From positions 186,001-250,000 of the forward strand of contig JAKLGK010000007.1 in the NCBI GenBank assembly GCA_022710725.1: 64,000 nt of DNA. The letters are read 5' to 3'. The stretch's first letter is position 1; each line of letters starts with the position of its first letter. Position numbers and translations under genes: made by a program. This DNA is from Verrucomicrobiota bacterium (GTDB lineage Bacteria; Verrucomicrobiota; Kiritimatiellia; CAIQIC01; JAGNIJ01). This document shows positions 1 through 64,000 of the stretch, in pieces. The notes under the pieces are model-generated. The model was not told the origin of the DNA. It was given only the letters and a program-made list of their open reading frames with translations, and ran no database searches.

Positions 1-660
1 CGGGCCGAACTGCTCTTCCACCTTCCGCATCAGGTCCGGGTCGAGGCGGTACTCGTTCGCCATCCGCCGGCGGACCTCGGGCCGGAGGCGCTCGTAATCC
101 GGGGCCGGCCCGTCGAACAGCGCGGCCATCTCGCGGGCCCAGGCCTCCTTGTAGAAGAGGTGGGTCTGGTCCATCGCGGCGCCGATCTTGTGCTGGAACA
201 GCCAGCCCAGCTCGCGGTAGAGCCGCGCTTCGCCGGGATTGTACTTCAGGCCCTCGTCGCGCAGGAGGGTGATGCCGTGACGCACCCAGCGCCAGCGGTT
301 GGCGGGCTCGGCAAACAGCACGCTGATGTTGTAGGCCATGTTCCAGGCGTGGAACGCCCATGCCTGCGGGAACCGGGGCTCCAGCCGCGTGACCCACGTG
401 GCGAGTTGGACCAGCTCGAAGTACTGGCCCTCCTCCTGCAGCCGAGCGGCGCGCAGCCACAGCAGGTCGGCGAGGATCCCGCGGAATCCGCCGAGCGCGA
501 CCGTGGTGAAGGTCAGCAGCGGCGGCGCGTCGCCGACGGGATCGGAGGGGTTCAGGTGCTGCCGCGCCCGCTCCTCGCGCAGCGGTCGGTTCAGGCGGCC
601 CGCGCCCCAGAACAGCCCGAGCGCAGCCAGCAGCACCAGGATGACGAGGCCCCGTTTCAT
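1..660 (-). CDS. Conserved membrane-anchored protein, 3' end missing
   Basis: The frame is open from the ATG at 660 to the window edge, giving 220 codons without a stop, so the gene is truncated at its 3' end. The N-terminus (MKRGLVILVLLAALGLFWGAG) is a single hydrophobic helix, either an uncleaved anchor or a signal peptide. The rest is helical and rich in Trp, Arg and Leu (for example LLWLRAARLQEEGQYFELVQ and YRELGWLFQHKIG), in the style of TPR-like repeats with 'LEPRFPQAW' turns. I believe similar proteins occur in PVC genomes, but I cannot name a function. No Shine-Dalgarno sequence precedes the ATG. A TATAGT hexamer ends 10 nt upstream, suggesting a very short leader. Confidence 0.7.
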   Translation of the reverse strand, partial: MKRGLVILVLLAALGLFWGAGRLNRPLREERARQHLNPSDPVGDAPPLLTFTTVALGGFRGILADLLWLRAARLQEEGQYFELVQLATWVTRLEPRFPQAWAFHAWNMAYNISVLFAEPANRWRWVRHGITLLRDEGLKYNPGEARLYRELGWLFQHKIGAAMDQTHLFYKEAWAREMAALFDGPAPDYERLRPEVRRRMANEYRLDPDLMRKVEEQFGP

Positions 661-670
661 GCCCGGCGCC

Positions 671-700
671 ACTATAAGCCCCGGCCCGGCCCCCGCACAA
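671..700 (-). promoter_or_regulatory. Putative promoter of the 660 gene
   Basis: On the minus strand TTGTGC (700-695) is followed after 18 nt by TATAGT (676-671). The predicted start of transcription, near 664, is only about 4 nt from the ATG. The -35 is weak and the -10 is good. Confidence 0.35.
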
Positions 701-863
701 GAGGGCGCTGGCGGGCCGCCGGGCATGACATTTCTTTTACAAACGTTTTGCAGGCCCGTGACGACATTTCCGCGTGGTGGGGGTCCAATGGTGTGCGGAA
801 AGGTTGGGGCAGCGCGCGCTCTTGACCGGACCGGATAGAACAACCAACAATGGGAGAAAAGCC

Positions 864-2204
864 ATGAAGTCGAAGATCATACTGTGGGCGGCCGGCCTGG
901 CGTTGGCGGCCGCGTCGGTCGCGGGCGCCGCCCGGACGGAGCCGCGCGACGTGCTGTGCCGTATCGAACTGGACCGCGGGGTCCTGCCCGCCGACGCGCC
1001 CCAGCGCGCCGTGGTGAAGGTCACGCTGGACGCCCCCACGCTGGAACGCGACGGGGACCGGCCGCCCGTGAACCTGGCTATCGTGCTGGACCGGTCGGGC
1101 TCGATGTCCGGCGAGAAAATCGAGAAGGCCAAGGAGGCCGCCATCGAGGCCTTGCGCCGGCTCGGCCCGCGCGACGTCTTCTCGCTGGTCATCTACGACG
1201 ACCGCGTCGAGACCGTTATCCCGGCCCAGGAGGCCCGGAACGCGGAGTGGATGGAATCGCGCATCCGCGAGATCGGGCCGGGCGGCAACACGGCCCTCTT
1301 CGCCGGCGTCAGCCAGGGCGCGGCGGAGGTCCGGCGGAACCTTGAGGGGCGCTACGTCCACCGGATCATCCTGCTCTCCGACGGACTCGCCAACGTCGGC
1401 CCCAGTTCGCCGGACGACCTGGGCCGGCTCGGGGCGTCGCTGCTCAAGGAGGACATCTCCGTGACGACCGTCGGCGTCGGGACCGACTACAACGAGGACC
1501 TGATGACCCGCCTGTCGCAGAACAGCGACGGCAACACGTACTTCGTCGAGAACTACCGCGACCTGCCGCGGATCTTCGCGGCGGAACTGGGCGACGTGTT
1601 GAGCGTGGTCGCGCGCCGCGTGGTGCTGAAGATCCACTGCCTCAACGGCGTCCGCCCCGTGCGCATCATCGGGCGCGACGGGCGCGTCACGCGCGACGGC
1701 GTGGAGATCCAGCTCAACCAGCTCTACGGCGGCCAGCAGAAGTACGCCCTCGTCGAGGTCGAGGTGCCCGCCGGCGCCGAGGACCAGGTCCTCGAGATCG
1801 CTGCGGCGGACTGCCGCTATCGCAGCGCCCTGACCGATCGCGACCGCACCAGCAGCTCCCGCGTCGAGGCCCGGTTCAGCCGGCGGGAGGACGACGTGCG
1901 CCGCTCGGCCAACGTCGCCGTGCAGGAGGAGTACATCCGCAACGAGATCGCCGTGGCCAAGGACAAGGCCGTCGAGCAGTGGGACGCCGGCGAGCGGCAG
2001 CAAGCTGTGGAAGACCTGCGCAAGAAGAGCGAGGAGCTCAAGGAACTGGGCGCCACGTACGACGTCAGTGTCGAAGTCCTGACGGAAACCGAGGCGTTGT
2101 CCGGCGAGGCGAGTGAGCTCGACGCAGTGGGCATGGACAAGAGCGACCGGAAGCGGTACCGCACCGACAGCTACCAGACCCGGAACCAGCAGATGCAGCA
2201 ATAG
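864..2204 (+). CDS. Secreted von Willebrand factor A domain protein
   Basis: The protein has 446 aa from the ATG at 864, preceded by a GGGAGAAAA ribosome site; upstream in-frame starts would prepend non-signal sequence. Residues 1-22 form a signal peptide (WAAGLALAAASVAGA). A VWA domain follows, with the MIDAS motif D76-R-S-G-S80 in 'VLDRSGSMSGEK', a conserved Thr in 'GGNTALFAG' and the second Asp in 'LLSDGLANVG'. These residues normally chelate a divalent metal used in protein-protein contact. The C-terminal third is beta-rich, then a charged helix (about 350-415) that may be coiled coil. The layout resembles bacterial YfbK-like VWA proteins, but substrate and partners are unknown. The gene stands alone on the plus strand, 87 bp before the OmpH-like gene. 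Confidence 0.85.
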   Translation: MKSKIILWAAGLALAAASVAGAARTEPRDVLCRIELDRGVLPADAPQRAVVKVTLDAPTLERDGDRPPVNLAIVLDRSGSMSGEKIEKAKEAAIEALRRLGPRDVFSLVIYDDRVETVIPAQEARNAEWMESRIREIGPGGNTALFAGVSQGAAEVRRNLEGRYVHRIILLSDGLANVGPSSPDDLGRLGASLLKEDISVTTVGVGTDYNEDLMTRLSQNSDGNTYFVENYRDLPRIFAAELGDVLSVVARRVVLKIHCLNGVRPVRIIGRDGRVTRDGVEIQLNQLYGGQQKYALVEVEVPAGAEDQVLEIAAADCRYRSALTDRDRTSSSRVEARFSRREDDVRRSANVAVQEEYIRNEIAVAKDKAVEQWDAGERQQAVEDLRKKSEELKELGATYDVSVEVLTETEALSGEASELDAVGMDKSDRKRYRTDSYQTRNQQMQQ

Positions 2205-2291
2205 CGCACGGGCCCGTCCGCGCGGCGCCCCACCCGGGCGTCGCGCGGCGGCATGCGTCGAAGCGGCATTTCATTGCATCGAGGAACCTTC

Positions 2292-2786
2292 ATGAAAAAG
2301 ACCATTCTATCGGCGATCGTAATACTGGTCGGCTTGCTGTCGGGCGGCGTCCGGGCGGGGGGACCTGTCACCGTGGCGTCCGTGGACCTGAACCGGATTC
2401 AAAATGACGTGGGTAATCAACGGCTGATGTGGCTCGACATGGGCGAGGAGGCGAGGGCGGAAATCCTGAACCTGCGCCGGTCGCAGGACCGGCTCATGGT
2501 CCAATGCCTGAAGGAGGATGACGATTCGAAGCAGGCCGTCCTTCAGACGCAACTCCAGTCCATCAACAACAAGCTCAACATGTTGCGCAGTGCGCTGGGG
2601 AATCGGGGCAACGATCCGAGGAAGGCCCTCACCCGGTATATCGCCCGCCGGTATGGCGAAACGTATGCCCTGGTTTACGACGCCCAGGTGGAGAGAAATA
2701 ACTGGTCCCTGATCGTGTGGAGCGCGTCCAGCGTGCCGGACCTGACCGAAGAAATCATTCAAACCCTGGACCGGGAACTGCCATAA
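2292..2786 (+). CDS. Secreted OmpH/Skp-like protein
   Basis: The protein has 164 aa. The start is the ATG at 2292, 5 nt after a GAGGAACC ribosome site. Residues 1-24 are a signal peptide (MKKTILSAIVILVGLLSGGVRAG). The mature part opens with 'VASVDLNRIQNDVG', the strand-helix start typical of Skp/OmpH periplasmic chaperones. A long charged helix with heptad character follows (about 45-110) and then a short C-terminal domain. Length and secondary structure fit the Skp fold, but I see no diagnostic residues, so assignment to the family is an inference. Only 11 bp separate its stop from the sensor-kinase ATG, so the two are probably co-transcribed, consistent with envelope sensing. Confidence 0.6.
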   Translation: MKKTILSAIVILVGLLSGGVRAGGPVTVASVDLNRIQNDVGNQRLMWLDMGEEARAEILNLRRSQDRLMVQCLKEDDDSKQAVLQTQLQSINNKLNMLRSALGNRGNDPRKALTRYIARRYGETYALVYDAQVERNNWSLIVWSASSVPDLTEEIIQTLDRELP

Positions 2787-2797
2787 TCGGGGCCGGG

Positions 2798-4423
2798 ATG
2801 AAACGCACCGCGGTCATTATCTACTGGCTGATCTTGCTGGTGTCCGCGCTGGCGGTGGGGGCGGGCGCGTTCCGCCTGCTCCTCCGCGAGCACAGCCGGC
2901 TGGAGTCCGCCGGGCTGGCCGCGGCGCGGGGCGGGGCGCAACTCCTCGCGGATGAAGTGGCCTTGTCCGTTCAGGAGTTGGAGCAGAAGCTGGGCGAGAA
3001 CCTGGCCGCGATTCCGTCCGCGAACCGCGCGGTGACGCTGGCCGAGTGGGAGCAAGGCCATCCGTTGATCCGGAACTCCTTCGTCCTCGATGCGCGGGGC
3101 GCGGTCGTCTACCCGGCGCCGACCGAGCCGATGACCGGCGAGCAGGAGCGGTTCCTCCGCCGGTACGAAGCGCTCTTCTCCGGCCGCGCGGCCTGGACCG
3201 GGCCGGCGGCGGAGCAGCCGGCGGCCCCTGCTTCCGCGCGCCAGGAATTCAGCCGCCTGGCCGTGGCGCAGAAGGCCTTGTCGTCGTCCGCGGACAGCGC
3301 CGGCGTTCCTGCCGTGCAGACCGGCTGGCTCCCCTGGTACGCCGACAACCAGATTCAACTGCTGGGCTGGGCGCTCGATCCCGCGGACGGATCGCGGTAC
3401 GGCGTGGAACTGGAAATGGCGGCGGTGCTTTCGCGCCTGGCGCCCGCGTTCGCCGGGGCGGGGGAGCCGTACGCCCTGCTGGACGGCGACGGGCGCGTCG
3501 TGTTCCAGTCGGGAGCCCTCGCCTCGAACGCGGTCCCGGTCGTGGCCGTGCCGGTGGGCGCGGTCCTGCCTCACTGGCAGGTCGGCGCCTACGGGACCGG
3601 CACCGCAACGGCCGCGGCGCGGGGGACGTTTCTGCTGCTGACCGGCCTCCAGGTCGGGGTGTTCGTGCTGGCGATCATCCTCGGCGGGTCGCTGCTGCTG
3701 TGGCAGGCGCACCGGCACTGGCGCGACGCCGCCCGGAAAACGTCGTTCGTCTCGAACGTCTCGCACGAGCTCAAGACGCCGCTGACCTCGATCCGCATGT
3801 ACGCCGAGATGCTGGCCGAAGGCCGCGTGAAGGATGACGTGAAGCGGGCGGACTATCTCAAGGTGATCGTGGACCAGAGCCAGCGGCTGACCCGGCTCGT
3901 GAACAATGTCCTCGATTTCAGCCGGCTGGAGCAGCGCCGCCGCGCGTACCGGCCGGAGCCGTTCGACCTGGCCGGGGCGGTCGGCGAGACCGTCGAGTCG
4001 CAGCGGACGCGCCTGCAGGAGGCCGGCCTGCGGGTCGAGATCGCGCCTCCGGCCGCGCCGTGTCCCGTGGTCGCCGACCGCGACGCGGTGACGCAGGCCG
4101 TGCTGAACATCCTCGACAACGCAGCCAAGTACGCGGCCGGGGGCGGGGAACTGCGGGTCGAGTTCGGCGCGGACGAACAGGGCTGCCGCGCGCGGTTCCT
4201 GGACCGCGGTCCGGGCATCCCGTCCGCGCACCGGGCGCGGCTCTTCGAGCAGTTCTACCGGGTGGATGATTCGCTCTCGGCGAAGCAACCCGGTTGCGGG
4301 CTGGGCTTGAGCATCGCCCGCCGGATGATGCGCGACCTGGGCGGCGACGTGCGGTTTGAACCGCGGGAGGGCGGGGGCGCCGTCTTCGAACTCGCAGTTC
4401 CGCGGGAAAGGGCGGGGTCATGA
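2798..4423 (+). CDS. Membrane sensor histidine kinase
   Basis: The protein has 541 aa from the ATG at 2798. TM1 covers about residues 6-27, a roughly 250-residue periplasmic sensor region follows, and TM2 is near residues 275-300 (FVLAIILGGSLLLW). The kinase core then begins: H-box 'SHELKTPLTSI' with the phosphoacceptor His323, N-box 'NILDNAAKYA', G1 box 'DRGPGIP' and G2 box 'GCGLGLSIARRMM'. No clear HAMP domain lies between TM2 and the H-box, so coupling is short. The stop overlaps the response-regulator start (ATGA), which marks this as the cognate pair. The sensor domain resembles nothing I can name, so the signal is unknown. Confidence 0.93.
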   Translation: MKRTAVIIYWLILLVSALAVGAGAFRLLLREHSRLESAGLAAARGGAQLLADEVALSVQELEQKLGENLAAIPSANRAVTLAEWEQGHPLIRNSFVLDARGAVVYPAPTEPMTGEQERFLRRYEALFSGRAAWTGPAAEQPAAPASARQEFSRLAVAQKALSSSADSAGVPAVQTGWLPWYADNQIQLLGWALDPADGSRYGVELEMAAVLSRLAPAFAGAGEPYALLDGDGRVVFQSGALASNAVPVVAVPVGAVLPHWQVGAYGTGTATAAARGTFLLLTGLQVGVFVLAIILGGSLLLWQAHRHWRDAARKTSFVSNVSHELKTPLTSIRMYAEMLAEGRVKDDVKRADYLKVIVDQSQRLTRLVNNVLDFSRLEQRRRAYRPEPFDLAGAVGETVESQRTRLQEAGLRVEIAPPAAPCPVVADRDAVTQAVLNILDNAAKYAAGGGELRVEFGADEQGCRARFLDRGPGIPSAHRARLFEQFYRVDDSLSAKQPGCGLGLSIARRMMRDLGGDVRFEPREGGGAVFELAVPRERAGS

Positions 4424-5127
4424 AACGGGTGAAGATCCTGGTGGCCGAGGACGACGCCGCGATCGCGCGCGGGCTCGAGGACGCGCTGGAGAGCGAGGGT
4501 TACGCGGCGGTCGTCGCGCGCGACGGCCGGGCCGCGCTGGACCGGTTCGCGCGCGAGGCGTTTGACCTGGTGCTCCTCGACGTCATGATGCCCGGCGTCA
4601 ACGGCTACGACGTCTGCCGGGAGATCCGCAAAGTCAACGCCGACATGCCCGTGGTCATGCTCACGGCCAAGGGCGAGGAGATCGACAAGGTCGTCGGGTT
4701 GGAGCTGGGCGCGGACGATTACATCACCAAGCCCTTCGGCGTGCGCGAACTGCTGGCCCGGATCGCGGCCGTCCTGCGCCGGGCGCGGCGGCAGGGACCG
4801 CCCCCGGAGCCGACGGCCGAACTGCCGGACGTGCTGCGCTTCGGCGAGGTCGAGGTGGACCGGAAGAAATTCACCGCGGCCCGCGGGAAAAAGGTCCACG
4901 CGCTCACGGCCCGCGAGGTGAAGCTGGTCGAATATTTTCACGCCCGTCCGGGCGAGGTGCTCGGCCGCGACGCCATCCTCAACGCCGTCTGGGGCCTCGA
5001 CTACCTCGGCACGACGCGCACGCTGGACCAGCATGTCGCGCAGTTGCGCAAGAAAATCGAAAAAGATCCCGCCCGCCCGGCGATCATCCTGACCGTCCAC
5101 GGCGCGGGGTACCGGTACAACGCGTAA
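4420..5127 (+). CDS. OmpR/PhoB-family response regulator
   Basis: The protein has 235 aa and its ATG overlaps the kinase stop. The receiver domain (1-120) has the acidic pair in 'VAEDDAA', the phosphoacceptor Asp54 in 'VLLDVMMPG', Thr in 'VVMLTAKGE' and Lys in 'DYITKPFG'. The C-terminal winged helix (about 140-235) has the OmpR pattern 'LTAREVKLVEYFHARPGEVLGRD', the recognition helix region 'TRTLDQHVAQLRKKIE' and the closing hairpin 'TVHGAGYRYNA'. It should be phosphorylated by the upstream kinase and bind direct-repeat operators. The targets are not evident here. Confidence 0.95.
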   Translation: MKRVKILVAEDDAAIARGLEDALESEGYAAVVARDGRAALDRFAREAFDLVLLDVMMPGVNGYDVCREIRKVNADMPVVMLTAKGEEIDKVVGLELGADDYITKPFGVRELLARIAAVLRRARRQGPPPEPTAELPDVLRFGEVEVDRKKFTAARGKKVHALTAREVKLVEYFHARPGEVLGRDAILNAVWGLDYLGTTRTLDQHVAQLRKKIEKDPARPAIILTVHGAGYRYNA

Positions 5128-5144
5128 TCCAGAAAGAATCACGA

Positions 5145-5181
5145 ATTACACGGATAATCGCCTGTCCCTTGTCCGTGTAAT
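5145..5181. repeat. Inverted repeat after the response regulator
   Basis: ATTACACGGA (5145-5154) and its exact complement TCCGTGTAAT (5172-5181) can form a 10-bp stem with a 17-nt loop, 17 bp after the regulator stop. A further 'ATCCGTG' unit follows near 5181-5196. It could end transcription or be a dispersed intergenic repeat; no T-run follows. Confidence 0.5.
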
Positions 5182-5242
5182 CCGTGAAATCCGTGGTGTT
5201 CCTTCATCCCGTCTCCTTGACCCGGCGGCGTCGCTGGAGCTC

Positions 5243-5281
5243 CGCCCTCCAAATCTTGCTTGCAGGGAGTTTGGAGGGGCG
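5243..5281. repeat. Imperfect inverted repeat before the BtpA gene
   Basis: CGCCCTCCAAA (5243-5253) pairs with TTTGGAGGGGCG (5270-5281), with one bulged G and a 16-nt loop. It looks like a dispersed hairpin element. The rest of 5128-5353 shows no gene. Confidence 0.45.
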
Positions 5282-5353
5282 AGTTCCCACGAGCCCGTGG
5301 TTCACAGCCTCGCTTTCTTGACAGGGGCGGGATCGTTCGGCGACAGTCAGGGC

Positions 5354-6355
5354 ATGAGCGTGTCACGACCGATGCTGGTGGGGATGCTGCATGTGCCCGT
5401 CAACACGATCCTGGCCTCGCCGCCCGCGCACTGCGACGCGCTGGGCCTGCCCGCCGCCGCGCCGCGGGACTGGGAACTCCTGGAGAAACTCGATCCGCTG
5501 CCCCCGTTCCCCGGACTGGCGCTGTCGGAAGACGACATGGGCGCCGGGTCGCAGCGCGTCCGGGCCCTTTCGTTTTTTCCGTTCATCGAGGACCGGATGC
5601 TGGCCGAGGCGGCGGTATACGTTCGGCATGGCTTCCCGGCGCTGATGCTGGAGAACGTGGCCGGCCCGTATTTTGTCCGGGGGGAGCAGCCCCCGGTGAT
5701 CTTCTGGGTCATGCAGGCGCTGGCCGAGCGGCTGCGGGTCGCGTATCCGGAGGCGCGGATCGGGCTCCAGGTCCTGGCGTTCTCCGATGACTGGGCGATG
5801 GATATCGCGTGCCGGTGCGGCCTGGATTTTATCCGGTGCGAGAGCGTTCTCTTCGAAGGCGTGCGGCCCGAGGGCCGGACGCCGAACCGGGGCAACCTGG
5901 CGAAGCTGTACATCGCGCGGCAGCAATTCTTGGCGCGACAGGGCAGCAAAAGCGCCGGGCCGCAGGTGTACGCGGACCTGCAGAAGAAGCACACGGTGTT
6001 CCCGGCCGAACTGGAACCGCTCGAGCCGTGGCTGGACAACATCCTTTTCCAGAAACTCGAGGGCGTGATCGTCACGGGCAAGGCCACGGGGAGCGAAGTG
6101 GCCGAGGAGGACCTGCGGTGGACCCGCGAGGCCATCGACAAGGTGAAGGCCTACACCGCGAAGACGCTGGGCCGCGCCTGGTCGCCGCCGCTGCTGGTCG
6201 GGTCGGGCGTGACGATCGAGAACCTGCCGCTGTGCGCGCGGTACGCGGACGGGCTGATCGTGGGCTCCTCGCTGAAGCGGGGCGGCTACTGGGAATGCCC
6301 GTTGGACGAGGAGCGGGTGAAGTCGTTTGCAGGGGTGTGGAACCGCCCGCTGTAG
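5354..6355 (+). CDS. BtpA/SgcQ-family TIM-barrel protein
   Basis: The protein has 333 aa from the ATG at 5354; an in-frame GTG at 5297 is possible but adds residues unlike the family. The opening 'PMLVGMLHVP' and the closing strands match BtpA-like (beta/alpha)8 barrels: 'GVIVTGKATGSEVAEEDL' supplies a phosphate-binding loop and 'LLVGSGVTIENLPLCARYADGLIVGSSLKRGG' the last two strands. BtpA is known in cyanobacteria from photosystem I biogenesis. The wider family has unassigned enzymatic roles and no photosynthesis gene is present, so the function here is unknown. At 333 aa it is somewhat longer than usual because of insertions after strand 1. Confidence 0.75.
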   Translation: MSVSRPMLVGMLHVPVNTILASPPAHCDALGLPAAAPRDWELLEKLDPLPPFPGLALSEDDMGAGSQRVRALSFFPFIEDRMLAEAAVYVRHGFPALMLENVAGPYFVRGEQPPVIFWVMQALAERLRVAYPEARIGLQVLAFSDDWAMDIACRCGLDFIRCESVLFEGVRPEGRTPNRGNLAKLYIARQQFLARQGSKSAGPQVYADLQKKHTVFPAELEPLEPWLDNILFQKLEGVIVTGKATGSEVAEEDLRWTREAIDKVKAYTAKTLGRAWSPPLLVGSGVTIENLPLCARYADGLIVGSSLKRGGYWECPLDEERVKSFAGVWNRPL

Positions 6356-6410
6356 CTTCCCTTGCGAAACGGGTTCCCTGCGGTACGTTTCGGAAAAATG
6401 GGAGGCGGTC

Positions 6411-6842
6411 ATGAAGAAACTGCTCAAGTTCCTGTTTATCACCTCGGACGACCCCAATATCGGGCTGCTCGTTCTGCGGGTATTCGTCGGCGCGGCGATG
6501 CTGACGCACGGTATTCCGAAGATCACAAGCGGTCCGGAATTCTGGGAGAAAGTGGGCGCAGTGATGGGGTCCATCGGGGTGCCCGGTCCGGCGGTGGCGT
6601 GGGGCTTCATGGCCGCCGTGGCCGAGAGCGTGGGCGCCGCGCTGCTCCTGCTCGGCGCGCTCACGACGATCGCCTCATTCCTGCTGGTCTTCACCATGAG
6701 CATCGCGGCCTTCGTGGCCCATGCGGCTGACCCGTTCGACGTCAAGGAAAAGGCGCTGCTCTTCCTGTTTGCCGCGCTCCTGTTCCTGCTCAAGGGCGCG
6801 GGCCGCTGGTCGGTCGACCGGCTGATCCGGCGGTCCGCGTGA
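6411..6842 (+). CDS. DoxX family inner-membrane protein
   Basis: The protein has 143 aa. The ATG at 6411 sits 4 nt after a GGAGGCGG ribosome site. There are four hydrophobic segments (about 22-40, 62-82, 86-106 and 112-128) and the DoxX signature 'GLLVLRVFVGAAMLTHGIPKI' near the N-terminus. DoxX proteins are small four-helix membrane proteins, sometimes tied to quinone or thiosulfate redox chemistry; the bare family name predicts no substrate. It follows the BtpA gene by 55 bp in the same direction and may be co-transcribed. Confidence 0.85.
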   Translation: MKKLLKFLFITSDDPNIGLLVLRVFVGAAMLTHGIPKITSGPEFWEKVGAVMGSIGVPGPAVAWGFMAAVAESVGAALLLLGALTTIASFLLVFTMSIAAFVAHAADPFDVKEKALLFLFAALLFLLKGAGRWSVDRLIRRSA

Positions 6843-6874
6843 GCGCGCGGCCAGCCGGGCCGCCATTTCGATCG

Positions 6875-6903
6875 TGAACAGTTCCTGCGAAAGCGGGTAT
6901 AAA
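6875..6903 (+). promoter_or_regulatory. Putative promoter of the endonuclease gene
   Basis: TGAACA (6875-6880), 17-nt spacer, TATAAA (6898-6903). Transcription would start almost exactly at the ATG (6909) and no ribosome site is visible, which suggests a leaderless mRNA. Confidence 0.45.
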
Positions 6904-6908
6904 GCGGC

Positions 6909-9077
6909 ATGCTCACGAAGCGAACCGCCCCGGCCGTTTTCCTGGCCCTGCTGCTGGCCGTCGTGCGCTCGGCGTTGGCCGGGTACGAGGATTTCGTCAA
7001 TTTTCCCGTGACCGGCGGGACCTACTCCAACGGGACCTTCCTGGGCCGTGACGGCTCGACGTGGTCCTATGCCCTGTGCCGTGGCGATCGGGTGATCACG
7101 GCGCCTTCGCCCTGCATGAACAAGGAAACCACGGCCGCGAACATCACCTCGGGCTCGATCGCGGGTGGCTGCGGCACGCTGACTTTCCAGTGGCGCATGG
7201 GCTTCAGCGCCACGAACTCCAATGGGACCAACGTGTGTTTCGATGTGACCGTCAACGGCGCGCTGGTCAGCGCGGTCCGGCTCGGTGTCCCGGGCAACAC
7301 GTACACGAGCAGTCCGGTGGCGGTAAACCAGGCGGGGAGCTTCGTCCTTAAATTCGCCCAGCACGACGCGACGGCGAAACAGGTCATCATCGATAATATC
7401 GCTTGGTCTCCGTATGGGGGCGGCGGGACGCATCCCCCGGAACTATTCCTGACCCCCCCGGCGACCAGCGTGGTGCTGTCCGCGACCAACCTTGTGCAGG
7501 TGGACGTCACCGCGACGGAGCCGGATGCCGACGAACTGCGCCTGTGGGCGACGAACCTGCCGGCGGGCGCCTTGTTTGCCGGGGCGACCGGGGCGGCGCC
7601 CCTGGCCTGCACGTTCTCCTGGACGCCGACCCTGGCCCAAACCGGTCACGTCGCCGTGGTTTTCCACGCGGGGGACAAGGACGGAACCAATCGGCAGACG
7701 CTCGCCATCCTGGTGCTCTCGAACAAGCCGTACTACTACGGGACCGAAGGCCAGGCCGGCCCGGAACTGCGCGCCGCCCTCCACGAAATCATCTCGACCG
7801 GCTCGCGGCAGCTTACCGACGACCAGGAAAACACCGCGATGAAGGACCTGGATACCGACCCGGCCGACACGAACAACATCATCTGCCTCTATCGCCGGGT
7901 CCCGATCGCCAAAAGCCTCTATAATGATCCCAACGGGTGGAACAAGGAGCATGCGTGGCCGGAATCGAGGGGTCTGGGCGGCGACGGGCCGGACCAGAAC
8001 GACGTACACAACCTCTTCGCCGCCGACGTCAAGGTCAACGCCCTGCGCGGCAACCTCTATTTCGACGAGAGCAACCCGGCCGATCCCTCCTACCGGAATC
8101 CCACGACCAACTCGGCTCCGCAGACCAGCATGGACAGCGACTCGTGGGAGCCGCCCGACGAGGTCAAGGGCGACCTTGCCCGCGCGCTCTTCTACATGGA
8201 TGTCCGGTACGACGGGCTGGAGGCGAACACCGAGGATATCCAACTGCAAGACGCTTCGAGCGATCCATCCGAGGGGCGGATGGGTGTTCTGACGACCTTG
8301 CGGGCGTGGCACGAGGCCGACCCGCCGAGCCTCGCGGAAAGCAACCGGAACGAAAAAATCTTTCAAGTGTACCAGTACAACCGCAACCCGTTCATCGATC
8401 ACCCGGAGTGGGTGGCCAGCATCTTCGATCCCGAGACCACGCCGCCGGTGCTCCAGCCGATCGGCGTCCAGACCGGCGGGGTGGGGGCCTGGCTGCGGTT
8501 CGAGGCCCGGGCGACCGCGACGCAGAACGATCCGGTCACGCTGACGATCAGCAACGCGCCGGCGGGCGCGGGGCTGTACGCGACGAACACGCTGGGCACA
8601 TTCGAGTGGATGCCTGATGCGGCGGGGACCTGGACCGTGCGGGTCTACGCCGCCGACAACGACGGCGCGGATTCCGAGGCCGTGCCGATGGTCGTCCTCG
8701 TGGACCAGGACGGCGACGGCCTGCCGAGCTGGTGGGAGCAACTGCACTTCGACGGCGGGACCAATGCCACGCCCTCGGCGGACTCGGACGGCGACCTGTT
8801 CAGCAATCTCCAGGAATGGATCGCCGGATCCAATCCCCGGGACAGCAACTCGTTCCTGGCCGCCGAGGTGACCTGGCAGGGCGGCGCGCTGCGCGTGTCC
8901 AGCGAAGATGTGAATACCGGCCGGGTCTACACGCTGGAGCAGGCGGCCTCGCCGGCCGACGGCGCGGCGTGGGATTCCCTCCGGAGCACCAACCGGCTGG
9001 AAGGCGGCGAGGTCCTGTTCGACTTGGCCCCGACGCAGGGCGGCGCGAGTTACCGCATCCGGGCAGAGAAGCCCTGA
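6909..9077 (+). CDS. Secreted endonuclease I-family nuclease, multidomain
   Basis: The protein has 722 aa with a signal peptide (residues 1-24, FLALLLAVVRSALA). Order of parts: an N-terminal beta-sandwich (about 25-170, lectin- or CBM-like), an Ig/cadherin-like domain (about 180-275), the endonuclease I domain (about 280-500), another beta domain (about 510-600), then 'DQDGDGLPSWWEQLHF', a DxDxDG linker typical of PVC surface proteins, and a C-terminal beta domain. The nuclease core carries 'NKEHAWPESRGLGGDGPDQ', in which His348 matches the catalytic His of the EndA/NucM/Bsn family, followed by 'DVHNLFAADVKVNALRGN'. It probably degrades extracellular DNA. It lacks a neighbouring secretion gene and stands as a single gene. 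Confidence 0.88.
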   Translation: MLTKRTAPAVFLALLLAVVRSALAGYEDFVNFPVTGGTYSNGTFLGRDGSTWSYALCRGDRVITAPSPCMNKETTAANITSGSIAGGCGTLTFQWRMGFSATNSNGTNVCFDVTVNGALVSAVRLGVPGNTYTSSPVAVNQAGSFVLKFAQHDATAKQVIIDNIAWSPYGGGGTHPPELFLTPPATSVVLSATNLVQVDVTATEPDADELRLWATNLPAGALFAGATGAAPLACTFSWTPTLAQTGHVAVVFHAGDKDGTNRQTLAILVLSNKPYYYGTEGQAGPELRAALHEIISTGSRQLTDDQENTAMKDLDTDPADTNNIICLYRRVPIAKSLYNDPNGWNKEHAWPESRGLGGDGPDQNDVHNLFAADVKVNALRGNLYFDESNPADPSYRNPTTNSAPQTSMDSDSWEPPDEVKGDLARALFYMDVRYDGLEANTEDIQLQDASSDPSEGRMGVLTTLRAWHEADPPSLAESNRNEKIFQVYQYNRNPFIDHPEWVASIFDPETTPPVLQPIGVQTGGVGAWLRFEARATATQNDPVTLTISNAPAGAGLYATNTLGTFEWMPDAAGTWTVRVYAADNDGADSEAVPMVVLVDQDGDGLPSWWEQLHFDGGTNATPSADSDGDLFSNLQEWIAGSNPRDSNSFLAAEVTWQGGALRVSSEDVNTGRVYTLEQAASPADGAAWDSLRSTNRLEGGEVLFDLAPTQGGASYRIRAEKP

Positions 9078-9115
9078 TCATCGGCGCACGGCCGGGACGG
9101 CCAGGTCACGCCGAT

Positions 9116-11014
9116 TCAGGCCAAGGCCTCCAGCCGCTCCGCCGCGTCCTCCCACTCCTTCGTGACGCGCGCGAGCTCTTCGACCAGGTCCTGCGATTCG
9201 CGGTTCACGGCGACGGCGCGGCCGGGATTCTCATACGTGGCCGGGTCTTCCAGTTCGCGGGTCAGTTCCGCCTGTCGCGCCTCCAGCCGCGCGATCTCCG
9301 CTTCGAGCTCGTCCACCATTTTTTCCAGCTTCCGTTTCTCGCGCGAGCGCGCCTGGCGCGCCTCGGCCTCCTGCCGCTTTCGTGCCTTCTCCTCCGACGG
9401 CGCCGCGGGCTTCGCCGTTCCGGCCGCGGCGACCGCCCGCGCGGCCGTCTTGTCGAGGTAGTACTGGTAATCGCCGTGGTACAGCGTCAGCCGCCCGGCG
9501 TCCACGTGCAGGACCTGTCGAGCGAGGCGGCGGATGAAGTAGACGTCGTGGCTGATGAAGATCAGCGTGCCCTCGTACGGCTCCAGCGCCCGGACCAGCG
9601 CCTCGACGCTGGAGAGATCGAGGTGCGTGGTCGGCTCGTCCATGAGCAGCAGGTTCGGCGGGTCGAGCAGCAGCTTGACCAGCGCCAGCCGGCTTTTCTC
9701 CCCGCCGCTCAAGACGGCGACCTGCTTGAACACGTCGTCGCCGGTGAAGAGGAACGACCCCAGCACCGTCCGCGCGAATTCCTCGGTCAGCGCCCGCGGC
9801 GTGTCGAGCGCCTCGGCCAGCACGGTGCGATCGGGCTGAAGCATCTCGACGCGGTGCTGGGCGTAGTAGCCGGGTTTCACGTGGAGCCCGAGCTCGCGCG
9901 CGCCGGACTGGACCGGCAGCACGCCCGCGAGGAGCTTGAGCAGGGTGGACTTGCCCGCGCCGTTGGGGCCGACGAGCACGAGCCGCTGTCCGCGCTCGGC
10001 CTCGAAATTCACGCCGCGGTAGACCATGTTCTCGCCGTAGGCGTGGTGGATGTCCTTCAGCGCGATCACCCGGTGCCCGCTGCGCGCGGGCTGGGGAAAC
10101 TTGAACTTGATGGCGCGCCGGTCGGCCTCCGGCGCCTCGATCTTGTCCATACGCTCGATCTGCTTCAGCTTGGACTGCGCCTGCGAAGCCTTGGTGTTCT
10201 TGGCGCGGAACCGGTCGGCGAATTCCTGCAATTGCTTGATTTTGCGCTGCTGCGTCTTGAACGCAGCCAGCTGCTGCTCGTCCCGGGCGTCGCGCTGGCG
10301 GAGGTACTCCTCGTAGTGGCCGCGGTAGCGGACCAGCTTCCGCGCGCGGATCTCGACGATGCTCCCGACGACCTGATCCAGGAAGTCGCGGTCGTGCGAG
10401 ATCAGCAGGATCGCGCCGGGGTAGCTCTTCAAATAGCCCTGGAACCACTGGAGGGTCTCGAGGTCGAGGTGGTTCGTCGGCTCGTCGAGCATGAGCAGGT
10501 CGGGCTGCTGGACGAGCAGCCGGGCGAGGTGCGCCCGCATGATCCACCCGCCGCTCATCTCCCGCAGCGGCCGGTCGAAGTCGCGTTCGCGGAACGCCAG
10601 GCCGTGGAGAATAGTCTTCGCCCGGGGTTCGAGCCGGTAGCCGCCGAGCGCGTCGAAGCGCGCCTGCACCTCGTGGAAATCGTGCGACTCGGTGTGGCGC
10701 CCGGCCTCGAACTCCTTGATCCGCCGCTGCAGTTCCACCACCTCCGGCGAGACCGCCGTGGCGAGTTGCAGCACGGTTTCATCGCCGGCCGGCGCGGTTT
10801 CCTGGGGCAGGTGCCCGACGGTGAGCCCGCGGTCCAGCGTCACCTCGCCGGCGTCCGGCGCGTCATGACCCAGGATCAGCGAGAACAGCGTGGACTTGCC
10901 GGACCCGTTGGGCCCGACCAGCCCGATCCGGTCCCCCGGTCCGACCTGGAGCGCGGCGTCCTCGAACAGGACGCCCGGGCCGAAGGCCTTGGACATGTTT
11001 GCGATCGTCAACAT
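9116..11014 (-). CDS. ABC-F family ATPase
   Basis: The protein has 632 aa when started at the ATG at 11014 (MLTIANMSKAFGPG); longer in-frame starts run into sequence that belongs to the divergent lysS promoter. Two ATPase domains lie in tandem: Walker A 'GPNGSGKST' (34-42) and 'GPNGAGKST' (second half), with signatures 'LREMSGGW' and 'LSGGEKSR' and Walker B 'LLMLDEPTNHLD' and 'LLLMDEPTTHLD'. There is no transmembrane domain. Between the ATPases lies the arm/linker helix pair, and the last about 90 residues form a charged coiled coil as in Uup/YdiF types. ABC-F proteins act on the ribosome in translation or resistance; which subtype this is cannot be decided by eye. Confidence 0.92.
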   Translation of the reverse strand: MLTIANMSKAFGPGVLFEDAALQVGPGDRIGLVGPNGSGKSTLFSLILGHDAPDAGEVTLDRGLTVGHLPQETAPAGDETVLQLATAVSPEVVELQRRIKEFEAGRHTESHDFHEVQARFDALGGYRLEPRAKTILHGLAFRERDFDRPLREMSGGWIMRAHLARLLVQQPDLLMLDEPTNHLDLETLQWFQGYLKSYPGAILLISHDRDFLDQVVGSIVEIRARKLVRYRGHYEEYLRQRDARDEQQLAAFKTQQRKIKQLQEFADRFRAKNTKASQAQSKLKQIERMDKIEAPEADRRAIKFKFPQPARSGHRVIALKDIHHAYGENMVYRGVNFEAERGQRLVLVGPNGAGKSTLLKLLAGVLPVQSGARELGLHVKPGYYAQHRVEMLQPDRTVLAEALDTPRALTEEFARTVLGSFLFTGDDVFKQVAVLSGGEKSRLALVKLLLDPPNLLLMDEPTTHLDLSSVEALVRALEPYEGTLIFISHDVYFIRRLARQVLHVDAGRLTLYHGDYQYYLDKTAARAVAAAGTAKPAAPSEEKARKRQEAEARQARSREKRKLEKMVDELEAEIARLEARQAELTRELEDPATYENPGRAVAVNRESQDLVEELARVTKEWEDAAERLEALA

Positions 11015-11078
11015 GGGAGGCGAACGGTACGACATCGGAGCGCCGGAGTCAGCGACGAATTCGGGGCTGGACCCTTCC

Positions 11079-11107
11079 TTGACTTGCCGGGAGGCGGCTC
11101 CTATCCT
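11079..11107 (+). promoter_or_regulatory. Sigma70-type promoter of lysS
   Basis: TTGACT (11079-11084), exactly 17 nt, TATCCT (11102-11107). The transcript start near 11114 leaves a leader of about 19 nt that carries the AGGAGACG ribosome site before the ATG at 11133. Confidence 0.6.
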
Positions 11108-11132
11108 TTGGGACCGTCGCAGGAGACGAACC

Positions 11133-12575
11133 ATGGACCAGGGCCCGCGCGAAAACGAGTTCCGGCAGCAGCGCATCGAGAACATGTGCCGGTTGCAATC
11201 CCTCGGCTACGAGCCGTTCGGCACGCCCTTCGAGCGCACGGGCCGGCTGGCCGAGATCCTCGCGGCCTTCGCCGAGCAGAAGCCCGCGAAGATCGCCGGC
11301 CGCATCGTGTCGAAACGGCAGATGGGCAAGAGCATCTTCGCCCACCTCCAGGACGGCGCCGCGCGCCTCCAGGTCTACGTCAAGAAGGACGCCGTCGGCG
11401 AAAAGGCCTTCGAGGCCTTCGAGCTCCTCGACCTCGGCGACCAGATCGGCGCCGAAGGGGAACTGTTCGTCACGCGGACCGGCGAGCAGAGCCTGAAGGT
11501 GAACGCCTGGACGCTGCTCTCCAAGGCCCTCCTGCCGCTGCCGGAGAAGTGGCACGGCCTGCACGATGTCGAGATGCGCTATCGCTACCGCTACCTGGAC
11601 CTGATCGCGAACCCCGAGGTGCGCTCGCTCTTCGACCGCCGGACGCAGGCCATCGCCGCGATCCGGAAGTTCCTCTCGGACCGGGGCTTCAGCGAGGTCG
11701 AGACGCCGATGATCCAGGCCATGGCCGGCGGCGCGACGGCGAACCCGTTCAAGACCCATTACCACGCGCTCGGCCACGACATGTTCCTCCGCATCGCGCC
11801 GGAGCTGTACCTCAAGCGCCTCCTGGTCGGCGGCTACGACAAGGTCTTCGAGCTGAACCGCAACTTCCGCAACGAGGGCCTCGACCGGTCGCATAACCCC
11901 GAGTTCACGATGCTGGAAATCTACGAGGCCTACACGGACGTGCGCGGGATGATGCGCCTCGTGCAGGACCTCGTCACGCACGTCGCGCAGACCGTCTTCG
12001 GCGCGCTGAAGGTCGGCAGCGTGGAGCGCCCGTACGACCTGGCGCTGCCCTGGCCCGAGAAGACGTACCGCGAGCTGATCCTCGAGAAAGCCGGCGCGGA
12101 CTGGTTCGACCTGGACCTGCCCCGGGCGCGCGAGCGCGCGCAGGGGATGGGCCTCGCCATCGCGCCGGAGTGGGCGAAGCTGGACGTGACGCACGAGATC
12201 TACGAGAAGCTCGTCGAGAAGTCGCTGGCCGGGCCGGTCTTCGTCACTCGGTTCCCGGCGGAGCTGATCCCGCTGGCCAAGCCCTGCGCCGACGACCCGA
12301 CGACGGTGGACGTCTTCGAGCTGGTCATGCAGGGCCGCGAGATCGCGCCGGCCTACAGCGAGCTGAACGACCCGCTGGAGCAGCGCCGCCGGCTCGAGGC
12401 CCAGGCGAAGGGCGACGAATCCAAGGTGGACCACGATTTCCTGACCGCGCTGGAGCACGGCATGCCCCCGGCCGGCGGCATGGGCATCGGTATCGACCGC
12501 CTGCTGATGGTCCTGACCGGCGCCGAGGCGATCCGGGACGTGATCCTGTTCCCGCAATTGAAGCCAAAAACATGA
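11133..12575 (+). CDS. lysS: Lysyl-tRNA synthetase, class II
   Basis: The protein has 480 aa from the ATG at 11133 (AGGAGACG ribosome site). It charges tRNA-Lys in the cytoplasm. An N-terminal OB-fold anticodon-binding domain is seen ('IAGRIVSKRQMGKSIFAHLQDG'), then the class II core: motif 1 around 'FLSDRGFSEVETPMIQ', motif 2 'FELNRNFRNEGLDRSHNPEFTM' region (ATP/lysine binding) and motif 3 'GMGIGIDRLLMVLTG'. The length is slightly below the usual about 500 residues because the N-terminal extension is short. It is followed after 36 bp by the lipoprotein exporter genes. Confidence 0.97.
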   Translation: MDQGPRENEFRQQRIENMCRLQSLGYEPFGTPFERTGRLAEILAAFAEQKPAKIAGRIVSKRQMGKSIFAHLQDGAARLQVYVKKDAVGEKAFEAFELLDLGDQIGAEGELFVTRTGEQSLKVNAWTLLSKALLPLPEKWHGLHDVEMRYRYRYLDLIANPEVRSLFDRRTQAIAAIRKFLSDRGFSEVETPMIQAMAGGATANPFKTHYHALGHDMFLRIAPELYLKRLLVGGYDKVFELNRNFRNEGLDRSHNPEFTMLEIYEAYTDVRGMMRLVQDLVTHVAQTVFGALKVGSVERPYDLALPWPEKTYRELILEKAGADWFDLDLPRARERAQGMGLAIAPEWAKLDVTHEIYEKLVEKSLAGPVFVTRFPAELIPLAKPCADDPTTVDVFELVMQGREIAPAYSELNDPLEQRRRLEAQAKGDESKVDHDFLTALEHGMPPAGGMGIGIDRLLMVLTGAEAIRDVILFPQLKPKT

Positions 12576-12611
12576 CCTCTGCGAGCCTCTGCGGCCTCCG
12601 CGGTTAATCCG

Positions 12612-13838
12612 ATGGCCCTGCCGTTTTCACTCTACCTGGCGCTGAAGTACCTGAAGCCGAAGCGGACGTTCCTCTCGGTGGTGACGGTGATCTCCGTCCT
12701 CGGGGTGCTCCTCGGCGTCGCGGTCCTGATCATCGTCCTGTCCGTGATGAGCGGCTTCGACGAGATGTGGCGCGAGAAGATATTGAGCTTCAACGCGCAC
12801 ATCACCGTCGGCGGCTGGGAGGTCATCGAGAACGAGGACGAGCTGGTCGAGCGGCTGCGGAAGATCGAGGGCGTCTCGGGCGCGGCGCCGTTCGTGCAGG
12901 GCCTCGTCTTCGTCCAGCACAACGACCGCGTGTACACGCCGATGGCCCGCGGCATCGACCCCGAGCAGGAGCGGACCGTCAGCCGGATCCCCGACCACAT
13001 GGTGGACGGCGAGTTCAACGTCGAGGACGACAACGTGGTCATCGGCAGCGACCTGGCCGGGCAACTGGGCGTCGTCCCCGGCGACCGCCTGCTGGTCTAC
13101 TCGCCGCAGAACTTCACGGCCTCGGACGAGATTTACCTGCCCGAGGAGCTGACCGTCGCGGGGATCTTCGAGCTGGGCATGTGGGAATTCGACGTCGGGT
13201 TCCTGCTCGCCTCGCTGCCCCGGGCGCGCGACCTGTACGGGCTGGAGCAGGGCGTCCACGGGATCCAGGTGATGACCGGCGATCCCTACCATGCCGATGT
13301 CGTCGCCGCGCGGATCGAGGAAGAGCTCGGCCCCGGAACGCGGGTGACCACCTGGATGGAGCAGAACCACCAGCTCTTCGCCGCGCTCCGCGTGGAGAAA
13401 AACATGATGTTCTTCCTGCTGATCTTCATCACCGTCGTCGCCGCGTTCGGCATCACGAACACGCTCATCACCATCACCGTGCAGAAGACGCACGAGATCG
13501 GCCTGCTCAAGGCCCTCGGGTTCCCGTCGGGCAGCATCATGCGCGTGTTCATCTGGCAGGGCTGGATCGACGGCCTGATCGGCACCGTCGCGGGCATCGG
13601 CGCCGGCCTGCTGGTGCTGCAGTACCGCAACGTGCTGATGGGCTGGCTCAACCGCCGGTTCGGGCTGGAGCTGCTGCCGAAGGAGCTCTACCACTTGAGC
13701 GAGATCCCCGCGGTGATCTCGTGGACGGACATCGGCCTCGTTGCCCTGGCCGTGCTGGTCATCTGCACGCTGGCCGGGCTGATCCCCGCCTGGCGCGCCG
13801 CGAAGCTCGATCCCGTGAGGGCCCTGCGCTATGAGTAA
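12612..13838 (+). CDS. LolC/LolE-type lipoprotein-releasing permease
   Basis: The protein has 408 aa. The layout is that of LolC/E/FtsX permeases: a cytoplasmic start 'FSLYLALKYLKPKRTFLSVVTV', TM1 (about 22-45, VISVLGVLLGVAVLIIVLSV), a large periplasmic MacB_PCD-like domain (about 46-265), then three TM helices (about 268-295, 318-340, 368-392) and the closing 'LAGLIPAWRAAKLDPVRALRYE'. With the adjoining ATPase it should extract lipoproteins from the inner membrane for LolA. A single permease gene is present, so the complex may be a homodimer (LolF-like); whether it is C or E cannot be told. The stop overlaps the ATPase start by 8 bp. Confidence 0.88.
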   Translation: MALPFSLYLALKYLKPKRTFLSVVTVISVLGVLLGVAVLIIVLSVMSGFDEMWREKILSFNAHITVGGWEVIENEDELVERLRKIEGVSGAAPFVQGLVFVQHNDRVYTPMARGIDPEQERTVSRIPDHMVDGEFNVEDDNVVIGSDLAGQLGVVPGDRLLVYSPQNFTASDEIYLPEELTVAGIFELGMWEFDVGFLLASLPRARDLYGLEQGVHGIQVMTGDPYHADVVAARIEEELGPGTRVTTWMEQNHQLFAALRVEKNMMFFLLIFITVVAAFGITNTLITITVQKTHEIGLLKALGFPSGSIMRVFIWQGWIDGLIGTVAGIGAGLLVLQYRNVLMGWLNRRFGLELLPKELYHLSEIPAVISWTDIGLVALAVLVICTLAGLIPAWRAAKLDPVRALRYE

Positions 13839-14529
13839 CCCCGCCGCCAGCGGCCTGTTCCTGGGCGCGCAGGGCCTGCACAAGACCTACCGCGTCGGCG
13901 CGACGGAGATCCCCGTCCTGCGCGGCGTCTCGCTCGACGTCCGGGCGGGCGAGTCGGTCGCGGTGACCGGGGCCAGCGGCGCGGGGAAGAGCACGCTGCT
14001 GCACCTGCTCGGCGGCCTGGACCGGCCCGACCGGGGCACGGTGCGGCTGGAGATGAAGAACCTGTACGACCTCTCCGAGAACGCGCGGGCCGAGATCCGC
14101 GCGACGCGGATCGGCTTCGTGTTCCAGTCCTACTACCTCCTGCCCGAGCTGGACGTGCTGGAGAACGTGATGCTGCCGGCGATGAGCCGGTTCGGCGCCG
14201 CGCGCGCGGCCGGCCGCCTGCGCCGGCGGGCCGCGGAGCTGCTGGACCGCGTCGGGCTGGCCGCCCGCGCGCCGCACCGGCCGGCGGAGCTCTCCGGCGG
14301 CGAGCAGCAGCGCGCCGCGCTCGCCCGCGCCCTGATGAACGATCCGGACCTGATCCTCGCCGACGAGCCCACGGGCAACCTGGATTCCGAGACGGGGGAC
14401 CAGGTCCTGGCCCACCTCTTCGGGCTCACCCGCGAGCGCGGCCGCACCCTCGTGCTGGTGACCCACAACGACGCCGTCGCCGGGCGCTGCGACCGCCGCC
14501 TGCGCCTGAAAGATGGATGTTTGGCATAG
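13831..14529 (+). CDS. lolD: LolD-like ABC transporter ATPase
   Basis: The protein has 232 aa and starts inside the permease stop region. Walker A is 'GASGAGKST', the Q-loop 'GFVFQSYYLLPELDVLENVMLP' has the LolD/MacB-type sequence, the signature is 'LSGGEQQRAALARAL', Walker B 'LILADEPTGNLDSETG' and the H-loop 'VTHND'. It supplies ATP hydrolysis for the upstream permease. MacB-type exporters have similar ATPases, but the size and the partner permease fit lipoprotein release. Confidence 0.9.
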   Translation: MSNPAASGLFLGAQGLHKTYRVGATEIPVLRGVSLDVRAGESVAVTGASGAGKSTLLHLLGGLDRPDRGTVRLEMKNLYDLSENARAEIRATRIGFVFQSYYLLPELDVLENVMLPAMSRFGAARAAGRLRRRAAELLDRVGLAARAPHRPAELSGGEQQRAALARALMNDPDLILADEPTGNLDSETGDQVLAHLFGLTRERGRTLVLVTHNDAVAGRCDRRLRLKDGCLA

Positions 14530-14549
14530 GCCCGCCGTTGTGCTAGAGT
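14521..14549 (+). promoter_or_regulatory. Putative promoter of ilvE and the mcsAB-clpC series
   Basis: TTGGCA (14521-14526), 17-nt spacer, TAGAGT (14544-14549), overlapping the end of lolD. The leader of about 19 nt contains a GGAGAACGG ribosome site before the ATG at 14575. Confidence 0.5.
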
Positions 14550-14574
14550 TCCCCGCCATTGGAGAACGGCGGAC

Positions 14575-15444
14575 ATGAAGATCTATCTGGACGGCAGGCT
14601 GGTGGACGAGTCGAAGGCGATGGTGTCGGTGTTCGACCACGGGTTGCTCTACGGCGACGGCGTGTTCGAGGGCATCCGCGCGTACAACGGGCGCGTGTTC
14701 AAGCTCGACGATCACCTCGACCGCCTGTACCGCAGCGCCAAGGCCATCGCCCTGGTGATCCCGATGACGAAGGAAGCCCTGGCCCGCGCCGTGGTGATGA
14801 CGTGCAAGGCCAACGGCGTCCGGGACGGCTACATCCGGCTCGTGGTGACCCGGGGCGTGGGGACGCTCGGGCTCAATCCCTTCACGTGCAAGAAGCCGCA
14901 GGTGATCATCATCGCGGGCGGGATACAGCTCTACCCCAAGAAGCTCTACGAGACGGGGATGTCCATCATCACCGTGGGCACGATGCGCAACCAGGCCGAG
15001 GCCGTGAACCCGCGCATCAAGAGCCTGAACTATCTCAACAACGTGCTCGCCAAGATCGAGGCCATGAACGCCGGCGTGATGGAGTGCATCATGCTCAACC
15101 CGCAGGGCTACGTGGCCGAGGCGTCGGGCGACAACGTGTTCGCGCTGCGCGGCAAGACGCTGCTCACGCCGCCGCCGTGGTGCGGCTCGCTGGAGGGCAT
15201 CACGCGCGCCGTGGTGATGGAACTCGCGCCCGAGCACGGGCTGACCGTGAACGAGAACGTGATGACGCGCTACGACCTGTACACCGCCGACGAGGTGTTC
15301 CTGACCGGAACCGCGGCGGAGATCATCAGCGTGACCAACGTGGACCAGCGCGTGATCGGCAACGGCAAGCCGGGCCCCATGACCCGGAAGCTGGCGAAGC
15401 ATTTCCACGCGGTCGCCCAGCGGTCCGGCACACCGATCGAGTGA
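14575..15444 (+). CDS. ilvE: Branched-chain amino acid aminotransferase
   Basis: The protein has 289 aa and is a class IV PLP-dependent aminotransferase that interconverts Leu/Ile/Val and their 2-oxo acids. Visible motifs are the N-terminal 'VFDHGLLYGDGVFEGIRAYNGR', the PLP lysine K149 in 'NPRIKSLNYLNNVLAKIEA', 'GYVAEASGDNVFAL' (the E-A-S-G-x-N motif) and 'TGTAAEIISV' near the C-terminus. D-amino acid aminotransferases share the fold, but the 'FEGIRAY' opening favours IlvE. It lies 16 bp upstream of mcsA, so it may share a transcript with the proteostasis genes. Confidence 0.92.
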   Translation: MKIYLDGRLVDESKAMVSVFDHGLLYGDGVFEGIRAYNGRVFKLDDHLDRLYRSAKAIALVIPMTKEALARAVVMTCKANGVRDGYIRLVVTRGVGTLGLNPFTCKKPQVIIIAGGIQLYPKKLYETGMSIITVGTMRNQAEAVNPRIKSLNYLNNVLAKIEAMNAGVMECIMLNPQGYVAEASGDNVFALRGKTLLTPPPWCGSLEGITRAVVMELAPEHGLTVNENVMTRYDLYTADEVFLTGTAAEIISVTNVDQRVIGNGKPGPMTRKLAKHFHAVAQRSGTPIE

Positions 15445-15460
15445 GCCGGGAGGAACGGCC

Positions 15461-15979
15461 GTGCTTTGCGAATCCTGCCAGCAGCGGGAAGCCACCGTGC
15501 ACCTCACGCAGGTGGTGGACGATTCCGTCAAGAAGGTCCACCTCTGCGAGGAGTGCGCCGCCCAGAAGGGGCTCGACGTCCACGGCCCGGTCTCCATCTC
15601 CGACCTGCTGATGGGCCTGGGCAAGGCGGTCGAGCCGCAGAAGGAGAAGCCGTCCGTCGACGAGCGCTCCTGCCCGCGCTGCCACATGCGGACGGCGGAT
15701 TTCAAGAAGACCGGCCGGCTGGGCTGCCCGGACTGCTACGAGGCGTTTGCCGTCGAGCTGGGGCCGCTCATCAAGGGCATGCACCGCAGCGAGCAGCATG
15801 TCGGCAAGACGCCGGGCGGCGTTCCCGCCCGGCCGCCGCCGGCCCCCGCCCGCGACGACCTGGCCGCGCTGCAGAGGGCGCTGGAGAAGGCCGTCGCCGC
15901 GGAGCAGTACGAGGAGGCCGCGCGGCTGCGGGACCGGATCCAGGCCGCGCGCGCCGCGGCCGGGGAGAAGGCCCCGTGA
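15461..15979 (+). CDS. mcsA: McsA-like zinc-binding activator of McsB
   Basis: The protein has 172 aa from a GTG preceded by GGGAGGAACG. It opens with CxxC 'MLCESCQQREATVHLTQ' and 'HLCEECAA', has a second pair of Cys motifs ('CPRCHMRTADFKKTGRLGCPDCYEAF') and ends in a UVR motif helix 'ALQRALEKAVAAEQYEEAARLRDRIQ'. That order matches McsA, which binds zinc and activates the arginine kinase McsB in Firmicutes. The stop overlaps the mcsB start by 3 bp. No ctsR gene lies upstream; ilvE occupies that place. Confidence 0.9.
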   Translation: MLCESCQQREATVHLTQVVDDSVKKVHLCEECAAQKGLDVHGPVSISDLLMGLGKAVEPQKEKPSVDERSCPRCHMRTADFKKTGRLGCPDCYEAFAVELGPLIKGMHRSEQHVGKTPGGVPARPPPAPARDDLAALQRALEKAVAAEQYEEAARLRDRIQAARAAAGEKAP

Positions 15980-17040
15980 ACGTGGACGATCTCATCGGCC
16001 GCCCGGCCGCCTGGCTGGATGCCGGGGGCGGGTCCGACCCGGTGGTCAGCAGCCGCATCCGGCTGGCGCGCAACCTGCACAACGCCGCCTTCCCCGGCTG
16101 GGCCGGCGAGGAGGAGTGCGAGAAGATCTGGCAGTCCCTGCGCCCCACGCTGCAGGCCGCGCCGACCCTCTCCGGATCCTACGCCGTGGGGATGGAAGAG
16201 CTGGACGAGTTGGACCGGCAGATCCTGTTCGAGCGGCACCTGATCAGCCACGAGCACGCCGGCCGGGGCCGCGGCAGCGGGCTGGTCGGCACGCCGGACG
16301 AGCGCGTGGCCGTGATGGTCAACGAGGAGGACCACCTCCGCCTGCAGGTGATCCGGCCGGGACTCGACATCCGCGAGGCCTGGGAGGTCATGAACCGGCT
16401 GGACGACGAGATCGGGGGCCGGGTGCGCTACGCCTTCTCGCCCCGCCTCGGCTACCTGACCGCCTGCCCGTCCAACGTCGGCACCGGCCTGCGCGCCAGC
16501 GTGATGGTGCACGTCCCGGGCCTCGTGCTCATGAACGAAATCAATCCCGTGATCAAGGGCGTCACCAAGATCGGACTGGCGGTCCGCGGCCTGTGGGGCG
16601 AGGGCACGGAGGCTGTCGGCAACATGTTCCAGGTGTCCAACCAGATCACCCTCGGCGAGAAGGAAGGCGAGATCGTCCACGGCCTGGAGCAGATCGTGCT
16701 GGAGATCGTCGAGCACGAGAAGAACGCGCGGGCCCGTCTGCGGGACCGGAAAGAGCCCGTCCTGCGCGACCACGTCGGGCGGTCGCTCGGGATCCTGCAG
16801 AACGCGCATATCCTGGCCTCCAAGGAGGCGCTGGACCTGGTTTCCGGTTTGCGATTGGGCCTGGAAATGGGTATATTGAAATGCAAGGACCGGCGGCCGC
16901 TGGACGAGCTGCTCGTCGTCACGCAGCCCGCGCACCTCCAGAAAAGGGAGGGGCGCAAGCTGAAGCCCCGCAACCGGGACGTGGCGCGGGCGCAGCAGGT
17001 GCGGCAGGTCCTGGCGGAAAGCGGCTTGAAGCTGGCGTAG
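15976..17040 (+). CDS. mcsB: Protein-arginine kinase McsB
   Basis: The protein has 354 aa from a GTG that overlaps the mcsA stop. It is a phosphagen-kinase (ATP:guanido phosphotransferase) fold. Visible motifs are 'VVSSRIRLARNLHNAAFPGW' (nucleotide-binding Arg residues), 'VMVNEEDHLRLQVI' (catalytic Glu region), 'GYLTACPSNVGTGLRASVMVHVPG' (the Cys loop) and 'VSNQITLGEKEGEIVHGLEQI'. McsB phosphorylates arginines and thereby marks proteins for ClpCP. The C-terminal phospho-arginine-binding region is present, so it should be a full kinase. Confidence 0.95.
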   Translation: MNVDDLIGRPAAWLDAGGGSDPVVSSRIRLARNLHNAAFPGWAGEEECEKIWQSLRPTLQAAPTLSGSYAVGMEELDELDRQILFERHLISHEHAGRGRGSGLVGTPDERVAVMVNEEDHLRLQVIRPGLDIREAWEVMNRLDDEIGGRVRYAFSPRLGYLTACPSNVGTGLRASVMVHVPGLVLMNEINPVIKGVTKIGLAVRGLWGEGTEAVGNMFQVSNQITLGEKEGEIVHGLEQIVLEIVEHEKNARARLRDRKEPVLRDHVGRSLGILQNAHILASKEALDLVSGLRLGLEMGILKCKDRRPLDELLVVTQPAHLQKREGRKLKPRNRDVARAQQVRQVLAESGLKLA

Positions 17041-17050
17041 GCGGTTGGCC

Positions 17051-19531
17051 ATGAACAATTTTACACCCAGGGCGCAGCAGGTGGTCCAGTTGGCCCGCAA
17101 GGAGGCCGACCGGTTCAACCACGGCTACGTCGGCACGGAGCACCTGCTCCTCGGCCTGGTCGCGCTGGGGCAGGGCGTGGCCGTCAACGTCCTGCGCAAG
17201 ATGGGCATCGACCTCGAGACCGTGCGCCTGGAGGTCGAGAAGGCCGTCGGCGTCGGTCCGGCGACCAAGACCGCCGGCAATGTGCCCTTCACCCCCCGCA
17301 TGAAGAAGGTCCTGGCCCTGGCCGGCAGCGAGGCCCGTGCCCTGAACCACGCCTACGTGGGCACCGAGCACCTCCTGCTCGGCCTGCTCCGCGAAGGCGA
17401 GGGCGCCGCCGCCCGCGTGCTGAAGAACCTCGAGGTGGACCTCGAAAAAACCCGCGTTGAGGTCATGAAGGAGCTGGATCCCGGCTACGACCCGTCCATG
17501 GAGCCGCCGCCCGGCGAGCCGTCCGGCGGGCCCGCCGGCCCCGAGGGCAAGCCGGCCGCCGCCAAGGATTCCAAGACCCCGGCGTTGAGCACGTTCGGGC
17601 GCGACCTGACCGACCTGGCGAACAAGGGCCAGCTCGACCCCGTGATCGGCCGGGCCAACGAGATCGAGCGCGTGATCCAGATCCTCTGCCGCCGGACCAA
17701 GAACAACCCCGTGCTCCTCGGCGAGGCGGGCGTCGGCAAGACCGCGATCGTCGAGGGCCTGGCCCAGGCCATCACCCGCGGCGACGTGCCGGAGCTGCTG
17801 CGCGGCAAGCGCGTGGTCACGCTTGACCTGGCGCTGATGGTCGCGGGCACGAAGTACCGCGGCCAGTTCGAGGAGCGGATCAAGGCCGTCATGGACGAGA
17901 TCCGCCGGAACAAGAACGTCATCCTCTTCATCGACGAGCTGCACAGCATCGTCGGGGCGGGCTCGGCCGAGGGCGCGATGGACGCGTCCAACATCATCAA
18001 GCCCGCGCTTTCCCGCGGCGAGCTGCAGTGCGTCGGCGCGACGACCCTGGCCGAGTACCGGAAGTTCATCGAGAAGGACGCCGCCCTCGAGCGCCGCTTC
18101 CAGTCCATCACCGTGCGCGAGCCGACGATCGAGGAGGCCGTCGAGATCCTCCGCGGCCTCCGCCCGCGCTACGAGGAGCACCACCACGCGAAGATCACCG
18201 ACGAGGCGATCGTCGAGGCCGTCCACCTCTCCTCGCGCTACCTGACCTCGCGCTACCTGCCGGACAAGGCGATCGACGTCATGGACGAGGCCGGCGCGCG
18301 CGGCCGCATCTCCGCGATGACCCGGCCGCCCGACCTCAAGGAGCAGGAGAAGAAGATCGAGGAGATCCGGAAGCAGAAGGAGGAGGCGATCAAGCTCCAG
18401 CAGTTCGAGCAGGCCGCCGCCTTCCGCGACCAGGAGCGCCAGGCCCGCGAGGAGGCCGACAAGGCCATGGAGGCGTGGCGCAAGGAGCAGGACGGCAAGA
18501 TCGTCACGGTCGATGCCGAGGACATCCGCCACATCGTATCCAAGTGGACCGGCGTCCCGCTGACCAAGATGGCCGACCTCGAGTCCAAGAAGCTCCTCCA
18601 GATGGAAGCGAACATCCGCAAGACCGTCATCGGGCAGGACGCCGCCGTGGCCGCGATCTCCAAGGCCCTGCGCCGCTCCCGCGCCGAGCTCAAGGACCCG
18701 CGCCGGCCGATCGGCTCGTTCATCCTGCTCGGCCCCACCGGCGTCGGCAAGACCCTGCTCGCCAAGGCCCTGGCCGAGTTCATGTTCGACGACCCCGACG
18801 CGCTGATCCAGATCGACATGTCCGAGTACATGGAGAAGTTCAACGTCTCGCGCATGGTCGGCTCGCCGCCGGGCTACGTCGGGTACGAGGAGGGCGGGCA
18901 GCTCACGGAGAAGGTCCGGCGCCGGCCCTACAGCGTGGTCCTCTTCGACGAGATCGAGAAGGCCCACCCGGACACGATGAACATCCTCCTGCAGATCCTC
19001 GAGGAGGGCAAACTGACCGACAGCCTCGGGCGCAGCGTGGACTTCCGCAACACGGTCGTGCTGATGACCTCCAACCTCGGCTCCGAGTTCGTGCGCAAGG
19101 GCGGGGCGATGGGCTTCAGCCGCACCGACGCCGCCGCGGACTACGACGCGCTGAAGAGGCAGATGCTCGACGAGGCCAAGCGCGTCTTCCGGCCGGAACT
19201 GCTCAACCGCGTCGAGGAAGTCATCGTCTTCCGGCAGCTCGGCATCGAGGACATGGAGAAGATCCTCGACCTCGAAGTCGCCAAGATCCGGAAACGCCTC
19301 GCGGCGAAGAATATCGAACTGCACCTCTCCGACCCGGCCCGGAAGTTCCTGATCGGCAAGGGATTCGATCCCCTCCTGGGCGCGCGGCCCATGCGCCGCG
19401 CTGTGGAGAAATACCTCGAGGATCCCCTCGCCGAAGAGCTCTTGAGCGGCCACCTCGCCGGCTCCGAGGCCATCGAGGTCACCGCCGACGGCGACGCCCT
19501 CAAGTTCGGCCAGCTCGCCGGCGCGAGTTGA
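17051..19531 (+). CDS. clpC: ATP-dependent unfoldase ClpC
   Basis: The protein has 826 aa from the ATG at 17051 (a TTG at 17045 is possible). It has two Clp N repeats ('[19 protein letters not shown]' and '[19 protein letters not shown]'), AAA1 with Walker A 'GEAGVGKT', a middle domain with a UVR-like helix ('[20 protein letters not shown]'), and AAA2 with 'GPTGVGKT' and '[13 protein letters not shown]'. It feeds arginine-phosphorylated or misfolded proteins to ClpP. The last nine codons (F-G-Q-L-A-G-A-S-stop, 19505-19531) recur exactly at 28701-28727. No terminator follows its stop, and the cas genes begin 83 bp later. Confidence 0.96.
19505..19531 (+). repeat. Left copy of 27-bp direct repeat (att-like, clpC 3' end)
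   Basis: The last 27 bp of clpC including its TGA. All 27 bases recur in the same orientation at 28701-28727; the bases on either side differ. The two copies bracket the whole CRISPR-Cas locus. Confidence 0.9.
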
Positions 19532-19564
19532 CGCCGATCCCATCTCCCTGCTGAAACCCTCCGC

Positions 19565-19570
19565 TTGACA
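19565..19570 (+). promoter_or_regulatory. Consensus -35 element upstream of cas3
   Basis: A perfect TTGACA lies 45 bp before cas3, but no good -10 is found at 16-18 nt (TTTGGA at 17 nt is poor). A local cas promoter is therefore uncertain, and read-through from clpC is an alternative. The ribosome site before the ATG at 19615 is GGGGGAGA. Confidence 0.3.
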
Positions 19571-19614
19571 GGCGTGAGAGAATCGGCTTTGGAGAGACAG
19601 GGGGAGATTCATAC

Positions 19615-21804
19615 ATGCCGGGCCCATTCTACGCCCATAGCCGGGAAAGCGCGCCGCCGAAAAGGTGGCATCTCTTGGAGGACCATCTCAAGTGCACCGC
19701 CGAACTCGCCGCTAAGTTTGCCAAGCCATTCGGGGCGGAGGATTGGGCATATCTGGCGGGGCTGTGGCATGACTTGGGAAAATACTCAGAAGCATTCCAG
19801 CGGCGGCTGAACGGTTCGACAGAGCACGTCGACCACTCGACCGCAGGTGCGCAACATGCCGTGGCCGGTGACATCGATCCTCAGGCAGGGAAGCTGATCG
19901 CCTACGTGATTGCCGGCCATCACGGGGGGTTGCCGAACGGCTCTTCCGCCGTAAGTTCCGATCTTCAAGCGCGCTTGCGGAAGGTTGTCGAAGACTTCTC
20001 GCTCGTTCCACCCGACATTCTCTCGCCGAAGACACTGCCCAGACAGCTCTCTTGGCTGGACAAGGATCGATACCTCTATCAGATCGCGTTCTTCGTTCGC
20101 ATGCTCTTCTCCTGTCTTGTGGATGCGGACTTCCTGAACACGGAAGCCTTCATGAAACCCGAACAAGCGAAGGCGCGAGGAGGTCTTCCAGACATTGGAC
20201 GAATGGAGAAAAGGCTTTTCCGGTACTTGGAGATGCTGCCGGCCAAAGGCTCGGCCGCCGTTAGTCATGCGCGTCGTCGCGTCCTGCATGACTGCGTACA
20301 GGCGTCGAGTTGGCCGCCCAGCTTTTTCTCGCTTACGGTGCCCACGGGGGGTGGAAAGACGTTGTCATCACTGGCCTTCGCGTTGCGCCATGCCCGCACG
20401 CACGGTCTCGGCCGGGTCATCTACGCTCTCCCGTTCACCAGCATCATCGAGCAGAACGCGGATGTCTTCCGCAAGGCTCTGGGCGATTGCGCGGATGGTG
20501 TGATCGAACACCACAGTAACCTGGACCCGGATGAACGTGACGATGTCGCGAAGCTCGCGACGGAGAACTGGGATGCGCCGGTGGTCGTGACGACCAATGT
20601 TCAGCTCTTTGAGTCGATCCACGGCAATCGAGTGTCCGCCTGCCGGAAGCTGCACAATCTGGCGCGAAGCGTGATCATCCTGGATGAGGCACAGGCTCTG
20701 CCTGTCGCCCTTCTGGAGCCCTGCCTGGAGGCTCTCCGGGAGCTCGTTGCCGACTATGGCGCGACCGTTCTTCTTTGCACGGCAACCCAGCCGGCGCTGA
20801 ATCGGTGTGCGCAGTTTCCCAAGGGGATTGACCATGTCCACGAGATCATTCCCGATCCCTCTGCGCTCGCGGCTGAGCTGAAGCGCGTCAATGTGCGAGT
20901 GCTGGGCAAGCAGACCGATGAAGAAGTGGGTGAAGCGTTGCGGAAACATCCGCGCGCATTGTGCATTGTCAACACACGTCGGCATGCTCGGAAGCTTCAT
21001 GGACTGCTGGCCGGCGATGACTGCTTCCACTTAAGCGCACTGATGTGTCCAACGCACCGTCGGGCCGTCATCGCGACGATCAGGGAGCGTTTGGCGACGC
21101 CAAACGCTGCTTGTCGGGTGGTGAGCACGCAACTCATCGAGGCCGGCGTGGATGTTGATTTCCCGGTTGTGTTCCGGGCCATGGCGGGACTCGATTCGAT
21201 CGCGCAGGCCGCCGGACGCTGCAATCGCGAGGGACGGCTCGATCGAGGAGAGACATTCGTCTTTCAGGGCGAGAAGCCGCCGCCCGCCGGTCTCCTGCGG
21301 CAGGCCGCACAAGCCGCCGAGCTCGTTCTTCCGCTCTTCGCAGATGATCCGCTGAGCCTTGATGCCGTGCGTGCCTACTTTGAGCGGCATTACTGGACGC
21401 AATCCGATCGCATGGATGTGCCGGGAATCCTGAGGCGGACTCGGGAATTCGATCTGAAGACCCTCTGGATTCCGTTTGAGGGCATTGCCCGCGAGTTTCG
21501 CATGATTCGTGATGACGGTTGGCCCGTGCTCGTGCCCTACGACGAGGAGGCGCGAGGCTTGATCGCTGCGTTGCGTCGCGATGGCCCGTCGGGCGGTCTC
21601 CTCCGCAAGCTCCAGCGCTTCAGTGTGAATGTCTACGCGCAGGACCTGGCGAAGCTCGGGAGCGCGGTGGAGCAGATTCACGAACGCTATTTCGTTCTGA
21701 TTCGCGACGACGCGTACGATCCGCGCACGGGTCTGAATGTCGAGGTGTCCGAGGTGTTCGAGCCCGAGGCGCTCTATTTCGACGGAAAGGAGAAGCGAGG
21801 ATGA
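19615..21804 (+). CDS. cas3: Cas3 nuclease-helicase (type I-C)
   Basis: The protein has 729 aa, a fused HD nuclease and SF2 helicase that degrades targets bound by Cascade. HD motifs are 'YAHSRE', 'LWHDLGKYSEAF' (His52-Asp53) and 'VIAGHHGGLPNG'. Helicase motifs are Walker A 'VPTGGGKT' with Lys248, 'DEAQ' at 357-360, 'CTATQPAL' (motif III) and 'QAAGRCNREG' (motif VI). All metal and ATP residues visible are intact. It is first in the operon, 83 bp after clpC, and its stop overlaps the cas5c start (ATGA). Confidence 0.95.
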   Translation: MPGPFYAHSRESAPPKRWHLLEDHLKCTAELAAKFAKPFGAEDWAYLAGLWHDLGKYSEAFQRRLNGSTEHVDHSTAGAQHAVAGDIDPQAGKLIAYVIAGHHGGLPNGSSAVSSDLQARLRKVVEDFSLVPPDILSPKTLPRQLSWLDKDRYLYQIAFFVRMLFSCLVDADFLNTEAFMKPEQAKARGGLPDIGRMEKRLFRYLEMLPAKGSAAVSHARRRVLHDCVQASSWPPSFFSLTVPTGGGKTLSSLAFALRHARTHGLGRVIYALPFTSIIEQNADVFRKALGDCADGVIEHHSNLDPDERDDVAKLATENWDAPVVVTTNVQLFESIHGNRVSACRKLHNLARSVIILDEAQALPVALLEPCLEALRELVADYGATVLLCTATQPALNRCAQFPKGIDHVHEIIPDPSALAAELKRVNVRVLGKQTDEEVGEALRKHPRALCIVNTRRHARKLHGLLAGDDCFHLSALMCPTHRRAVIATIRERLATPNAACRVVSTQLIEAGVDVDFPVVFRAMAGLDSIAQAAGRCNREGRLDRGETFVFQGEKPPPAGLLRQAAQAAELVLPLFADDPLSLDAVRAYFERHYWTQSDRMDVPGILRRTREFDLKTLWIPFEGIAREFRMIRDDGWPVLVPYDEEARGLIAALRRDGPSGGLLRKLQRFSVNVYAQDLAKLGSAVEQIHERYFVLIRDDAYDPRTGLNVEVSEVFEPEALYFDGKEKRG

Positions 21805-22448
21805 GCTATGGCGTGAGAGTGCGAGTGCGGGGGGATTACGCCTGCTTCACGCGGCCTGAGATGAAGGCGGAGCGGGTCAGCTACGACGTGATGACGCCCT
21901 CGGCCGCGCGGGGTGTCTTGGAGGCGATCTACTGGAAGCCGGAAATCCGTTGGGCGGTGGACAAAATTCACGTGCTGAAGCCGATTCGCTTCACGAGCGT
22001 CCGGCGGAACGAGGTGTCGGACAAAGCTTCCGTCGACAACATGCTGACCGCGATGCGACGTGGACAGGGGAGTTTGGCGCTCTTCGTCGAAGACAAGAGG
22101 CAGCAGCGTGCCGCGATGATCCTGCGCGACGTAGAGTACGTGATTGAGGCCCATTTCGAGATCGTGTCCGGCGAGCGCAACGAAGGCAAACACCTCGACC
22201 AGTTCAACCGTCGCGTGAAAGACGGGGCGTGCTATCACCGGCCGTATCTCGGTTGCCGTGAGTTCCCGGCGTTGTTCGAGCCGGTTGCGGAGATCCCCGC
22301 CTCGCCTGTCAAAGGGGAGCGCGATCTGGGATTCATGCTCCACGATATCGACCACGCCAACGACCGGAGGCCGCACTTCTTCGATGCCAAGCTGGTGGAC
22401 GGTGTGCTGGATGTTCCACCATTCACACCAGCGGAGGTGAAGCCATGA
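21801..22448 (+). CDS. cas5c: Cas5c, crRNA-processing Cascade subunit
   Basis: The protein has 215 aa, started at the ATG overlapping the cas3 stop. 'VRVRGDYACFTRPEMKAERVSYDVMTPSAARGVLEAIYWKP' is the type I-C Cas5 (Cas5d) signature; in this subtype, which lacks Cas6, Cas5 itself cuts pre-crRNA in the repeat. No cas6 is found here, which agrees. It ends by ATGA overlap with cas8c. Confidence 0.94.
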   Translation: MSYGVRVRVRGDYACFTRPEMKAERVSYDVMTPSAARGVLEAIYWKPEIRWAVDKIHVLKPIRFTSVRRNEVSDKASVDNMLTAMRRGQGSLALFVEDKRQQRAAMILRDVEYVIEAHFEIVSGERNEGKHLDQFNRRVKDGACYHRPYLGCREFPALFEPVAEIPASPVKGERDLGFMLHDIDHANDRRPHFFDAKLVDGVLDVPPFTPAEVKP

Positions 22449-24178
22449 TTCTACAGGCGCTTGCACGGTACTATGGTCGGTTGGCTTCCGATTCCTCATC
22501 GGGCATTGCGCCGCCGGGCTACTGTGCGCAGGGGGTGACGACATCCCTTGTGCTCGGTCATGACGGCCAGATTCTGCAAGTGCGCGACATCAGAATCACC
22601 GGTAAGGGCAAGCCGAGGCCGGCACTTCTGGTCATCCCGGCGCGACCAACGGGCAGAACGGGCGCGTCCATCAAGCCGGGGTTTCTGGGAGACGAAACGG
22701 GGTACGCGCTCGGAGATGATGGCAAGGGCAAGGCGGAACGTGCGGCTGAGAAGTTCGACAGTTTTCGAAAGCTCCACCGCGACCTTCTTGCAGGCGTGGA
22801 TGATCCGGCTGCGGAAGCGATGTTGCGATTCCTCGATACGTGGGAAGCCGAGAAGGCAGCCGCACTCGATCGATGGATGGAATGGGTTGGCACAACCGTG
22901 GTCTTCGAGTACGCGGACGAAGGTTATCTGCACAACAGAGAGCGACTGAAGCGAGCTTGGGAACACATGCCTCAGACAAAGGACTCAACTGGCGGCGTCT
23001 GCCTCGTTACGGGCAACCCAAGTCCCATTGCACGCTTGCATCCTTCTATCAAAGGCGTCCGGAACGCTCAGACCACAGGCGCCGCGCTGGTGTCGTTCAA
23101 CTTCGATGCTGTCTGCTCCTACGGCAAGGAGCAGAGCTTCAACGCTCCGGTGAGTGAGTCGGCGGCGTTCGAATACACGACAGCGTTGAACCACCTGCTC
23201 AAACAGGGCCATCAGCGGATTCAATTGGCGGATGCCACCGCGCTCTACTGGACGGCACAAGCATCCAAGGCTGAATCGTTCATGGGGATGGTGTTCGAGA
23301 CCTCGGATGATACTGCAGAATTGGCCCGATTGCGCGAATGGCTGGAGGCCGTTCGCTCCGGTCGTTTCCCGAAGGACCTCGACCCGTCCGTTCCGTTTTA
23401 CATGCTCGGCTTGGCCGCTCCGGCCAAGGCGCGGTTGAGCGTGCGCTTCTGGTACGCCGGGACGGTGGGCGAGATGGGGGAGAGGCTGAAACGGCACTTC
23501 GAGGATCTGGCGATCAAGCGTCGGTTTGAGAATGAGCCCGAGTATCCCGCGCTTGATCGGCTTCTGCCGGAAACCGCCGTACTGCATGAAGCCAAGAATA
23601 TCCCCGAGACCCTGGCAGACGCGATGATGCGGTCCGTGCTTTCCGGCGGTCGCTATCCCGCGTCCCTTCTCCCGACCTTGCTGGCTCGCGCACACGCGGA
23701 ACAGGCGGCGAAGACCAAGAGGGGAAAGCCGGAAGCGAATGTGAGCTACTTTCGAGCTGCTTTGATCAAAGCGGTGCTGGTTAGAAACTACAACATGGAG
23801 GTGAGTATGAGTCTCAATCCCGACTGTCGGGAGCCCGGTTATCTGCTCGGTCGGTTGTTTGCGGTGCTGGAAAGGACGCAGGAATACGCGAATCCGGGGA
23901 TCAATGCGACCATCCGTGATCGTTACTACGGGTCCGCATCCGCGACGCCGGCTGCGGTATTCCCAGTACTTGTTCGACTGAACCAGCACCACTTATCCAA
24001 GCTCTCTGGCGACAAGAAGGGATTGGCCGTGACGATGGAGAACCTGAACGCTGACATCGTGGGAGGATTGCCGGAGCGTTTTCCGCCGCGATTGAACCTT
24101 GAGCAGCAGGGCATGTTCGCGCTCGGTTACTACCATCAACGCCTGGCCAAGAAGCAGGGAACCAAGGAGGAGAAATAA
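22445..24178 (+). CDS. cas8c: Cas8c (Csd1), large Cascade subunit
   Basis: The protein has 577 aa. The start 'MILQALARYYGRLASD' and 'GYCAQGVTTSLVLGHDGQILQVRDIR' match Csd1. This subunit recognises the PAM and holds the R-loop in type I-C. Its C-terminal about 120 residues form a helical domain equivalent to the small subunit, and an internal start for that part is listed separately. It overlaps cas5c by 4 bp and is 3 bp from cas7c. Confidence 0.94.
   Translation: MILQALARYYGRLASDSSSGIAPPGYCAQGVTTSLVLGHDGQILQVRDIRITGKGKPRPALLVIPARPTGRTGASIKPGFLGDETGYALGDDGKGKAERAAEKFDSFRKLHRDLLAGVDDPAAEAMLRFLDTWEAEKAAALDRWMEWVGTTVVFEYADEGYLHNRERLKRAWEHMPQTKDSTGGVCLVTGNPSPIARLHPSIKGVRNAQTTGAALVSFNFDAVCSYGKEQSFNAPVSESAAFEYTTALNHLLKQGHQRIQLADATALYWTAQASKAESFMGMVFETSDDTAELARLREWLEAVRSGRFPKDLDPSVPFYMLGLAAPAKARLSVRFWYAGTVGEMGERLKRHFEDLAIKRRFENEPEYPALDRLLPETAVLHEAKNIPETLADAMMRSVLSGGRYPASLLPTLLARAHAEQAAKTKRGKPEANVSYFRAALIKAVLVRNYNMEVSMSLNPDCREPGYLLGRLFAVLERTQEYANPGINATIRDRYYGSASATPAAVFPVLVRLNQHHLSKLSGDKKGLAVTMENLNADIVGGLPERFPPRLNLEQQGMFALGYYHQRLAKKQGTKEEK
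23797..23806 (+). promoter_or_regulatory. Internal ribosome binding site within cas8c
   Basis: GGAGGTGA (23797-23804) is a perfect 8-nt match to the anti-Shine-Dalgarno sequence and lies 5 nt from its GGAGG core to an in-frame ATG at 23807. An in-gene site of this strength is improbable by chance at this exact place. Confidence 0.75.
23807..24178 (+). CDS. cas11c: Cas11c small subunit, internal translation product of cas8c
   Basis: The protein has 123 aa in the cas8c frame, starting MSLNPDCREPGYLLGRLFAV and ending at the cas8c stop. It is all-helical and basic. Type I-C systems are known to make the Cascade small subunit Cas11 from an internal start in cas8c; the size (about 14 kDa), position and strong ribosome site here all fit. 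It lines the crRNA-target belly of Cascade. Proof would need protein evidence; the alternative start ATG at 23795 lacks such a site. Confidence 0.75.
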   Translation: MSLNPDCREPGYLLGRLFAVLERTQEYANPGINATIRDRYYGSASATPAAVFPVLVRLNQHHLSKLSGDKKGLAVTMENLNADIVGGLPERFPPRLNLEQQGMFALGYYHQRLAKKQGTKEEK

Positions 24179-24181
24179 CCC

Positions 24182-25048
24182 ATGACTGAAGCCATCAAGA
24201 ACCGATTCGAGTTTGTCTACCTGTTCGATGTTGAAAATGGAAACCCCAACGGAGACCCGGACGCCGGGAACATGCCGCGCATCGATCCGGAAACGGGGCA
24301 CGGGATTGTCACCGATGTATGCCTGAAACGCAAGGTGCGCAACTACGTACAGTTGGCCAAAGACGATGAGGCGCCCTTCATGATCTATGTGAAGGAGAAG
24401 GCCGTGCTCTCGACCTCGCGAGCCCCAGCCTACAAGGCGACCGAGGTGGAGGGGGACGAGGAGAAACGTATTGCGGCGGCACGCGCCTGGATGTGCGAGC
24501 ACTTCTATGACGTCCGTACGTTTGGCGCGGTGATGTCAACTAAGGTCAACAACTGCGGGCAGGTTCGAGGACCGGTACAGTTCAGCTTTGGTCGGAGCGT
24601 CGAACCGATTGCCGGCTTGGAATTGAGTATCACGCGTATGGCGGTGGAGACGGAGCAGGAGGCGAAAGATCAAGCTGGAGACAACCGCACGATGGGGCGC
24701 AAACATGCGGTGCCGTACGCGCTCTACCGGAGCGAAGGCTTCATCTCAGCCCCCTTGGCGGCCCAGACAGGCTTCTCCGAGGACGATCTGGAACTGCTCT
24801 GGCAGGCTCTCCAGAATATGTTCGAGCACGACCACTCCGCCGCTCGCGGCAAGATGGCGGCGAGAAAGCTGATTGTCTTCAAGCACGCCGACAAGCTTGG
24901 GAAGGCCCCCGCGCAAGCGCTGTTTGATTTGGTTGGCGTCGAGAGGTCGGGTGATGTCTCCAAGCCTGCGCGGGCCTACTCCGACTACAAGGTCAGGGTC
25001 AACAAGGCTGGAGTTCCTGCCGGCGTCGAGCTGATCGAGATGCTGTAG
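24182..25048 (+). CDS. cas7c: Cas7c (Csd2), Cascade backbone subunit
   Basis: The protein has 288 aa. The family start 'NRFEFVYLFDVENGNPNGDPDAGNMPRIDPETGHG' is clear, as are 'DVRTFGAVMSTKVNNCGQVRGPVQFSFGRS' and 'TMGRKHAVPYALYRSEGF'. Several copies polymerise along the crRNA spacer. It follows cas8c by 3 bp with a GGAGGAGAAA ribosome site. The next gene's ribosome site overlaps its stop. Confidence 0.95.
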   Translation: MTEAIKNRFEFVYLFDVENGNPNGDPDAGNMPRIDPETGHGIVTDVCLKRKVRNYVQLAKDDEAPFMIYVKEKAVLSTSRAPAYKATEVEGDEEKRIAAARAWMCEHFYDVRTFGAVMSTKVNNCGQVRGPVQFSFGRSVEPIAGLELSITRMAVETEQEAKDQAGDNRTMGRKHAVPYALYRSEGFISAPLAAQTGFSEDDLELLWQALQNMFEHDHSAARGKMAARKLIVFKHADKLGKAPAQALFDLVGVERSGDVSKPARAYSDYKVRVNKAGVPAGVELIEML

Positions 25049-25059
25049 GAGGGCGGATC

Positions 25060-25608
25060 ATGGCTAGAGAGCGACTCCCCGCTTCGCGGGTGGAGGGGAT
25101 GATCTACCTCCTCCGCGGCCAGCGGGTGATGCTGGATAGCGATCTCGCCACGCTGTACGGTGTGAAGACAAAGGAGTTGAACAAGGCGGTCAGTCGGAAT
25201 CGCGATCGGTTTCCGGCCGACTTTGTGTTTCCTCTTGCGCGAGAGGAAGTTGCGCGTTTGAGGTTCCAGATTGGAACCTCAAACGAAGGCCGTGGAGGCA
25301 GGCGGTATCGCCCTTACGCCTTCACCGAAGAGGGAGTTGCGATGCTTTCGGGCGTGCTTCGAAGCGAGCGCGCAGTGCACGTGAACGTGGCGATCATGCG
25401 AGCCTTTGTCCGTCTGCGCGGGCTTCTGGCGGCCCACCATGAACTCGCTGCGAAACTGACCGAATTGGAGCGTCGGGTCGCAAGCAATGAAGAAGGGATT
25501 CAGACGCTATTTGAAGCAATCCGTCAATTGATGTCACCGCCGGAACCAACCCGCAAACAGATCGGTTTCAGTGTGAGAGAAAAAAGAGCGCACTACGGGA
25601 GGAAATAA
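25060..25608 (+). CDS. ORF6N-domain DNA-binding protein inside the cas operon
   Basis: The protein has 182 aa. The ORF6N domain (about 10-95) is visible: 'IYLLRGQRVMLDSDLATLYGVKTKELNKAVSRNRDRFPADFVFPL' in pieces, then 'PYAFTEEGVAMLSGVLRSERAVHVNVAIMRAF', followed by a coiled coil (about 125-160) and a basic tail. ORF6N proteins are phage- and mobile-element-linked putative DNA binders. The ribosome site GGAGG overlaps the cas7c stop and its own stop abuts the cas4 GTG, so it is translated as part of the operon. It is not a known cas gene. It could be an operon autoregulator or cargo of the island. Confidence 0.85.
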   Translation: MARERLPASRVEGMIYLLRGQRVMLDSDLATLYGVKTKELNKAVSRNRDRFPADFVFPLAREEVARLRFQIGTSNEGRGGRRYRPYAFTEEGVAMLSGVLRSERAVHVNVAIMRAFVRLRGLLAAHHELAAKLTELERRVASNEEGIQTLFEAIRQLMSPPEPTRKQIGFSVREKRAHYGRK

Positions 25609-26247
25609 GTGTATTCGGAAGACGATTTGCTGCCGCTCTCTGCGCTCCAGCACCTCATGTTCTGCGAGCGCCAGTGCGCCCTCATTCACTTGGAAGGCGT
25701 CTGGGATGAGAATCGGCTGACAGCGGAAGGCCGGATTTTACATGAAAAGGTGCACGAGGGCGGGGACGAAACCCGGGGCGACGTCCGAATCGCGCGCGGG
25801 CTCCGCCTGCGTTCGCTTCGACTGGGCATAACCGGCCAGGCCGATGTCGTCGAGTTCCATCGGCAGGCCGACGGTTCGTGGCAGCCGTTTCCTGTAGAGT
25901 ACAAGCGTGGGCGGCCCAAGCCCGACACCTGCGATGAAGTCCAGCTTTGCGCCCAGGCCTTTTGCCTGGAGGAGATGCTCGGCGCGCAGATTCCCGAAGG
26001 TGCGATCTTCTACGGCCAGCCCCGTCGGCGGCATGGCGCAGTCTTTTCCGCTGAACTGCGTCACCAAACGGAAGCGTCGGCGGCCCGGCTTCATGATCTT
26101 CTCGATTCCGGCCTCACGCCGCGCGCTGTCTACGAGAAGAAATGCGACAATTGCTCGTTGAAATTGTCCTGCCTGCCGGAGGTGGCTGGGCGCGGCAAGT
26201 CCGCCAAGCGTTACCTGGGACAGATGCTCCATGAAGAAACTGCTTAA
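25609..26247 (+). CDS. cas4: Cas4 exonuclease, spacer acquisition
   Basis: The protein has 212 aa from a GTG (ribosome site GGGAGGAAA). The Fe-S cysteines are Cys in 'MFCERQCAL' and the cluster 'CDNCSLKLSC' near the C-terminus. The PD-(D/E)xK core has 'GITGQADVVEF' and 'PVEYKRGRPK'. Cas4 trims prespacers and selects the PAM end with Cas1-Cas2. It overlaps cas1 by 17 bp. Confidence 0.94.
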   Translation: MYSEDDLLPLSALQHLMFCERQCALIHLEGVWDENRLTAEGRILHEKVHEGGDETRGDVRIARGLRLRSLRLGITGQADVVEFHRQADGSWQPFPVEYKRGRPKPDTCDEVQLCAQAFCLEEMLGAQIPEGAIFYGQPRRRHGAVFSAELRHQTEASAARLHDLLDSGLTPRAVYEKKCDNCSLKLSCLPEVAGRGKSAKRYLGQMLHEETA

Positions 26248-27262
26248 TACGCTTTTCGTGACGACGCAGGGCGCCTATCTGTGCCATGAGGGCGAATCGG
26301 TGCTGGTGCGCGTCGAAAACGAGGTCCGGCTTCGAGTCCCTATCCACACGATCGGCGGGATTGTCTGTTTCGGCCTGGTGTCCTGCAGCGCGCCGCTGAT
26401 GGGCTTGTGCGGAGAACGCGGCGTTAGGATCACGCACCTTTCGGAGCGCGGCCGCTTTCACGCGCGGGTGGAAGGGCCGGTCTCCGGCAACGTGCTCCTG
26501 CGCCGAGAGCAGTATCGTCGGGCCGATCAGCCGGAAGCCGCGTCCGCTCTGGCGAGCTCCATCGTCATCGGGAAGATCGCCAATTCGAGAACCGTGCTAC
26601 AGCGTGCCGCCCGGGACCATGAGGGCAAGGGCGGCATGGACGATATCGAGAGAGTAGTGGCGCGGCTGGGCTCCCTGCTCAAGGAACTGGAGAACGACAT
26701 TCCGCTGGATAACCTTCGCGGGCGGGAAGGGGAGGCCGCCAACCTGTATTTCGGGGTGTTCGATCATCTGATCACGGCCCAGAAGGAGGATTTCAAGTTC
26801 GTCGCGCGCAGCCGTCGCCCGCCGTTGGACAACATCAACGCGCTATTGTCTTTTCTCTACACCCTGCTTGTTCACGACGCCTCCGCCGCGCTCGAAACCG
26901 TGGGACTCGACCCGCAAGTCGGCTATCTCCACGCCCTACGCCCGGGCAGGCCCGCTCTGGCCCTCGACATGATAGAGGAATTTCGCCCGTTTCTCGCGGA
27001 CCGGCTGGCGCTGTCCCTCGTGAATCTGCGGCAGGTGCAGGCCGGCGGCTTCGTGAAAAGCGAATCGGGAGCCGTGGTCATGGACGACGAAACACGCAAG
27101 GCGCTTTTGCTCGCGTATCAGAAGCGCAAACAGGAGGAGATATACCATCCGTTCATTGAGGAAGATGTACCGGTCGGACTGCTCTTCCACGTGCAGGCGC
27201 TTCTGATGGCCCGGCATCTTCGCGGCGACCTGGATGCGTATCCGCCTTTCCTCTGGAGGTAG
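26231..27262 (+). CDS. cas1: Cas1 integrase
   Basis: The protein has 343 aa. The N-terminal beta domain ('KKLLNTLFVTTQGAYLCHEG') and C-terminal helical domain are complete. The metal ligands are in place: Glu in 'GREGEAANLYFGVFD', His in 'VGYLHALRPGRPALALD' and the Asp/Glu of 'ALDMIEEFRP'. With Cas2 it inserts new spacers at the leader end. It starts inside cas4 and ends 2 bp before cas2. Confidence 0.96.
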   Translation: MKKLLNTLFVTTQGAYLCHEGESVLVRVENEVRLRVPIHTIGGIVCFGLVSCSAPLMGLCGERGVRITHLSERGRFHARVEGPVSGNVLLRREQYRRADQPEAASALASSIVIGKIANSRTVLQRAARDHEGKGGMDDIERVVARLGSLLKELENDIPLDNLRGREGEAANLYFGVFDHLITAQKEDFKFVARSRRPPLDNINALLSFLYTLLVHDASAALETVGLDPQVGYLHALRPGRPALALDMIEEFRPFLADRLALSLVNLRQVQAGGFVKSESGAVVMDDETRKALLLAYQKRKQEEIYHPFIEEDVPVGLLFHVQALLMARHLRGDLDAYPPFLWR

Positions 27263-27264
27263 CG

Positions 27265-27558
27265 ATGCTCGTGCTGGTCAGCTATGATGTTTCGACGGTG
27301 GACAATCGGGGCAAGGCTCGGCTGCGAAGGATGGCGAAGGCGTGTCTTGATTATGGCCAACGCGTGCAGAATTCCGTTTTCGAGTGCAATGTGGACCCGG
27401 CCCAATGGGCAATACTGAATAACCGCCTGCTGGATATATGCAAGGAAGACGAGGATAGCCTGCGTTTCTACTATCTCGGGTCCAACTGGCGCCGCCGTGT
27501 AGAGCATTATGGGAATAAAAAAATTGCCGATCTGGAGGAAGGATTGCTTGTCGTCTGA
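27265..27558 (+). CDS. cas2: Cas2, adaptation complex scaffold
   Basis: The protein has 97 aa with a ferredoxin-like fold: 'MLVLVSYDVSTVDNRGKARL' with the conserved Asp, 'GQRVQNSVFECNVDPAQW' and 'SLRFYYLGSN'. It is the last gene of the operon; the leader and array follow directly. Confidence 0.96.
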   Translation: MLVLVSYDVSTVDNRGKARLRRMAKACLDYGQRVQNSVFECNVDPAQWAILNNRLLDICKEDEDSLRFYYLGSNWRRRVEHYGNKKIADLEEGLLVV

Positions 27559-27744
27559 CGGCTCCGCGAAGATCAAGCACCCATCAAATGGCAGGGGGAT
27601 TCGCGGGGCGGCGTAATTGCTTTGTAGCGAGACGGATACGGGCAGATGCCTTCCGGCAGATGGGTTCTTTGACAACCAAATCGAAGGATCTTCGCGGTAG
27701 GGGATCATATTGACCCTGCGATTCGCGCGTCTAGAATGTGGACG
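27559..27744 (+). promoter_or_regulatory. CRISPR leader
   Basis: This 186-bp non-coding stretch lies between cas2 and the first repeat. It holds an 11-bp perfect inverted repeat (CCGCGAAGATC at 27564-27574 with its complement at 27687-27697), an 8-bp direct repeat GGCAGATG (27641-27648 and 27655-27662), and a promoter next to the first repeat. The leader is on the cas2 side, so new spacers should enter at 27777. Confidence 0.8.
27710..27737 (+). promoter_or_regulatory. Promoter of the pre-crRNA
   Basis: TTGACC (27710-27715), 16-nt spacer, TAGAAT (27732-27737). The expected start is at or just before the first base of repeat 1 (27745), so the transcript would carry almost no leader RNA. Confidence 0.65.
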
Positions 27745-28696
27745 GTCGCCCCCCGCGCGGGGGCGTGGATTGAAACATTAGACGTACAAGAACGTGACCC
27801 CTTGCGTCTGTCGCCCCCCGCGCGGGGGCGTGGATTGAAACGGCGATCAACCGGACCAGATTGCTCTGGAACGAATGTCGCCCCCCGCGCGGGGGCGTGG
27901 ATTGAAACGGCGCTTCAGATCGCAGAGAAGCGCGGGGCCATGTCGCCCCCCGCGCGGGGGCGTGGATTGAAACATGCACTGGTACACAGTCAATGGCGGA
28001 GTGGCGCAAGTCGCCCCCCGCGCGGGGGCGTGGATTGAAACATTTCAGGTGTTTCCGTTAACCACGGATGCGATGTCGCCCCCCGCGCGGGGGCGTGGAT
28101 TGAAACCCTTAAAAACAATTCAAGGAGGTTGCCCGTGTGGTCGCCCCCCGCGCGGGGGCGTGGATTGAAACAAGGGCATCCCCATTTATCGCCATCACCC
28201 AGAGTCGCCCCCCGCGCGGGGGCGTGGATTGAAACAACCGCGAGGTCGGGACGCGCAACCGGCACGGGTTGTCGCCCCCCGCGCGGGGGCGTGGATTGAA
28301 ACTGGTCGAAAACGTCAGCTCCAACGGCGGCCCGGCCAGTCGCCCCCCGCGCGGGGGCGTGGATTGAAACTGTTGAACGTTCTGTCGCTGCCGACGTCCG
28401 GGTGTCGCCCCCCGCGCGGGGGCGTGGATTGAAACATTTCTGGCGCGGGATCCCTGTCGCGCGCCGCTGGTCGCCCCCCGCGCGGGGGCGTGGATTGAAA
28501 CTCACCTCCGACGACGACCCCATAGGTATGGTAGGTCGCCCCCCGCGCGGGGGCGTGGATTGAAACGTCGTGCTGTCGCCCCAGACGAACGATCCGGCCG
28601 GTCGCCCCCCGCGCGGGGGCGTGGATTGAAACTCGCCGCCTTGTGGATAGCCATAGAACTACACGTCGCCCCCCGCGCGGGGGCGTGGGCTTTGCA
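27745..28696 (+). CRISPR. Type I-C CRISPR array, 15 repeats and 14 spacers
   Basis: The 32-bp repeat begins GTCGCCCCCCGCGCGGG and ends GTGGATTGAAAC. It starts at 27745, 27810, 27877, 27942, 28010, 28075, 28140, 28204, 28271, 28339, 28404, 28470, 28535, 28601 and 28665. The first fourteen copies are identical; the last matches only for its first 24 bases. Spacer lengths are 33, 35, 33, 36, 33, 33, 32, 35, 36, 33, 34, 33, 34 and 32 nt. The repeat folds into a 7-bp GC stem (CGCCCCC/GGGGGCG) with the single-stranded ATTGAAAC handle of type I-C. I found no spacer matching elsewhere in the window by eye. Confidence 0.98.
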
Positions 28697-28700
28697 GTTT

Positions 28701-28727
28701 TTCGGCCAGCTCGCCGGCGCGAGTTGA
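28701..28727 (+). repeat. Right copy of the 27-bp direct repeat
   Basis: Exact copy of the last nine codons of clpC including TGA, 12 bp beyond the truncated terminal repeat. It is followed within 3 nt by a terminator-like hairpin, so it probably marks the original clpC end. Confidence 0.9.
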
Positions 28728-28729
28728 AA

Positions 28730-28752
28730 CCCCGCGGGCGCGGGGTATCTTT
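28730..28752 (+). terminator. Probable original clpC terminator
   Basis: CCCCGC (28730-28735), GGGC loop, GCGGGG (28740-28745), then TATCTTT. It lies 3 nt after the duplicated clpC stop. It would now end the CRISPR transcript. Confidence 0.6.
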
Positions 28753-28782
28753 CATCGTTCCTCCACCGAACCGGAGACAACG

Positions 28783-29397
28783 ATGAAAGCATTGATTGCC
28801 CTGCTGGCCGTTGCCTTGCTGGCCCTTCCCGTCGCCGCCGAAGAACCCGTGGACGGAGTGTCGGGGGCGTCCTGGACCGAGCCGTCGCTGCCTCCGCTGT
28901 CCGACGAGGAGTTGACGCAGAAGATCACGAACTGGCTCGCGGGGCACTGGATGCTGACGCTGGCCACGGCCGACCGGCGCGGCGAGCCGCACGCGAGCCC
29001 GGTCGTCTACTTCAGCGAGGGGACGACGATCTACGTGCGGGCGAAGCCCGACACGAACAAGATACGGAACATCGAGCAGAATCCCTCGGTGGCCTATACC
29101 GTCTGGGAGCCCGCGGCGAAGTTCGAGCAGGTGCGCTCGCTACAGGTCAGCGGCCGGGCGCGCGTGCTTCGCGGGGCCGAGCGGGATCGCGTCGAGCGGA
29201 TTTTCCGGACCGCGCCCGGCACGCAGGCCGCCGCCATCCGGGCCTTCCTGGAAAAGGAAGGGATATCCCCAGAGCAGGCGTTCCCGGAAGGCGAGGCGTG
29301 GACGATCGTCGCCATCGAGCCGATCCAGGCGCGATGGATCGAGCGGTCGCGGTCGGCGGACGAGGGCCAGGTCTGGCGGACGAGGCCGAATCGGTAG
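28783..29397 (+). CDS. Secreted PPOX-type split-barrel flavoprotein-like protein
   Basis: The protein has 204 aa (ribosome site CCGGAGAC). Residues 1-19 are a signal peptide (LIALLAVALLALPVAAEE). The rest matches the pyridoxamine 5'-phosphate oxidase-like FMN-binding split barrel: 'WMLTLATADRRGEPHASPVVYFSEGTTIYV' in pieces, then 'KPDTNKIRNIEQNPSVAYTV' and a closing strand 'VAIEPIQARWI'. Members usually are cytoplasmic and bind FMN, F420 or heme, so export is unusual. Substrate is unknown. Before the island inserted, it lay about 50 bp downstream of the clpC terminator. Confidence 0.8.
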   Translation: MKALIALLAVALLALPVAAEEPVDGVSGASWTEPSLPPLSDEELTQKITNWLAGHWMLTLATADRRGEPHASPVVYFSEGTTIYVRAKPDTNKIRNIEQNPSVAYTVWEPAAKFEQVRSLQVSGRARVLRGAERDRVERIFRTAPGTQAAAIRAFLEKEGISPEQAFPEGEAWTIVAIEPIQARWIERSRSADEGQVWRTRPNR

Positions 29398-29404
29398 AAC
29401 GTCG

Positions 29405-29421
29405 TGGAGGTTTCGCCTCCA
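29405..29421. terminator. Short hairpin after the PPOX gene
   Basis: TGGAGG, TTTCG loop, CCTCCA, 7 nt after the stop codon. An A-run rather than a T-run follows, so it is only weakly terminator-like on the plus strand. Confidence 0.3.
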
Positions 29422-29432
29422 AAAAATAGCGC

Positions 29433-29460
29433 TTGCATTCACGAGCCAGCCGCGCATAAT
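29433..29460 (+). promoter_or_regulatory. Putative promoter of the GH31 gene
   Basis: TTGCAT (29433-29438), 16-nt spacer, CATAAT (29455-29460), giving a leader of about 40 nt with a GAAAGGCGG ribosome site. Confidence 0.5.
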
Positions 29461-29507
29461 CGCCAATATTTCCTAATAGTAAAACGCTTTAACTGCGAAA
29501 GGCGGAC

Positions 29508-31721
29508 ATGGCGATGAAGAAGCAACAAACCCCGTTGGTCGTAGGGAATGCTCGGTTCACGGTCTATGCGGAGGGCTGCGTCCGCTTGGAGTACAGCCAT
29601 GGCGCGCGGTTCGCCGAGGGACCGTCGCTGCTGGTCGGGCGCAAGCCGGCGAAGCCCGCGGCCGCCGAGACGGCGCTGAAGGGCAAGACGCTGACGATCC
29701 GGACGCCGAAGCTCGAGCTGGTCTACACCGACGACGGCCAGTGCTTCTCCGCGGCGAACCTGAAGATCCATCACCGCAACCACACCGGGCATCCGATGAT
29801 CTGGACGCCGGGCAAGCGGGACGGCGGCAACCTGGGCGCGGTGACCCGCTGCCTGGACCAGTGGAAGTGGTGCGGCGGGCCGGCGCATTTCCCGGTCGAG
29901 GGCATCTTGAGCACGGACGGCGGGCATTTCGTGCAGGACGAGCCTCGCGTCTACTGGAGCCCGAAGCACGACTGGCCGGAATGCCTCGGCCACGCGGTGC
30001 AGTACGACGGCTACTTCTTCGCCTACGGCAACGACTACAAGGGCGCGCTCAAGGATTTCACGACCGTGTTCGGGAAGATCCCGATGGTGCCGCGCTGGAC
30101 GTTCGGCTTCTGGTACTCGCGCTGGTACGCGTTCACGGACAAGGAGTTCATCGGCCTCGTGAAGCGCTACCGCCAGGAAGGCATCCCGATCGACGTCATG
30201 ATCATCGACACCGACTGGCGGCACGGGTGGGGCGGGTACGACTGGAACCCGAAGTTCTTCCCGAACCCGCGGAAGGCCTTGGCCGCGCTGCACAAGCTGG
30301 GTGTGCAGACCTCGCTGAACGACCACCCGGGCTACGACAACTACGACAGCCTGCCCGCCGACGACAGCCACCTGCCCGCCATCGCGAAACGGCTCGGCGC
30401 GCTGCCGCACCAGGGCCAGTGGTCCTGCGACTGGTCGCGGAAGGACGCCGTGCAGGCGTGGAAGGACGTCCTGCTGGGCCCGCGGCACGACGAGGGCATG
30501 GATTTCTGGTGGGTGGACGGCTGGATCAAGCCGCCGTTCGGCGGGACGGACAGCCAGCTCTGGGCCAACCGCATGTACTACGAGCTGGCCGAGGAGCGCA
30601 CGGGCAGGCGGGGCATGATCCTCGCGCGCTGGGGCGGGGTGGGCTCGCACCGGTACCCGGTCCAGTTCTCCGGCGACACGCCGTCGGAGTGGGGCGTCCT
30701 GCAGCACCAGGTCGAGTTCACCGCGCGCAGCGGCAACCTGGGGGCGGTCTACTGGTCGCACGACATCGGCGGGTTCTTCGGGCGCGAGATCGACGAGGAG
30801 CTGTTCATCCGCTGGTCGCAGTTCGGCGCGATGAGCCCCGTGTTCCGCACGCACAGCGACCACGGCGTCCGCGAGCCGTGGGCGTTCAGCCCGCGCGCCC
30901 GCGACATCTTCCGCAAGCAGGCGCGCATCCGGTACGCCCTGGCGCCGTATTTCTACACCCTCGCCCGCGAGGCCCACGACACGGGGCTGCCGCTGATCCG
31001 CCCGCTGTACCTCGAGTACAACGACAACGACGGCGGCGCGCTCTGGCGGAGGCACCAGTACCTGATCGGCCGCGACCTGCTGGTGATCCCGGCGGACGGC
31101 CCCGCGGACCGGGCCAGCGGCCTGTACCGCAAGCGGGCCTACTTCCCGCCGGGCGTCTGGACGGAGATCGAGACGGGCGAGGCCGTGAAGGGCATGCGGG
31201 ACGGGCACGTGGAGATACCGATCGAGCGCATCCCGACGTACGCGCGCCGGGGCGCGATCATCCCGTGCCAGCCGCCGCCGGCCGCGCTGGGCACGGCCAT
31301 GCCGCGCGAGATCCACTTCGACTACTATCCCGATCCGCTCGCGGAGTCCGCGTACGAGCTGTACGAGGACGACGGCGCGACCCGGAAATGCGAAAAAGGC
31401 GAATGGGCCCGGACCACGGTCAAGGGTCGGTGCCGGGGCGCCGTGATCGAAATGGCCGTCTCGGCGCCGCGCGGGAAATACGCGGGGATGCCGGCGGTCC
31501 GCGAGTTCGTGCTGCGCGCGGCCCTGCCGGAGGGCGCGCGCGTGAAGCAGGCGGAAATCCGCGTCGGCCGGGGCGAGTGGAGGAAGACGCGCTGCCGGAC
31601 GGCCGCGACGTGCCTGGCCGGGACGGTGCAGACCCCGACCCGGTTTGCCGAGGCGCGAGTGCGGGCGGGCCGGGAGGGCGTCGCCGTCCGGTTCACGCTG
31701 GACGAGGTCGTGAACGACTGA
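29508..31721 (+). CDS. Glycoside hydrolase family 31
   Basis: The protein has 737 aa and no signal peptide, so it is probably cytoplasmic. After an N-terminal beta-sandwich (about 1-190) the (beta/alpha)8 barrel contains 'WTFGFWYSRWYAFTDKEF', the nucleophile Asp337 in 'MDFWWVDGWIKPP', 'ILARWGGVGSHRYPVQFSGD' with the acid/base Asp390, and 'GNLGAVYWSHDIGGF'. The C-terminal domains include 'YELYEDDGATRKCEKGEWA', the usual GH31 end. The family acts on alpha-glucosides, alpha-xylosides or sulfoquinovosides; the active-site loops alone do not settle which. It stands as a single gene. Confidence 0.93.
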   Translation: MAMKKQQTPLVVGNARFTVYAEGCVRLEYSHGARFAEGPSLLVGRKPAKPAAAETALKGKTLTIRTPKLELVYTDDGQCFSAANLKIHHRNHTGHPMIWTPGKRDGGNLGAVTRCLDQWKWCGGPAHFPVEGILSTDGGHFVQDEPRVYWSPKHDWPECLGHAVQYDGYFFAYGNDYKGALKDFTTVFGKIPMVPRWTFGFWYSRWYAFTDKEFIGLVKRYRQEGIPIDVMIIDTDWRHGWGGYDWNPKFFPNPRKALAALHKLGVQTSLNDHPGYDNYDSLPADDSHLPAIAKRLGALPHQGQWSCDWSRKDAVQAWKDVLLGPRHDEGMDFWWVDGWIKPPFGGTDSQLWANRMYYELAEERTGRRGMILARWGGVGSHRYPVQFSGDTPSEWGVLQHQVEFTARSGNLGAVYWSHDIGGFFGREIDEELFIRWSQFGAMSPVFRTHSDHGVREPWAFSPRARDIFRKQARIRYALAPYFYTLAREAHDTGLPLIRPLYLEYNDNDGGALWRRHQYLIGRDLLVIPADGPADRASGLYRKRAYFPPGVWTEIETGEAVKGMRDGHVEIPIERIPTYARRGAIIPCQPPPAALGTAMPREIHFDYYPDPLAESAYELYEDDGATRKCEKGEWARTTVKGRCRGAVIEMAVSAPRGKYAGMPAVREFVLRAALPEGARVKQAEIRVGRGEWRKTRCRTAATCLAGTVQTPTRFAEARVRAGREGVAVRFTLDEVVND

Positions 31722-31738
31722 CCAGATCACCGGTCTGT

Positions 31739-31761
31739 AGCCGGGACCGCCGGTCCCGGCT
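31739..31761. terminator. Perfect 10-bp hairpin after the GH31 gene
   Basis: AGCCGGGACC, GCC loop, GGTCCCGGCT. It is 17 nt after the GH31 stop. Its perfect symmetry and the lack of a T-run fit a dispersed palindromic element or a structural terminator. Confidence 0.5.
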
Positions 31762-31773
31762 GCAGCTTCCCGC

Positions 31774-31802
31774 TTGATTCAACGGCGTGGCGCCGGTACT
31801 GT
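31774..31802 (+). promoter_or_regulatory. Putative promoter of the small membrane protein
   Basis: TTGATT (31774-31779), 17-nt spacer, TACTGT (31797-31802). The start near 31809 is about 4 nt from the ATG and no ribosome site is present. Confidence 0.45.
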
Positions 31803-31812
31803 CCAACGCAGC

Positions 31813-32208
31813 ATGAAACAACCGCAGGCCAAGCAGCGCAAGGAGACCCGGGCGCCGGTTCTCGCGGAGCCGGAGCCGTTTTTCTCCCGGACGGTCATCG
31901 GCAACCTGTTGTCCATCGCCGCGGGGCTGTCGTTTCTGTTCCTGTGCATGCTCCTCCCGCTGGTCGGGCCGGCGGCGATGCGGGGCTCGGGCTCGCCGGG
32001 GGCGGGGGCGGTTTCCCATGCCCGGCTGAACTTCCTGACGTTCCTGGCCGTGCTGCTGTTTTCGATGGCGCTGTCGGTAATGGCCTACTTCTCGAAGATG
32101 GAGCGGCGCAAGAAAGACGGCAGCCCGCAGCCGATCTACACCATCGGGCTGTTCGTGGTGCTGTTGTTCCTGCTGGTGGCCCTGTTCATGGGCCTTCTGG
32201 AAATCTGA
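31813..32208 (+). CDS. Small three-helix membrane protein
   Basis: The protein has 131 aa with three hydrophobic segments (about 30-50, 72-94 and 107-128), a Lys/Arg-rich N-terminus on the likely cytoplasmic side and a charged loop 'KMERRKKDGS' between TM2 and TM3. I do not recognise the family. It converges with the secreted-protein cluster, whose last gene ends 33 bp downstream on the other strand. Confidence 0.7.
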   Translation: MKQPQAKQRKETRAPVLAEPEPFFSRTVIGNLLSIAAGLSFLFLCMLLPLVGPAAMRGSGSPGAGAVSHARLNFLTFLAVLLFSMALSVMAYFSKMERRKKDGSPQPIYTIGLFVVLLFLLVALFMGLLEI

Positions 32209-32241
32209 AGAAACGGGGCGAGGGGGCCCCGCCTCCAGGGC

Positions 32242-33165
32242 TTACTTGAAGATCTCGTTGACCGCCTCGTCGGCCAGGCGTGAACCGACTGCTCCCGTGA
32301 ACCCGCCGACGCCGGCCTCGACGCCGCCGGCGAGGACGCCGATGAGCTTGGTCTTCAGGCTGTTCTTGTCCTGTTCCAGGACTTCCTGGTCCGTGGCGGC
32401 GAGCCGTTCGGCCTGTTTCTTCATCGCCTCGGCCTCGGCCTGCGCCTTGGCGGCGACGTCGCTGGCGTACTCCTGCTCCCAGGCCTCGCGCTCGCTCGCC
32501 ACCTGTTGCATGCCGGCCTGCGCCTGCTCGAGGGCCTTCTGGCGGCGCTCTTCCCGCAGCGAGGAAAAGCTCTGCAACGGCGCCCCGCTCTCCGGCTCCT
32601 CGTATTCCACGGCGGCCGGCGCGGCCTCCGCGTCGCGCAAGGGATTGGATTTCCGGGGCGGCGGCGCCGCGGCCGGCTGCGCGCGGGCGGTCATCTCGCT
32701 CAACAGGTCCACGCCGCCCTGCATGTCGGATGCCAGCCAGCTCTCCACGCCCCAGCGGCGGAAGTCCTCGTAGGCGGACACGGGGCCCGGCCAGCCGGTC
32801 TCGCGTCCCAGGTTCTCCAGGTAGGCCATGTCCTGCGCCTGCTCGGCGCGGCTGAAGGCGTCGATGAAATCCTCGAACTGCTGCCGGGCGTTGTCGCCCA
32901 GGCGCGCCTCGAGGTCGCCGCGGATTGTCTGCTGCAGGGCGCCGGTCCAGCGGTCGAGGGCCGCCCGCAGGCCCGCCTGGTCGGCCGCCGGGGCCTGGGC
33001 GATGACGTCCGCGCCCTGGGTCTCCACCTGGTCGAGCAGGAGGTAGCGCAGGTAGTTGGCCATCAGCGCGCCGGACGGGGTTTCCGGTATGGCGGCGCGG
33101 GCCGTGAACAGGCCCGCCGACAGGGCCAGGCATCCGGCCAGGAACAGACAGGTTGCTCGGTTCAT
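32242..33165 (-). CDS. Secreted helical protein, divergent paralog of the 110-residue module family
   Basis: The protein has 307 aa with a signal peptide (1-24, FLAGCLALSAGLFTARA). The middle is acidic and Pro/Ala-rich; residues about 195-265 form a long charged coiled coil. The end, 'EQDKNSLKTKLIGVLAGGVEAG' and on to 'NEIFK', lines up with the end of the 110-residue module of proteins A, B and C (EQDKN ... NG.G.G.K ... IF), but with many differences. The gene is last in the minus-strand series, 31 bp after the FlgT-like lipoprotein. Function unknown. The relationship to A-C is an inference from spacing and key residues. Confidence 0.75.
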   Translation of the reverse strand: MNRATCLFLAGCLALSAGLFTARAAIPETPSGALMANYLRYLLLDQVETQGADVIAQAPAADQAGLRAALDRWTGALQQTIRGDLEARLGDNARQQFEDFIDAFSRAEQAQDMAYLENLGRETGWPGPVSAYEDFRRWGVESWLASDMQGGVDLLSEMTARAQPAAAPPPRKSNPLRDAEAAPAAVEYEEPESGAPLQSFSSLREERRQKALEQAQAGMQQVASEREAWEQEYASDVAAKAQAEAEAMKKQAERLAATDQEVLEQDKNSLKTKLIGVLAGGVEAGVGGFTGAVGSRLADEAVNEIFK

Positions 33166-33196
33166 GCGCCCTCCTGCCCGCGGCGGGGCGCGGGCG

Positions 33197-34099
33197 TTAT
33201 TCCGCGACTTTCAGGTTGATCTGACCCGACCCGACTTCCAGCACCTGGAACTTGATGTCTTCCGGCGGCTTCAGGACGATGGTTTCCGACAGCTCCTCGA
33301 TGGGCACGAGGGAGTCCAGCTCGAAGACGGCCACGCCGGCGGTGTAGTTGCGCTGGACCACGTTGGCCGTCTGCTTCTTGAGGTCGATCAACTGCTCGCG
33401 GATGGCCTTGAGCTTCCACATCTGGTCCACGCCGCCCACGGTCACCGTCACGTGGTTAAGCTTCCCCTGCTGGCGCCCGCCGGTCCGGGTCCAGGCGTCC
33501 AGCATCTCGGGGACGAGCCGGTCGAGGCTCTTTTTCCCGGCCGTCTTGATCGCCTTGGCGCTGCCGCTGACATCGTCGAGGCCGATGACCGTCGCGTCCT
33601 CGGAGGCGGAGGCGATCGTCGCGGAATTGTCGGTGCGGACGGCGCGGAGGGTGGCCGCGGCCTGGTAGGAGCGGAGGTTGGTGTCGCTGATGCGGCGGGC
33701 GGAGGGCTTGGCGACCACCTCGCCGATCACAACGAGATCCGCGCCGAACTGCAGGCCCAGCGCGGCGGCGCCCCGGTTGTCGCCGGCCATCTTCATCACT
33801 TCCTGGCCCTTGCCGAGATTGGATTGGACCATGTCCTGGTCCACGACCTGGACGTTCTCCTCCAGCAGCATGTCGATGGCCATGGCCTCGACCTCGGCGG
33901 TGGGGATCGTGCCGAGGCTCTGCTCGTCCACCAGCAGCATGACGCGCGGCAGCTGGGAGGTCAGCTTGGCCTGGCGTACGGCCTCGGCGATCTCGGCCTC
34001 CTCCTCTTCCTCCGGGGTGGCCTGGGGGGGTGTCGCGCACGAGCACAGCAGGGCGGCCGTCGCCGCGCACAACCACCGCAGAAGGATCCAACGCTTCAT
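33197..34099 (-). CDS. Putative lipoprotein, TolB/FlgT-like N-domain
   Basis: The protein has 300 aa. The signal ends at a lipobox-like 'ALLCSCATPP'. An acidic patch 'TPEEEEEAEIAEAV' follows. The core 'RVMLLVDEQSLGTIPTAEVEAMAIDMLLEENVQVVD' and 'GLQFGADLVVIGEVVAKPS' follow the alternating pattern of the domain that in CsgG, TolB and FlgT proteins binds partners at the outer membrane. Two similar halves may be present (30-175 and 190-300). It lies 12 bp downstream of the CsgG-like gene and was probably made with it. Anchoring in the outer membrane is inferred. Confidence 0.75.
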   Translation of the reverse strand: MKRWILLRWLCAATAALLCSCATPPQATPEEEEEAEIAEAVRQAKLTSQLPRVMLLVDEQSLGTIPTAEVEAMAIDMLLEENVQVVDQDMVQSNLGKGQEVMKMAGDNRGAAALGLQFGADLVVIGEVVAKPSARRISDTNLRSYQAAATLRAVRTDNSATIASASEDATVIGLDDVSGSAKAIKTAGKKSLDRLVPEMLDAWTRTGGRQQGKLNHVTVTVGGVDQMWKLKAIREQLIDLKKQTANVVQRNYTAGVAVFELDSLVPIEELSETIVLKPPEDIKFQVLEVGSGQINLKVAE

Positions 34100-34111
34100 G
34101 GGGCCTCCCGA

Positions 34112-34696
34112 TTAATGGCTTTTCCGCCACTCGTTGTACAGCGCCGCGACCATGCAATGGACCATGTACCGGGCGTGTTCGGGGAGCGTCACGTCCCTCC
34201 GTTCGGCCCGCTCGGCCAGGTCCACGCTCCAGACCACCTTGCCCGTGTCGCAGGCGATCAGCCGCGTGGAGATGCCGACGACGGGGTAGGCCCGCGCGCC
34301 GATGGCGACGGTCCCGTACTCGTCCACGGTGCCGATGATCACGCCGTCGGCGCCGAGCATGGTGCCGATCTCGACGGCCTTGGCCGCGGAGAGGCCCGCG
34401 AGGGACAGCTCGGATTCGTTGAGCACCTGGGCCATCTGGCTGCGCTCGACCAGCTCGTAGCGCTCCGAGCGGAGCATCTCGGTGACCATCATGTCCGACA
34501 CGGAGTTGCCGATCAGCTCGGTCGGGGCCTTGAACGGCATGATGGCGACCTTGTGCACCGAGTACTGCTTCGGCATCACGTAGATGTTCGCCTTGCTGAC
34601 GGTGGAGGCGAAGTACTTGTCCTTGGGCGAGGCGCAGCCCGTCGCGAAAAGGGCCGCCAGGACGCCGAACAGCATGTTGCGTACGAAGTTCTTCAT
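34112..34696 (-). CDS. CsgG-like lipoprotein
   Basis: The protein has 194 aa from the ATG at 34696; the frame is open upstream but the signal peptide fixes the start. Signal 1-22 ends at 'LFATGCASPKD', a lipobox with Cys. The CsgG-type domain is clear: 'VHKVAIMPFKAPTELIGNSVSDMMVTEMLRSERYELVERSQM' in sequence, then 'GTMLGADGVIIGTVDEYG' and 'VVGISTRLIACDTGKVVWS'. CsgG forms the curli export pore, but many short CsgG-fold lipoproteins, like this one, lack a clear pore-forming hairpin. It may be an assembly factor. Its place among exported proteins suggests a role in their passage or anchoring. Confidence 0.85.
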   Translation of the reverse strand: MKNFVRNMLFGVLAALFATGCASPKDKYFASTVSKANIYVMPKQYSVHKVAIMPFKAPTELIGNSVSDMMVTEMLRSERYELVERSQMAQVLNESELSLAGLSAAKAVEIGTMLGADGVIIGTVDEYGTVAIGARAYPVVGISTRLIACDTGKVVWSVDLAERAERRDVTLPEHARYMVHCMVAALYNEWRKSH

Positions 34697-34707
34697 GGGT
34701 GTTTTCC

Positions 34708-35304
34708 TCAAGGGGCTTGCGTGCGTTCCCGGATGGCCTTCTCGATGCGTTGGAACAGGGTGTCGTAGACGTCGCCAAGTTGGATCTCCACGGATTCCTC
34801 CTTGGCCGGGGCGTTGATGATCACATCCCGCCGGTCTATGCGGGCGGGGTAGGACATCGCCGGCAGAGAGCCGCGCCGGGAGAGGACGATGCGCTGGCTG
34901 GTCTGGTCCTTGGGCCATTTCTCGATATGGGCGACCATTTCATCCCAGCGCATCCACTGGTCCTTCTCGGACGTGCGTTTCTGGATGGCGGTGCGACGCC
35001 ACTCGAAGCTGGTGATGTTCTCCTCCTTGGGCCCGAGCGGCTCGAGTCGCTTCTCGGTGGAGGCCCGGATCATGCCGCTGGCCCGGTCCACCGTGTCGAG
35101 CTTCCAGCCCAAATCCTGGAGGACGGCCACCGTCGCCGCGAAGACGGCATCTTCCGGGGCGGAGAAGATGCGGGTCTGCATGGTGGATCGCTCTTCCGGC
35201 GCCATGCCGGCCGAAGTGATAGGGCGGGTCGGCTTGGGCGGTTTCTGGCATCCGGCCAGCGCCACGATCGCCAGGCCGAGCATGATGGAATTGCGTAGTA
35301 TCAT
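34708..35304 (-). CDS. Lipoprotein of unknown function
   Basis: The protein has 198 aa from the ATG at 35304 with a GGAGGG ribosome site. The lipobox is canonical: 'IVALAGCQKPP'. The mature protein opens with a short Pro-rich stretch, then 'SAPEDAVFAATVAVLQDLGWKLDTVDRASGMIRAS', an alpha/beta pattern found in small outer-membrane lipoproteins that pack against CsgG-like partners. It lies 11 bp upstream of the CsgG-like gene, so both are probably on one message. I cannot name the family. Confidence 0.8.
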   Translation of the reverse strand: MILRNSIMLGLAIVALAGCQKPPKPTRPITSAGMAPEERSTMQTRIFSAPEDAVFAATVAVLQDLGWKLDTVDRASGMIRASTEKRLEPLGPKEENITSFEWRRTAIQKRTSEKDQWMRWDEMVAHIEKWPKDQTSQRIVLSRRGSLPAMSYPARIDRRDVIINAPAKEESVEIQLGDVYDTLFQRIEKAIRERTQAP

Positions 35305-35359
35305 ACGTTTTCCCTCCGGTCGGTGCGTTCCTCGATTCAGCCTGCGAACCGCTTTGCTA

Positions 35360-35743
35360 TTACGGGCGTCGAGTCTCCAACTTTCGGAGCCGAGTTTCCA
35401 GATCGTTCAGCCGTTTGTCAATTTTATCCAGACGCGCCTCCAAGTCGGTCAACCGCCGCTCGAACGGTTGCCGGGCGCGCAACCCTCGGGGGCTGCCGAG
35501 CAGTTTTTCCAGATCCTCCACCGCTTTCTCCAACTTCGCGATCTGCGTGCTGAAGTCCGGCGCCGCCGGGGCCGGCGTGGCGGCAGGGGTCGCCTCGGGC
35601 GTTGAGGCCCAGATGTTTTCTGTCGCCCGTGAGCCTTCCTGTGCGGGAGCGAGCCCGACGGTAAACAGGGTTCCAAGCAAAGCCGCGGCAAGAAGGGAGC
35701 AGATTCTCTGCCGGCAATCCGTCCTGTTAAGTTCATTGACCAT
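35360..35743 (-). CDS. Small secreted coiled-coil protein
   Basis: The protein has 127 aa from the ATG at 35743. Residues 9-35 are a signal peptide (ICSLLAAALLGTLFTVGLAPAQ). An Ala/Pro/Thr linker is followed by an almost unbroken heptad pattern from about 63 to 125 ('LEKAVEDLEKLLG' and 'LTDLEARLDKIDKRLNDLETRL'). It probably forms a periplasmic trimer or dimer. Its start overlaps the end of the protein A 3' frame by 11 bp, so translation is coupled. Confidence 0.75.
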   Translation of the reverse strand: MVNELNRTDCRQRICSLLAAALLGTLFTVGLAPAQEGSRATENIWASTPEATPAATPAPAAPDFSTQIAKLEKAVEDLEKLLGSPRGLRARQPFERRLTDLEARLDKIDKRLNDLETRLRKLETRRP

Positions 35744-36926
35744 ATTCAGTTCTCTTCTTGGCCGCCGCGATGCAGGCATCGCAGGCGTTCTGGATGCTCC
35801 CGTGTCGGTTCATATAATTCCCTTGGTTGTCGTTGTACCCAAATCCCCAGCTTTCGCTGCTTAACTTCGTGGCCGGCCGCCCGCAGTGCGGGCAGATGAT
35901 CTCCGGCTTGGTGGGGATGTCGGTCTTCACAGGCGTGGACGGCGGCTCCGGCGGCTCGTCATAGGGCACCCGCGTGGGCGGTTCGGGCTCATTCTCGTAC
36001 TCTCCGGGATCCACGGAGACGCCATAATCGTCGCCGGACGGGTACTCGCTCCCGGGGCCGGGGTCCACGGATACCCCGTACCCGCTCTCGCTGCCCGGGT
36101 CCACGGAAACCCCATAGCCATCTCCACCGGATGAACCCCCGGACTCGCCGCCACCCGACGTATGGCTCGTTGGAGTGTGAGCGACCTGGCTGCCGCCGGG
36201 GGATCCTCCACCGTATCCGCCCCCGCCGCCGCTTCCTCCTCCGCCCCCGCCCGAAGAACCGCCGGTGCCGCCCGTGCTCGCGGTCTGCGGCGGATCCTTC
36301 TTGCCGGAATCGAAGATCTTGTTGCCGACGCCCTCGCCCATTTTTGTGCCGAAATGGCCGGCCGTGGTCTTGACCCCCGTGCCCACGCCGTTGATGACGG
36401 CGTTCAGGAGTTGGTTCTTGTTCTTGTCCTGCTCGATCCGGACGGCCTGCTGGCCGGCGGCGGCGATGGCGACCGCCTCCTGCCCGCCCTGGTCCCGGGT
36501 CTGCTTCGCGGCTTTCATCGTCTCGTTCCCGACGTTCGATGCGCGTTGTAGTTCCGAGTACGCGCCCATCCCCGCCAGGCCGTTCGCCGTCCTCCGCTCC
36601 GTGATCTCGCTGCGCTGGCCGATCATTTGGCTTAATGTTTCCGTTTCGACGCTGGTGTAGGGGGTCGTCCGGGACGGCGCCGCCACTTCGGCGTCCTTCA
36701 GGGACTGCTGTTCATGGGATGCCAAGTCTTCAGCGGTTGGCAAGTCGCAGTATTGGGCCAGTTCTTCCGTCGAAGAAAACAAGGCCTCCTTTCCTGCTCC
36801 CCCACAATTCGGACAGGAATCCCCATAGAACGGGCTCCAAATCATATTACACTTTACGCATTCCAGCATTCTCACGGTGCGTTTATATGACTCTGCGGGA
36901 TAGTCTTTTTTCCATCCGCACTTCAA
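35733..36926 (-). CDS. Protein A, 3' part: Zn-ribbons and 110-residue module (frameshifted)
   Basis: The frame has 397 codons from a TTG at 36926, with no signal peptide and no good ribosome site. It is best read as the second part of protein A: removing one G from the G7 run at 36946-36952 joins it to the upstream frame and keeps CxxC motifs on both sides. Parts: Cys pairs (CVKC, CPNC), the shared module at residues 101-210 (36297-36626), a Gly/Ser-rich linker, three 'YGVSVDPG' units, and a C-terminal 'CPHCGRPATKL ... CDAC' ribbon. A start at the ATG at 36869 is possible if the frames are really separate. Confidence 0.75.
   Translation of the reverse strand: MKCGWKKDYPAESYKRTVRMLECVKCNMIWSPFYGDSCPNCGGAGKEALFSSTEELAQYCDLPTAEDLASHEQQSLKDAEVAAPSRTTPYTSVETETLSQMIGQRSEITERRTANGLAGMGAYSELQRASNVGNETMKAAKQTRDQGGQEAVAIAAAGQQAVRIEQDKNKNQLLNAVINGVGTGVKTTAGHFGTKMGEGVGNKIFDSGKKDPPQTASTGGTGGSSGGGGGGSGGGGGYGGGSPGGSQVAHTPTSHTSGGGESGGSSGGDGYGVSVDPGSESGYGVSVDPGPGSEYPSGDDYGVSVDPGEYENEPEPPTRVPYDEPPEPPSTPVKTDIPTKPEIICPHCGRPATKLSSESWGFGYNDNQGNYMNRHGSIQNACDACIAAAKKRTEYGQ
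36003..36125 (-). repeat. Three tandem YGVSVDPG units
   Basis: Three copies of the octapeptide YGVSVDPG separated by 6-12 acidic or Gly residues in the linker of protein A. The DNA copies are similar ('GGGTCCACGGA' type on the plus strand), so the expansion is recent. Confidence 0.7.
36297..36626 (-). other. 110-residue module of protein A
   Basis: Residues 101-210 of the 3' frame, from MIGQRSE to IFDSGKK. By hand count 60 of 110 residues equal those of protein B and 53 of 110 those of protein C, with no gap. It is helical first, then Gly-rich ('NGVGTGVKTTAGHFG'). Confidence 0.85.
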
Positions 36927-36942
36927 ACAATTGAAGGATAGT

Positions 36943-39450
36943 TTACCCCCCCTCCGTGTTTCCTCCTATACAAGTTCTCCCGTGCGTTGGACATACGGCT
37001 CTTGGATCGGCGTCGCATCCGCAATTCCGAGCGAGCCCAAGGGCGATGGCTCCCACCTGTTCAAACGCAGAGCCAAACAGATCCGTTTGGGCGGCGGGTT
37101 GGGGCACGCTCAATTCTTTGTTCACGTAGAGCGTCTTTTTGGCGGTAGGGGAAGCGTCGACCTCGGCTGGCTGTTCCGTTTGTTCTGTCGCGCCGTCGCT
37201 GCCGGTGCCGATCGAAAAGCGTGTTTCGTCCGTGCCTTGACCCGCCTCCTCCGGAGGGGGCGGGCCTCCCGCGCCCTGGACGTCAGCCCCCATGCGCGAA
37301 ACGTTGATCACGTTGCCTTCGGGGTCCACTTCGGTGTGGACTTGTCCGATGACATTGCCTTGTTCGTCCACGATGTTCTCGAGATGCAGCGTGCCTTTTT
37401 CGTTGGCCACATATCCCTGGTAAACCGTCTTGGGGCCCTGCTCGCTCTCCGGTGGTTCCTCCCGGGGGGGCAGGGGTTTCGGCTCGATCCGGGCCGGCTC
37501 CTGCTTTTCCTGCGGTGGCTTCTGCTGCTTCTCCACCGGCTTCTTGTCGCCTTTGCGATACAACTCCCTTCGGCTGCTGCCCGGTGCGGATGCCTTGCCT
37601 TCTTTCTCCTCCTCCTTCTCTTTCTCCTTCTCCTCCTCCCAATCCGTCGGCCGGATATCGACGCCGCCGGGGCCGAGCGTGATTTCCGGTTTGGTCGATT
37701 CCGTTGAGGCGACGCGGGGAGGATAGTACTTTTCGGATCCGGTGCTCCGCGGGGGCAACTGGGCTTTGTTGCCTTCCAGTTCTGCCTGGTGACGCTCCCG
37801 CCAATCCGGGGCCTCGGCCTTTTTCTCCTCCACTTTCTGGTTCTGTTCCATGGCTTCGCGGCGGCTCTGCCATTCCATCCGCTGGTCCGAACCAAGGCCC
37901 AAGCCTTCCTTGACGGCCGTGGCGCCCTCCACGACGGGGGTCACCACCATACCCTCCCCGAGCGCGAGCGCTTGTTTGCCGGCGGCCAGGATCCCCGCCT
38001 TGGTGCCGTACCACAATGCCCAGGCATACCCGGCCGGGCCCGTGCCGGATATCTCGCCTTTTTGCACGGCTTGCTTCCACTCCTGGACGGTGGCGTTCGC
38101 CTGGTCGTCCCCGATGTCCACCGCGCCTTGAATGCCCGTGAGGCTGGTCACGCCCATCGCCACGGTCTTGGCCCAGGTCTTCAGGGGCGAGTCGCCCGTT
38201 TTTTCCTCGCCCACCGCGATCTCCGCCGCCTCCTGCACGGCGTGATAGGCGCCGTACAGCAGAAGGATGGTGCCCCCGATCTTGGTGGTCGTGCTGGGTG
38301 GTTTGGGGGCTGTTGGCGCGGGGGTCTTGCCGGTTGGCAGCGGCGAGGAGGTCAGTTTGATCTGCTTCCCCTTCGTCATGCGCTCGTCGAACTGGCTTTG
38401 GGTCAGGCGCTCCCCCGTTTGGGGATTGACATAACGGGTCTTGCCTTCAGGCGTGGTGGTCTTCTGGTAGCCGTTGGCCTCGGCAATGACCTCCCCGGCG
38501 CCGTGGTTGATGGCCTTTTGCGTCGTTCCGTTAAGATGGCTGTTGTATTCGATCGCCCGGGTCCTGGCGTCCAGAAGCTTGTTTTTGGCCGCCTGGATTT
38601 TACCGGAATCCTTACTGGCCTGCGCCTTTTTCAGGTTTTCTTTCGCCTGGTCGACGTCTCTTTTAATTTGGCTCTTTTCCTGCCGGATCTGGGCTTCCTC
38701 GTTTCGCACCGCCTCCACGGCTTTCTGTTTCGCCTGCTGCTGCCACTCGTTGATATCCTTGATGCCAGCTTGGGCGGGGTCGCCGGTTTTGTGGAGGATC
38801 TCCGCCTGCTTCCGGAAAACGGGATCCTTCACTTCGCCGATATCCATCACCTTCTTGGCGGTCTTGCCCAGGTTCTGCAGATCGTCTTGGGTCATCTGCG
38901 CCGGGGGCTTCGTCAGGGCGTGCCCGCCGTCCGCCAGTTTCTTGCCCAGGATGTCATTGACCGTCGGTTTGGGCAGGCCGGTCTTGGGGTCTACGGCAGG
39001 CTTGCCCGTTTTGGGGTCAATCCTCCCGCGGAAACTCTCATCATCTCCGGAAATATTGCGGGCATCGCGCGCACTGCTGCCGACGGGGTCCGCGTTGTTA
39101 TCTGATGCGTGGGCGGTGATCTCCTTGATCGGTTTGCCATCCTTGCCGGTGATGGTCATTGAATCGCCCCGTTCGGATACATTGTAGCCGAGTTCTTTGG
39201 CGGCCGCGCGAACCCTCCGATATTCATCCGCTGTGAGCTTCTTGGTGTCGATATCGCGCCCGCCGGGATTCCCGATCCCGTCCTGCTGGATTTTCACGCC
39301 GGACTTTTTGGACAATTCGTCCACGGCTTGCTGTGCGGGGTCGGGGGGAGGCGTTGCGGGGTCAGCGGCCGACGCGTTGGTGATGCAAAATACGGCCGGG
39401 ATCAGGCCCGCCATGAACAGAATCCGACGCCCTGCGGATGCATGCTTCAC
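36943..39450 (-). CDS. Protein A, 5' part: secreted mosaic protein (frameshifted)
   Basis: The frame has 835 codons from a GTG that overlaps the TPR gene's stop by 4 bp. Signal peptide 1-28 (FMAGLIPAVFCITNASA). Then an N-terminal domain shared with protein B ('DGIGNPGGRDIDTKKL'), long charged coiled coils (about 230-320), a Pro-rich spacer, a Gly/Ala-rich hydrophobic region (about 390-500, glycine-zipper-like), a Lys/Glu-rich stretch, the 'GY ... EQGNV.GQVHTE' unit and the start of a Cys cluster (CGCDADPRAVCPTHGRTC). It stops right after a G7 run, and the next frame continues the Cys cluster. Intact, A would be about 1,240 aa. Confidence 0.8.
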   Translation of the reverse strand: MKHASAGRRILFMAGLIPAVFCITNASAADPATPPPDPAQQAVDELSKKSGVKIQQDGIGNPGGRDIDTKKLTADEYRRVRAAAKELGYNVSERGDSMTITGKDGKPIKEITAHASDNNADPVGSSARDARNISGDDESFRGRIDPKTGKPAVDPKTGLPKPTVNDILGKKLADGGHALTKPPAQMTQDDLQNLGKTAKKVMDIGEVKDPVFRKQAEILHKTGDPAQAGIKDINEWQQQAKQKAVEAVRNEEAQIRQEKSQIKRDVDQAKENLKKAQASKDSGKIQAAKNKLLDARTRAIEYNSHLNGTTQKAINHGAGEVIAEANGYQKTTTPEGKTRYVNPQTGERLTQSQFDERMTKGKQIKLTSSPLPTGKTPAPTAPKPPSTTTKIGGTILLLYGAYHAVQEAAEIAVGEEKTGDSPLKTWAKTVAMGVTSLTGIQGAVDIGDDQANATVQEWKQAVQKGEISGTGPAGYAWALWYGTKAGILAAGKQALALGEGMVVTPVVEGATAVKEGLGLGSDQRMEWQSRREAMEQNQKVEEKKAEAPDWRERHQAELEGNKAQLPPRSTGSEKYYPPRVASTESTKPEITLGPGGVDIRPTDWEEEKEKEKEEEKEGKASAPGSSRRELYRKGDKKPVEKQQKPPQEKQEPARIEPKPLPPREEPPESEQGPKTVYQGYVANEKGTLHLENIVDEQGNVIGQVHTEVDPEGNVINVSRMGADVQGAGGPPPPEEAGQGTDETRFSIGTGSDGATEQTEQPAEVDASPTAKKTLYVNKELSVPQPAAQTDLFGSAFEQVGAIALGLARNCGCDADPRAVCPTHGRTCIGGNTEGG
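36946..36952 (-). other. G7 run at the frame break of protein A
   Basis: Seven G on the minus strand directly before the TAA of the 5' frame. With six G the reading continues as T-E-G-G-K-L-S-F-N-C-L-K-C-G-W into the 3' frame. It may be an assembly error, a mutation, phase variation or a slippery site. Confidence 0.8.
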
Positions 39451-40223
39451 GGTCGTCGCCCCTTGGTTCGCAGTTCCTCCAGCGTGGCCCGCGCCAGTTG
39501 CCGGTTCTCCTCCAGGGCGCGGTCGTTCGCCGCGATGCGTTCGAGCATCTCCGTTGCGCGACCGGCCTTGTTTTCCTCCAGCAGCATCAAGGCCAGTCCC
39601 AGTTGGAGCGTGTCGTTGCCGAGGGCCCTGGCCAGCCGCCCGGCCAGGAAGCGCGCGCCGCGCTCGCTTTGTTCATCCTGCCGGTACGCGGCGCACAGCA
39701 TGTCCACGCGGGCCGGGTGGATGTACGGGTTGCCCAGCATGAGGATTCTTTCCAACTTCTCGATGGCGCGGTCATACTCGCCGCGCAGGAAATGCCACTT
39801 GGCCAGGGTGTCCAGGGCGAAGAGATTGTCCGGATCGATGATCAGCGCCGACTCGAAATGCTCTTCGATCAACTCCTCCGCCGGCAGGTAGGTCCCGTCG
39901 GCGAGCAGGTAAATGGTTCCGAGAAGGAGCCGGGCCTGCAGGTGGTCCGGGTCGTCCTGCACGGCCGCGAGGGCGATGGATTCCGCGAGGATCAGCGCGT
40001 CGACAGACTCTGTTCCGACATGGTCCCGCATGTGCCGGGCCGCGTTCTGCAGCCGAACTTCCGTCAGGGCGGCCAGGGTTTCCTCGGCGGGGTTTCGGTT
40101 GAAGGCCTCGACGGCGGTCGCCTCGCCAGGAAAGGGATTGGCGTCTTCGGGCAGGACCTCCTGCCCGAAGGCACGCAGGATTGCGGCCAGCAGAACGAGA
40201 GAGGCGATCCCCTTGGTGTTCAT
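39447..40223 (-). CDS. Secreted TPR protein
   Basis: The protein has 258 aa from the ATG at 40223. Signal peptide 1-20 (IASLVLLAAILRAFGQ). At least four TPR-like helix pairs follow, for example 'HLQARLLLGTIYLLADGTYLPAEELIEEHF' in pieces, 'SALIIDPDNLFALDTLAKWHFLRGEYDRAIEKLE' and 'LGNDTLQLGLALMLLEENKAGRATEML'. It is likely a periplasmic protein-binding scaffold. Its stop overlaps the protein A start (GTGA), so it is the dedicated upstream partner of A. A good promoter precedes it. Confidence 0.82.
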   Translation of the reverse strand: MNTKGIASLVLLAAILRAFGQEVLPEDANPFPGEATAVEAFNRNPAEETLAALTEVRLQNAARHMRDHVGTESVDALILAESIALAAVQDDPDHLQARLLLGTIYLLADGTYLPAEELIEEHFESALIIDPDNLFALDTLAKWHFLRGEYDRAIEKLERILMLGNPYIHPARVDMLCAAYRQDEQSERGARFLAGRLARALGNDTLQLGLALMLLEENKAGRATEMLERIAANDRALEENRQLARATLEELRTKGRRP

Positions 40224-40245
40224 AAAGGGCGACTCGTTTCGCGTA

Positions 40246-40273
40246 ATGCTAGGAATTGAGGGGGGATAGTCAA
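40246..40273 (-). promoter_or_regulatory. Promoter of the TPR-protein A operon
   Basis: TTGACT (40273-40268), 16-nt spacer, TAGCAT (40251-40246) on the minus strand. Transcription starts near 40239, 16 nt before the ATG. The rest of 40224-40427 holds no gene. Confidence 0.55.
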
Positions 40274-40427
40274 GCGAAAAAGAGCGGAACCTGTTAATAA
40301 TGAGGCGGTAACGAGCGCCCGCATGTCGCAAATGTCTATCGGGCAATGGGGGTATGGCGGCGCTCGATAAACTTCGCCCGCCGCCGGCGGACGCGCCTCT
40401 TCGCCAGGCCGGCATTCCAGTTCCCGG

Positions 40428-43400
40428 CTAGAAACTCACGCCGCAGCTGGGGCAGCTGGAAGGGCGTTGCCCGGCCGGCACGGCCCAGGAATGCCCGCAC
40501 GCCGTGCAGGTGACCTTGTCGCTGTCCGGCCCGCAGCCGCACCTCGGGCAGGCCCGGGGCGGAGTCGTGCCCTTTGGAAATTGGTGCACGTACCCGCACT
40601 CATTGCAGGTGATGCTGTCCATTTCCGCCGGGGGCGGCTCGGGCGGCGGGGTAGGCGCCGACGCGCCCGGGCAGTTGTGGCCATAGGCGGGGTTGTACAT
40701 CTGGCCGCAGACCGGGCAAAGGGCATCGGCCATGATGACCGGTTGCGACCCGCTCGTTTCGGTTCCCGTCGTCCCGTCGGGGGGGTATCCATATCCCGCC
40801 GCCTCGCAGTCGTGGCACAGCCAGCCGACGCCCGGGAACTCCATGTAGCCGGGAGCCCCGCACTTCACGCATACCGGCCCGCCGCCTGGGGCCGTCTGCC
40901 CGCCGGATGTCGTCCCTCCGCTGGTTCCGCCGTAACTCTCGCCGTCCGGGCCGCCGCCGGACGTGCCGCCCGAGACGCGGGGGCCCGACGTGCCGCCGGA
41001 GGAGCCCGGCGTGGACCCGCTGGTGCCGCCCGTGCTGGCGGTCTCGGTCTTCTTCCCGGAGTCGAATATCTTGTCGCCGATGCCCTTGCCGAGCCCGGTG
41101 CCCAGATGCCCGGCCGCCGTCTTGGTCCCATTGCCGATCCCGTTCAGTACGCCGTTCAGGATGGGGTTCTTGTTCTTGTCCTGCTCGATCCTGATCTTCT
41201 GCTGGTTGTCGGAGGCGATCTTTTGGGCGTCCTGTCCGCCGGCATCCCGGGTATATTTCGCGTCCCGGATCATATCGTGCCCGGCGTTCGACGCGTTCTT
41301 CACGTCGGTGTGGGCGCCCATGATGGCCACGCCGTTTTCGCTCTTCTCCTCCATCTGCGTGTTCCGCTCCTGGATCACCGTCTCCAGAGGGAGGTCCCTG
41401 TCGAAGCTCGTTTCCACGGATTCTTGCGGGAGAGCGGCGGCCTCCGATGTGCGCAAATCTCTCCCCGTCATTCGATCAATGGCTGGTTGCAAATTGTCGT
41501 CAATGGCCGGACTGCCCGTCACGTTTGAGACAGTCGTGCCGGCCGTCAGGAAGGGCTCTTTCTTCACGCGGCCGTCGGCGATGGCCTTGGCGCAGTCCCA
41601 TCGCCCCGAGCCAAAGGCGGACTTGTCGCCGTAGGAGACATTCGGATCGTTGAGGAGCGCGTCGCGCTGCTTTCCGAGCTCCTCCAGCCGCTTCCTGTAA
41701 GGCTCCCAGGCGGCCTCCTCGGCCTTGTCCACCACGTGAAAGCCCGGCGCGGAATTCTTGGGGCAGATGATCTTCTCCAGTTCCATGATCCGTTCGGTTT
41801 CCCAGCCGAGTTCATAGAGTTTGTTGTAGGCCTCGCTGTGATTGGCGGCGTCCGGCGGCTTGCCGAGCCCGCCTCCACCGAGCGTGATGTCGCCGCCGGA
41901 TGGCGGGGGCGGCTGGTCCGTTGTGCCTTCGGCGGGCGGGGTCGCGGTATCCTGTCCGCCCGTAGTTGCCCCCGGGGGCTCCGTCACCCCGGTCGAGTCA
42001 GGTCCGTTGACGGGTGGCTGCCCGCCGGGCGTCGTGACGCCTTGGCCCGTGCCCCCCGGGTAGTCCGTCGTCTTGATCACTTTCCCGTCCGGGCCGTACT
42101 CGGTGTGCGTGACCTTGATGACCTTGCCGTTGGCGTCCTTCGTCTCCGTCACCTTGATGACCCCGTTGCCGTCCTTGACCCATCCCTTATCGACGACCTG
42201 AATCCCCGGCGGTTGCGTGACTTCCGGCGGCGGAAGGGGCGGTTGGGGTTTGACGACGGGAGGTGGCTTCGGGGGTTCGGGCTTCTTGACGGGCTCCTTC
42301 TTGGGCGGCGGCGGAGGGGTTGTTCTGACGGGCGGCTTGGTAGTCGTCGGCGTCTTTCCACCCTTGCCCCCGCCCGAAGGAGGCGGCGTGCCGAAATCGA
42401 TGTCATCTATATCCTGGCCGGGGACGGAGATGTCGATTCCGCCGGACGACGTCGTGGGCGGTTTGTACGTGCTGCCGCTTCCGCTGGGGACCGGCGTGAG
42501 CGTGCTGCCGCCGGACGAACTGACATGGACAGATGGAGGAGTGAATCCCGACGTGGTCGGGCCGGAAGGCCCCTTGTCCTTGTTGGCGCCTCCCGTCACT
42601 CTCTCGATCCGATCGAAGTCGCCGGGTTTGCCGGAGGTGTCCCATCCGCCCGGGGTCGTTCCGCCCTTGCCTCCGCCCGTGCCGCCGGTGTCGGTGCCGT
42701 AGTACTTGTCCATGATCTTTTCGCCGCCGTCGCGGACGGTGTCGATCACGGCGGGGCCGACCGTTTCGCCGGTTTTTTCGCCGGCCCACGCGCCCAGGAT
42801 GCCGCCGCCGATAGCCCCGATCAGGCCGCCGACCACCGCCCCGGGTCCGTCGCCCAGAGCCGTGCCAATGCCCGCGCCTGCCTTGGCGCCGCCGATGCTA
42901 CCGAGCCAGCCGCCGCCGAGCCGGCCGATGCCTTTCGAGCCCTCGACGTTAGCGGTCTTCAGATCGCCCTTGGCCGCGGCCTCGTTGACCTTGTTGATGG
43001 TTTGAATGCCGTCCTTGGCGACCATGACGGTTCCGACGACATTTAAGGTCCCCTGGGCTCCCTTGCTCTCCAGCACCTTCGCGGTCCCATCGATAATTTT
43101 ACTGCCGGATGTGCCAACGGGAAGGCTCTTGCCAGTGAGCGGATTCTGCCATGTCTCGCCCGGCGGTGTTGGTCCCGTGCCTGTGGATGGCGCGCCCGGG
43201 GCTTTCACACCTTCCGGGGTCGTGGCCGGCGGCTTTGCCGGTTCGGGCGTCGAAGGGGCTTTAACTGGTTCCGTGGTTGTCGGTTCGGCTGGGGTGCCGG
43301 GGCCTTTAACGGGTTCGGTGGTCGCCGGGGGCGTCGGCGGTTCTGCCGTGGTTCCGGGACCCTTTACGGGCTCTGGAGTTGTCGCGGGCGGCTTGATCGG

Positions 43401-44993
43401 CTCCGGCGTTGTGGAAGGAGGTTTCACAGGTTCGGTTGTGGCCGGCGGAGTTTCCGGGGCTGATGTCGGAGGTTTCACGGGCTCCGTGGACGGGGGCTTG
43501 ACCGGTTCTGGAGTCGTGGGTGGCTTCACGGGTTCCGGTGGTGTGGAAGGCGGCTTTACCGACTCCGTGGTGCCGGGCGGCTTGACCGGCTCCGGAGGTG
43601 TCGAGGGCGGTTTGACGGGTTCCGTAGTGGTTGGCGGCTTCACGGGCTCCGGCGTCGATGGGGGTTTGACGGGTTCCGTGGTCGCGGGCGGTTTGACCGG
43701 TTCGGGAGCTGTGGTCGGCGGCTTTACGGTTTCCGGCGGTGCGGTTCCCGTCTTGCCGGGTTCCGGTGTGGAAGAAGGAGGCTTCGCGGGTTCGTGCGTC
43801 GTCGCGGGCGGCTTGTCGCCGCCGGTTCCCGCGCCCGCTCCCTTCCCGGGTTCGGGGGGGGGCGAGGGCGGCTTGGCGGGCTCCGTGGATGAGCCACCTG
43901 TTTTCGCCGGCTCGGTCTTCGGCGGTTCGGATTTGGGCGTCGTGTTCTCGATCTTCTTGTTGGCGTCCGTGTATTCCTTCGCGGACTTCTTGTTGCCCAG
44001 CTCGGTCTCCTTCTTGGCCAGGTCGTCCCTCATCCGCTTGTTCGACTCCGACTGGGCCTTCGCCGTGTCCCGCGCGTTCTTGACCGTCTCGTCCAACTGC
44101 TTGATGCGGTTCTGGGCCTTGGCGTTCTTGACCTCTTCCGACTCGCCGAAATTCTGCTCGCCCGACTCGTAGGGATCGGCGTCCACCTTCATCTTTCCCG
44201 ACACGGGATCCACCGGCTTGCCCGTGGCCTCCTGCATCTTGGCCGCGATCTTGTTCATCGTCCGGACATCGCCCTTGGCCTTGGCCGCCTCGTACTTCCG
44301 GTTCAGGTCCTCGACGTAGCCCTCCGGATCGTACTGCGCGTTGGGCGACTTGATCCCCTCGTGCTCGAGGGCGCCGGACCGCGTGTAGCCCTCGGGGTTC
44401 TTCGCGCGCCCCGCCGCAGACTTCGGCGTCTCGGGCTCCCAGATTTTCGTGTCGGCGGTATGGTCCTGGTACATCCCCGTCTCGGGATCGTACGTGACCT
44501 TGTGCCCCTGTCCCTTGAGGTGGTCGGCGGCGGCCTTGGCGGCTTCGGGGGTATCCGCCGTGATGTCCATGTCCGAATGCGGGCTCGACGGGTTGCTGCC
44601 GCTGCTCTTCAGCTTGCCGCCTTCGGGCGTGTTCTGGAGCGACTCCCAGGCCTTCGCGGCGGGATGCTTGGCATTGTACTCGTTGCGCAGCGCGGTTTTC
44701 TGGTTGACGTAGTCCTGCTGGAGCTTCTTGTAGCCCGGGTTCTCGGTGTCCACCGTGCCGTCCGACTTCTGGTATTTCTTGGCCGCCGCGTCCGTCGCGT
44801 CCTGCAGGTTCTTGACCTTGGCGTCGTACTCGTTGCGCAAGCCGTCGATATCCGTGGGGGGCGGGGGAGGCGGTTGGGGCAGGAGGGTCCAATTACTATG
44901 GTTATCCTTGTCCTTCGCGTCCTGCGCGCCGGGGGCCGCCCACGACGCCAGGAGCATCAGGGCCATCAGCAGGATCGGTTTTCGCATGTTCAT
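40428..44993 (-). CDS. Protein B: 1,521-residue secreted mosaic protein with Zn-ribbons
   Basis: The ATG at 44993 has a GGGAGGGTGA ribosome site. Order: signal peptide (1-23); helical region; N-terminal domain shared with A ('SGSNPSSPHSDMDITADTP'); coiled coils to about 360; a Pro-rich region with about 17 'E-P-V-K-P-P'-like units (about 370-600); a Gly-zipper segment ('GGAKAGAGIGTALGDGPGAVVGGLIGAIGG' region); a second Pro/Lys spacer; the 'GWVKDGNG...KVTETKD' unit; an acidic helical part; the 110-residue module (1206-1315); a Gly/Ser linker; and a tail with seven CxxC pairs. No enzyme motif is recognised. It probably sits at the cell surface; the cysteines imply metal binding. Confidence 0.85.
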   Translation of the reverse strand: MNMRKPILLMALMLLASWAAPGAQDAKDKDNHSNWTLLPQPPPPPPTDIDGLRNEYDAKVKNLQDATDAAAKKYQKSDGTVDTENPGYKKLQQDYVNQKTALRNEYNAKHPAAKAWESLQNTPEGGKLKSSGSNPSSPHSDMDITADTPEAAKAAADHLKGQGHKVTYDPETGMYQDHTADTKIWEPETPKSAAGRAKNPEGYTRSGALEHEGIKSPNAQYDPEGYVEDLNRKYEAAKAKGDVRTMNKIAAKMQEATGKPVDPVSGKMKVDADPYESGEQNFGESEEVKNAKAQNRIKQLDETVKNARDTAKAQSESNKRMRDDLAKKETELGNKKSAKEYTDANKKIENTTPKSEPPKTEPAKTGGSSTEPAKPPSPPPEPGKGAGAGTGGDKPPATTHEPAKPPSSTPEPGKTGTAPPETVKPPTTAPEPVKPPATTEPVKPPSTPEPVKPPTTTEPVKPPSTPPEPVKPPGTTESVKPPSTPPEPVKPPTTPEPVKPPSTEPVKPPTSAPETPPATTEPVKPPSTTPEPIKPPATTPEPVKGPGTTAEPPTPPATTEPVKGPGTPAEPTTTEPVKAPSTPEPAKPPATTPEGVKAPGAPSTGTGPTPPGETWQNPLTGKSLPVGTSGSKIIDGTAKVLESKGAQGTLNVVGTVMVAKDGIQTINKVNEAAAKGDLKTANVEGSKGIGRLGGGWLGSIGGAKAGAGIGTALGDGPGAVVGGLIGAIGGGILGAWAGEKTGETVGPAVIDTVRDGGEKIMDKYYGTDTGGTGGGKGGTTPGGWDTSGKPGDFDRIERVTGGANKDKGPSGPTTSGFTPPSVHVSSSGGSTLTPVPSGSGSTYKPPTTSSGGIDISVPGQDIDDIDFGTPPPSGGGKGGKTPTTTKPPVRTTPPPPPKKEPVKKPEPPKPPPVVKPQPPLPPPEVTQPPGIQVVDKGWVKDGNGVIKVTETKDANGKVIKVTHTEYGPDGKVIKTTDYPGGTGQGVTTPGGQPPVNGPDSTGVTEPPGATTGGQDTATPPAEGTTDQPPPPSGGDITLGGGGLGKPPDAANHSEAYNKLYELGWETERIMELEKIICPKNSAPGFHVVDKAEEAAWEPYRKRLEELGKQRDALLNDPNVSYGDKSAFGSGRWDCAKAIADGRVKKEPFLTAGTTVSNVTGSPAIDDNLQPAIDRMTGRDLRTSEAAALPQESVETSFDRDLPLETVIQERNTQMEEKSENGVAIMGAHTDVKNASNAGHDMIRDAKYTRDAGGQDAQKIASDNQQKIRIEQDKNKNPILNGVLNGIGNGTKTAAGHLGTGLGKGIGDKIFDSGKKTETASTGGTSGSTPGSSGGTSGPRVSGGTSGGGPDGESYGGTSGGTTSGGQTAPGGGPVCVKCGAPGYMEFPGVGWLCHDCEAAGYGYPPDGTTGTETSGSQPVIMADALCPVCGQMYNPAYGHNCPGASAPTPPPEPPPAEMDSITCNECGYVHQFPKGTTPPRACPRCGCGPDSDKVTCTACGHSWAVPAGQRPSSCPSCGVSF
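41049..41378 (-). other. 110-residue module of protein B
   Basis: Residues 1206-1315, from VIQERNT to IFDSGKK, ungapped against A and C. The segment 'RIEQDKNKN' is identical with A, and 'KTAAGHLG' with C. Confidence 0.85.
43200..43920 (-). repeat. Pro-rich VKPP repeat region of protein B
   Basis: About 17 degenerate units of the form E-P-V-K-P-P followed by 3-6 Thr/Pro/Ser/Ala residues; eleven keep the exact VKPP core. The DNA units vary, so it is an old expansion. It is expected to be extended and surface exposed. Confidence 0.85.
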
Positions 44994-45012
44994 GCTTCAC
45001 CCTCCCGCGGCT

Positions 45013-45474
45013 TTACTGCGGCGCCCCCTGCAACAGCGAACCGACCAGCGTCTCCCACTCGGGTTCGGCCTGCTTCATCCGCTCCTGCACCATTTCCATC
45101 ACGCGCGCCGAGATCGCCGGGGAGAGCGCCGCGAACTTCCGGCCCGTCCGGCTCTCGTAAAACCGGACGATCTCCGCCAGCTCTTTCTCCGTGAGCTCAC
45201 CCATGTACAACTCGATCACGGCCGGCTTCAGCACCTCCCAGCCGATTTGCTTGGACAGGAAGGAGCGAATGGCTGTTTCCGAGCCCGCGAGGCCGGGCTC
45301 CGTGGCGACCGCCTGCTTGACCAGGGCATCTATCGCCGACTGGCACATGGTCTCCACGCTGAAGAGGTCCATGAGCTTCTCGACCAGCTGACGGTGCGCG
45401 ATCGGCCCCGCCGGCGCGGCGTTCGAAGCAAGGACAAGGATCAGGGCCAAGGCGGACAGTTTCCACGTCTTCAT
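45013..45474 (-). CDS. Secreted DUF2059-like protein
   Basis: The protein has 153 aa from the ATG at 45474 with a TGGAGGTTG ribosome site. Signal peptide 1-21 (LSALALILVLASNAAPA). 'MGELTEKELAEIVRFYESRTGRKFAALSPAISARVMEMVQERM' (in pieces) matches the DUF2059 pattern, in which 'FY.S..G.K' is the hallmark. The family is periplasmic and of unknown role. It lies 19 bp upstream of protein B and has its own promoter, so it is B's operon partner. Confidence 0.85.
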   Translation of the reverse strand: MKTWKLSALALILVLASNAAPAGPIAHRQLVEKLMDLFSVETMCQSAIDALVKQAVATEPGLAGSETAIRSFLSKQIGWEVLKPAVIELYMGELTEKELAEIVRFYESRTGRKFAALSPAISARVMEMVQERMKQAEPEWETLVGSLLQGAPQ

Positions 45475-45519
45475 GGCAACCTCCATTGAACACGCCACAC
45501 GGCGGCCTCTCTGGTACGA

Positions 45520-45548
45520 ATTATAATGAACCGATCGGCCGCCGAAAA
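45520..45548 (-). promoter_or_regulatory. Promoter of the DUF2059-protein B operon
   Basis: A perfect TATAAT (45525-45520), 17-nt spacer, weak TTTTCG -35 (45548-45543) on the minus strand. The leader is about 39 nt with a GGAGG ribosome site. Confidence 0.55.
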
Positions 45549-45632
45549 CAAGTATTTTCAGCCTCTTTTGGCGTGCGACAGGACCCACGACGACGCGACG
45601 GGGGCCACGCCGCTTTCGAGCGCCGTCGCGTG

Positions 45633-48620
45633 CTACGGGACGGGCGGCGGGTAGAGGTCCGGCGAGTCATCCGGAACGCTTGTGGGCGTGGTCTGCGAAT
45701 CGATGCCCCCGGGATTGTCTCCTCCTTCGACCGTGGTGTCCGTCTCCGAGCCGTCGGTGGTATCCGTGGTGTCGGATGATGTGCCGTCGGAAGTCCCGGT
45801 GTTGCCGGATGGGCCGCCGGGATAATCGTATCCTTTCTTCTCGCAGTCGTGGCACAGCCAGCCGACGCCATCGAACTCCATGTACGCCGGCCCGCCGCAG
45901 ATCACGCAGACGGGGCCGCTGTCGACGGTACTGGACGACGTCGTGGTCTCGGTATTTGTCTCGCCGCCCACATCCGGCTCGTAGTTGTGGCCGTTGTAAC
46001 TTGTGATATTCGTATTGCTGCTTGAATTGACCGTTTGCGGTCCGACGGGCGGGTGGTCCGTCCCGGTATTGGTGCGCCCCGTGTTGCCGGTGTTGGTGCC
46101 CTTATTGTTGCCGCCGAAGATCGAGTCCCCGGCCTTGCCGCCGAGGTTCTCGCCCAGGTGACCCGCCGCGGTCTTGACTCCGGTGTTCACCCCATTGACG
46201 ACGCCGTTCAGGAGTATGTTCTTGGTGTTGTTCTGTGCGATTCGGAGGTTGTGCTGATTTTCGGTCCCGATCTTCACGGCCTCCTCGCCGCCCGCGTTCA
46301 GCGTTATCTTCGCGTTCTTGAGCGTCTCGTTGCCGCTGTTCGAGGCCTTGTCGATCGCCGTGTTGTTGCCCATCACCTCCAGGCCCGTGTCGTATTTCTT
46401 CGCCATCCTCTCGTTCTGCTGCCCGATCATGCCGGACAACACCTCGGGCCTGCTGATACTGATCGCCTCGGTATCCTTCAAGGACTCGGCTTCGGATTTA
46501 CGCATATCCGCAACCGAGAGGGACTGATCGGTTTCGTCTTCAGCCAATGTTTCCGCCTTTATCTTGCCGTTGCCGAGATCCCGAATTTCGGCTTCTGACA
46601 GGATCATGGTTCGGAATCCGCAGTTCGGGCAAACATCCCGCCATTGATTGACCTTCGACGGCTCTGGGGGGGAACAAGACAAATATTCCGGATGCTCTTC
46701 GAGGACCGACGTCATTGCTTGGCCGCATTTTGGACAGGCATGGCTGGCGCTGGCCATGGAGGTTTCCAGATTGCTCCATTTATCCGGTGTGTTGATGGCG
46801 TTAACAGTCGTCTGGTGTTGAATGTCCAGGACGGTGCCACAGTTGGGGCAGACGATTTCAGTGGTGTAGCCCGCGCGTGATGAGTCGTCATCCTTTACCC
46901 TCGTAACCGCCTCCTTGAATTTGCTGCCACAGTGAAGGCAAAACTTCCCCGGCTCTTTTGCGTCGCATCCCGACGGGGCGGTTAAATAGTCGGCTTTTGC
47001 GCAATTTTCACATGCCGACAATTTGGAGTTGAAGGGCAAGGGAGTCATTTTTGATGACGTGACTCCATCCGTCCCCTGTTCGAATCTTTTCCCGCAAATC
47101 GCGCAAGTCAGGAATGACGATGTGGCAATCGCCGGCATCTGGTTGCCCGTTTGATTTCCGCCAACCTGGCCGTTGTTTCCCCGATTGTTGCCGTCTTGAT
47201 TTGTATCGGTCTGGCCCTCGCCCGTGCTGGCGGGATAGGTTGTAGTACTGATGACATTTCCGTTGGAGTCGTAGTCGGTGTGGGTGACGCTGACGACGTT
47301 GCCGTTGGAATCTGTCGTCTCGGTCACCTTGGTGGTGCCTGTACTGTTTTTAGCCCAGCCCTTCACGATGGTCGTCCCCCCAACCGGGGACTGAGGCTCG
47401 TTCTGCTCGCCGGCGTGTATTCCTCCTTGGTTCCCATTATTGTCGCCGCCCTGGTTGCCGGCCCAAACATTGACGCCGCCTTCATTGTCCCCCCCGGGCG
47501 GATTCCCTTGGTTCTGGCCCGGATTGTTCCCGTCGGGTTGGTTGTTGCCCCCTTTGGTGCCGTCCTTGGTGCCGCCTCGATTATTCCCACCGGGATTATT
47601 GTCGCCCTGGTTGTTTCCCGTGCCGTTGTTGTCGCCGGGCTGGTTCTCGCCCTGGTTGTCCCCGCCGGCGTTATTCCCGCCCGTATTCCAGTTGTTGTTC
47701 CCCCCTTGGTTATTGCCCTGGTTGTTGGCGCTTCCGTTATTTCCGACCGGGACAGGCGTGCCCCCCGAGCTGTTTCCGCCGCCGTTATTACCTCCCGGAA
47801 CAGAGCCACCGCTCCTGTTGTTCCCGGTGTTGCCGCCGGGGGGAGCGGTGCCGCCTTGGCTATGGCCCTGGTTGTTTCCTGCATTGCCGCCAGGAATAGC
47901 GGTTCCGCCCGTGTTGTTGCCGGTGGCAGTCGTAGAACCGGGCCGTGTTGTGGACGTGATGGCCGGCCCCTTCGGCGTCCCCTGGTTGCTCCCCTTCTGA
48001 TTTTGGTTGGAGGATTTCGATCCTGCATGTGCCTTCTGCCATGCCACGGGATCATTGCCGGGCTTATTTACTACGTTTTTTGAGCCTGCATATCTTGTCT
48101 TTGCCTGTTGGTTGTAAAGATCGTTCTTGAGAATGGACACGATCTGGCCCCCCGTGTATTCCCAGAGTTTCTTGCCGATAAAGCCACCTGTCGTTCCGCC
48201 TGCCACGGTGCCGACCGGTCCGCCCGAAGAACCCACGGAGCCTCCCAAGACGGTGCCGGCCGCGGTGGAGAAAAACTTGCCCACTCCATCAATCGCTGTG
48301 AGACACGCTTGCCCCCATTTGCCTTCATACAATTCCCCCGCCATTGTCGAACCGCTATCGGTCAGGCTGATTATTTTGCTGCTTTTGGCAATGATCTTGC
48401 AGCCGCTGTCGCCAGGAAACTTTTTGGCCGTTTCGTTGATCAGCTTCCTGGTGGTCCAGCCTACGTTGCTTTTTAAATCCCTATTTACTGGATCCAACTT
48501 GTCCGCAATTGGATCTAAAATTGCATCCAACTTGTCCGAACTGCTGGCGAAGCTTTCGGAAAGCGGAAAAAAGAGCCCCAAGATGAGAATTGTTTTTCGA
48601 GCAGATAGGCCCGCGTTCAT
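45633..48620 (-). CDS. Protein C: 995-residue secreted Asn/Gly-rich mosaic protein
   Basis: The ATG at 48620 overlaps the upstream stop (ATGA) and has a GGAGGAGG ribosome site. Order: signal peptide (1-26, ILILGLFFPLSESFAS); helical part; Gly-zipper-like 'AAGTVLGGSVGSSGGPVGTVAGG' segment (near 125); an Asn/Gly/Gln-rich region (about 225-410); the 'GWAKNSTG...KVTETTD' unit; six CxxC pairs (about 490-680); an acidic helix; the 110-residue module (731-840); a Ser/Thr linker; and 'CVICGGPAYMEFDGVGWLCHDC', nearly the same as in B. The Asn/Gly region resembles curli-type and adhesin repeats in composition only. No catalytic motif is recognised. Confidence 0.85.
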   Translation of the reverse strand: MNAGLSARKTILILGLFFPLSESFASSSDKLDAILDPIADKLDPVNRDLKSNVGWTTRKLINETAKKFPGDSGCKIIAKSSKIISLTDSGSTMAGELYEGKWGQACLTAIDGVGKFFSTAAGTVLGGSVGSSGGPVGTVAGGTTGGFIGKKLWEYTGGQIVSILKNDLYNQQAKTRYAGSKNVVNKPGNDPVAWQKAHAGSKSSNQNQKGSNQGTPKGPAITSTTRPGSTTATGNNTGGTAIPGGNAGNNQGHSQGGTAPPGGNTGNNRSGGSVPGGNNGGGNSSGGTPVPVGNNGSANNQGNNQGGNNNWNTGGNNAGGDNQGENQPGDNNGTGNNQGDNNPGGNNRGGTKDGTKGGNNQPDGNNPGQNQGNPPGGDNEGGVNVWAGNQGGDNNGNQGGIHAGEQNEPQSPVGGTTIVKGWAKNSTGTTKVTETTDSNGNVVSVTHTDYDSNGNVISTTTYPASTGEGQTDTNQDGNNRGNNGQVGGNQTGNQMPAIATSSFLTCAICGKRFEQGTDGVTSSKMTPLPFNSKLSACENCAKADYLTAPSGCDAKEPGKFCLHCGSKFKEAVTRVKDDDSSRAGYTTEIVCPNCGTVLDIQHQTTVNAINTPDKWSNLETSMASASHACPKCGQAMTSVLEEHPEYLSCSPPEPSKVNQWRDVCPNCGFRTMILSEAEIRDLGNGKIKAETLAEDETDQSLSVADMRKSEAESLKDTEAISISRPEVLSGMIGQQNERMAKKYDTGLEVMGNNTAIDKASNSGNETLKNAKITLNAGGEEAVKIGTENQHNLRIAQNNTKNILLNGVVNGVNTGVKTAAGHLGENLGGKAGDSIFGGNNKGTNTGNTGRTNTGTDHPPVGPQTVNSSSNTNITSYNGHNYEPDVGGETNTETTTSSSTVDSGPVCVICGGPAYMEFDGVGWLCHDCEKKGYDYPGGPSGNTGTSDGTSSDTTDTTDGSETDTTVEGGDNPGGIDSQTTPTSVPDDSPDLYPPPVP
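46101..46430 (-). other. 110-residue module of protein C
   Basis: Residues 731-840, from MIGQQNE to IFGGNNK, ungapped against A and B. C is the most divergent of the three: EQDKNKN is AQNNTKN, and the SGKK end is lost. Confidence 0.85.
47410..47925 (-). repeat. Asn/Gly-rich low-complexity region of protein C
   Basis: About 170 residues mostly of G, N, Q, P and D in units such as GGNNxGxNQG. The DNA is a series of near-repeats of 'GTTGTT' and 'CCGCC' on the plus strand. It is the counterpart of the Pro-rich region in B. Confidence 0.85.
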
Positions 48621-49753
48621 GGTTGCTCCTCCTCCAGGACAGCCGAAGGAAGTTGCGCTTGTATTTCTTTCCGCTGGGTAAAAACAGTGGGTACATCGAG
48701 ATACCCGACTCGCTGGAATTGAAACCCTGCGTCCGTTTTTTGAAAAGACAGGGACAGGCCGAGACTGGGCTGGCTGTCGCAGGTCATGAATACGATGCTC
48801 TCGGTCCCATCGGTGAGGAATCCGGCTGGAGAGAACGAATCGATCTTGCCTTGAAGCGGCTCGAGGTAGTCGAGGGTGCGCGAATCAAGGGATTGACGCC
48901 AGGGTGAAGTGCAGGTGGCGAGCCCGTGGTCTATGTCCTCGGCGCAGCGGTCGATTTCCTTCCGCAAGGCTTCGTACTCCGGAGCGTTCAGGAGCTTGGC
49001 CACGGCGCCGTAGGACTGCCCAAGCTGTATGCCCGCCGCGGCGGACAAGGTCTCCTCGACCTGTTCGGAGGTTGCTTCCGCCCCCGTCGGGGAGGGAACC
49101 CAGACCGTGGATGGAAGCCCTTCAAACGCTTCGATGGTTTGAACGGCGCCCCATTGCACAGCCAGTACAGGGGTTATATGCGCGGCCAACTGGCGCCAAA
49201 GGGGGCTCATGCTAATGGGCAATTTCCCGCCTTTCCTTAAGTACTCCGCGGGCACGAATTGCAGTCTTGATATTTCCGTGCGGTCTTCGCGAAAGGTCCA
49301 GAGCGTTAAAAGAGCGGTATCGCTCCAGGGATGGAAGAAAAGCACCTTCATGCTGGCTCCTTCAGAAGGGCCCAAGCTGAACACAGAGGTGTTGAAAAAG
49401 TAGGACCAAAGTTTATCGCTATCACTCTTGTCGAAGGTATTGGAATTAATGCGTGTCAGATCCGCGCGGGCCTCATTGCCCATGATATCCTCGAAGGCCT
49501 GTGCCGGTGACGCGACACAGGCGGACTTGAAGACGGCGACCCGTTTCAGAAGCAATCCTTCGATTTCCTGGAAGGATAAGGGATCCTGTGCGCGATCGTC
49601 ATGGGCCGTCGCGTCCTGGGCGTTTGGCCACGCATCGTGCTCTGGTTGTTGGGCATACGCGGAAGGCCATATCGTGGAGTTGATGGCCCCGAACATCGGG
49701 GCCACAAGAAAGGAAAGCGAGAGAAGCATCCGCCTTGATGATGGATGTTGCAT
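48617..49753 (-). CDS. Secreted protein of unknown function, partner of protein C
   Basis: The protein has 378 aa from the ATG at 49753. Signal peptide (MLLSLSFLVAPMFGAINS to AYAQQ). The rest mixes helices and strands, with few Cys, and contains 'KVLFFHPWSDTALLTLWTF' and 'RQSLDSRTLDYLEPLQGK'. I recognise no family. The stop overlaps the start of protein C by 4 bp. A, B and C thus each follow a smaller secreted protein (TPR, DUF2059, this one). Confidence 0.75.
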   Translation of the reverse strand: MQHPSSRRMLLSLSFLVAPMFGAINSTIWPSAYAQQPEHDAWPNAQDATAHDDRAQDPLSFQEIEGLLLKRVAVFKSACVASPAQAFEDIMGNEARADLTRINSNTFDKSDSDKLWSYFFNTSVFSLGPSEGASMKVLFFHPWSDTALLTLWTFREDRTEISRLQFVPAEYLRKGGKLPISMSPLWRQLAAHITPVLAVQWGAVQTIEAFEGLPSTVWVPSPTGAEATSEQVEETLSAAAGIQLGQSYGAVAKLLNAPEYEALRKEIDRCAEDIDHGLATCTSPWRQSLDSRTLDYLEPLQGKIDSFSPAGFLTDGTESIVFMTCDSQPSLGLSLSFQKTDAGFQFQRVGYLDVPTVFTQRKEIQAQLPSAVLEEEQP

Positions 49754-50084
49754 GAGTTTTTCCGCGCATTTGTTTGTCAATCCGCTTCCTCGGAGGAACA
49801 CGGATTATGGCGGCCTCCACGAGCAGAATCATGCGCCGGTTGCTTGCTGATGCAAGCCTTTTCCATTCGTTTTGCGTGCGGCGGGTCGCTGCGCTGCTTG
49901 CCGAACGTCATCGCGCCCGGTGCGTGGCGACTGGGGCGCGCCGGTGCACTCCAGGGGGCGGCCCGGATGGGCGGGACGATAGCCGTGCCTGGCCGATGGG
50001 CAGGGGGGAGCTTTTCGCTTGCGCGGCGGCGGGCACGTGATAGTCTGCACGGCTGGTTCAAGGCATAGCGGAGGGAGTGTTCCG
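49754..50084. other. Divergent intergenic region, no gene seen
   Basis: 331 bp between the minus-strand secreted-protein series and ompA. It should hold promoters for both directions. One for ompA is visible. For the minus gene, only a TTGACA close to the ATG with no -10 is seen. No hairpin of note. Confidence 0.6.
50019..50046 (+). promoter_or_regulatory. Putative promoter of the OmpA-like gene
   Basis: TTGCGC (50019-50024), 16-nt spacer, TAGTCT (50041-50046). The leader of about 30 nt ends in a GGAGGGAG ribosome site. Confidence 0.4.
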
Positions 50085-51404
50085 ATGAACAAGTGGATGA
50101 TCGTTTTCATGGGGTTGCTGCTGGCGGCGGGTTCGGCTCTGGCGGCCGAGGTGGACCTGTTCGAGCAGGCGCCCTGGTCCGGCGGCGTCGGGCTCGATTT
50201 CATGCATTTCGAGGGCGACCAAGCGGTCGAGGACAGCGCCGGCCTGTTCCTGAAGTTCAACTACGCCTTCTCCCCCCGCTGGTCAGTGGATCTGGCGGCC
50301 GACCTGTTCCCGTCGCTCCCCAACCGCGAATTCACGACCGAGCGGCCCTACCAGCTGGACGACGACACGTGGGCCCTGCGCCTCGGCGCGGACGGGCTCC
50401 TGCACCTGCGCACGATCGAGGACCTCCGCTGGGACCCCTACCTCGCGGCCGGCGCCGGCCTGATGATCTTCGGCGATGACCCGAGCGGCGGCCAGGTCCA
50501 GCCTGCGCTGGACGCCGGCGGCGGCATGTTCTACCACTTCAACGACGAGTGGGCGCTGCGCGGCGACCTGCGCGCGCACACGACGACGCTGAACTGGGAG
50601 TTCCAGGCGCTGGCCTCCGTCGGCGTCATGTGGCGCTGGGGCGCCCGCGTCCCGCCCGCCCTGCAGGTCAGCGGCGGCGCGCTGGACAGCGACGGCGACG
50701 GCCTGCTGGACACCGAGGAGCAGCAGATCGGCACCGACCCCTTCGACCCGGACACGGACAAGGACGGCCTGACCGATTACCAGGAGGTCCGCGAGACCCA
50801 GACTGATCCGCTCAACCCGGATTCCGACTCGGACGGCCTGACCGACGGCGCCGAGGTGAACGTCTACACCACCAATCCGCTCGACGCCGACACGGACGAC
50901 GGCGGCGTGCGCGACGGGCACGAGGTGATCGAGGACGGGACCGACCCGCTCAACCCGAACGACGACCTGCAGCTCTTCACGCTCTACATCGAGTTCGACT
51001 ACGACAAGTCGATCCTCAAGCCCCAGTACTTCGAGAAGCTCGACGTGATCGTCAAGGTTCTGCAGCGCGACCCCGGCGCCACCGCCCGCGTCGAGGGGCA
51101 CGCGGACAAGCGCAAGACCTCGCAGCACGAGTACAACATGAAGCTGTCCGAGCGCCGCGCCAAGGCCGTCGTGGACTACCTGGTGAACACGGGCGGCATC
51201 GACCGGACGCGCCTCGTCTACAAGGGCTACGGCTTCACCCGCCCCGTGGCCCCGAACGACACCGAGGAGAACATGCAGAAGAACCGGCGCACGGAAATCT
51301 ACATCCGTCCGTCCGGCAACGTCCCGGCGGTGTCCACGACGCAGCCGATGGTCGTCCCGGCGGCGGAAGGGGAAACCCCCGCCCCGGCCGAACCGGCGAA
51401 GTAA
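50085..51404 (+). CDS. OmpA-family outer membrane protein with thrombospondin-3 repeats
   Basis: The protein has 439 aa. Signal peptide 1-22 (IVFMGLLLAAGSALA). An eight-stranded barrel region follows (about 25-205, strands such as 'WALRLGADGLLHLRT'). Residues about 210-305 are Ca-binding TSP3 units ('DSDGDGLLDTEEQQIGTDPFDPDTDKDG' pattern). The C-terminal OmpA domain (about 310-425) has 'IEFDYDKSILKP', 'VEGHADKRKTSQHEYNMKLSERRAKAV' and 'NRRTEIYI', which bind peptidoglycan. It should link the outer membrane to the wall. It is divergent from the mosaic-protein cluster and could serve as an anchor for it, but nothing proves that. Confidence 0.93.
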   Translation: MNKWMIVFMGLLLAAGSALAAEVDLFEQAPWSGGVGLDFMHFEGDQAVEDSAGLFLKFNYAFSPRWSVDLAADLFPSLPNREFTTERPYQLDDDTWALRLGADGLLHLRTIEDLRWDPYLAAGAGLMIFGDDPSGGQVQPALDAGGGMFYHFNDEWALRGDLRAHTTTLNWEFQALASVGVMWRWGARVPPALQVSGGALDSDGDGLLDTEEQQIGTDPFDPDTDKDGLTDYQEVRETQTDPLNPDSDSDGLTDGAEVNVYTTNPLDADTDDGGVRDGHEVIEDGTDPLNPNDDLQLFTLYIEFDYDKSILKPQYFEKLDVIVKVLQRDPGATARVEGHADKRKTSQHEYNMKLSERRAKAVVDYLVNTGGIDRTRLVYKGYGFTRPVAPNDTEENMQKNRRTEIYIRPSGNVPAVSTTQPMVVPAAEGETPAPAEPAK

Positions 51405-51428
51405 TCGACGCCATTTCGGATGAGCAGA

Positions 51429-51461
51429 GGGCCCGCCGCGTCGCGGCGGGCCCTTTCGTTT
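51429..51461 (+). terminator. Strong terminator after the OmpA-like gene
   Basis: GGGCCCGCCGC (51429-51439), GTC loop, GCGGCGGGCCC (51443-51453), then TTTCGTTT. It also lies at the end of the converging HicB-like gene and may work in both directions. Confidence 0.9.
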
Positions 51462-51654
51462 ACCATCGCACATCCAGCTCGATGGAATCCTCTTCCACCG
51501 TGGAGCAGGGGCAGAGTTCGACGTGGAAGCGGATGTTGCGGCGGAGGGCGTCGAGGGCATTGTCCGCGCTCAAGCCGTGGGCGCTGATATCCAGTTCGGG
51601 GCAGGAGGCCACGAATTCTCCGTCCGACGATTCGAGCTGGGCCGTGTACTTCAT
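51460..51654 (-). CDS. Orphan HicB-like antitoxin-fold protein
   Basis: The protein has 64 aa. 'YTAQLESSDGEFVASCPELDISAHGLSADNALDALRRNIRF' (in pieces) is the HicB N-domain: a 'Y.a.le...g.fva.cPeL...a.G.t..eAl..l' pattern. No DNA-binding C-domain and no HicA gene is found on either side, so it is probably not a complete toxin-antitoxin pair. Confidence 0.75.
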   Translation of the reverse strand: MKYTAQLESSDGEFVASCPELDISAHGLSADNALDALRRNIRFHVELCPCSTVEEDSIELDVRW

Positions 51655-51731
51655 GGCCTAAACGTCCGCCGGAAACGGCCAGAGTCAATGGATGGCCGCG
51701 CGCTACGTACCGTGCGGCGCGACAGGGCGGA

Positions 51732-52874
51732 TCAGGTGTAACGCAGCGACGCCTGCCGCGTTTCCAGAAAGGCGATCTGCCGTTTCGGCCAGCCCGCGGC
51801 GATCGCTTCCGGCGCGGCGCCGTCGAGCAGCGCGCGCCGGACGGCGTCGGTCCCCATGAGCTTGTCGAAGAATTCCGGGCGCGCGCCGGGGGCGTCCCAG
51901 AGCGCCTCCGGGCCGTACAGCTCCTGCAGGATGGCGATCAGGGTGACGCCGGATTGGACCGGCCGGAACGCGGCCGGATCGGTGATGTCCAGCCGGATAC
52001 CGCGGACCTCGAGCCCTTTGAGCGCCGCGCCCTCGGCCCGGTAGGAACAGGGTTCGAAGCGGACGCCCGGCAGGGGGTGCCTGGCGAGTCCGTCGGCGAG
52101 CGCCAGGGCGTCCAACCACGGGGCGCCGACGACCTGGAAAGCCTGGTCGGTGCCGCGGCCGTGGTCGAGCGAGGGCAGGGCCTCGAAGAACACGGTGGCC
52201 GGGAAACCCGCGGCGCAGGCCCACGATCGGATCGCCGGCGAGGGGGGAATCCAGCGGCCCGTCGGGCTCGGCGCGTTGCGTGAGAAACCGCGCATCGGCG
52301 CGACGAACAGGTCGAGATCGAGGCATAGGTCCTCGCGCAGGAATCGCGCCGTCTCGCCCGGCGTCATGCCGTACGAGACGGGCGTTCGAACGAATCCCAC
52401 GAAGCTCTCGAAGGCCGGATCGAGCATCGGCCCGTCCACGACGCGGGGCAGGGGGATCGGCCGGTCGGCCACGATGACCGCCTTCCCGTTGTCCGTGGCG
52501 GCCTCCATCACGTAGCGCAGCGTCGAGACGTAGGTGTAGGGCCGCGCGCCGAGGTCGTGCAGGTCGAAGACGACGGCGTCGAGATCGCACAGCATCTCCG
52601 GGGTCGGCTTGCGGGTGTCGCCGTAGAGCGAACGGATCGGCAGGCCGGAGACCGGTTCGCGCCCGTCGGCGATGACTTCCCCCGCGCCGCCGCGCCCGGT
52701 GAAGCCATGCTCGGGGCCGAACAGGGCGACAAGGTTCACCCCGGCGTCCAGCATCCGCTGCAGCGAATGCGCGCCGTTGGAATCCACGCTGGCCGGGTGG
52801 GCGACGAGCCCGACTCGCCGGCCGCGGAGTCGGTCCAGGTGATGAATCAGTAGAGTCTCAATGCCGGGTTGCAT
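51732..52874 (-). CDS. DUF1343 protein, NamZ-like exo-muramidase
   Basis: The protein has 380 aa. 'RVGLVAHPASVDSNGAHSLQRM', 'LVALFGPEHGFTGRGGAGE', 'VVFDLHDLGARPYTYVSTLRYVMEAA' and 'GFPATVFFEALPSLDHGRGT' are DUF1343 hallmarks. NamZ of this family removes terminal N-acetylmuramic acid from peptidoglycan fragments. Members are often exported, but no signal peptide is seen here, so a cytoplasmic recycling role is likely. It is separated from the MBL gene by a structured repeat. Confidence 0.85.
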   Translation of the reverse strand: MQPGIETLLIHHLDRLRGRRVGLVAHPASVDSNGAHSLQRMLDAGVNLVALFGPEHGFTGRGGAGEVIADGREPVSGLPIRSLYGDTRKPTPEMLCDLDAVVFDLHDLGARPYTYVSTLRYVMEAATDNGKAVIVADRPIPLPRVVDGPMLDPAFESFVGFVRTPVSYGMTPGETARFLREDLCLDLDLFVAPMRGFSRNAPSPTGRWIPPSPAIRSWACAAGFPATVFFEALPSLDHGRGTDQAFQVVGAPWLDALALADGLARHPLPGVRFEPCSYRAEGAALKGLEVRGIRLDITDPAAFRPVQSGVTLIAILQELYGPEALWDAPGARPEFFDKLMGTDAVRRALLDGAAPEAIAAGWPKRQIAFLETRQASLRYT

Positions 52875-52920
52875 GACAAGGCTAACGCATAGACTTTGCT
52901 CGGCCGCAGATCAAGCCGTT

Positions 52921-52979
52921 GGTAGGGCGGCTTCGCCGAAGCCGCCGTTCTCCGGCGCGTTGAGCCAACGCGCCCTACC
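52921..52979. repeat. Three-way-junction palindromic repeat
   Basis: GGTAGGGC (52921-52928) pairs with GCCCTACC (52972-52979). Between them lie two further hairpins (GGCTTCG/CGAAGCC and GGCGCGTTG/CAACGCGCC). It contains the stop codon of the MBL gene. It resembles REP-like elements of this kind of genome. Confidence 0.7.
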
Positions 52980-53958
52980 TGGGGTGGGAAGGCCACGCGA
53001 TGCGTTCGCCCCAGAACAGCAGTTCGGAAGGAACGCGGACGCGCGCCTTGAGGTCGATGGCGATGTCGTACGAGGCCGGGAAGCCGTCGTACACATGCTC
53101 CAACTCCGCCAGGTGTTCAAACAGCAGCGCGCGGGGCCGGACCTTGTCGAGCGCGGCCTGGACGGCGTCGTACGTGCGGCCGGTCTGCGCCGCGTGGCCG
53201 GGCTCGTACGTTTCGTTCGGATGCCGCCACGGGACGAAGAACAGGTCGATATCGCGACCGGCCGTCTTTTCAAGTTTCTTGCTGACGTCCAGGTCGCCGA
53301 TGAACAGGAACGTGAAGTCGCCCGGGCAGACGATCTCGTAATAGACAAGAGGCAAGTCCTCCATCGTCGCCCGCCAGACGTGGAAGCCGCGCCGCGCGGT
53401 GACATCGAGTCCGGCGACTTTGAATGCCAGGCCGTCATCCGCCGCGATGACGGTCTTAACCCCGGGCCAGTCCGCGGCGAGGGGGGCGGGCAGGACGACG
53501 GGCTTGCCGCGCTCAAGGCAGGCGCGGACGAGGGCCTTGTCGTAGTGGTCGGGGTGCCGGTGCGTGATGAACAGCACGTCCAGCAGGTCGGCCAGGCGCC
53601 CGGTGAGGTCGGCGGAATCCGTCCAGCCGAACCGGCGGGGGAAGGGAAAGACATCCATCCCGATAGCCAGGCCGTCCGCGGTCAGGACGACCCCGTCGTT
53701 GTAGAGTTGCCACGCTGTCGGCGGGGCGTCGGCGGGCTCGGCCTCGATTCCGTCGAGCGCCTGGAGCAGCCGGGTCTCGATCGCCTGCCAGAAGGGATTG
53801 GGGCTTGTTTTCAGGTCGAACGGCGCGCCGGCGCGGGTGTTGTTTTCGATGAATTCGCCGATTTTCAGGAAGGCATCGCGCCGGGCCGGGCTGGCGTCGA
53901 ACGTGGGTGGATTGGAGTCGAGCACCAGCAGCGTGGCCAGAAAAACATCCAGGTTCAT
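52975..53958 (-). CDS. Metallo-beta-lactamase fold hydrolase
   Basis: The protein has 327 aa. The metal motif 'THRHPDHYD' is present, with later His/Asp in 'FLFIGDLDVSK' and 'FVPWRHPNET'. The fold is close to UlaG/YcbX-like MBL proteins with unknown substrate. The start overlaps the panC stop (ATGA) and the last codons lie in a palindromic repeat. There is no signal peptide. Confidence 0.82.
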   Translation of the reverse strand: MNLDVFLATLLVLDSNPPTFDASPARRDAFLKIGEFIENNTRAGAPFDLKTSPNPFWQAIETRLLQALDGIEAEPADAPPTAWQLYNDGVVLTADGLAIGMDVFPFPRRFGWTDSADLTGRLADLLDVLFITHRHPDHYDKALVRACLERGKPVVLPAPLAADWPGVKTVIAADDGLAFKVAGLDVTARRGFHVWRATMEDLPLVYYEIVCPGDFTFLFIGDLDVSKKLEKTAGRDIDLFFVPWRHPNETYEPGHAAQTGRTYDAVQAALDKVRPRALLFEHLAELEHVYDGFPASYDIAIDLKARVRVPSELLFWGERIAWPSHPR

Positions 53959-54800
53959 GGGCGCAGTACCGTGTTGTCGATCAGTCGCGTCTTACCGACG
54001 AACACCGCCAGGGCGGCCATCGCCGGGCGCGCAACGGTCTTGACCGGCTCCAGCGTGGCGTCGTCCACGATCTCGATGTAATCCACCCGCGCGAGCGGGG
54101 CCTCCGCGATGACTTGCTGCATGGCCGCGCGGATTGACCCGGTCTCCCGCACACCATCGCGCGTCAATGCTTCCGCCCGGTCCAGCGCGCGGCGCAGGCA
54201 CAGGGCCTGGCGGCGCTCCTCGGGTCCGAGGTACTTGTTGCGCGAGCTCATGGCCAGGCCGTCCGGCTCGCGGACGGTCGGCCCGGCGACGATCTCGACG
54301 GGGAAGTTCAGGTCGCGGACCATGCGCCGGATCACGCGGAGCTGCTGGCCGTCCTTCTCGCCGAACACGGCGACGTCGGGGAGCACGATGTTGAACAGCT
54401 TGGCCACCACGGTAGCCACGCCGCGGAAGTGGCCGGGCCGCGTCGCACCGCAGAGCCCGCGGGACAGCGACTCCTCGACCACGTAGACGCTGTGGCCGGT
54501 CAGGTAGATGTCCTTCGCCTCCGGGTAGAACACGATGTCCGTCCCGGCCTCCCGGCACAGGGCCTCGTCGCGCTCGAAGTCGCGGGGGTACTTGGCCAGG
54601 TCCTCCTGCGGCCCGAACTGGGTCGGGTTGACGAAGATGCTCACGACCACGATATCGCTGCGCGCGCGGGCGAGGCGGACGAGGGCCATGTGCCCGTCGT
54701 GGAGATAGCCCATCGTGGGCACGAAGCCGATGCGCCGGCCCTCGCGGCGGAGGGCGAGCGACCGGGCCTGCATGTCTGCCGGCGATCGCACGATTTGCAT
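53955..54800 (-). CDS. panC: Pantothenate synthetase
   Basis: The protein has 281 aa. It joins pantoate and beta-alanine with ATP. 'PTMGYLHDGHMALVR' holds the HxGH-type motif (His34, His37), 'VVVSIFVNPTQFGP' and 'KDGQQLRVIRRMV' the substrate site, and 'AMSSRNKYL' the KMSKS-like loop. The length is normal. A 32-bp gap separates it from the deacetylase gene. Confidence 0.96.
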   Translation of the reverse strand: MQIVRSPADMQARSLALRREGRRIGFVPTMGYLHDGHMALVRLARARSDIVVVSIFVNPTQFGPQEDLAKYPRDFERDEALCREAGTDIVFYPEAKDIYLTGHSVYVVEESLSRGLCGATRPGHFRGVATVVAKLFNIVLPDVAVFGEKDGQQLRVIRRMVRDLNFPVEIVAGPTVREPDGLAMSSRNKYLGPEERRQALCLRRALDRAEALTRDGVRETGSIRAAMQQVIAEAPLARVDYIEIVDDATLEPVKTVARPAMAALAVFVGKTRLIDNTVLRP

Positions 54801-54832
54801 ATCGCACACTCTAGCGCCTTTCCGCCCGCCGC

Positions 54833-56482
54833 TCAATGCCGCCCGCCGACCCGGAGGAATACCGGGCCCGGCGCGGCGACCTCGCCCGTCCAGGCCTCGG
54901 TGAAAACGCCGGTGGCGGACAGGCCCCAGCCCTCGCCGACCAACTGGGTGGCGGCGTGCAGTTCGTATTCCAGCGCGGTCCGATCCCAGGCCAGCGCGAC
55001 GCGGCTGGACCCGGCGTCGGGCCGGATCGTGGCGAGGGTCGGCGTCGCGGGCGCGAGGGCGTCGAGGGCGACGCTGGCGCCCGTGAACAGCACCGGGTTG
55101 GTCGTGTCGAGCCGGAACGTGACCGTCGCGGACCCGCCGGGGGCGAGGATGCGGTTGTATTGCTTCGCGTGGACATCGAGGTGCGCCAGGGTCTGGGTCC
55201 AGAACCCGTCCCACAGCCACGAGACCTGGCCCGCGCTGATGTCCACCGCCGTGTTCCAGTGGTAGATCGTCCCCGCGGTGTCGTTGGTGACGACGAAGTA
55301 CGCGTAGGTGTGCGTCGCATCCTGGGAGATCACGTTGAAGGCCACCGTGCCGCCGCTGGTCGGCGCGAATTGCCAGTACAGATTGGTGGGGGCCGGATAG
55401 GCCGGCGGGCAGCCCCCGATCACTCGCAACGTGCGGTACCCGGGGTACGCGCAGGCCGAAAGATTGGTCTGCGGCGACACGCGCGCGGTCTGGAACACCG
55501 CCGCCGTCGGCGCGGCGCTCACGTCGACGGGATCGCGCATGTAGGCCGCGAGGTCCCGGTAGGCGACGAAATAAACATGGGGGTACGCGAGCGTCCATTC
55601 CACGAAGTCATTGAGCGCCGCGATCCGCCAGGCCGAGTGCGCCGGGTTCGACATCCACTGGTTCGTGGTCGTGGCATGCAGGGCGAGCGTCAAGGGCGCG
55701 CGGTTCCCGTCGTAGTGCCACAGGAAATTCGTCTTCCACAGGTTCATCACGGCGTTCGAGTCGTAGCCCTCGGGCGGATCCATGATCGTGACGGGTGAAA
55801 GGTTGGTCGAGAACAGGTCGTACAAGTGGAGCTCGAACAGGCCTGGATACGGCTGCGCTGGTTGGCGGACGGCCGGGACGTTTTCGACGGCGCCGTCGTC
55901 GAGGGTGTAGGCCCAGGTCATGGCGGCGGGCGAGGGGCTCATGCCAGCCAGGTCCTCAAAGAGCGAGGATTCGTAGAGGAAGCTGCGCTCCGCCAGGATG
56001 CGGAAACTGCCGTCGTTGCTGAAGAGATAGGGGGCGCGGAAGCCGACGATGGCCGCCTCGGGGATACCGCCCAGCGCGGAGAGCGTCGACCGGCAGCCGA
56101 CGATCTCCCGCCGCCAGGTGTCCGGCAGCGTGTTGGTCCCGGTGGTATGCGTCATGGTGTGGACGGCGATCTCGTGCCCGTCGGCGAACAGCCGCTGCGC
56201 GAGCGAGTAATCGATCCGGGAGTCCAGCGACACGAAGAACGTGGCCTTGATCGGCTGGCCGTTGGGATTGACGTGGTTGGTCAGGACGCTCTGCACCAGC
56301 GCATAGGAGTCCGTCGTGACCGAGTCGTCCCACGACAGCAGGATCATCTGGGGCGTGTTCAGGGGCGCCAGTCCGCCCGGCGGGTTCGTGGAGGCCGCGA
56401 TGCAGTCCGGGGGCAGGCAATCGCCCTGCGCGCGGGCGGCGAGCCACGCGGCCAGAAGAACGAACGTTGCCACTTGCTTCAT
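54833..56482 (-). CDS. Secreted polysaccharide deacetylase-like protein
   Basis: The protein has 549 aa from the ATG overlapping the panB stop. Signal peptide 1-19 (FVLLAAWLAARAQG). The NodB-type domain: 'MILLSWDDSVTTDSY' (Asp-Asp in place of the usual TFDDG), 'GHEIAVHTMTHTTG' (HxxxH zinc ligands) and 'GFRAPYLFSNDGSFRIL'. The closest type in my memory is the chitin-deacetylase-like group of animals and PVC bacteria. The C-terminal 200 residues are beta-rich domains. It likely removes acetyl groups from an extracellular glycan; its place between panB and panC is odd. Confidence 0.85.
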   Translation of the reverse strand: MKQVATFVLLAAWLAARAQGDCLPPDCIAASTNPPGGLAPLNTPQMILLSWDDSVTTDSYALVQSVLTNHVNPNGQPIKATFFVSLDSRIDYSLAQRLFADGHEIAVHTMTHTTGTNTLPDTWRREIVGCRSTLSALGGIPEAAIVGFRAPYLFSNDGSFRILAERSFLYESSLFEDLAGMSPSPAAMTWAYTLDDGAVENVPAVRQPAQPYPGLFELHLYDLFSTNLSPVTIMDPPEGYDSNAVMNLWKTNFLWHYDGNRAPLTLALHATTTNQWMSNPAHSAWRIAALNDFVEWTLAYPHVYFVAYRDLAAYMRDPVDVSAAPTAAVFQTARVSPQTNLSACAYPGYRTLRVIGGCPPAYPAPTNLYWQFAPTSGGTVAFNVISQDATHTYAYFVVTNDTAGTIYHWNTAVDISAGQVSWLWDGFWTQTLAHLDVHAKQYNRILAPGGSATVTFRLDTTNPVLFTGASVALDALAPATPTLATIRPDAGSSRVALAWDRTALEYELHAATQLVGEGWGLSATGVFTEAWTGEVAAPGPVFLRVGGRH

Positions 56483-57282
56483 TCGTACGACTGCTCCGGC
56501 CCCGGGAAGGCGCCGGACTGGACTTCCTGCCTGTACTGCGCGAGGGCCTGCGCGACCTGCGCGCCGAGGTCCGCGTAGCGCTTGACGAACTTCGGCTTGA
56601 AGTCGCCGTACAGGCCGAGCACGTCGTGCAGCACGAGCACCTGCCCGTCGCAGGCCGGTCCCGCGCCGATGCCGATCGTCGGGATCTTCACGGTGGCGGT
56701 GATCTCGGCCGCGAGGTCGCTGGGCATGGCCTCGAGCACGAGCGCGAACGCGCCGGCCTCCTCGACCGCGCGGGCGTCTTCGAGCAGTTGCTTCGCGCCC
56801 TCGTGGTTGCGGCCCTGGACCTTGTAGCCGCCCATGACCTCGATGCTCTGCGGGGTGAGCCCGATGTGCCCCAGCACGGGGATCCCGTTCTGCACGAGCG
56901 CGTGGATCAGCGGCTCGCGGAACGCGCCGCCCTCGATCTTCACCGCGTTGGCGCCGCCTTCCTGGATGAACCGCCCGGCGTTGAGAATGGCCTGCTCGAT
57001 GGAGGCGTGGTAGGAGAGGAACGGCATGTCGCCGACGACCAGCGCCGTCTTCACGCCGCGCGCGACGGCCGCCGTGTGGTGGATCATGTCGTCCATCGTC
57101 ACCGGCAGCGTGTTCTCGTAGCCCAGCATCGTCATGCCCAGCGAGTCGCCGACCAGGACCAGGTGGATCCCGGCGGCGTCCACGAGCCGGGCCATGGCGT
57201 AGTCGTAGGCCGTGAGGCAAACGATCTTTTCTTTCCCTTTCAGGGCCTTGATCTTCGGCGCGGTCCAGGGGGATGTATTCAC
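56479..57282 (-). CDS. panB: Ketopantoate hydroxymethyltransferase
   Basis: The protein has 267 aa and catalyses the first committed step of pantothenate synthesis. 'CLTAYDYAMARLVDAAG', 'LVLVGDSLGMTMLGYENTLPVTMDDM' (Mg-binding Asp46), 'GDMPFLSY' and 'AVKIEGG' are family signatures. The full length is present. folK ends 10 bp upstream. Confidence 0.97.
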   Translation of the reverse strand: MNTSPWTAPKIKALKGKEKIVCLTAYDYAMARLVDAAGIHLVLVGDSLGMTMLGYENTLPVTMDDMIHHTAAVARGVKTALVVGDMPFLSYHASIEQAILNAGRFIQEGGANAVKIEGGAFREPLIHALVQNGIPVLGHIGLTPQSIEVMGGYKVQGRNHEGAKQLLEDARAVEEAGAFALVLEAMPSDLAAEITATVKIPTIGIGAGPACDGQVLVLHDVLGLYGDFKPKFVKRYADLGAQVAQALAQYRQEVQSGAFPGPEQSYE

Positions 57283-57291
57283 GAGGCTATC

Positions 57292-57795
57292 CTACCACTC
57301 CTTGGCGAAAAGCGCGACCCTGGGCTCGGCCGGCAGTTCGGCGAGCACCTGCCGGACGGGCCGGGTTTCGCCGGGAATGACCAGGTCCGGCCGGATCTCC
57401 GCCAGGGGCTGCACGACGAAGCGGCGCTCCTTCCAGTGCGGATGGGGGATCGCCAGGCCGCCGCTCTGCAGGCTGGTGCTCCCGACGCAGATGATGTCCA
57501 GGTCGATCGTCCGCGGCGCAAAGCGGTCGAGCCCGCGCTTACGTCCCAGCTTGGCCTCGAGCGCGTGCAGGCGCTGGTACCACGCATGCCCGTCCCAGGG
57601 GCTCTCCAGGACCAGCACGGCGTTGAGGAAGGGAAGGTGGCTGTACTTTTCCAGCACGCCGACCGGCTCGGTTTCATAGACCGGCGACTGGGCCGCGATG
57701 TGGACGTCCGGCCACTCCGCGATCCGGCGGCGGGCCATCGTGAGGGCCGCCAGCCGGTCGCCCAGGTTCGAGCCCATGCTGATTATGGTTTCCAT
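57292..57795 (-). CDS. folK: Hydroxymethyl-dihydropterin pyrophosphokinase
   Basis: The protein has 167 aa. 'SMGSNLGDRLAALTMA', 'SPVYETEPVG', 'FLNAVLVLES', 'RFAPRTIDLDIICVG' and 'IPHPHWKERRFVVQPLAEI' are the FolK motifs. It transfers pyrophosphate in folate synthesis. The start lies within the end of the preceding gene (13-bp overlap). The folK-panB-panC grouping is a known kind of neighbourhood. Confidence 0.96.
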   Translation of the reverse strand: METIISMGSNLGDRLAALTMARRRIAEWPDVHIAAQSPVYETEPVGVLEKYSHLPFLNAVLVLESPWDGHAWYQRLHALEAKLGRKRGLDRFAPRTIDLDIICVGSTSLQSGGLAIPHPHWKERRFVVQPLAEIRPDLVIPGETRPVRQVLAELPAEPRVALFAKEW

Positions 57796-58688
57796 GATCG
57801 GCGCATCCGGCGGATACCGGCATGAAGCCACATTGCCGCGCCGAACGCAAGCCCCAGCCCCGTGGCCGCGTCCCGGTAGCGCGGGGTATGGGCCACCCAT
57901 CGGTCGGCCCGGAACCGGTCCGGAGCCAGGAACACGCCGCCCGCGGTGACCAGGGCCTGCCGGTCCAGCGAAATGCCCTCCACGCGCAGGACCTCCCCCG
58001 AGAACAGGCGCAGGCGGCCCCCGTCCTCCGGCAGGAACACGGCGCGGTCGAACGCCGCCGCCCGGCCCGGCCGGCGCTCGACATCCTTCAGGGTGCGGAT
58101 CGAGAACGCGTCGGCCTCCAGTGGTCCCTCGATGAACGCCAGCGGCAGCAGTCCGTACGCGGCGAGCCCCGCGGCCGCCGCGAGGAGGAGGCGGCTGCGG
58201 AGGGGCGGGATCGGGCCGGCCGGCGCGCGAACCTGCTGATAGAGGCCCCACAACCCGACGGCCACGCCGAGCGCCGTCAGCAGCGTGACCGCCCAGCCCT
58301 CCGCCGGCAGCAGGTCCCAGTCCGTCATCCGCCAGCTCGCGGGCGCGAACAGGAACACGCCGTTGCCGCCCTTCTGCTCCGCCGCGTCGAGTAGCAGGTG
58401 CAACAGGGAGTTGAACGCCAGCGCGGCCCAGGTTTTCCAGAACGAGGAGGAAAGGAGGGCCAGCGCCGCGCCGAGCAGAAGGCAGAACGCCAGCGACGAC
58501 TGGACTACGCCGTAGAGCTTCAGATCGTACGGATTCGGGGTGAAGGGCAGAACCCGGATCGCCCGCTGGAGAATCCACGGCACGTCGGGGATGACCAGGC
58601 CCAGGAAGACCCACTTCAGGTCGGCCTTCCGGAAGACCGCCTTCGACACGATCCCCTGCGCGCCCAGATGAACCAACGTGCTCGGCAT
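57783..58688 (-). CDS. YdjM-like (DUF457/DUF4184-type) membrane hydrolase homolog
   Basis: The protein has 301 aa. 'MPSTLVHLGAQGIVSKAV', 'FLGLVIPDVPWILQ' and 'LLHLLLDAAEQKGGNGV' follow the H...D...HxxxD pattern of metal-dependent membrane hydrolases of the YdjM type. Six or so hydrophobic segments are seen, and the region about 205-270 is probably an extracytoplasmic domain. Substrate unknown. It is 31 bp downstream of the oxidoreductase. Confidence 0.75.
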   Translation of the reverse strand: MPSTLVHLGAQGIVSKAVFRKADLKWVFLGLVIPDVPWILQRAIRVLPFTPNPYDLKLYGVVQSSLAFCLLLGAALALLSSSFWKTWAALAFNSLLHLLLDAAEQKGGNGVFLFAPASWRMTDWDLLPAEGWAVTLLTALGVAVGLWGLYQQVRAPAGPIPPLRSRLLLAAAAGLAAYGLLPLAFIEGPLEADAFSIRTLKDVERRPGRAAAFDRAVFLPEDGGRLRLFSGEVLRVEGISLDRQALVTAGGVFLAPDRFRADRWVAHTPRYRDAATGLGLAFGAAMWLHAGIRRMRRSWKP

Positions 58689-58719
58689 ATCGTCAGATCC
58701 TGCGCCGGTTCGCTATCCG

Positions 58720-61700
58720 TCAGAACGTCGTGACTTCCGCCGATCGGATGAACGGCTCCAATTCAGCCTCCCACTCCGGCCCGCCCAGCCGCCGCGCGAA
58801 CTCGACGGCGAGGTGCCGGGGCTCGATGCCCCGCGGCCGGTTCCGGCCGAGGCCCTGCAGACAGGAGGGGCAGTTGGTGAGGACCAGTTTGGTGCCGGCC
58901 TTTTCCGACGCGGCCTGGAGCGCGTCCGCCTTCCGCTGGAGCATGGAGCTGGAAATATCCGGCCGGCTCAAGGCCAGCGTGCCGGCCTCGGAGCAGCAGT
59001 GGGGAACGGGTTCGACCGGCCCCGCGCCGCCGCGCGCCAGCAGCGCCGGGCCGCTGCCCGCGAGCGAGTCGTGGCAGGGGGCGTGGTAAAGCGCCGGCGC
59101 GCCGCCGCCGGGGATTTCCGCTCCGCCGGCGAGGACGAATTCCGACACGTCGCGCAGCGGACAGCCGACCACGGCCTCCAGCCCCATCGCGCGCAGGGCC
59201 TCCATGCACGTGCCGCAGGTCGCGACACAAGCGTCGAAACGGAGGTAGCCGAACATGTCGCGGATCTGGCTGAACACGATCGTGTCGTGCAGCACGATCC
59301 GGTTATGCCGCTCGCCGTCGGCGTTCGCGTGCGCCGGGAACCCGCAGCACAGGAACGGCGGCGGGAGGACGACCTGGACCCCGGTTTTGACCAGCAGGTA
59401 GAGCGCCGCCAGGGAGACATCGGAGAACAGGCGTTCCGAGCCGCAGCCCGGGAAGTAGAAGACGGAGGCTCGCGCCGCGCCCTCCGGCCGGAAGCAGAGC
59501 GTCTGGTTGTCGCGGCAGGGCGGGAGCCGGTCGCGCAGGGTCCCCGGCGGCGCCGGCGGCATGGGCGAATCCAGCAGCGCGTGGCCGGGCACACGTTGGA
59601 TCAGGGATTTCGGCAGGCCGGACGCCACGCGGTGAGCGAGCCGCTGGCAGGCCCCGCCCGCGCGCAGCACGCCGGCCCGGAACAGGCGGTTGAACAGCGG
59701 GCGGCGGCTCTCGAGGTAGGCCAGCGTCAGGCGCGTCGGCGCCGGGGTATGCTTGAAATGCCGCGTCTTGAGAATGTTCCGCTCCAGGATGGAGACCTCG
59801 CCGGTGTCGATGTCCACGGGGCACGGCTTGAGGCACTTGTGGCAGGCCGTGCAGTGGTCCGCGATGTCCTCCAGGAAGCGCAGGCTTTCGAACCGGGTCG
59901 AGCGCGAGCGTTGCGCGTCGTAGAGCAGCGCCTCGATCAGCGCGCCGATGGCCAGGTTCTTGTTGCGCGGGTGATAGAACAGGTTCCGGGCGGGATAAAA
60001 CACGCAGCAGTCCGCCTTGCATTTCCCGCACCGCACGCACTTCGCGATCTTCTGCGCCAGCTCCTCCAGCGAGCCGTGCTGGAGGATCCGCGCCTCGAGT
60101 TCCAGGAGGTTGAACGACGGGGTGAACACCGCATCGAGCGCGCCGGCATCCTGCAGCTTGCCGGGGTTCAGGAGGCCGTCCGGGTCCAGGCGTCGGCGGT
60201 GTTCGTCCAACTCGCGGATGCGCTCGGGCTCGAGGTGCTTGAGCTTGGTGATGCCGATGCCGTGCTCGCCGCTGACCGCGCCGCCCATCGCCACCGCCGT
60301 CCGCATCGCCCCGTCCGCCTCGCGCGCGGCCCGCTCCATCATGTCGCGGTCGTTCGAGAAGACCGGGATGTTCACGTGGACGTTGCCGTCCCCGGCGTGC
60401 ATGTGGGTGGCGAGGACGATGCGCCGGGAGCGCACGTGGCGCTCGGCCGCGTCCAAGTCCGCCTCGATCTGTCGGTAGCCGGAAACCAACTGCCCGAGCC
60501 CGGCCCGCAGCTCCCGGATGATCCGTTCGCTCCGCAGGTCCTCGGCCGGGGCCCGCGCGAGCTGCTCCGCCGCCTCCGCGCACAACTGCCGCGCCCGCGG
60601 GATCTTGCCCGAATACCTTTCTGCGTCCTCGGCGACGGCGGCGGACTCGACGCGCCGCCCGAACTCGGCCGTCAGCCACTGCTGGTTGCGCCGGTTCTCG
60701 TCGTTGTTGCGCTCGTCCACGTAGCGCGCGAACCGGGCCAGCGCTTCAAGGGGTAGGACGATGTCTTCGTTGAGTTTGAACGCGTTCGTATGGGCGGCGA
60801 TGGCGCCCAGCTTCTTGCGGTCCTGCCAGAACCGGGCGGCCTCCGCGTCGTCGCGCGCCGCGAACAGGCACGTGTTGGGGTAGGGCCGGAGCAACGCCTC
60901 CAATTTCCGCGTCCCGTCCGCCAGTTGCTCCGGCGTATGGCCGACGAGGTCGACGAGCAGGACCGCCTTCGGCGGATGCGCGCGCGGGGCCTTGTTCTTG
61001 TAGCCGATCGCGCGCACGTACTGGTCGTCGAAATGCTCCAGCGCCATCAGCGCCTCGCCGCCCGCCGCCTCGAACGCGCGCGAGATGTCCACGATCACGC
61101 GGCTGGCTTCGTCCATGTCGTCGCCGTAAAACTCGAGGCAGAAGGTCCGCCGCTGCGGGTACGGCTCGTGGAGGATAAACTCGGCCGACGTGATGAGGCC
61201 GTCGGTGCCTTCCTTCTGCAGGCCGGGCAGGCCGCCCAGCGCCTTGTTCGTCACGTCTTTCCACAAGCCCGGCTTGCGGATGTCCGAGCCCCGCAGCGCG
61301 ATGGTCCGCAGGATCCGGCCGTCCGCTCCGGCGACGTCGAATTCCACGGTGTCGTCGGGCCGGATCTTCCGGCCGGGATGATCCCGCCGCCGGACCTCCA
61401 GGTTCGTCGCGTCCGGCAAGGCCATACGGTAGCGGAGCACGTTGTCGATGGCCGTGCCCCAGAGTACGGCGGTCTTGCCGCCGGCGTTTTCGGCGAGATT
61501 GCCGCCGATCGTGGACGCCCAGGAACTGGTCGGATCCGTGGCGAAGACCTTGCCGCGCCGCCGGGCGTACTCGATCGCGTCGTCGGTGATCACGCCCGCC
61601 TCGACGGCGAGCGCATTCCCGGCGATGCCGCGGATGCGGTTGAGCTTCTCCGTGTTGATCATCACACAGCCCTCGCGGAGGGGCACGGCCCCGCCGGTCA

Positions 61701-62280
61701 GGCCGGTGCCCGCGCCGCGCGGGATCGCGTGCAGGCCGAGGCCGCGGATGGCCGCGAGCAGCGGGGCGACCTCTTCCTCCCGGCCCGGCCGCGCGACCGC
61801 GGCGGGCAGGCAGAGCCGCCAGTCCGTGGCGTCGGTCGCGTGGCACACGAGGGCGAGGGGGTCGAACAGGACGTTTTCCTCGCCGATGATCGCGCCGAGC
61901 CTGCGGCGTATTTGCGCGCGGCGGGCGGGCGCGGCGGCGAGCGCGGTGGCCAGTTCGTCCGCCACCCGCTCGCACTGGTCCACGATCCGCAGCACATCCT
62001 CGTTAGGGCCGGCGCCCGCGCGGACGGTTTTCAGTTCGCTCCGCATCTCGTCGAAGTAGGCGGCCTGGCGCCGGGGGTGATCGAGCAAGTCCTGGACCAT
62101 GAAAGGATTGCGCTTCAGGACGAAGAGGTCGCCGATGACGCGCAGGAGCAGCCGGGCGGACCGGCCGGTGACGCGCTTGGCGCGCAGGCCCTCCCACCGG
62201 GCCCACGTTTCCGCCCCGAACAGGAATCGGATCACCTGCCCGTCGTCCGCCGAGGTATAGTTGTACGGGATCTCGCGCAC
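58720..62280 (-). CDS. Giant FAD-linked oxidoreductase with Fe-S domains (GlcD/GlpC-type fusion)
   Basis: The protein has 1,186 aa from a GTG. Order: an N-terminal DUF3683-type region (about 1-110), an FAD-binding PCMH domain ('IPRGAGTGLTGGAVPLREG'), an FAD oxidase C-domain ending 'GLLNPGKLQD', two 4Fe-4S ferredoxin motifs ('CVRCGKCKADC' and 'CTACHKCLKPCP'), and CCG/cysteine-rich domains ('FPGCGSERLFSD', 'CCGFPAHANADGE', 'APCHDSLAG', 'CCSEAGTLAL'). Fusions like this are 2-hydroxyacid (D-lactate or glycolate) dehydrogenases that pass electrons to quinone. The substrate is not certain. It is large but appears intact. Confidence 0.9.
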   Translation of the reverse strand: MREIPYNYTSADDGQVIRFLFGAETWARWEGLRAKRVTGRSARLLLRVIGDLFVLKRNPFMVQDLLDHPRRQAAYFDEMRSELKTVRAGAGPNEDVLRIVDQCERVADELATALAAAPARRAQIRRRLGAIIGEENVLFDPLALVCHATDATDWRLCLPAAVARPGREEEVAPLLAAIRGLGLHAIPRGAGTGLTGGAVPLREGCVMINTEKLNRIRGIAGNALAVEAGVITDDAIEYARRRGKVFATDPTSSWASTIGGNLAENAGGKTAVLWGTAIDNVLRYRMALPDATNLEVRRRDHPGRKIRPDDTVEFDVAGADGRILRTIALRGSDIRKPGLWKDVTNKALGGLPGLQKEGTDGLITSAEFILHEPYPQRRTFCLEFYGDDMDEASRVIVDISRAFEAAGGEALMALEHFDDQYVRAIGYKNKAPRAHPPKAVLLVDLVGHTPEQLADGTRKLEALLRPYPNTCLFAARDDAEAARFWQDRKKLGAIAAHTNAFKLNEDIVLPLEALARFARYVDERNNDENRRNQQWLTAEFGRRVESAAVAEDAERYSGKIPRARQLCAEAAEQLARAPAEDLRSERIIRELRAGLGQLVSGYRQIEADLDAAERHVRSRRIVLATHMHAGDGNVHVNIPVFSNDRDMMERAAREADGAMRTAVAMGGAVSGEHGIGITKLKHLEPERIRELDEHRRRLDPDGLLNPGKLQDAGALDAVFTPSFNLLELEARILQHGSLEELAQKIAKCVRCGKCKADCCVFYPARNLFYHPRNKNLAIGALIEALLYDAQRSRSTRFESLRFLEDIADHCTACHKCLKPCPVDIDTGEVSILERNILKTRHFKHTPAPTRLTLAYLESRRPLFNRLFRAGVLRAGGACQRLAHRVASGLPKSLIQRVPGHALLDSPMPPAPPGTLRDRLPPCRDNQTLCFRPEGAARASVFYFPGCGSERLFSDVSLAALYLLVKTGVQVVLPPPFLCCGFPAHANADGERHNRIVLHDTIVFSQIRDMFGYLRFDACVATCGTCMEALRAMGLEAVVGCPLRDVSEFVLAGGAEIPGGGAPALYHAPCHDSLAGSGPALLARGGAGPVEPVPHCCSEAGTLALSRPDISSSMLQRKADALQAASEKAGTKLVLTNCPSCLQGLGRNRPRGIEPRHLAVEFARRLGGPEWEAELEPFIRSAEVTTF

Positions 62281-62343
62281 GGGGCTATCAAGCCGGAAGA
62301 GAGGCCGGCCCTCAAGAAGAAACCGCCCTGTGCGTAACGAAAC

Positions 62344-62361
62344 GCTTCACGGATGTGAAGC
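62344..62361 (-). terminator. Hairpin after the GT4 gene
   Basis: GCTTCAC, GGAT, GTGAAGC (62344-62361); on the minus strand it is followed by GTTTCGTT, 13 nt after the glycosyltransferase stop. It is a short but perfect stem. Confidence 0.5.
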
Positions 62362-62373
62362 AACATGTTGCGG

Positions 62374-63501
62374 TTACGCGCGGCGCCGTTTCCGGCGGCC
62401 GGCGGCGCGCAGGATGTCCTCGTACCAGCGCTCGAACTGGTCCGTGATCTGATCCCAGGAGAACTGCTCGCGGACGCGGGCCGCGGCCCGCGCGCCGTAC
62501 TCTTCGGCCGCGGAGGGATCGGTGAGCAACGCCCGCAGCCGGTCGGCCAGGTCTCCGGCGTCGCCCCGGCGAAACGCCGCGCCGGCGTCGCCCAGCGCCT
62601 CCATGTTCTCCGGGATATCGCTGACCAGACAGCATGTGCCGTAGCCCATGGCCTCCAGCAAGGCTTGTGACATGCCCTCGAGGTCGGAGGGCAGAACGAA
62701 GACGCGGGCATGGCCGACGAGTTCCTCGAGGAGGCGGCCCTGCACGAAGCCCGGCCAGACGATCCGGGGATCGTTGCCGGCCCGGCGCCGCAGTTCCTCG
62801 CGGTAGGCTTCGGCGCCGCGGACATCGCCCGCGATCACCAGCCGGTCCGCCGTGTCCAGGCGGCGAAACGCCTCGACGAGGTAGTGCGCGCCCTTGTCCG
62901 GCACCAGCCGGGAGGCGAACAGTACGTAGCGGCGGGGCTCGAGGCCGAGCGCGAGGATCTCGCGGGGCTCCGGCGCGGTTTTCACTTCCGCGCCGCCCGG
63001 GATCCAGCGCACCTCGATGCCGTACGCGTCCCGGAAGTAGGCGCACTGGGTCTGCGAGGCGGCCGTGAAGAGGCGGTTGCAGCGCACGGTCGACCGCTCC
63101 AGGCCCTTGAGGACGGCCGAGCCGAATCGCGACCACCGCGCGCGCCGCCATTCGATGCCGTGGAACTGCACCACGGCGGGTATCCGGCGGAGGCGCGGCA
63201 GCCAACCCATGGCGCCGGGCCCAATGGATTGCAGGTGGAGGATGTCGGCCCAGGGGGACAGTGAGGCGTGGAGCACCGAGGCCAGGCCGGCGCTCAACTT
63301 CTCGCACGCGGTGAGCGGAAGGGAGGGCACGCCCACGATCCGCATGCCCTTATATTCAGGAACGAGCGCGCCGTAATGGCGCGTCGAGTAGACGCGGACG
63401 GCGTGCCCGCGACGCGCCAGGCGCGAGCCGAGTTCTTCGGTGTAGCGCTCGATTCCGCCGCCCCGGGCGACGTGTTTAACCACAGCGAAGGCAATCCTCA
63501 T
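62374..63501 (-). CDS. Glycosyltransferase family 4
   Basis: The protein has 375 aa. GT-B fold: 'GGGIERYTEELGSRLARRGHAV' at the N-terminus (acceptor domain), 'YVLFASRLVPDKGAHYLVEAF' and the EX7E motif in 'DLEGMSQALLEAMGYG' (nucleotide-sugar side). It probably adds a hexose to a surface glycan. It overlaps the next gene by 26 bp, and the two form a glycan-synthesis set that continues beyond the window. Confidence 0.9.
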   Translation of the reverse strand: MRIAFAVVKHVARGGGIERYTEELGSRLARRGHAVRVYSTRHYGALVPEYKGMRIVGVPSLPLTACEKLSAGLASVLHASLSPWADILHLQSIGPGAMGWLPRLRRIPAVVQFHGIEWRRARWSRFGSAVLKGLERSTVRCNRLFTAASQTQCAYFRDAYGIEVRWIPGGAEVKTAPEPREILALGLEPRRYVLFASRLVPDKGAHYLVEAFRRLDTADRLVIAGDVRGAEAYREELRRRAGNDPRIVWPGFVQGRLLEELVGHARVFVLPSDLEGMSQALLEAMGYGTCCLVSDIPENMEALGDAGAAFRRGDAGDLADRLRALLTDPSAAEEYGARAAARVREQFSWDQITDQFERWYEDILRAAGRRKRRRA

Positions 63502-64000
63502 ATATCGCCAGTAGTTGTTTCCTGTGACGATCGGGCGTGAACTCCTCCTCGGCGCGCCGGCGGGCGGCCGCGCCCAGGGCGCCCCACGAGGCGCGGTTTT
63601 GCCAGAGGCTGGCCAGCGCCTGGCGCAGCGCCTCGACGTCGCCGGGCGGGAACAGGAGGCCGGTCTTGCCCGGCTCGACCAACTCGGGGATGCCGCCCAT
63701 GGCGGCGCCGATGACCGGCTTGCCGTGGGCGAACGCCTCCAGCACGACCATGGGGGCGTTTTCGTACCATTCCGACGGGATCACCAGGAACGCGGCGTCC
63801 CGGTATTCGCGGGCCAAGTCGCCGCCCGCCCGGTATCCGGCGAAGACCACCTGACCGCGCCGCCCGTTTCGGACGGCCTGGTCCTCCAGGCCGCCGCGCA
63901 GGGGGCCTTCGCCGACGATGCGCAGGGGAATACCCAGGCCCTCCGTCGCGCGCAGAAGCGTGGTCAGTCCCTTCTCCAGCGACAGGCGGCCGACGAACAA
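63476..64000 (-). CDS. Glycosyltransferase family 4, 5' end missing
   Basis: 174 codons are inside the window; the start lies beyond 64000. Only the C-terminal (donor) half of a GT-B enzyme is seen: 'FVGRLSLEKGLTTLLRATEGL', 'IVGEGPLRGGLE', 'VFAGYRAGGDLAREYRDAAFLVIPSEWYENAPMVVLEAFAHGKPVIG' in pieces, which holds the E...E motif. It is related to the previous gene but not a close duplicate. Confidence 0.9.
   Translation of the reverse strand: MFVGRLSLEKGLTTLLRATEGLGIPLRIVGEGPLRGGLEDQAVRNGRRGQVVFAGYRAGGDLAREYRDAAFLVIPSEWYENAPMVVLEAFAHGKPVIGAAMGGIPELVEPGKTGLLFPPGDVEALRQALASLWQNRASWGALGAAARRRAEEEFTPDRHRKQLLAIYEDCLRCG

What the first reader, a model, noticed from the sequence alone, without database searches (positions are those of the whole stretch)
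32242..49753. Undescribed cluster of exported mosaic proteins with a CsgG-like lipoprotein
Eleven consecutive minus-strand frames all encode secreted or lipid-anchored products. Three giants (A about 1,240, B 1,521, C 995 aa) share modules, and each is preceded by its own small secreted partner (TPR, DUF2059, unknown), two of them by 4-bp overlap. Three lipoproteins, one CsgG-like, and a coiled-coil protein follow. Seen directly: order, signals, overlaps and shared modules. Known: CsgG-fold lipoproteins serve export at the outer membrane. Inferred: a surface fibre, adhesin or secretion system.
Basis: partly seen in the sequence, partly recalled or inferred. Interest (0 to 1): 0.87.

Follow-up and report, generated by a model that had tools for sequence, protein, structure and literature searches.

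The report
Mosaic exported proteins with shared module
A 17.5-kb block of eleven genes for exported proteins, present or absent as one unit, encodes very large, fast-changing proteins that share one C-terminal cassette and are found only in genomes that also carry a conserved set of small lipoproteins; it looks like an undescribed cell-envelope system whose function is not yet known.

Summary
Eleven minus-strand genes (32,242-49,753) encode products with signal peptides or lipoboxes. A same-genus genome is collinear on both sides with one small gene in their place, so the cluster is a discrete accessory unit. Correction: giant A is split by a one-base break at a G7 run (36,946-36,952). The module of A, B and C also forms the C-terminal half of P12 (32,242-33,165). 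Among 193 relatives it occurs in 31 genomes, all of which carry the P11 lipoprotein gene; a 388-genome phylum sample agrees (17 of 17). Gene order giant, PelC-like, P11, P12 is conserved. Between close loci P11 stays 80-88% identical while giants match over only part of their length: N-terminal regions (nucleotidyltransferase-like, RHS, others) are exchanged, the module plus Cys-rich tail is kept. The CsgG-like lipoprotein matches PelC and GNA1162, not CsgG, and lacks CsgG's insertions, so a curli-type pore is not supported. P11 has a CsgG/FlgT-type fold. Best reading (0.45): a lineage-restricted outer-membrane-associated assembly holding interchangeable passengers through one docking module. 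Linkage and exchange are shown; rings, docking and surface exposure are inferred.

The parts
48617..49753 (-). P1: secreted partner of giant C, 378 aa, no known family; overlaps C by 4 bp
   Evidence: a relative (E=2.4e-27) sits beside the C-type giant in L050
45633..48620 (-). Giant C, 995 aa: signal peptide, Gly-zipper region, Gly/Asn-rich stretch, YD-like stretch, zinc ribbons, module, zinc-ribbon tail
46101..46457 (-). Shared module in C
45013..45486 (-). P3: secreted DUF2059 protein, partner of B
   Evidence: PF09832 E=2.3e-15; relatives precede giants in L041, L043, L044, L045, L057
40428..44993 (-). Giant B, 1521 aa: signal peptide, type I domain, Pro-rich stretch, Gly-zipper, YD-like stretch, module, zinc-ribbon tail
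43962..44867 (-). Type I N-terminal domain of B with GS...DxD motif (nucleotidyltransferase-like, suggestive)
41043..41399 (-). Shared module in B
39447..40223 (-). P5: secreted TPR-like protein, 258 aa, partner of A; overlaps A by 4 bp
36943..39450 (-). Giant A, first frame, 835 aa, signal peptide and N-terminal part
36946..36952 (-). G7 run where the reading frame of A is broken by one base
35733..36926 (-). Giant A, second frame: zinc ribbon, module, Gly-rich tail, zinc ribbon
36291..36647 (-). Shared module in A
35360..35743 (-). P8: exported coiled-coil protein, 127 aa
   Evidence: relatives in six other loci
34708..35304 (-). P9: lipoprotein, 198 aa, no known family
34112..34696 (-). P10: PelC/GNA1162-type lipoprotein of the CsgG superfamily, 194 aa
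   Evidence: PF03783 E=1.3e-12; profile vs PDB: GNA1162 4e-7, PelC 8e-7
33197..34099 (-). P11: lipoprotein, 300 aa, CsgG/FlgT-type domain plus a second alpha/beta domain; best marker of the system
32242..33165 (-). P12: exported helical protein, 307 aa, ends with the shared module and has no tail
32245..32541 (-). Module-like C-terminal part of P12
   Evidence: hhalign probability 97.6, E=4e-12
32238..50004 (.). Extent of the accessory unit: G001 matches the window up to about 32,237 and again from about 50,005; one 167-aa gene lies between in G001

Best explanation
A lineage-restricted envelope assembly with interchangeable passengers. Shown: a conserved core (PelC-type lipoprotein P10, CsgG/FlgT-type P11, helical P12) is encoded next to large exported proteins built as signal peptide, variable region, shared module, Cys-rich tail of about 190 residues; P12 ends with the same module. 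Inferred: P10 and P11 form ring-like oligomers under the outer membrane, as PelC and FlgT do; the module (a helical stretch plus a Gly-rich segment) is the common docking or co-assembly part through which giants and P12 join them; the passengers are thereby held at, or passed to, the cell surface. The small partners coupled to each giant act as periplasmic chaperones or stabilisers, and the CxxC tails bind zinc.
For: Co-occurrence of module and P11: 31 of 31, and 17 of 17 in a second sample. In 31 P11 loci P12 follows in 29, a PelC-like gene directly precedes in 23, and a module giant lies upstream on the same strand in 27; most exceptions are at contig ends or have a PelC-fn3 fusion elsewhere in the locus. 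P12 matches the module at E=4e-12. Fixed architecture: median 192 residues after the module; 154 CxxC in 9,561 residues after it against 16 in 36,471 before it; 44 of 49 proteins. Passenger exchange: L044/L045 P11 88% identical, giants alike over 35% of length; window/L041 84% against 27% (for the window the best pair was the second frame of A). P10 and P11 folds. The unit is all-or-none between two genomes of the genus.
Against: No experiment and no model of a complex. No outer-membrane barrel in the unit, so surface export lacks a channel. Ring formation is by analogy. Foldseek matches of P11 to FlgT and CsgG have TM-scores near 0.3 on the query, so only part aligns. P8, P9 and the partners are not universal, and some P11 lack a lipobox.
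Confidence: 0.45

Rival explanations
1. A polymorphic effector (toxin-like) system: the variable N-terminal regions are effector domains acting on neighbouring cells, the constant C-terminal cassette serves export and delivery, and the coupled small secreted partners are chaperones or immunity proteins.
For: Exchange of passengers at a fixed locus; one giant holds 15 RHS repeats, E=1e-64; a domain with a nucleotidyltransferase-like motif in ten exported giants; Gly-zipper stretches; tandem arrays of module genes in G004 and G013.
Against: No recognised toxin domain, release protease or immunity family; PADLOC gives nothing solid; the variable part is N-terminal, the reverse of classical polymorphic toxins (PMC3482391); the nucleotidyltransferase match is weak, and small partners are not found with every giant.
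Confidence: 0.25
2. A structural scaffold of the periplasm or outer membrane: long proteins with Pro-, Gly- and Ser-rich stretches tether or space the envelope layers, anchored by the lipoproteins, and nothing is exported to the outside.
For: Low-complexity linkers, coiled coil and lipoproteins in one unit; no barrel in the unit; P11 resembles FlgT of the periplasmic H ring.
Against: Rapid exchange of the passenger regions and patchy presence, including absence from a sister species, are unusual for a scaffold; the link to flagella is not supported.
Confidence: 0.2
3. A curli-type fibre system in which the CsgG-like lipoprotein is the outer-membrane pore.
For: Significant PF03783 match of P10.
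Against: Best structural relatives are GNA1162 and PelC; hairpin insertions absent; no curlin match among the eleven products; the giants are far larger than curlins.
Confidence: 0.05

Closest known systems
PelC of the Pel exporter PelBC (PMC12141448)
   Same: P10's profile matches PelC (E=8e-7); both are short outer-membrane-type lipoproteins of the CsgG superfamily
   Different: PelC forms a ring of twelve on the barrel PelB and serves a polysaccharide; here no PelB-like barrel is in the unit and the neighbours are giant proteins
Neisserial lipoprotein GNA1162
   Same: Best PDB match of the P10 profile (4hrv, E=4e-7), and among the partial matches of the P11 model
   Different: No giant module proteins are part of what is known of it (own knowledge)
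CsgG curli secretion channel
   Same: Superfamily of P10, and part of the P11 fold
   Different: P10 lacks the membrane hairpins; no curlin-like substrate
FlgT of the Vibrio flagellar H ring
   Same: Top fold matches of P11 (8z5n, 3w1e)
   Different: Low TM-score; the window's genome has no fliF match and 2 of 31 module genomes do
RHS and other polymorphic toxin systems (PMC3482391)
   Same: Exchange of one end of large exported proteins; RHS repeats in one relative
   Different: Variable end is N-terminal; no known toxin or immunity domain; tied to a lipoprotein set

Membership tests
CsgG / curli secretion | CsgG-superfamily core | tested here: met
   PF03783, 48 bits against a cut-off of 20.8
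CsgG / curli secretion | two membrane hairpins inserted in the CsgG core | tested here: not met
   Alignment with two fuller CsgG-family proteins of the same genome shows the insertions absent from P10; alignment only, no P10 structure
CsgG / curli secretion | curlin-repeat substrates and CsgE/CsgF partners | tested here: not met
   No such Pfam match among the eleven products; the rest of the genome was not searched for them
PelBC exporter | PelC-type lipoprotein | tested here: met
PelBC exporter | PelB-like TPR/beta-barrel protein in the unit | tested here: not met
   No barrel family matched in the unit; the only TPR-like product is 258 aa
PelBC exporter | ring of twelve subunits | not testable with these tools
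   No complex modelling available
Flagellar H ring (FlgT) | FlgT-type fold | tested here: inconclusive
   Foldseek E=9e-7 but TM 0.33
Flagellar H ring (FlgT) | occurrence with flagella | tested here: not met
   No fliF match in the own genome; of the 31 module genomes only G043 and G083 have one
Polymorphic toxin system | exchange of one end of a large exported protein at a fixed locus | tested here: met
Polymorphic toxin system | recognisable toxin domain | tested here: inconclusive
   No Pfam toxin; nucleotidyltransferase-like fold suggested at E=0.09
Polymorphic toxin system | immunity gene next to the toxin | tested here: inconclusive
   Small secreted partners exist (P1, DUF2059, TPR) but match no immunity family

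The most novel reading that the evidence does not exclude
A new export or display route in which a C-proximal cassette (helical, Gly-rich module plus zinc-ribbon tail) is the sorting signal, read by a PelC/FlgT-type lipoprotein assembly with P12 as adaptor, and carrying exchangeable effector or adhesive passengers.
Probability: 0.3. Interest if true: 0.85.

Novelty: categorically new. Interest (0 to 1): 0.62.

Why it matters
P1, P9, P11, P12 and the module have no solid match in Pfam, NCBIfam, PHROGs or PADLOC (P11 and P12 none in PDB sequences either), yet they form a conserved unit across at least 16 families of one class and in one genome of another class. If the module is a sorting or docking signal, it would define a new way of placing variable proteins at the outer membrane, and P11 gives a simple marker for finding the system. 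No paper describing it turned up in the held library; that library is incomplete.

Tried and rejected
CsgG pore. Flagellar link. Phage or plasmid origin: no P11 relatives in viral contigs, phages or plasmids. Homology of A's and the L041-type N-terminal regions to the B type was suspected from DxD-like motifs, but hhalign gave no support. Hits of P12 to human phosphodiesterases are weak (E=0.03) and were set aside. Direct repeats at the unit's ends: none beyond chance length. A whole-protein search with B failed on the server. Single tape-measure and defence-library hits (E=2e-4 to 5e-4) fall in Gly-rich or zinc-ribbon stretches and were set aside.

Full report
What is there. Eleven consecutive genes lie on the minus strand from 49,753 down to 32,242, each with a signal peptide or a lipobox-like start (judged by eye). 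In the direction of transcription: P1 (378 aa), giant C (995 aa), DUF2059 protein, giant B (1521 aa), TPR-like protein, giant A (two frames), coiled coil P8, lipoprotein P9, CsgG-like lipoprotein P10, lipoprotein P11, P12. P1/C and TPR/A overlap by 4 bp. Giant A is interrupted: frame one stops in GAG GGG GGG TAA and frame two continues one base further on. Frame two has no good start and no signal peptide, so A is most likely one protein broken at a G7 run. Seven other G or C runs of seven or more lie in the window. Assembly error, phase variation, plain mutation and programmed +1 frameshifting (an AGGAGG lies just upstream) cannot be told apart here, because no relative of A's first frame was found.

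A discrete unit. In G001, of the same genus, the flanks are collinear: window 31,772-32,237 matches 7,811-8,276 and window 50,113-51,316 matches 9,055-10,252 of one contig. Between them G001 has one gene for a 167-aa protein with a signal-like start, and none of the unit's proteins is found on that contig nor the module or P11 anywhere in that genome (the genome is 90% complete).

The module. A, B and C share about 119 residues. Its profile finds 24 and, with more members added, 31 of 193 relatives. In three of these (G003, G116, G158) the only match is P12, leaving 28 with other module proteins. Those run from 264 aa (cut by a contig end) to 2,958 aa. P12 itself matches the module: hhalign probability 97.6, E=4e-12. 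The module is a stretch of likely helix followed by a Gly-rich segment that ends in IF.

Neighbours. P11 is found in 37 of the 193, six of them without the module and five of those six only as partial matches; every genome with the module has P11. A phylum sample of 388 gives 17 module genomes, all with P11; it overlaps the first sample but adds G442 and G318, the latter of another class and with the same gene order. The genomes are related, so the hypergeometric value 3e-26 overstates independence. In 31 P11 loci P12 follows in 29, a PelC-like gene directly precedes in 23 and a giant lies upstream in 27. In many loci a PelC-like domain fused to fibronectin type III repeats (about 800-950 aa) lies beside the giant.

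Architecture of the giants. Of 49 module proteins outside P12, 44 have CxxC after the module: 154 CxxC in 9,561 residues after it, 16 in 36,471 before it; median tail 192 residues. What precedes the module varies: a type I domain of about 300 residues in ten giants, a second type in L041, L043, L044 and L057, RHS repeats in L054, short helical starts in the tandem arrays of G004, G009 and G013. Loci with nearly identical P11 carry different giants: L044 and L045 have P11 88% identical and giants alike over 35% of the length.

Type I domain. Ten of ten members keep G90, D99 and D101 (domain numbering) in the pattern GS...DxD, and eight keep D139. The AlphaFold2 model is confident (pLDDT 90, pTM 0.82). 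Foldseek gives no significant match; among the top hits nucleotidyltransferases recur (Cid1, TUT7, DncV, tRNA nucleotidyltransferase, LnuA), best E=0.09. I had proposed this fold from the motif before the search, but it remains suggestive only.

The lipoproteins. P10 matches PF03783 over positions 36-157 of 210, and its profile matches GNA1162 and PelC structures, not CsgG. Two fuller CsgG-family proteins of the same genome have insertions and a C-terminal part that P10 lacks. P11 has no Pfam, NCBIfam or PDB sequence match; its model (pLDDT 81) resembles FlgT, CsgG, GNA1162 and PelC in part, and P10 and P11 are related to each other (E=3e-8). The genome has no fliF match, and only two module genomes do, so a flagellar role is unlikely.

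How it may work. The simplest account is one assembly: P10 and P11 at the outer membrane, P12 and the giants joined to it through the common module, passengers at the free end. Shown: linkage, shared module, constant cassette, exchange of passengers. Inferred: rings (PelC forms a ring of twelve, PMC12141448; FlgT a ring, own knowledge), docking, surface exposure. The effector reading gains from RHS repeats, the nucleotidyltransferase-like domain and the exchange, and loses from the missing toxin, protease and immunity domains. I put the assembly at 0.45, effectors at 0.25, a scaffold at 0.2, a curli-type pore at 0.05; the first two could both be true.

Limits. Signal peptides were judged by eye. 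Low-complexity linkers can inflate alignments; filtering was on for the cross-locus comparisons. Gene calls in the relatives are stop-to-stop frames, so their lengths are upper bounds.

Noticed in passing
window 19,532-29,477: A second stretch of about 10 kb, holding a cas1 gene (26,231-27,262, PF01867 E=1e-98), is absent from G001, where the matching flanks are 66 bp apart: an accessory stretch with CRISPR-Cas near the cluster.
   Followed up: partly
window 36,946-36,975: AGGAGG about a dozen bases before the G7 run and stop codon of giant A, reminiscent of programmed +1 frameshift sites; may be chance.
   Followed up: no
L057:5104-7596, L046:5367-8210, L050:11560-14067, L041:12528-15056: A PelC-like domain fused to several fibronectin type III domains, beside the giants in many genomes but not in the window.
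   Followed up: partly
L126:6626-19999, L127:3917-14383: Tandem arrays of three or four small module proteins (440-540 aa) beside one giant of about 2,000-2,960 aa.
   Followed up: partly
L054:13528-18672: A giant with 15 RHS repeats followed by a Gly-zipper, the module and zinc ribbons.
   Followed up: partly
window 50,019-51,404 (+): OmpA/TSP3 beta-barrel-type protein next to the unit, kept in G001 at 80% identity, so not part of the accessory unit.
   Followed up: yes
G005:C56:10807-11304, G079:C59:812-1429, G114:C285:5075-5653, G128:C68:5555-6058: Frames of about 390-420 aa that match only the first two thirds of P11, in genomes without the module: a distant P11-like family.
   Followed up: no
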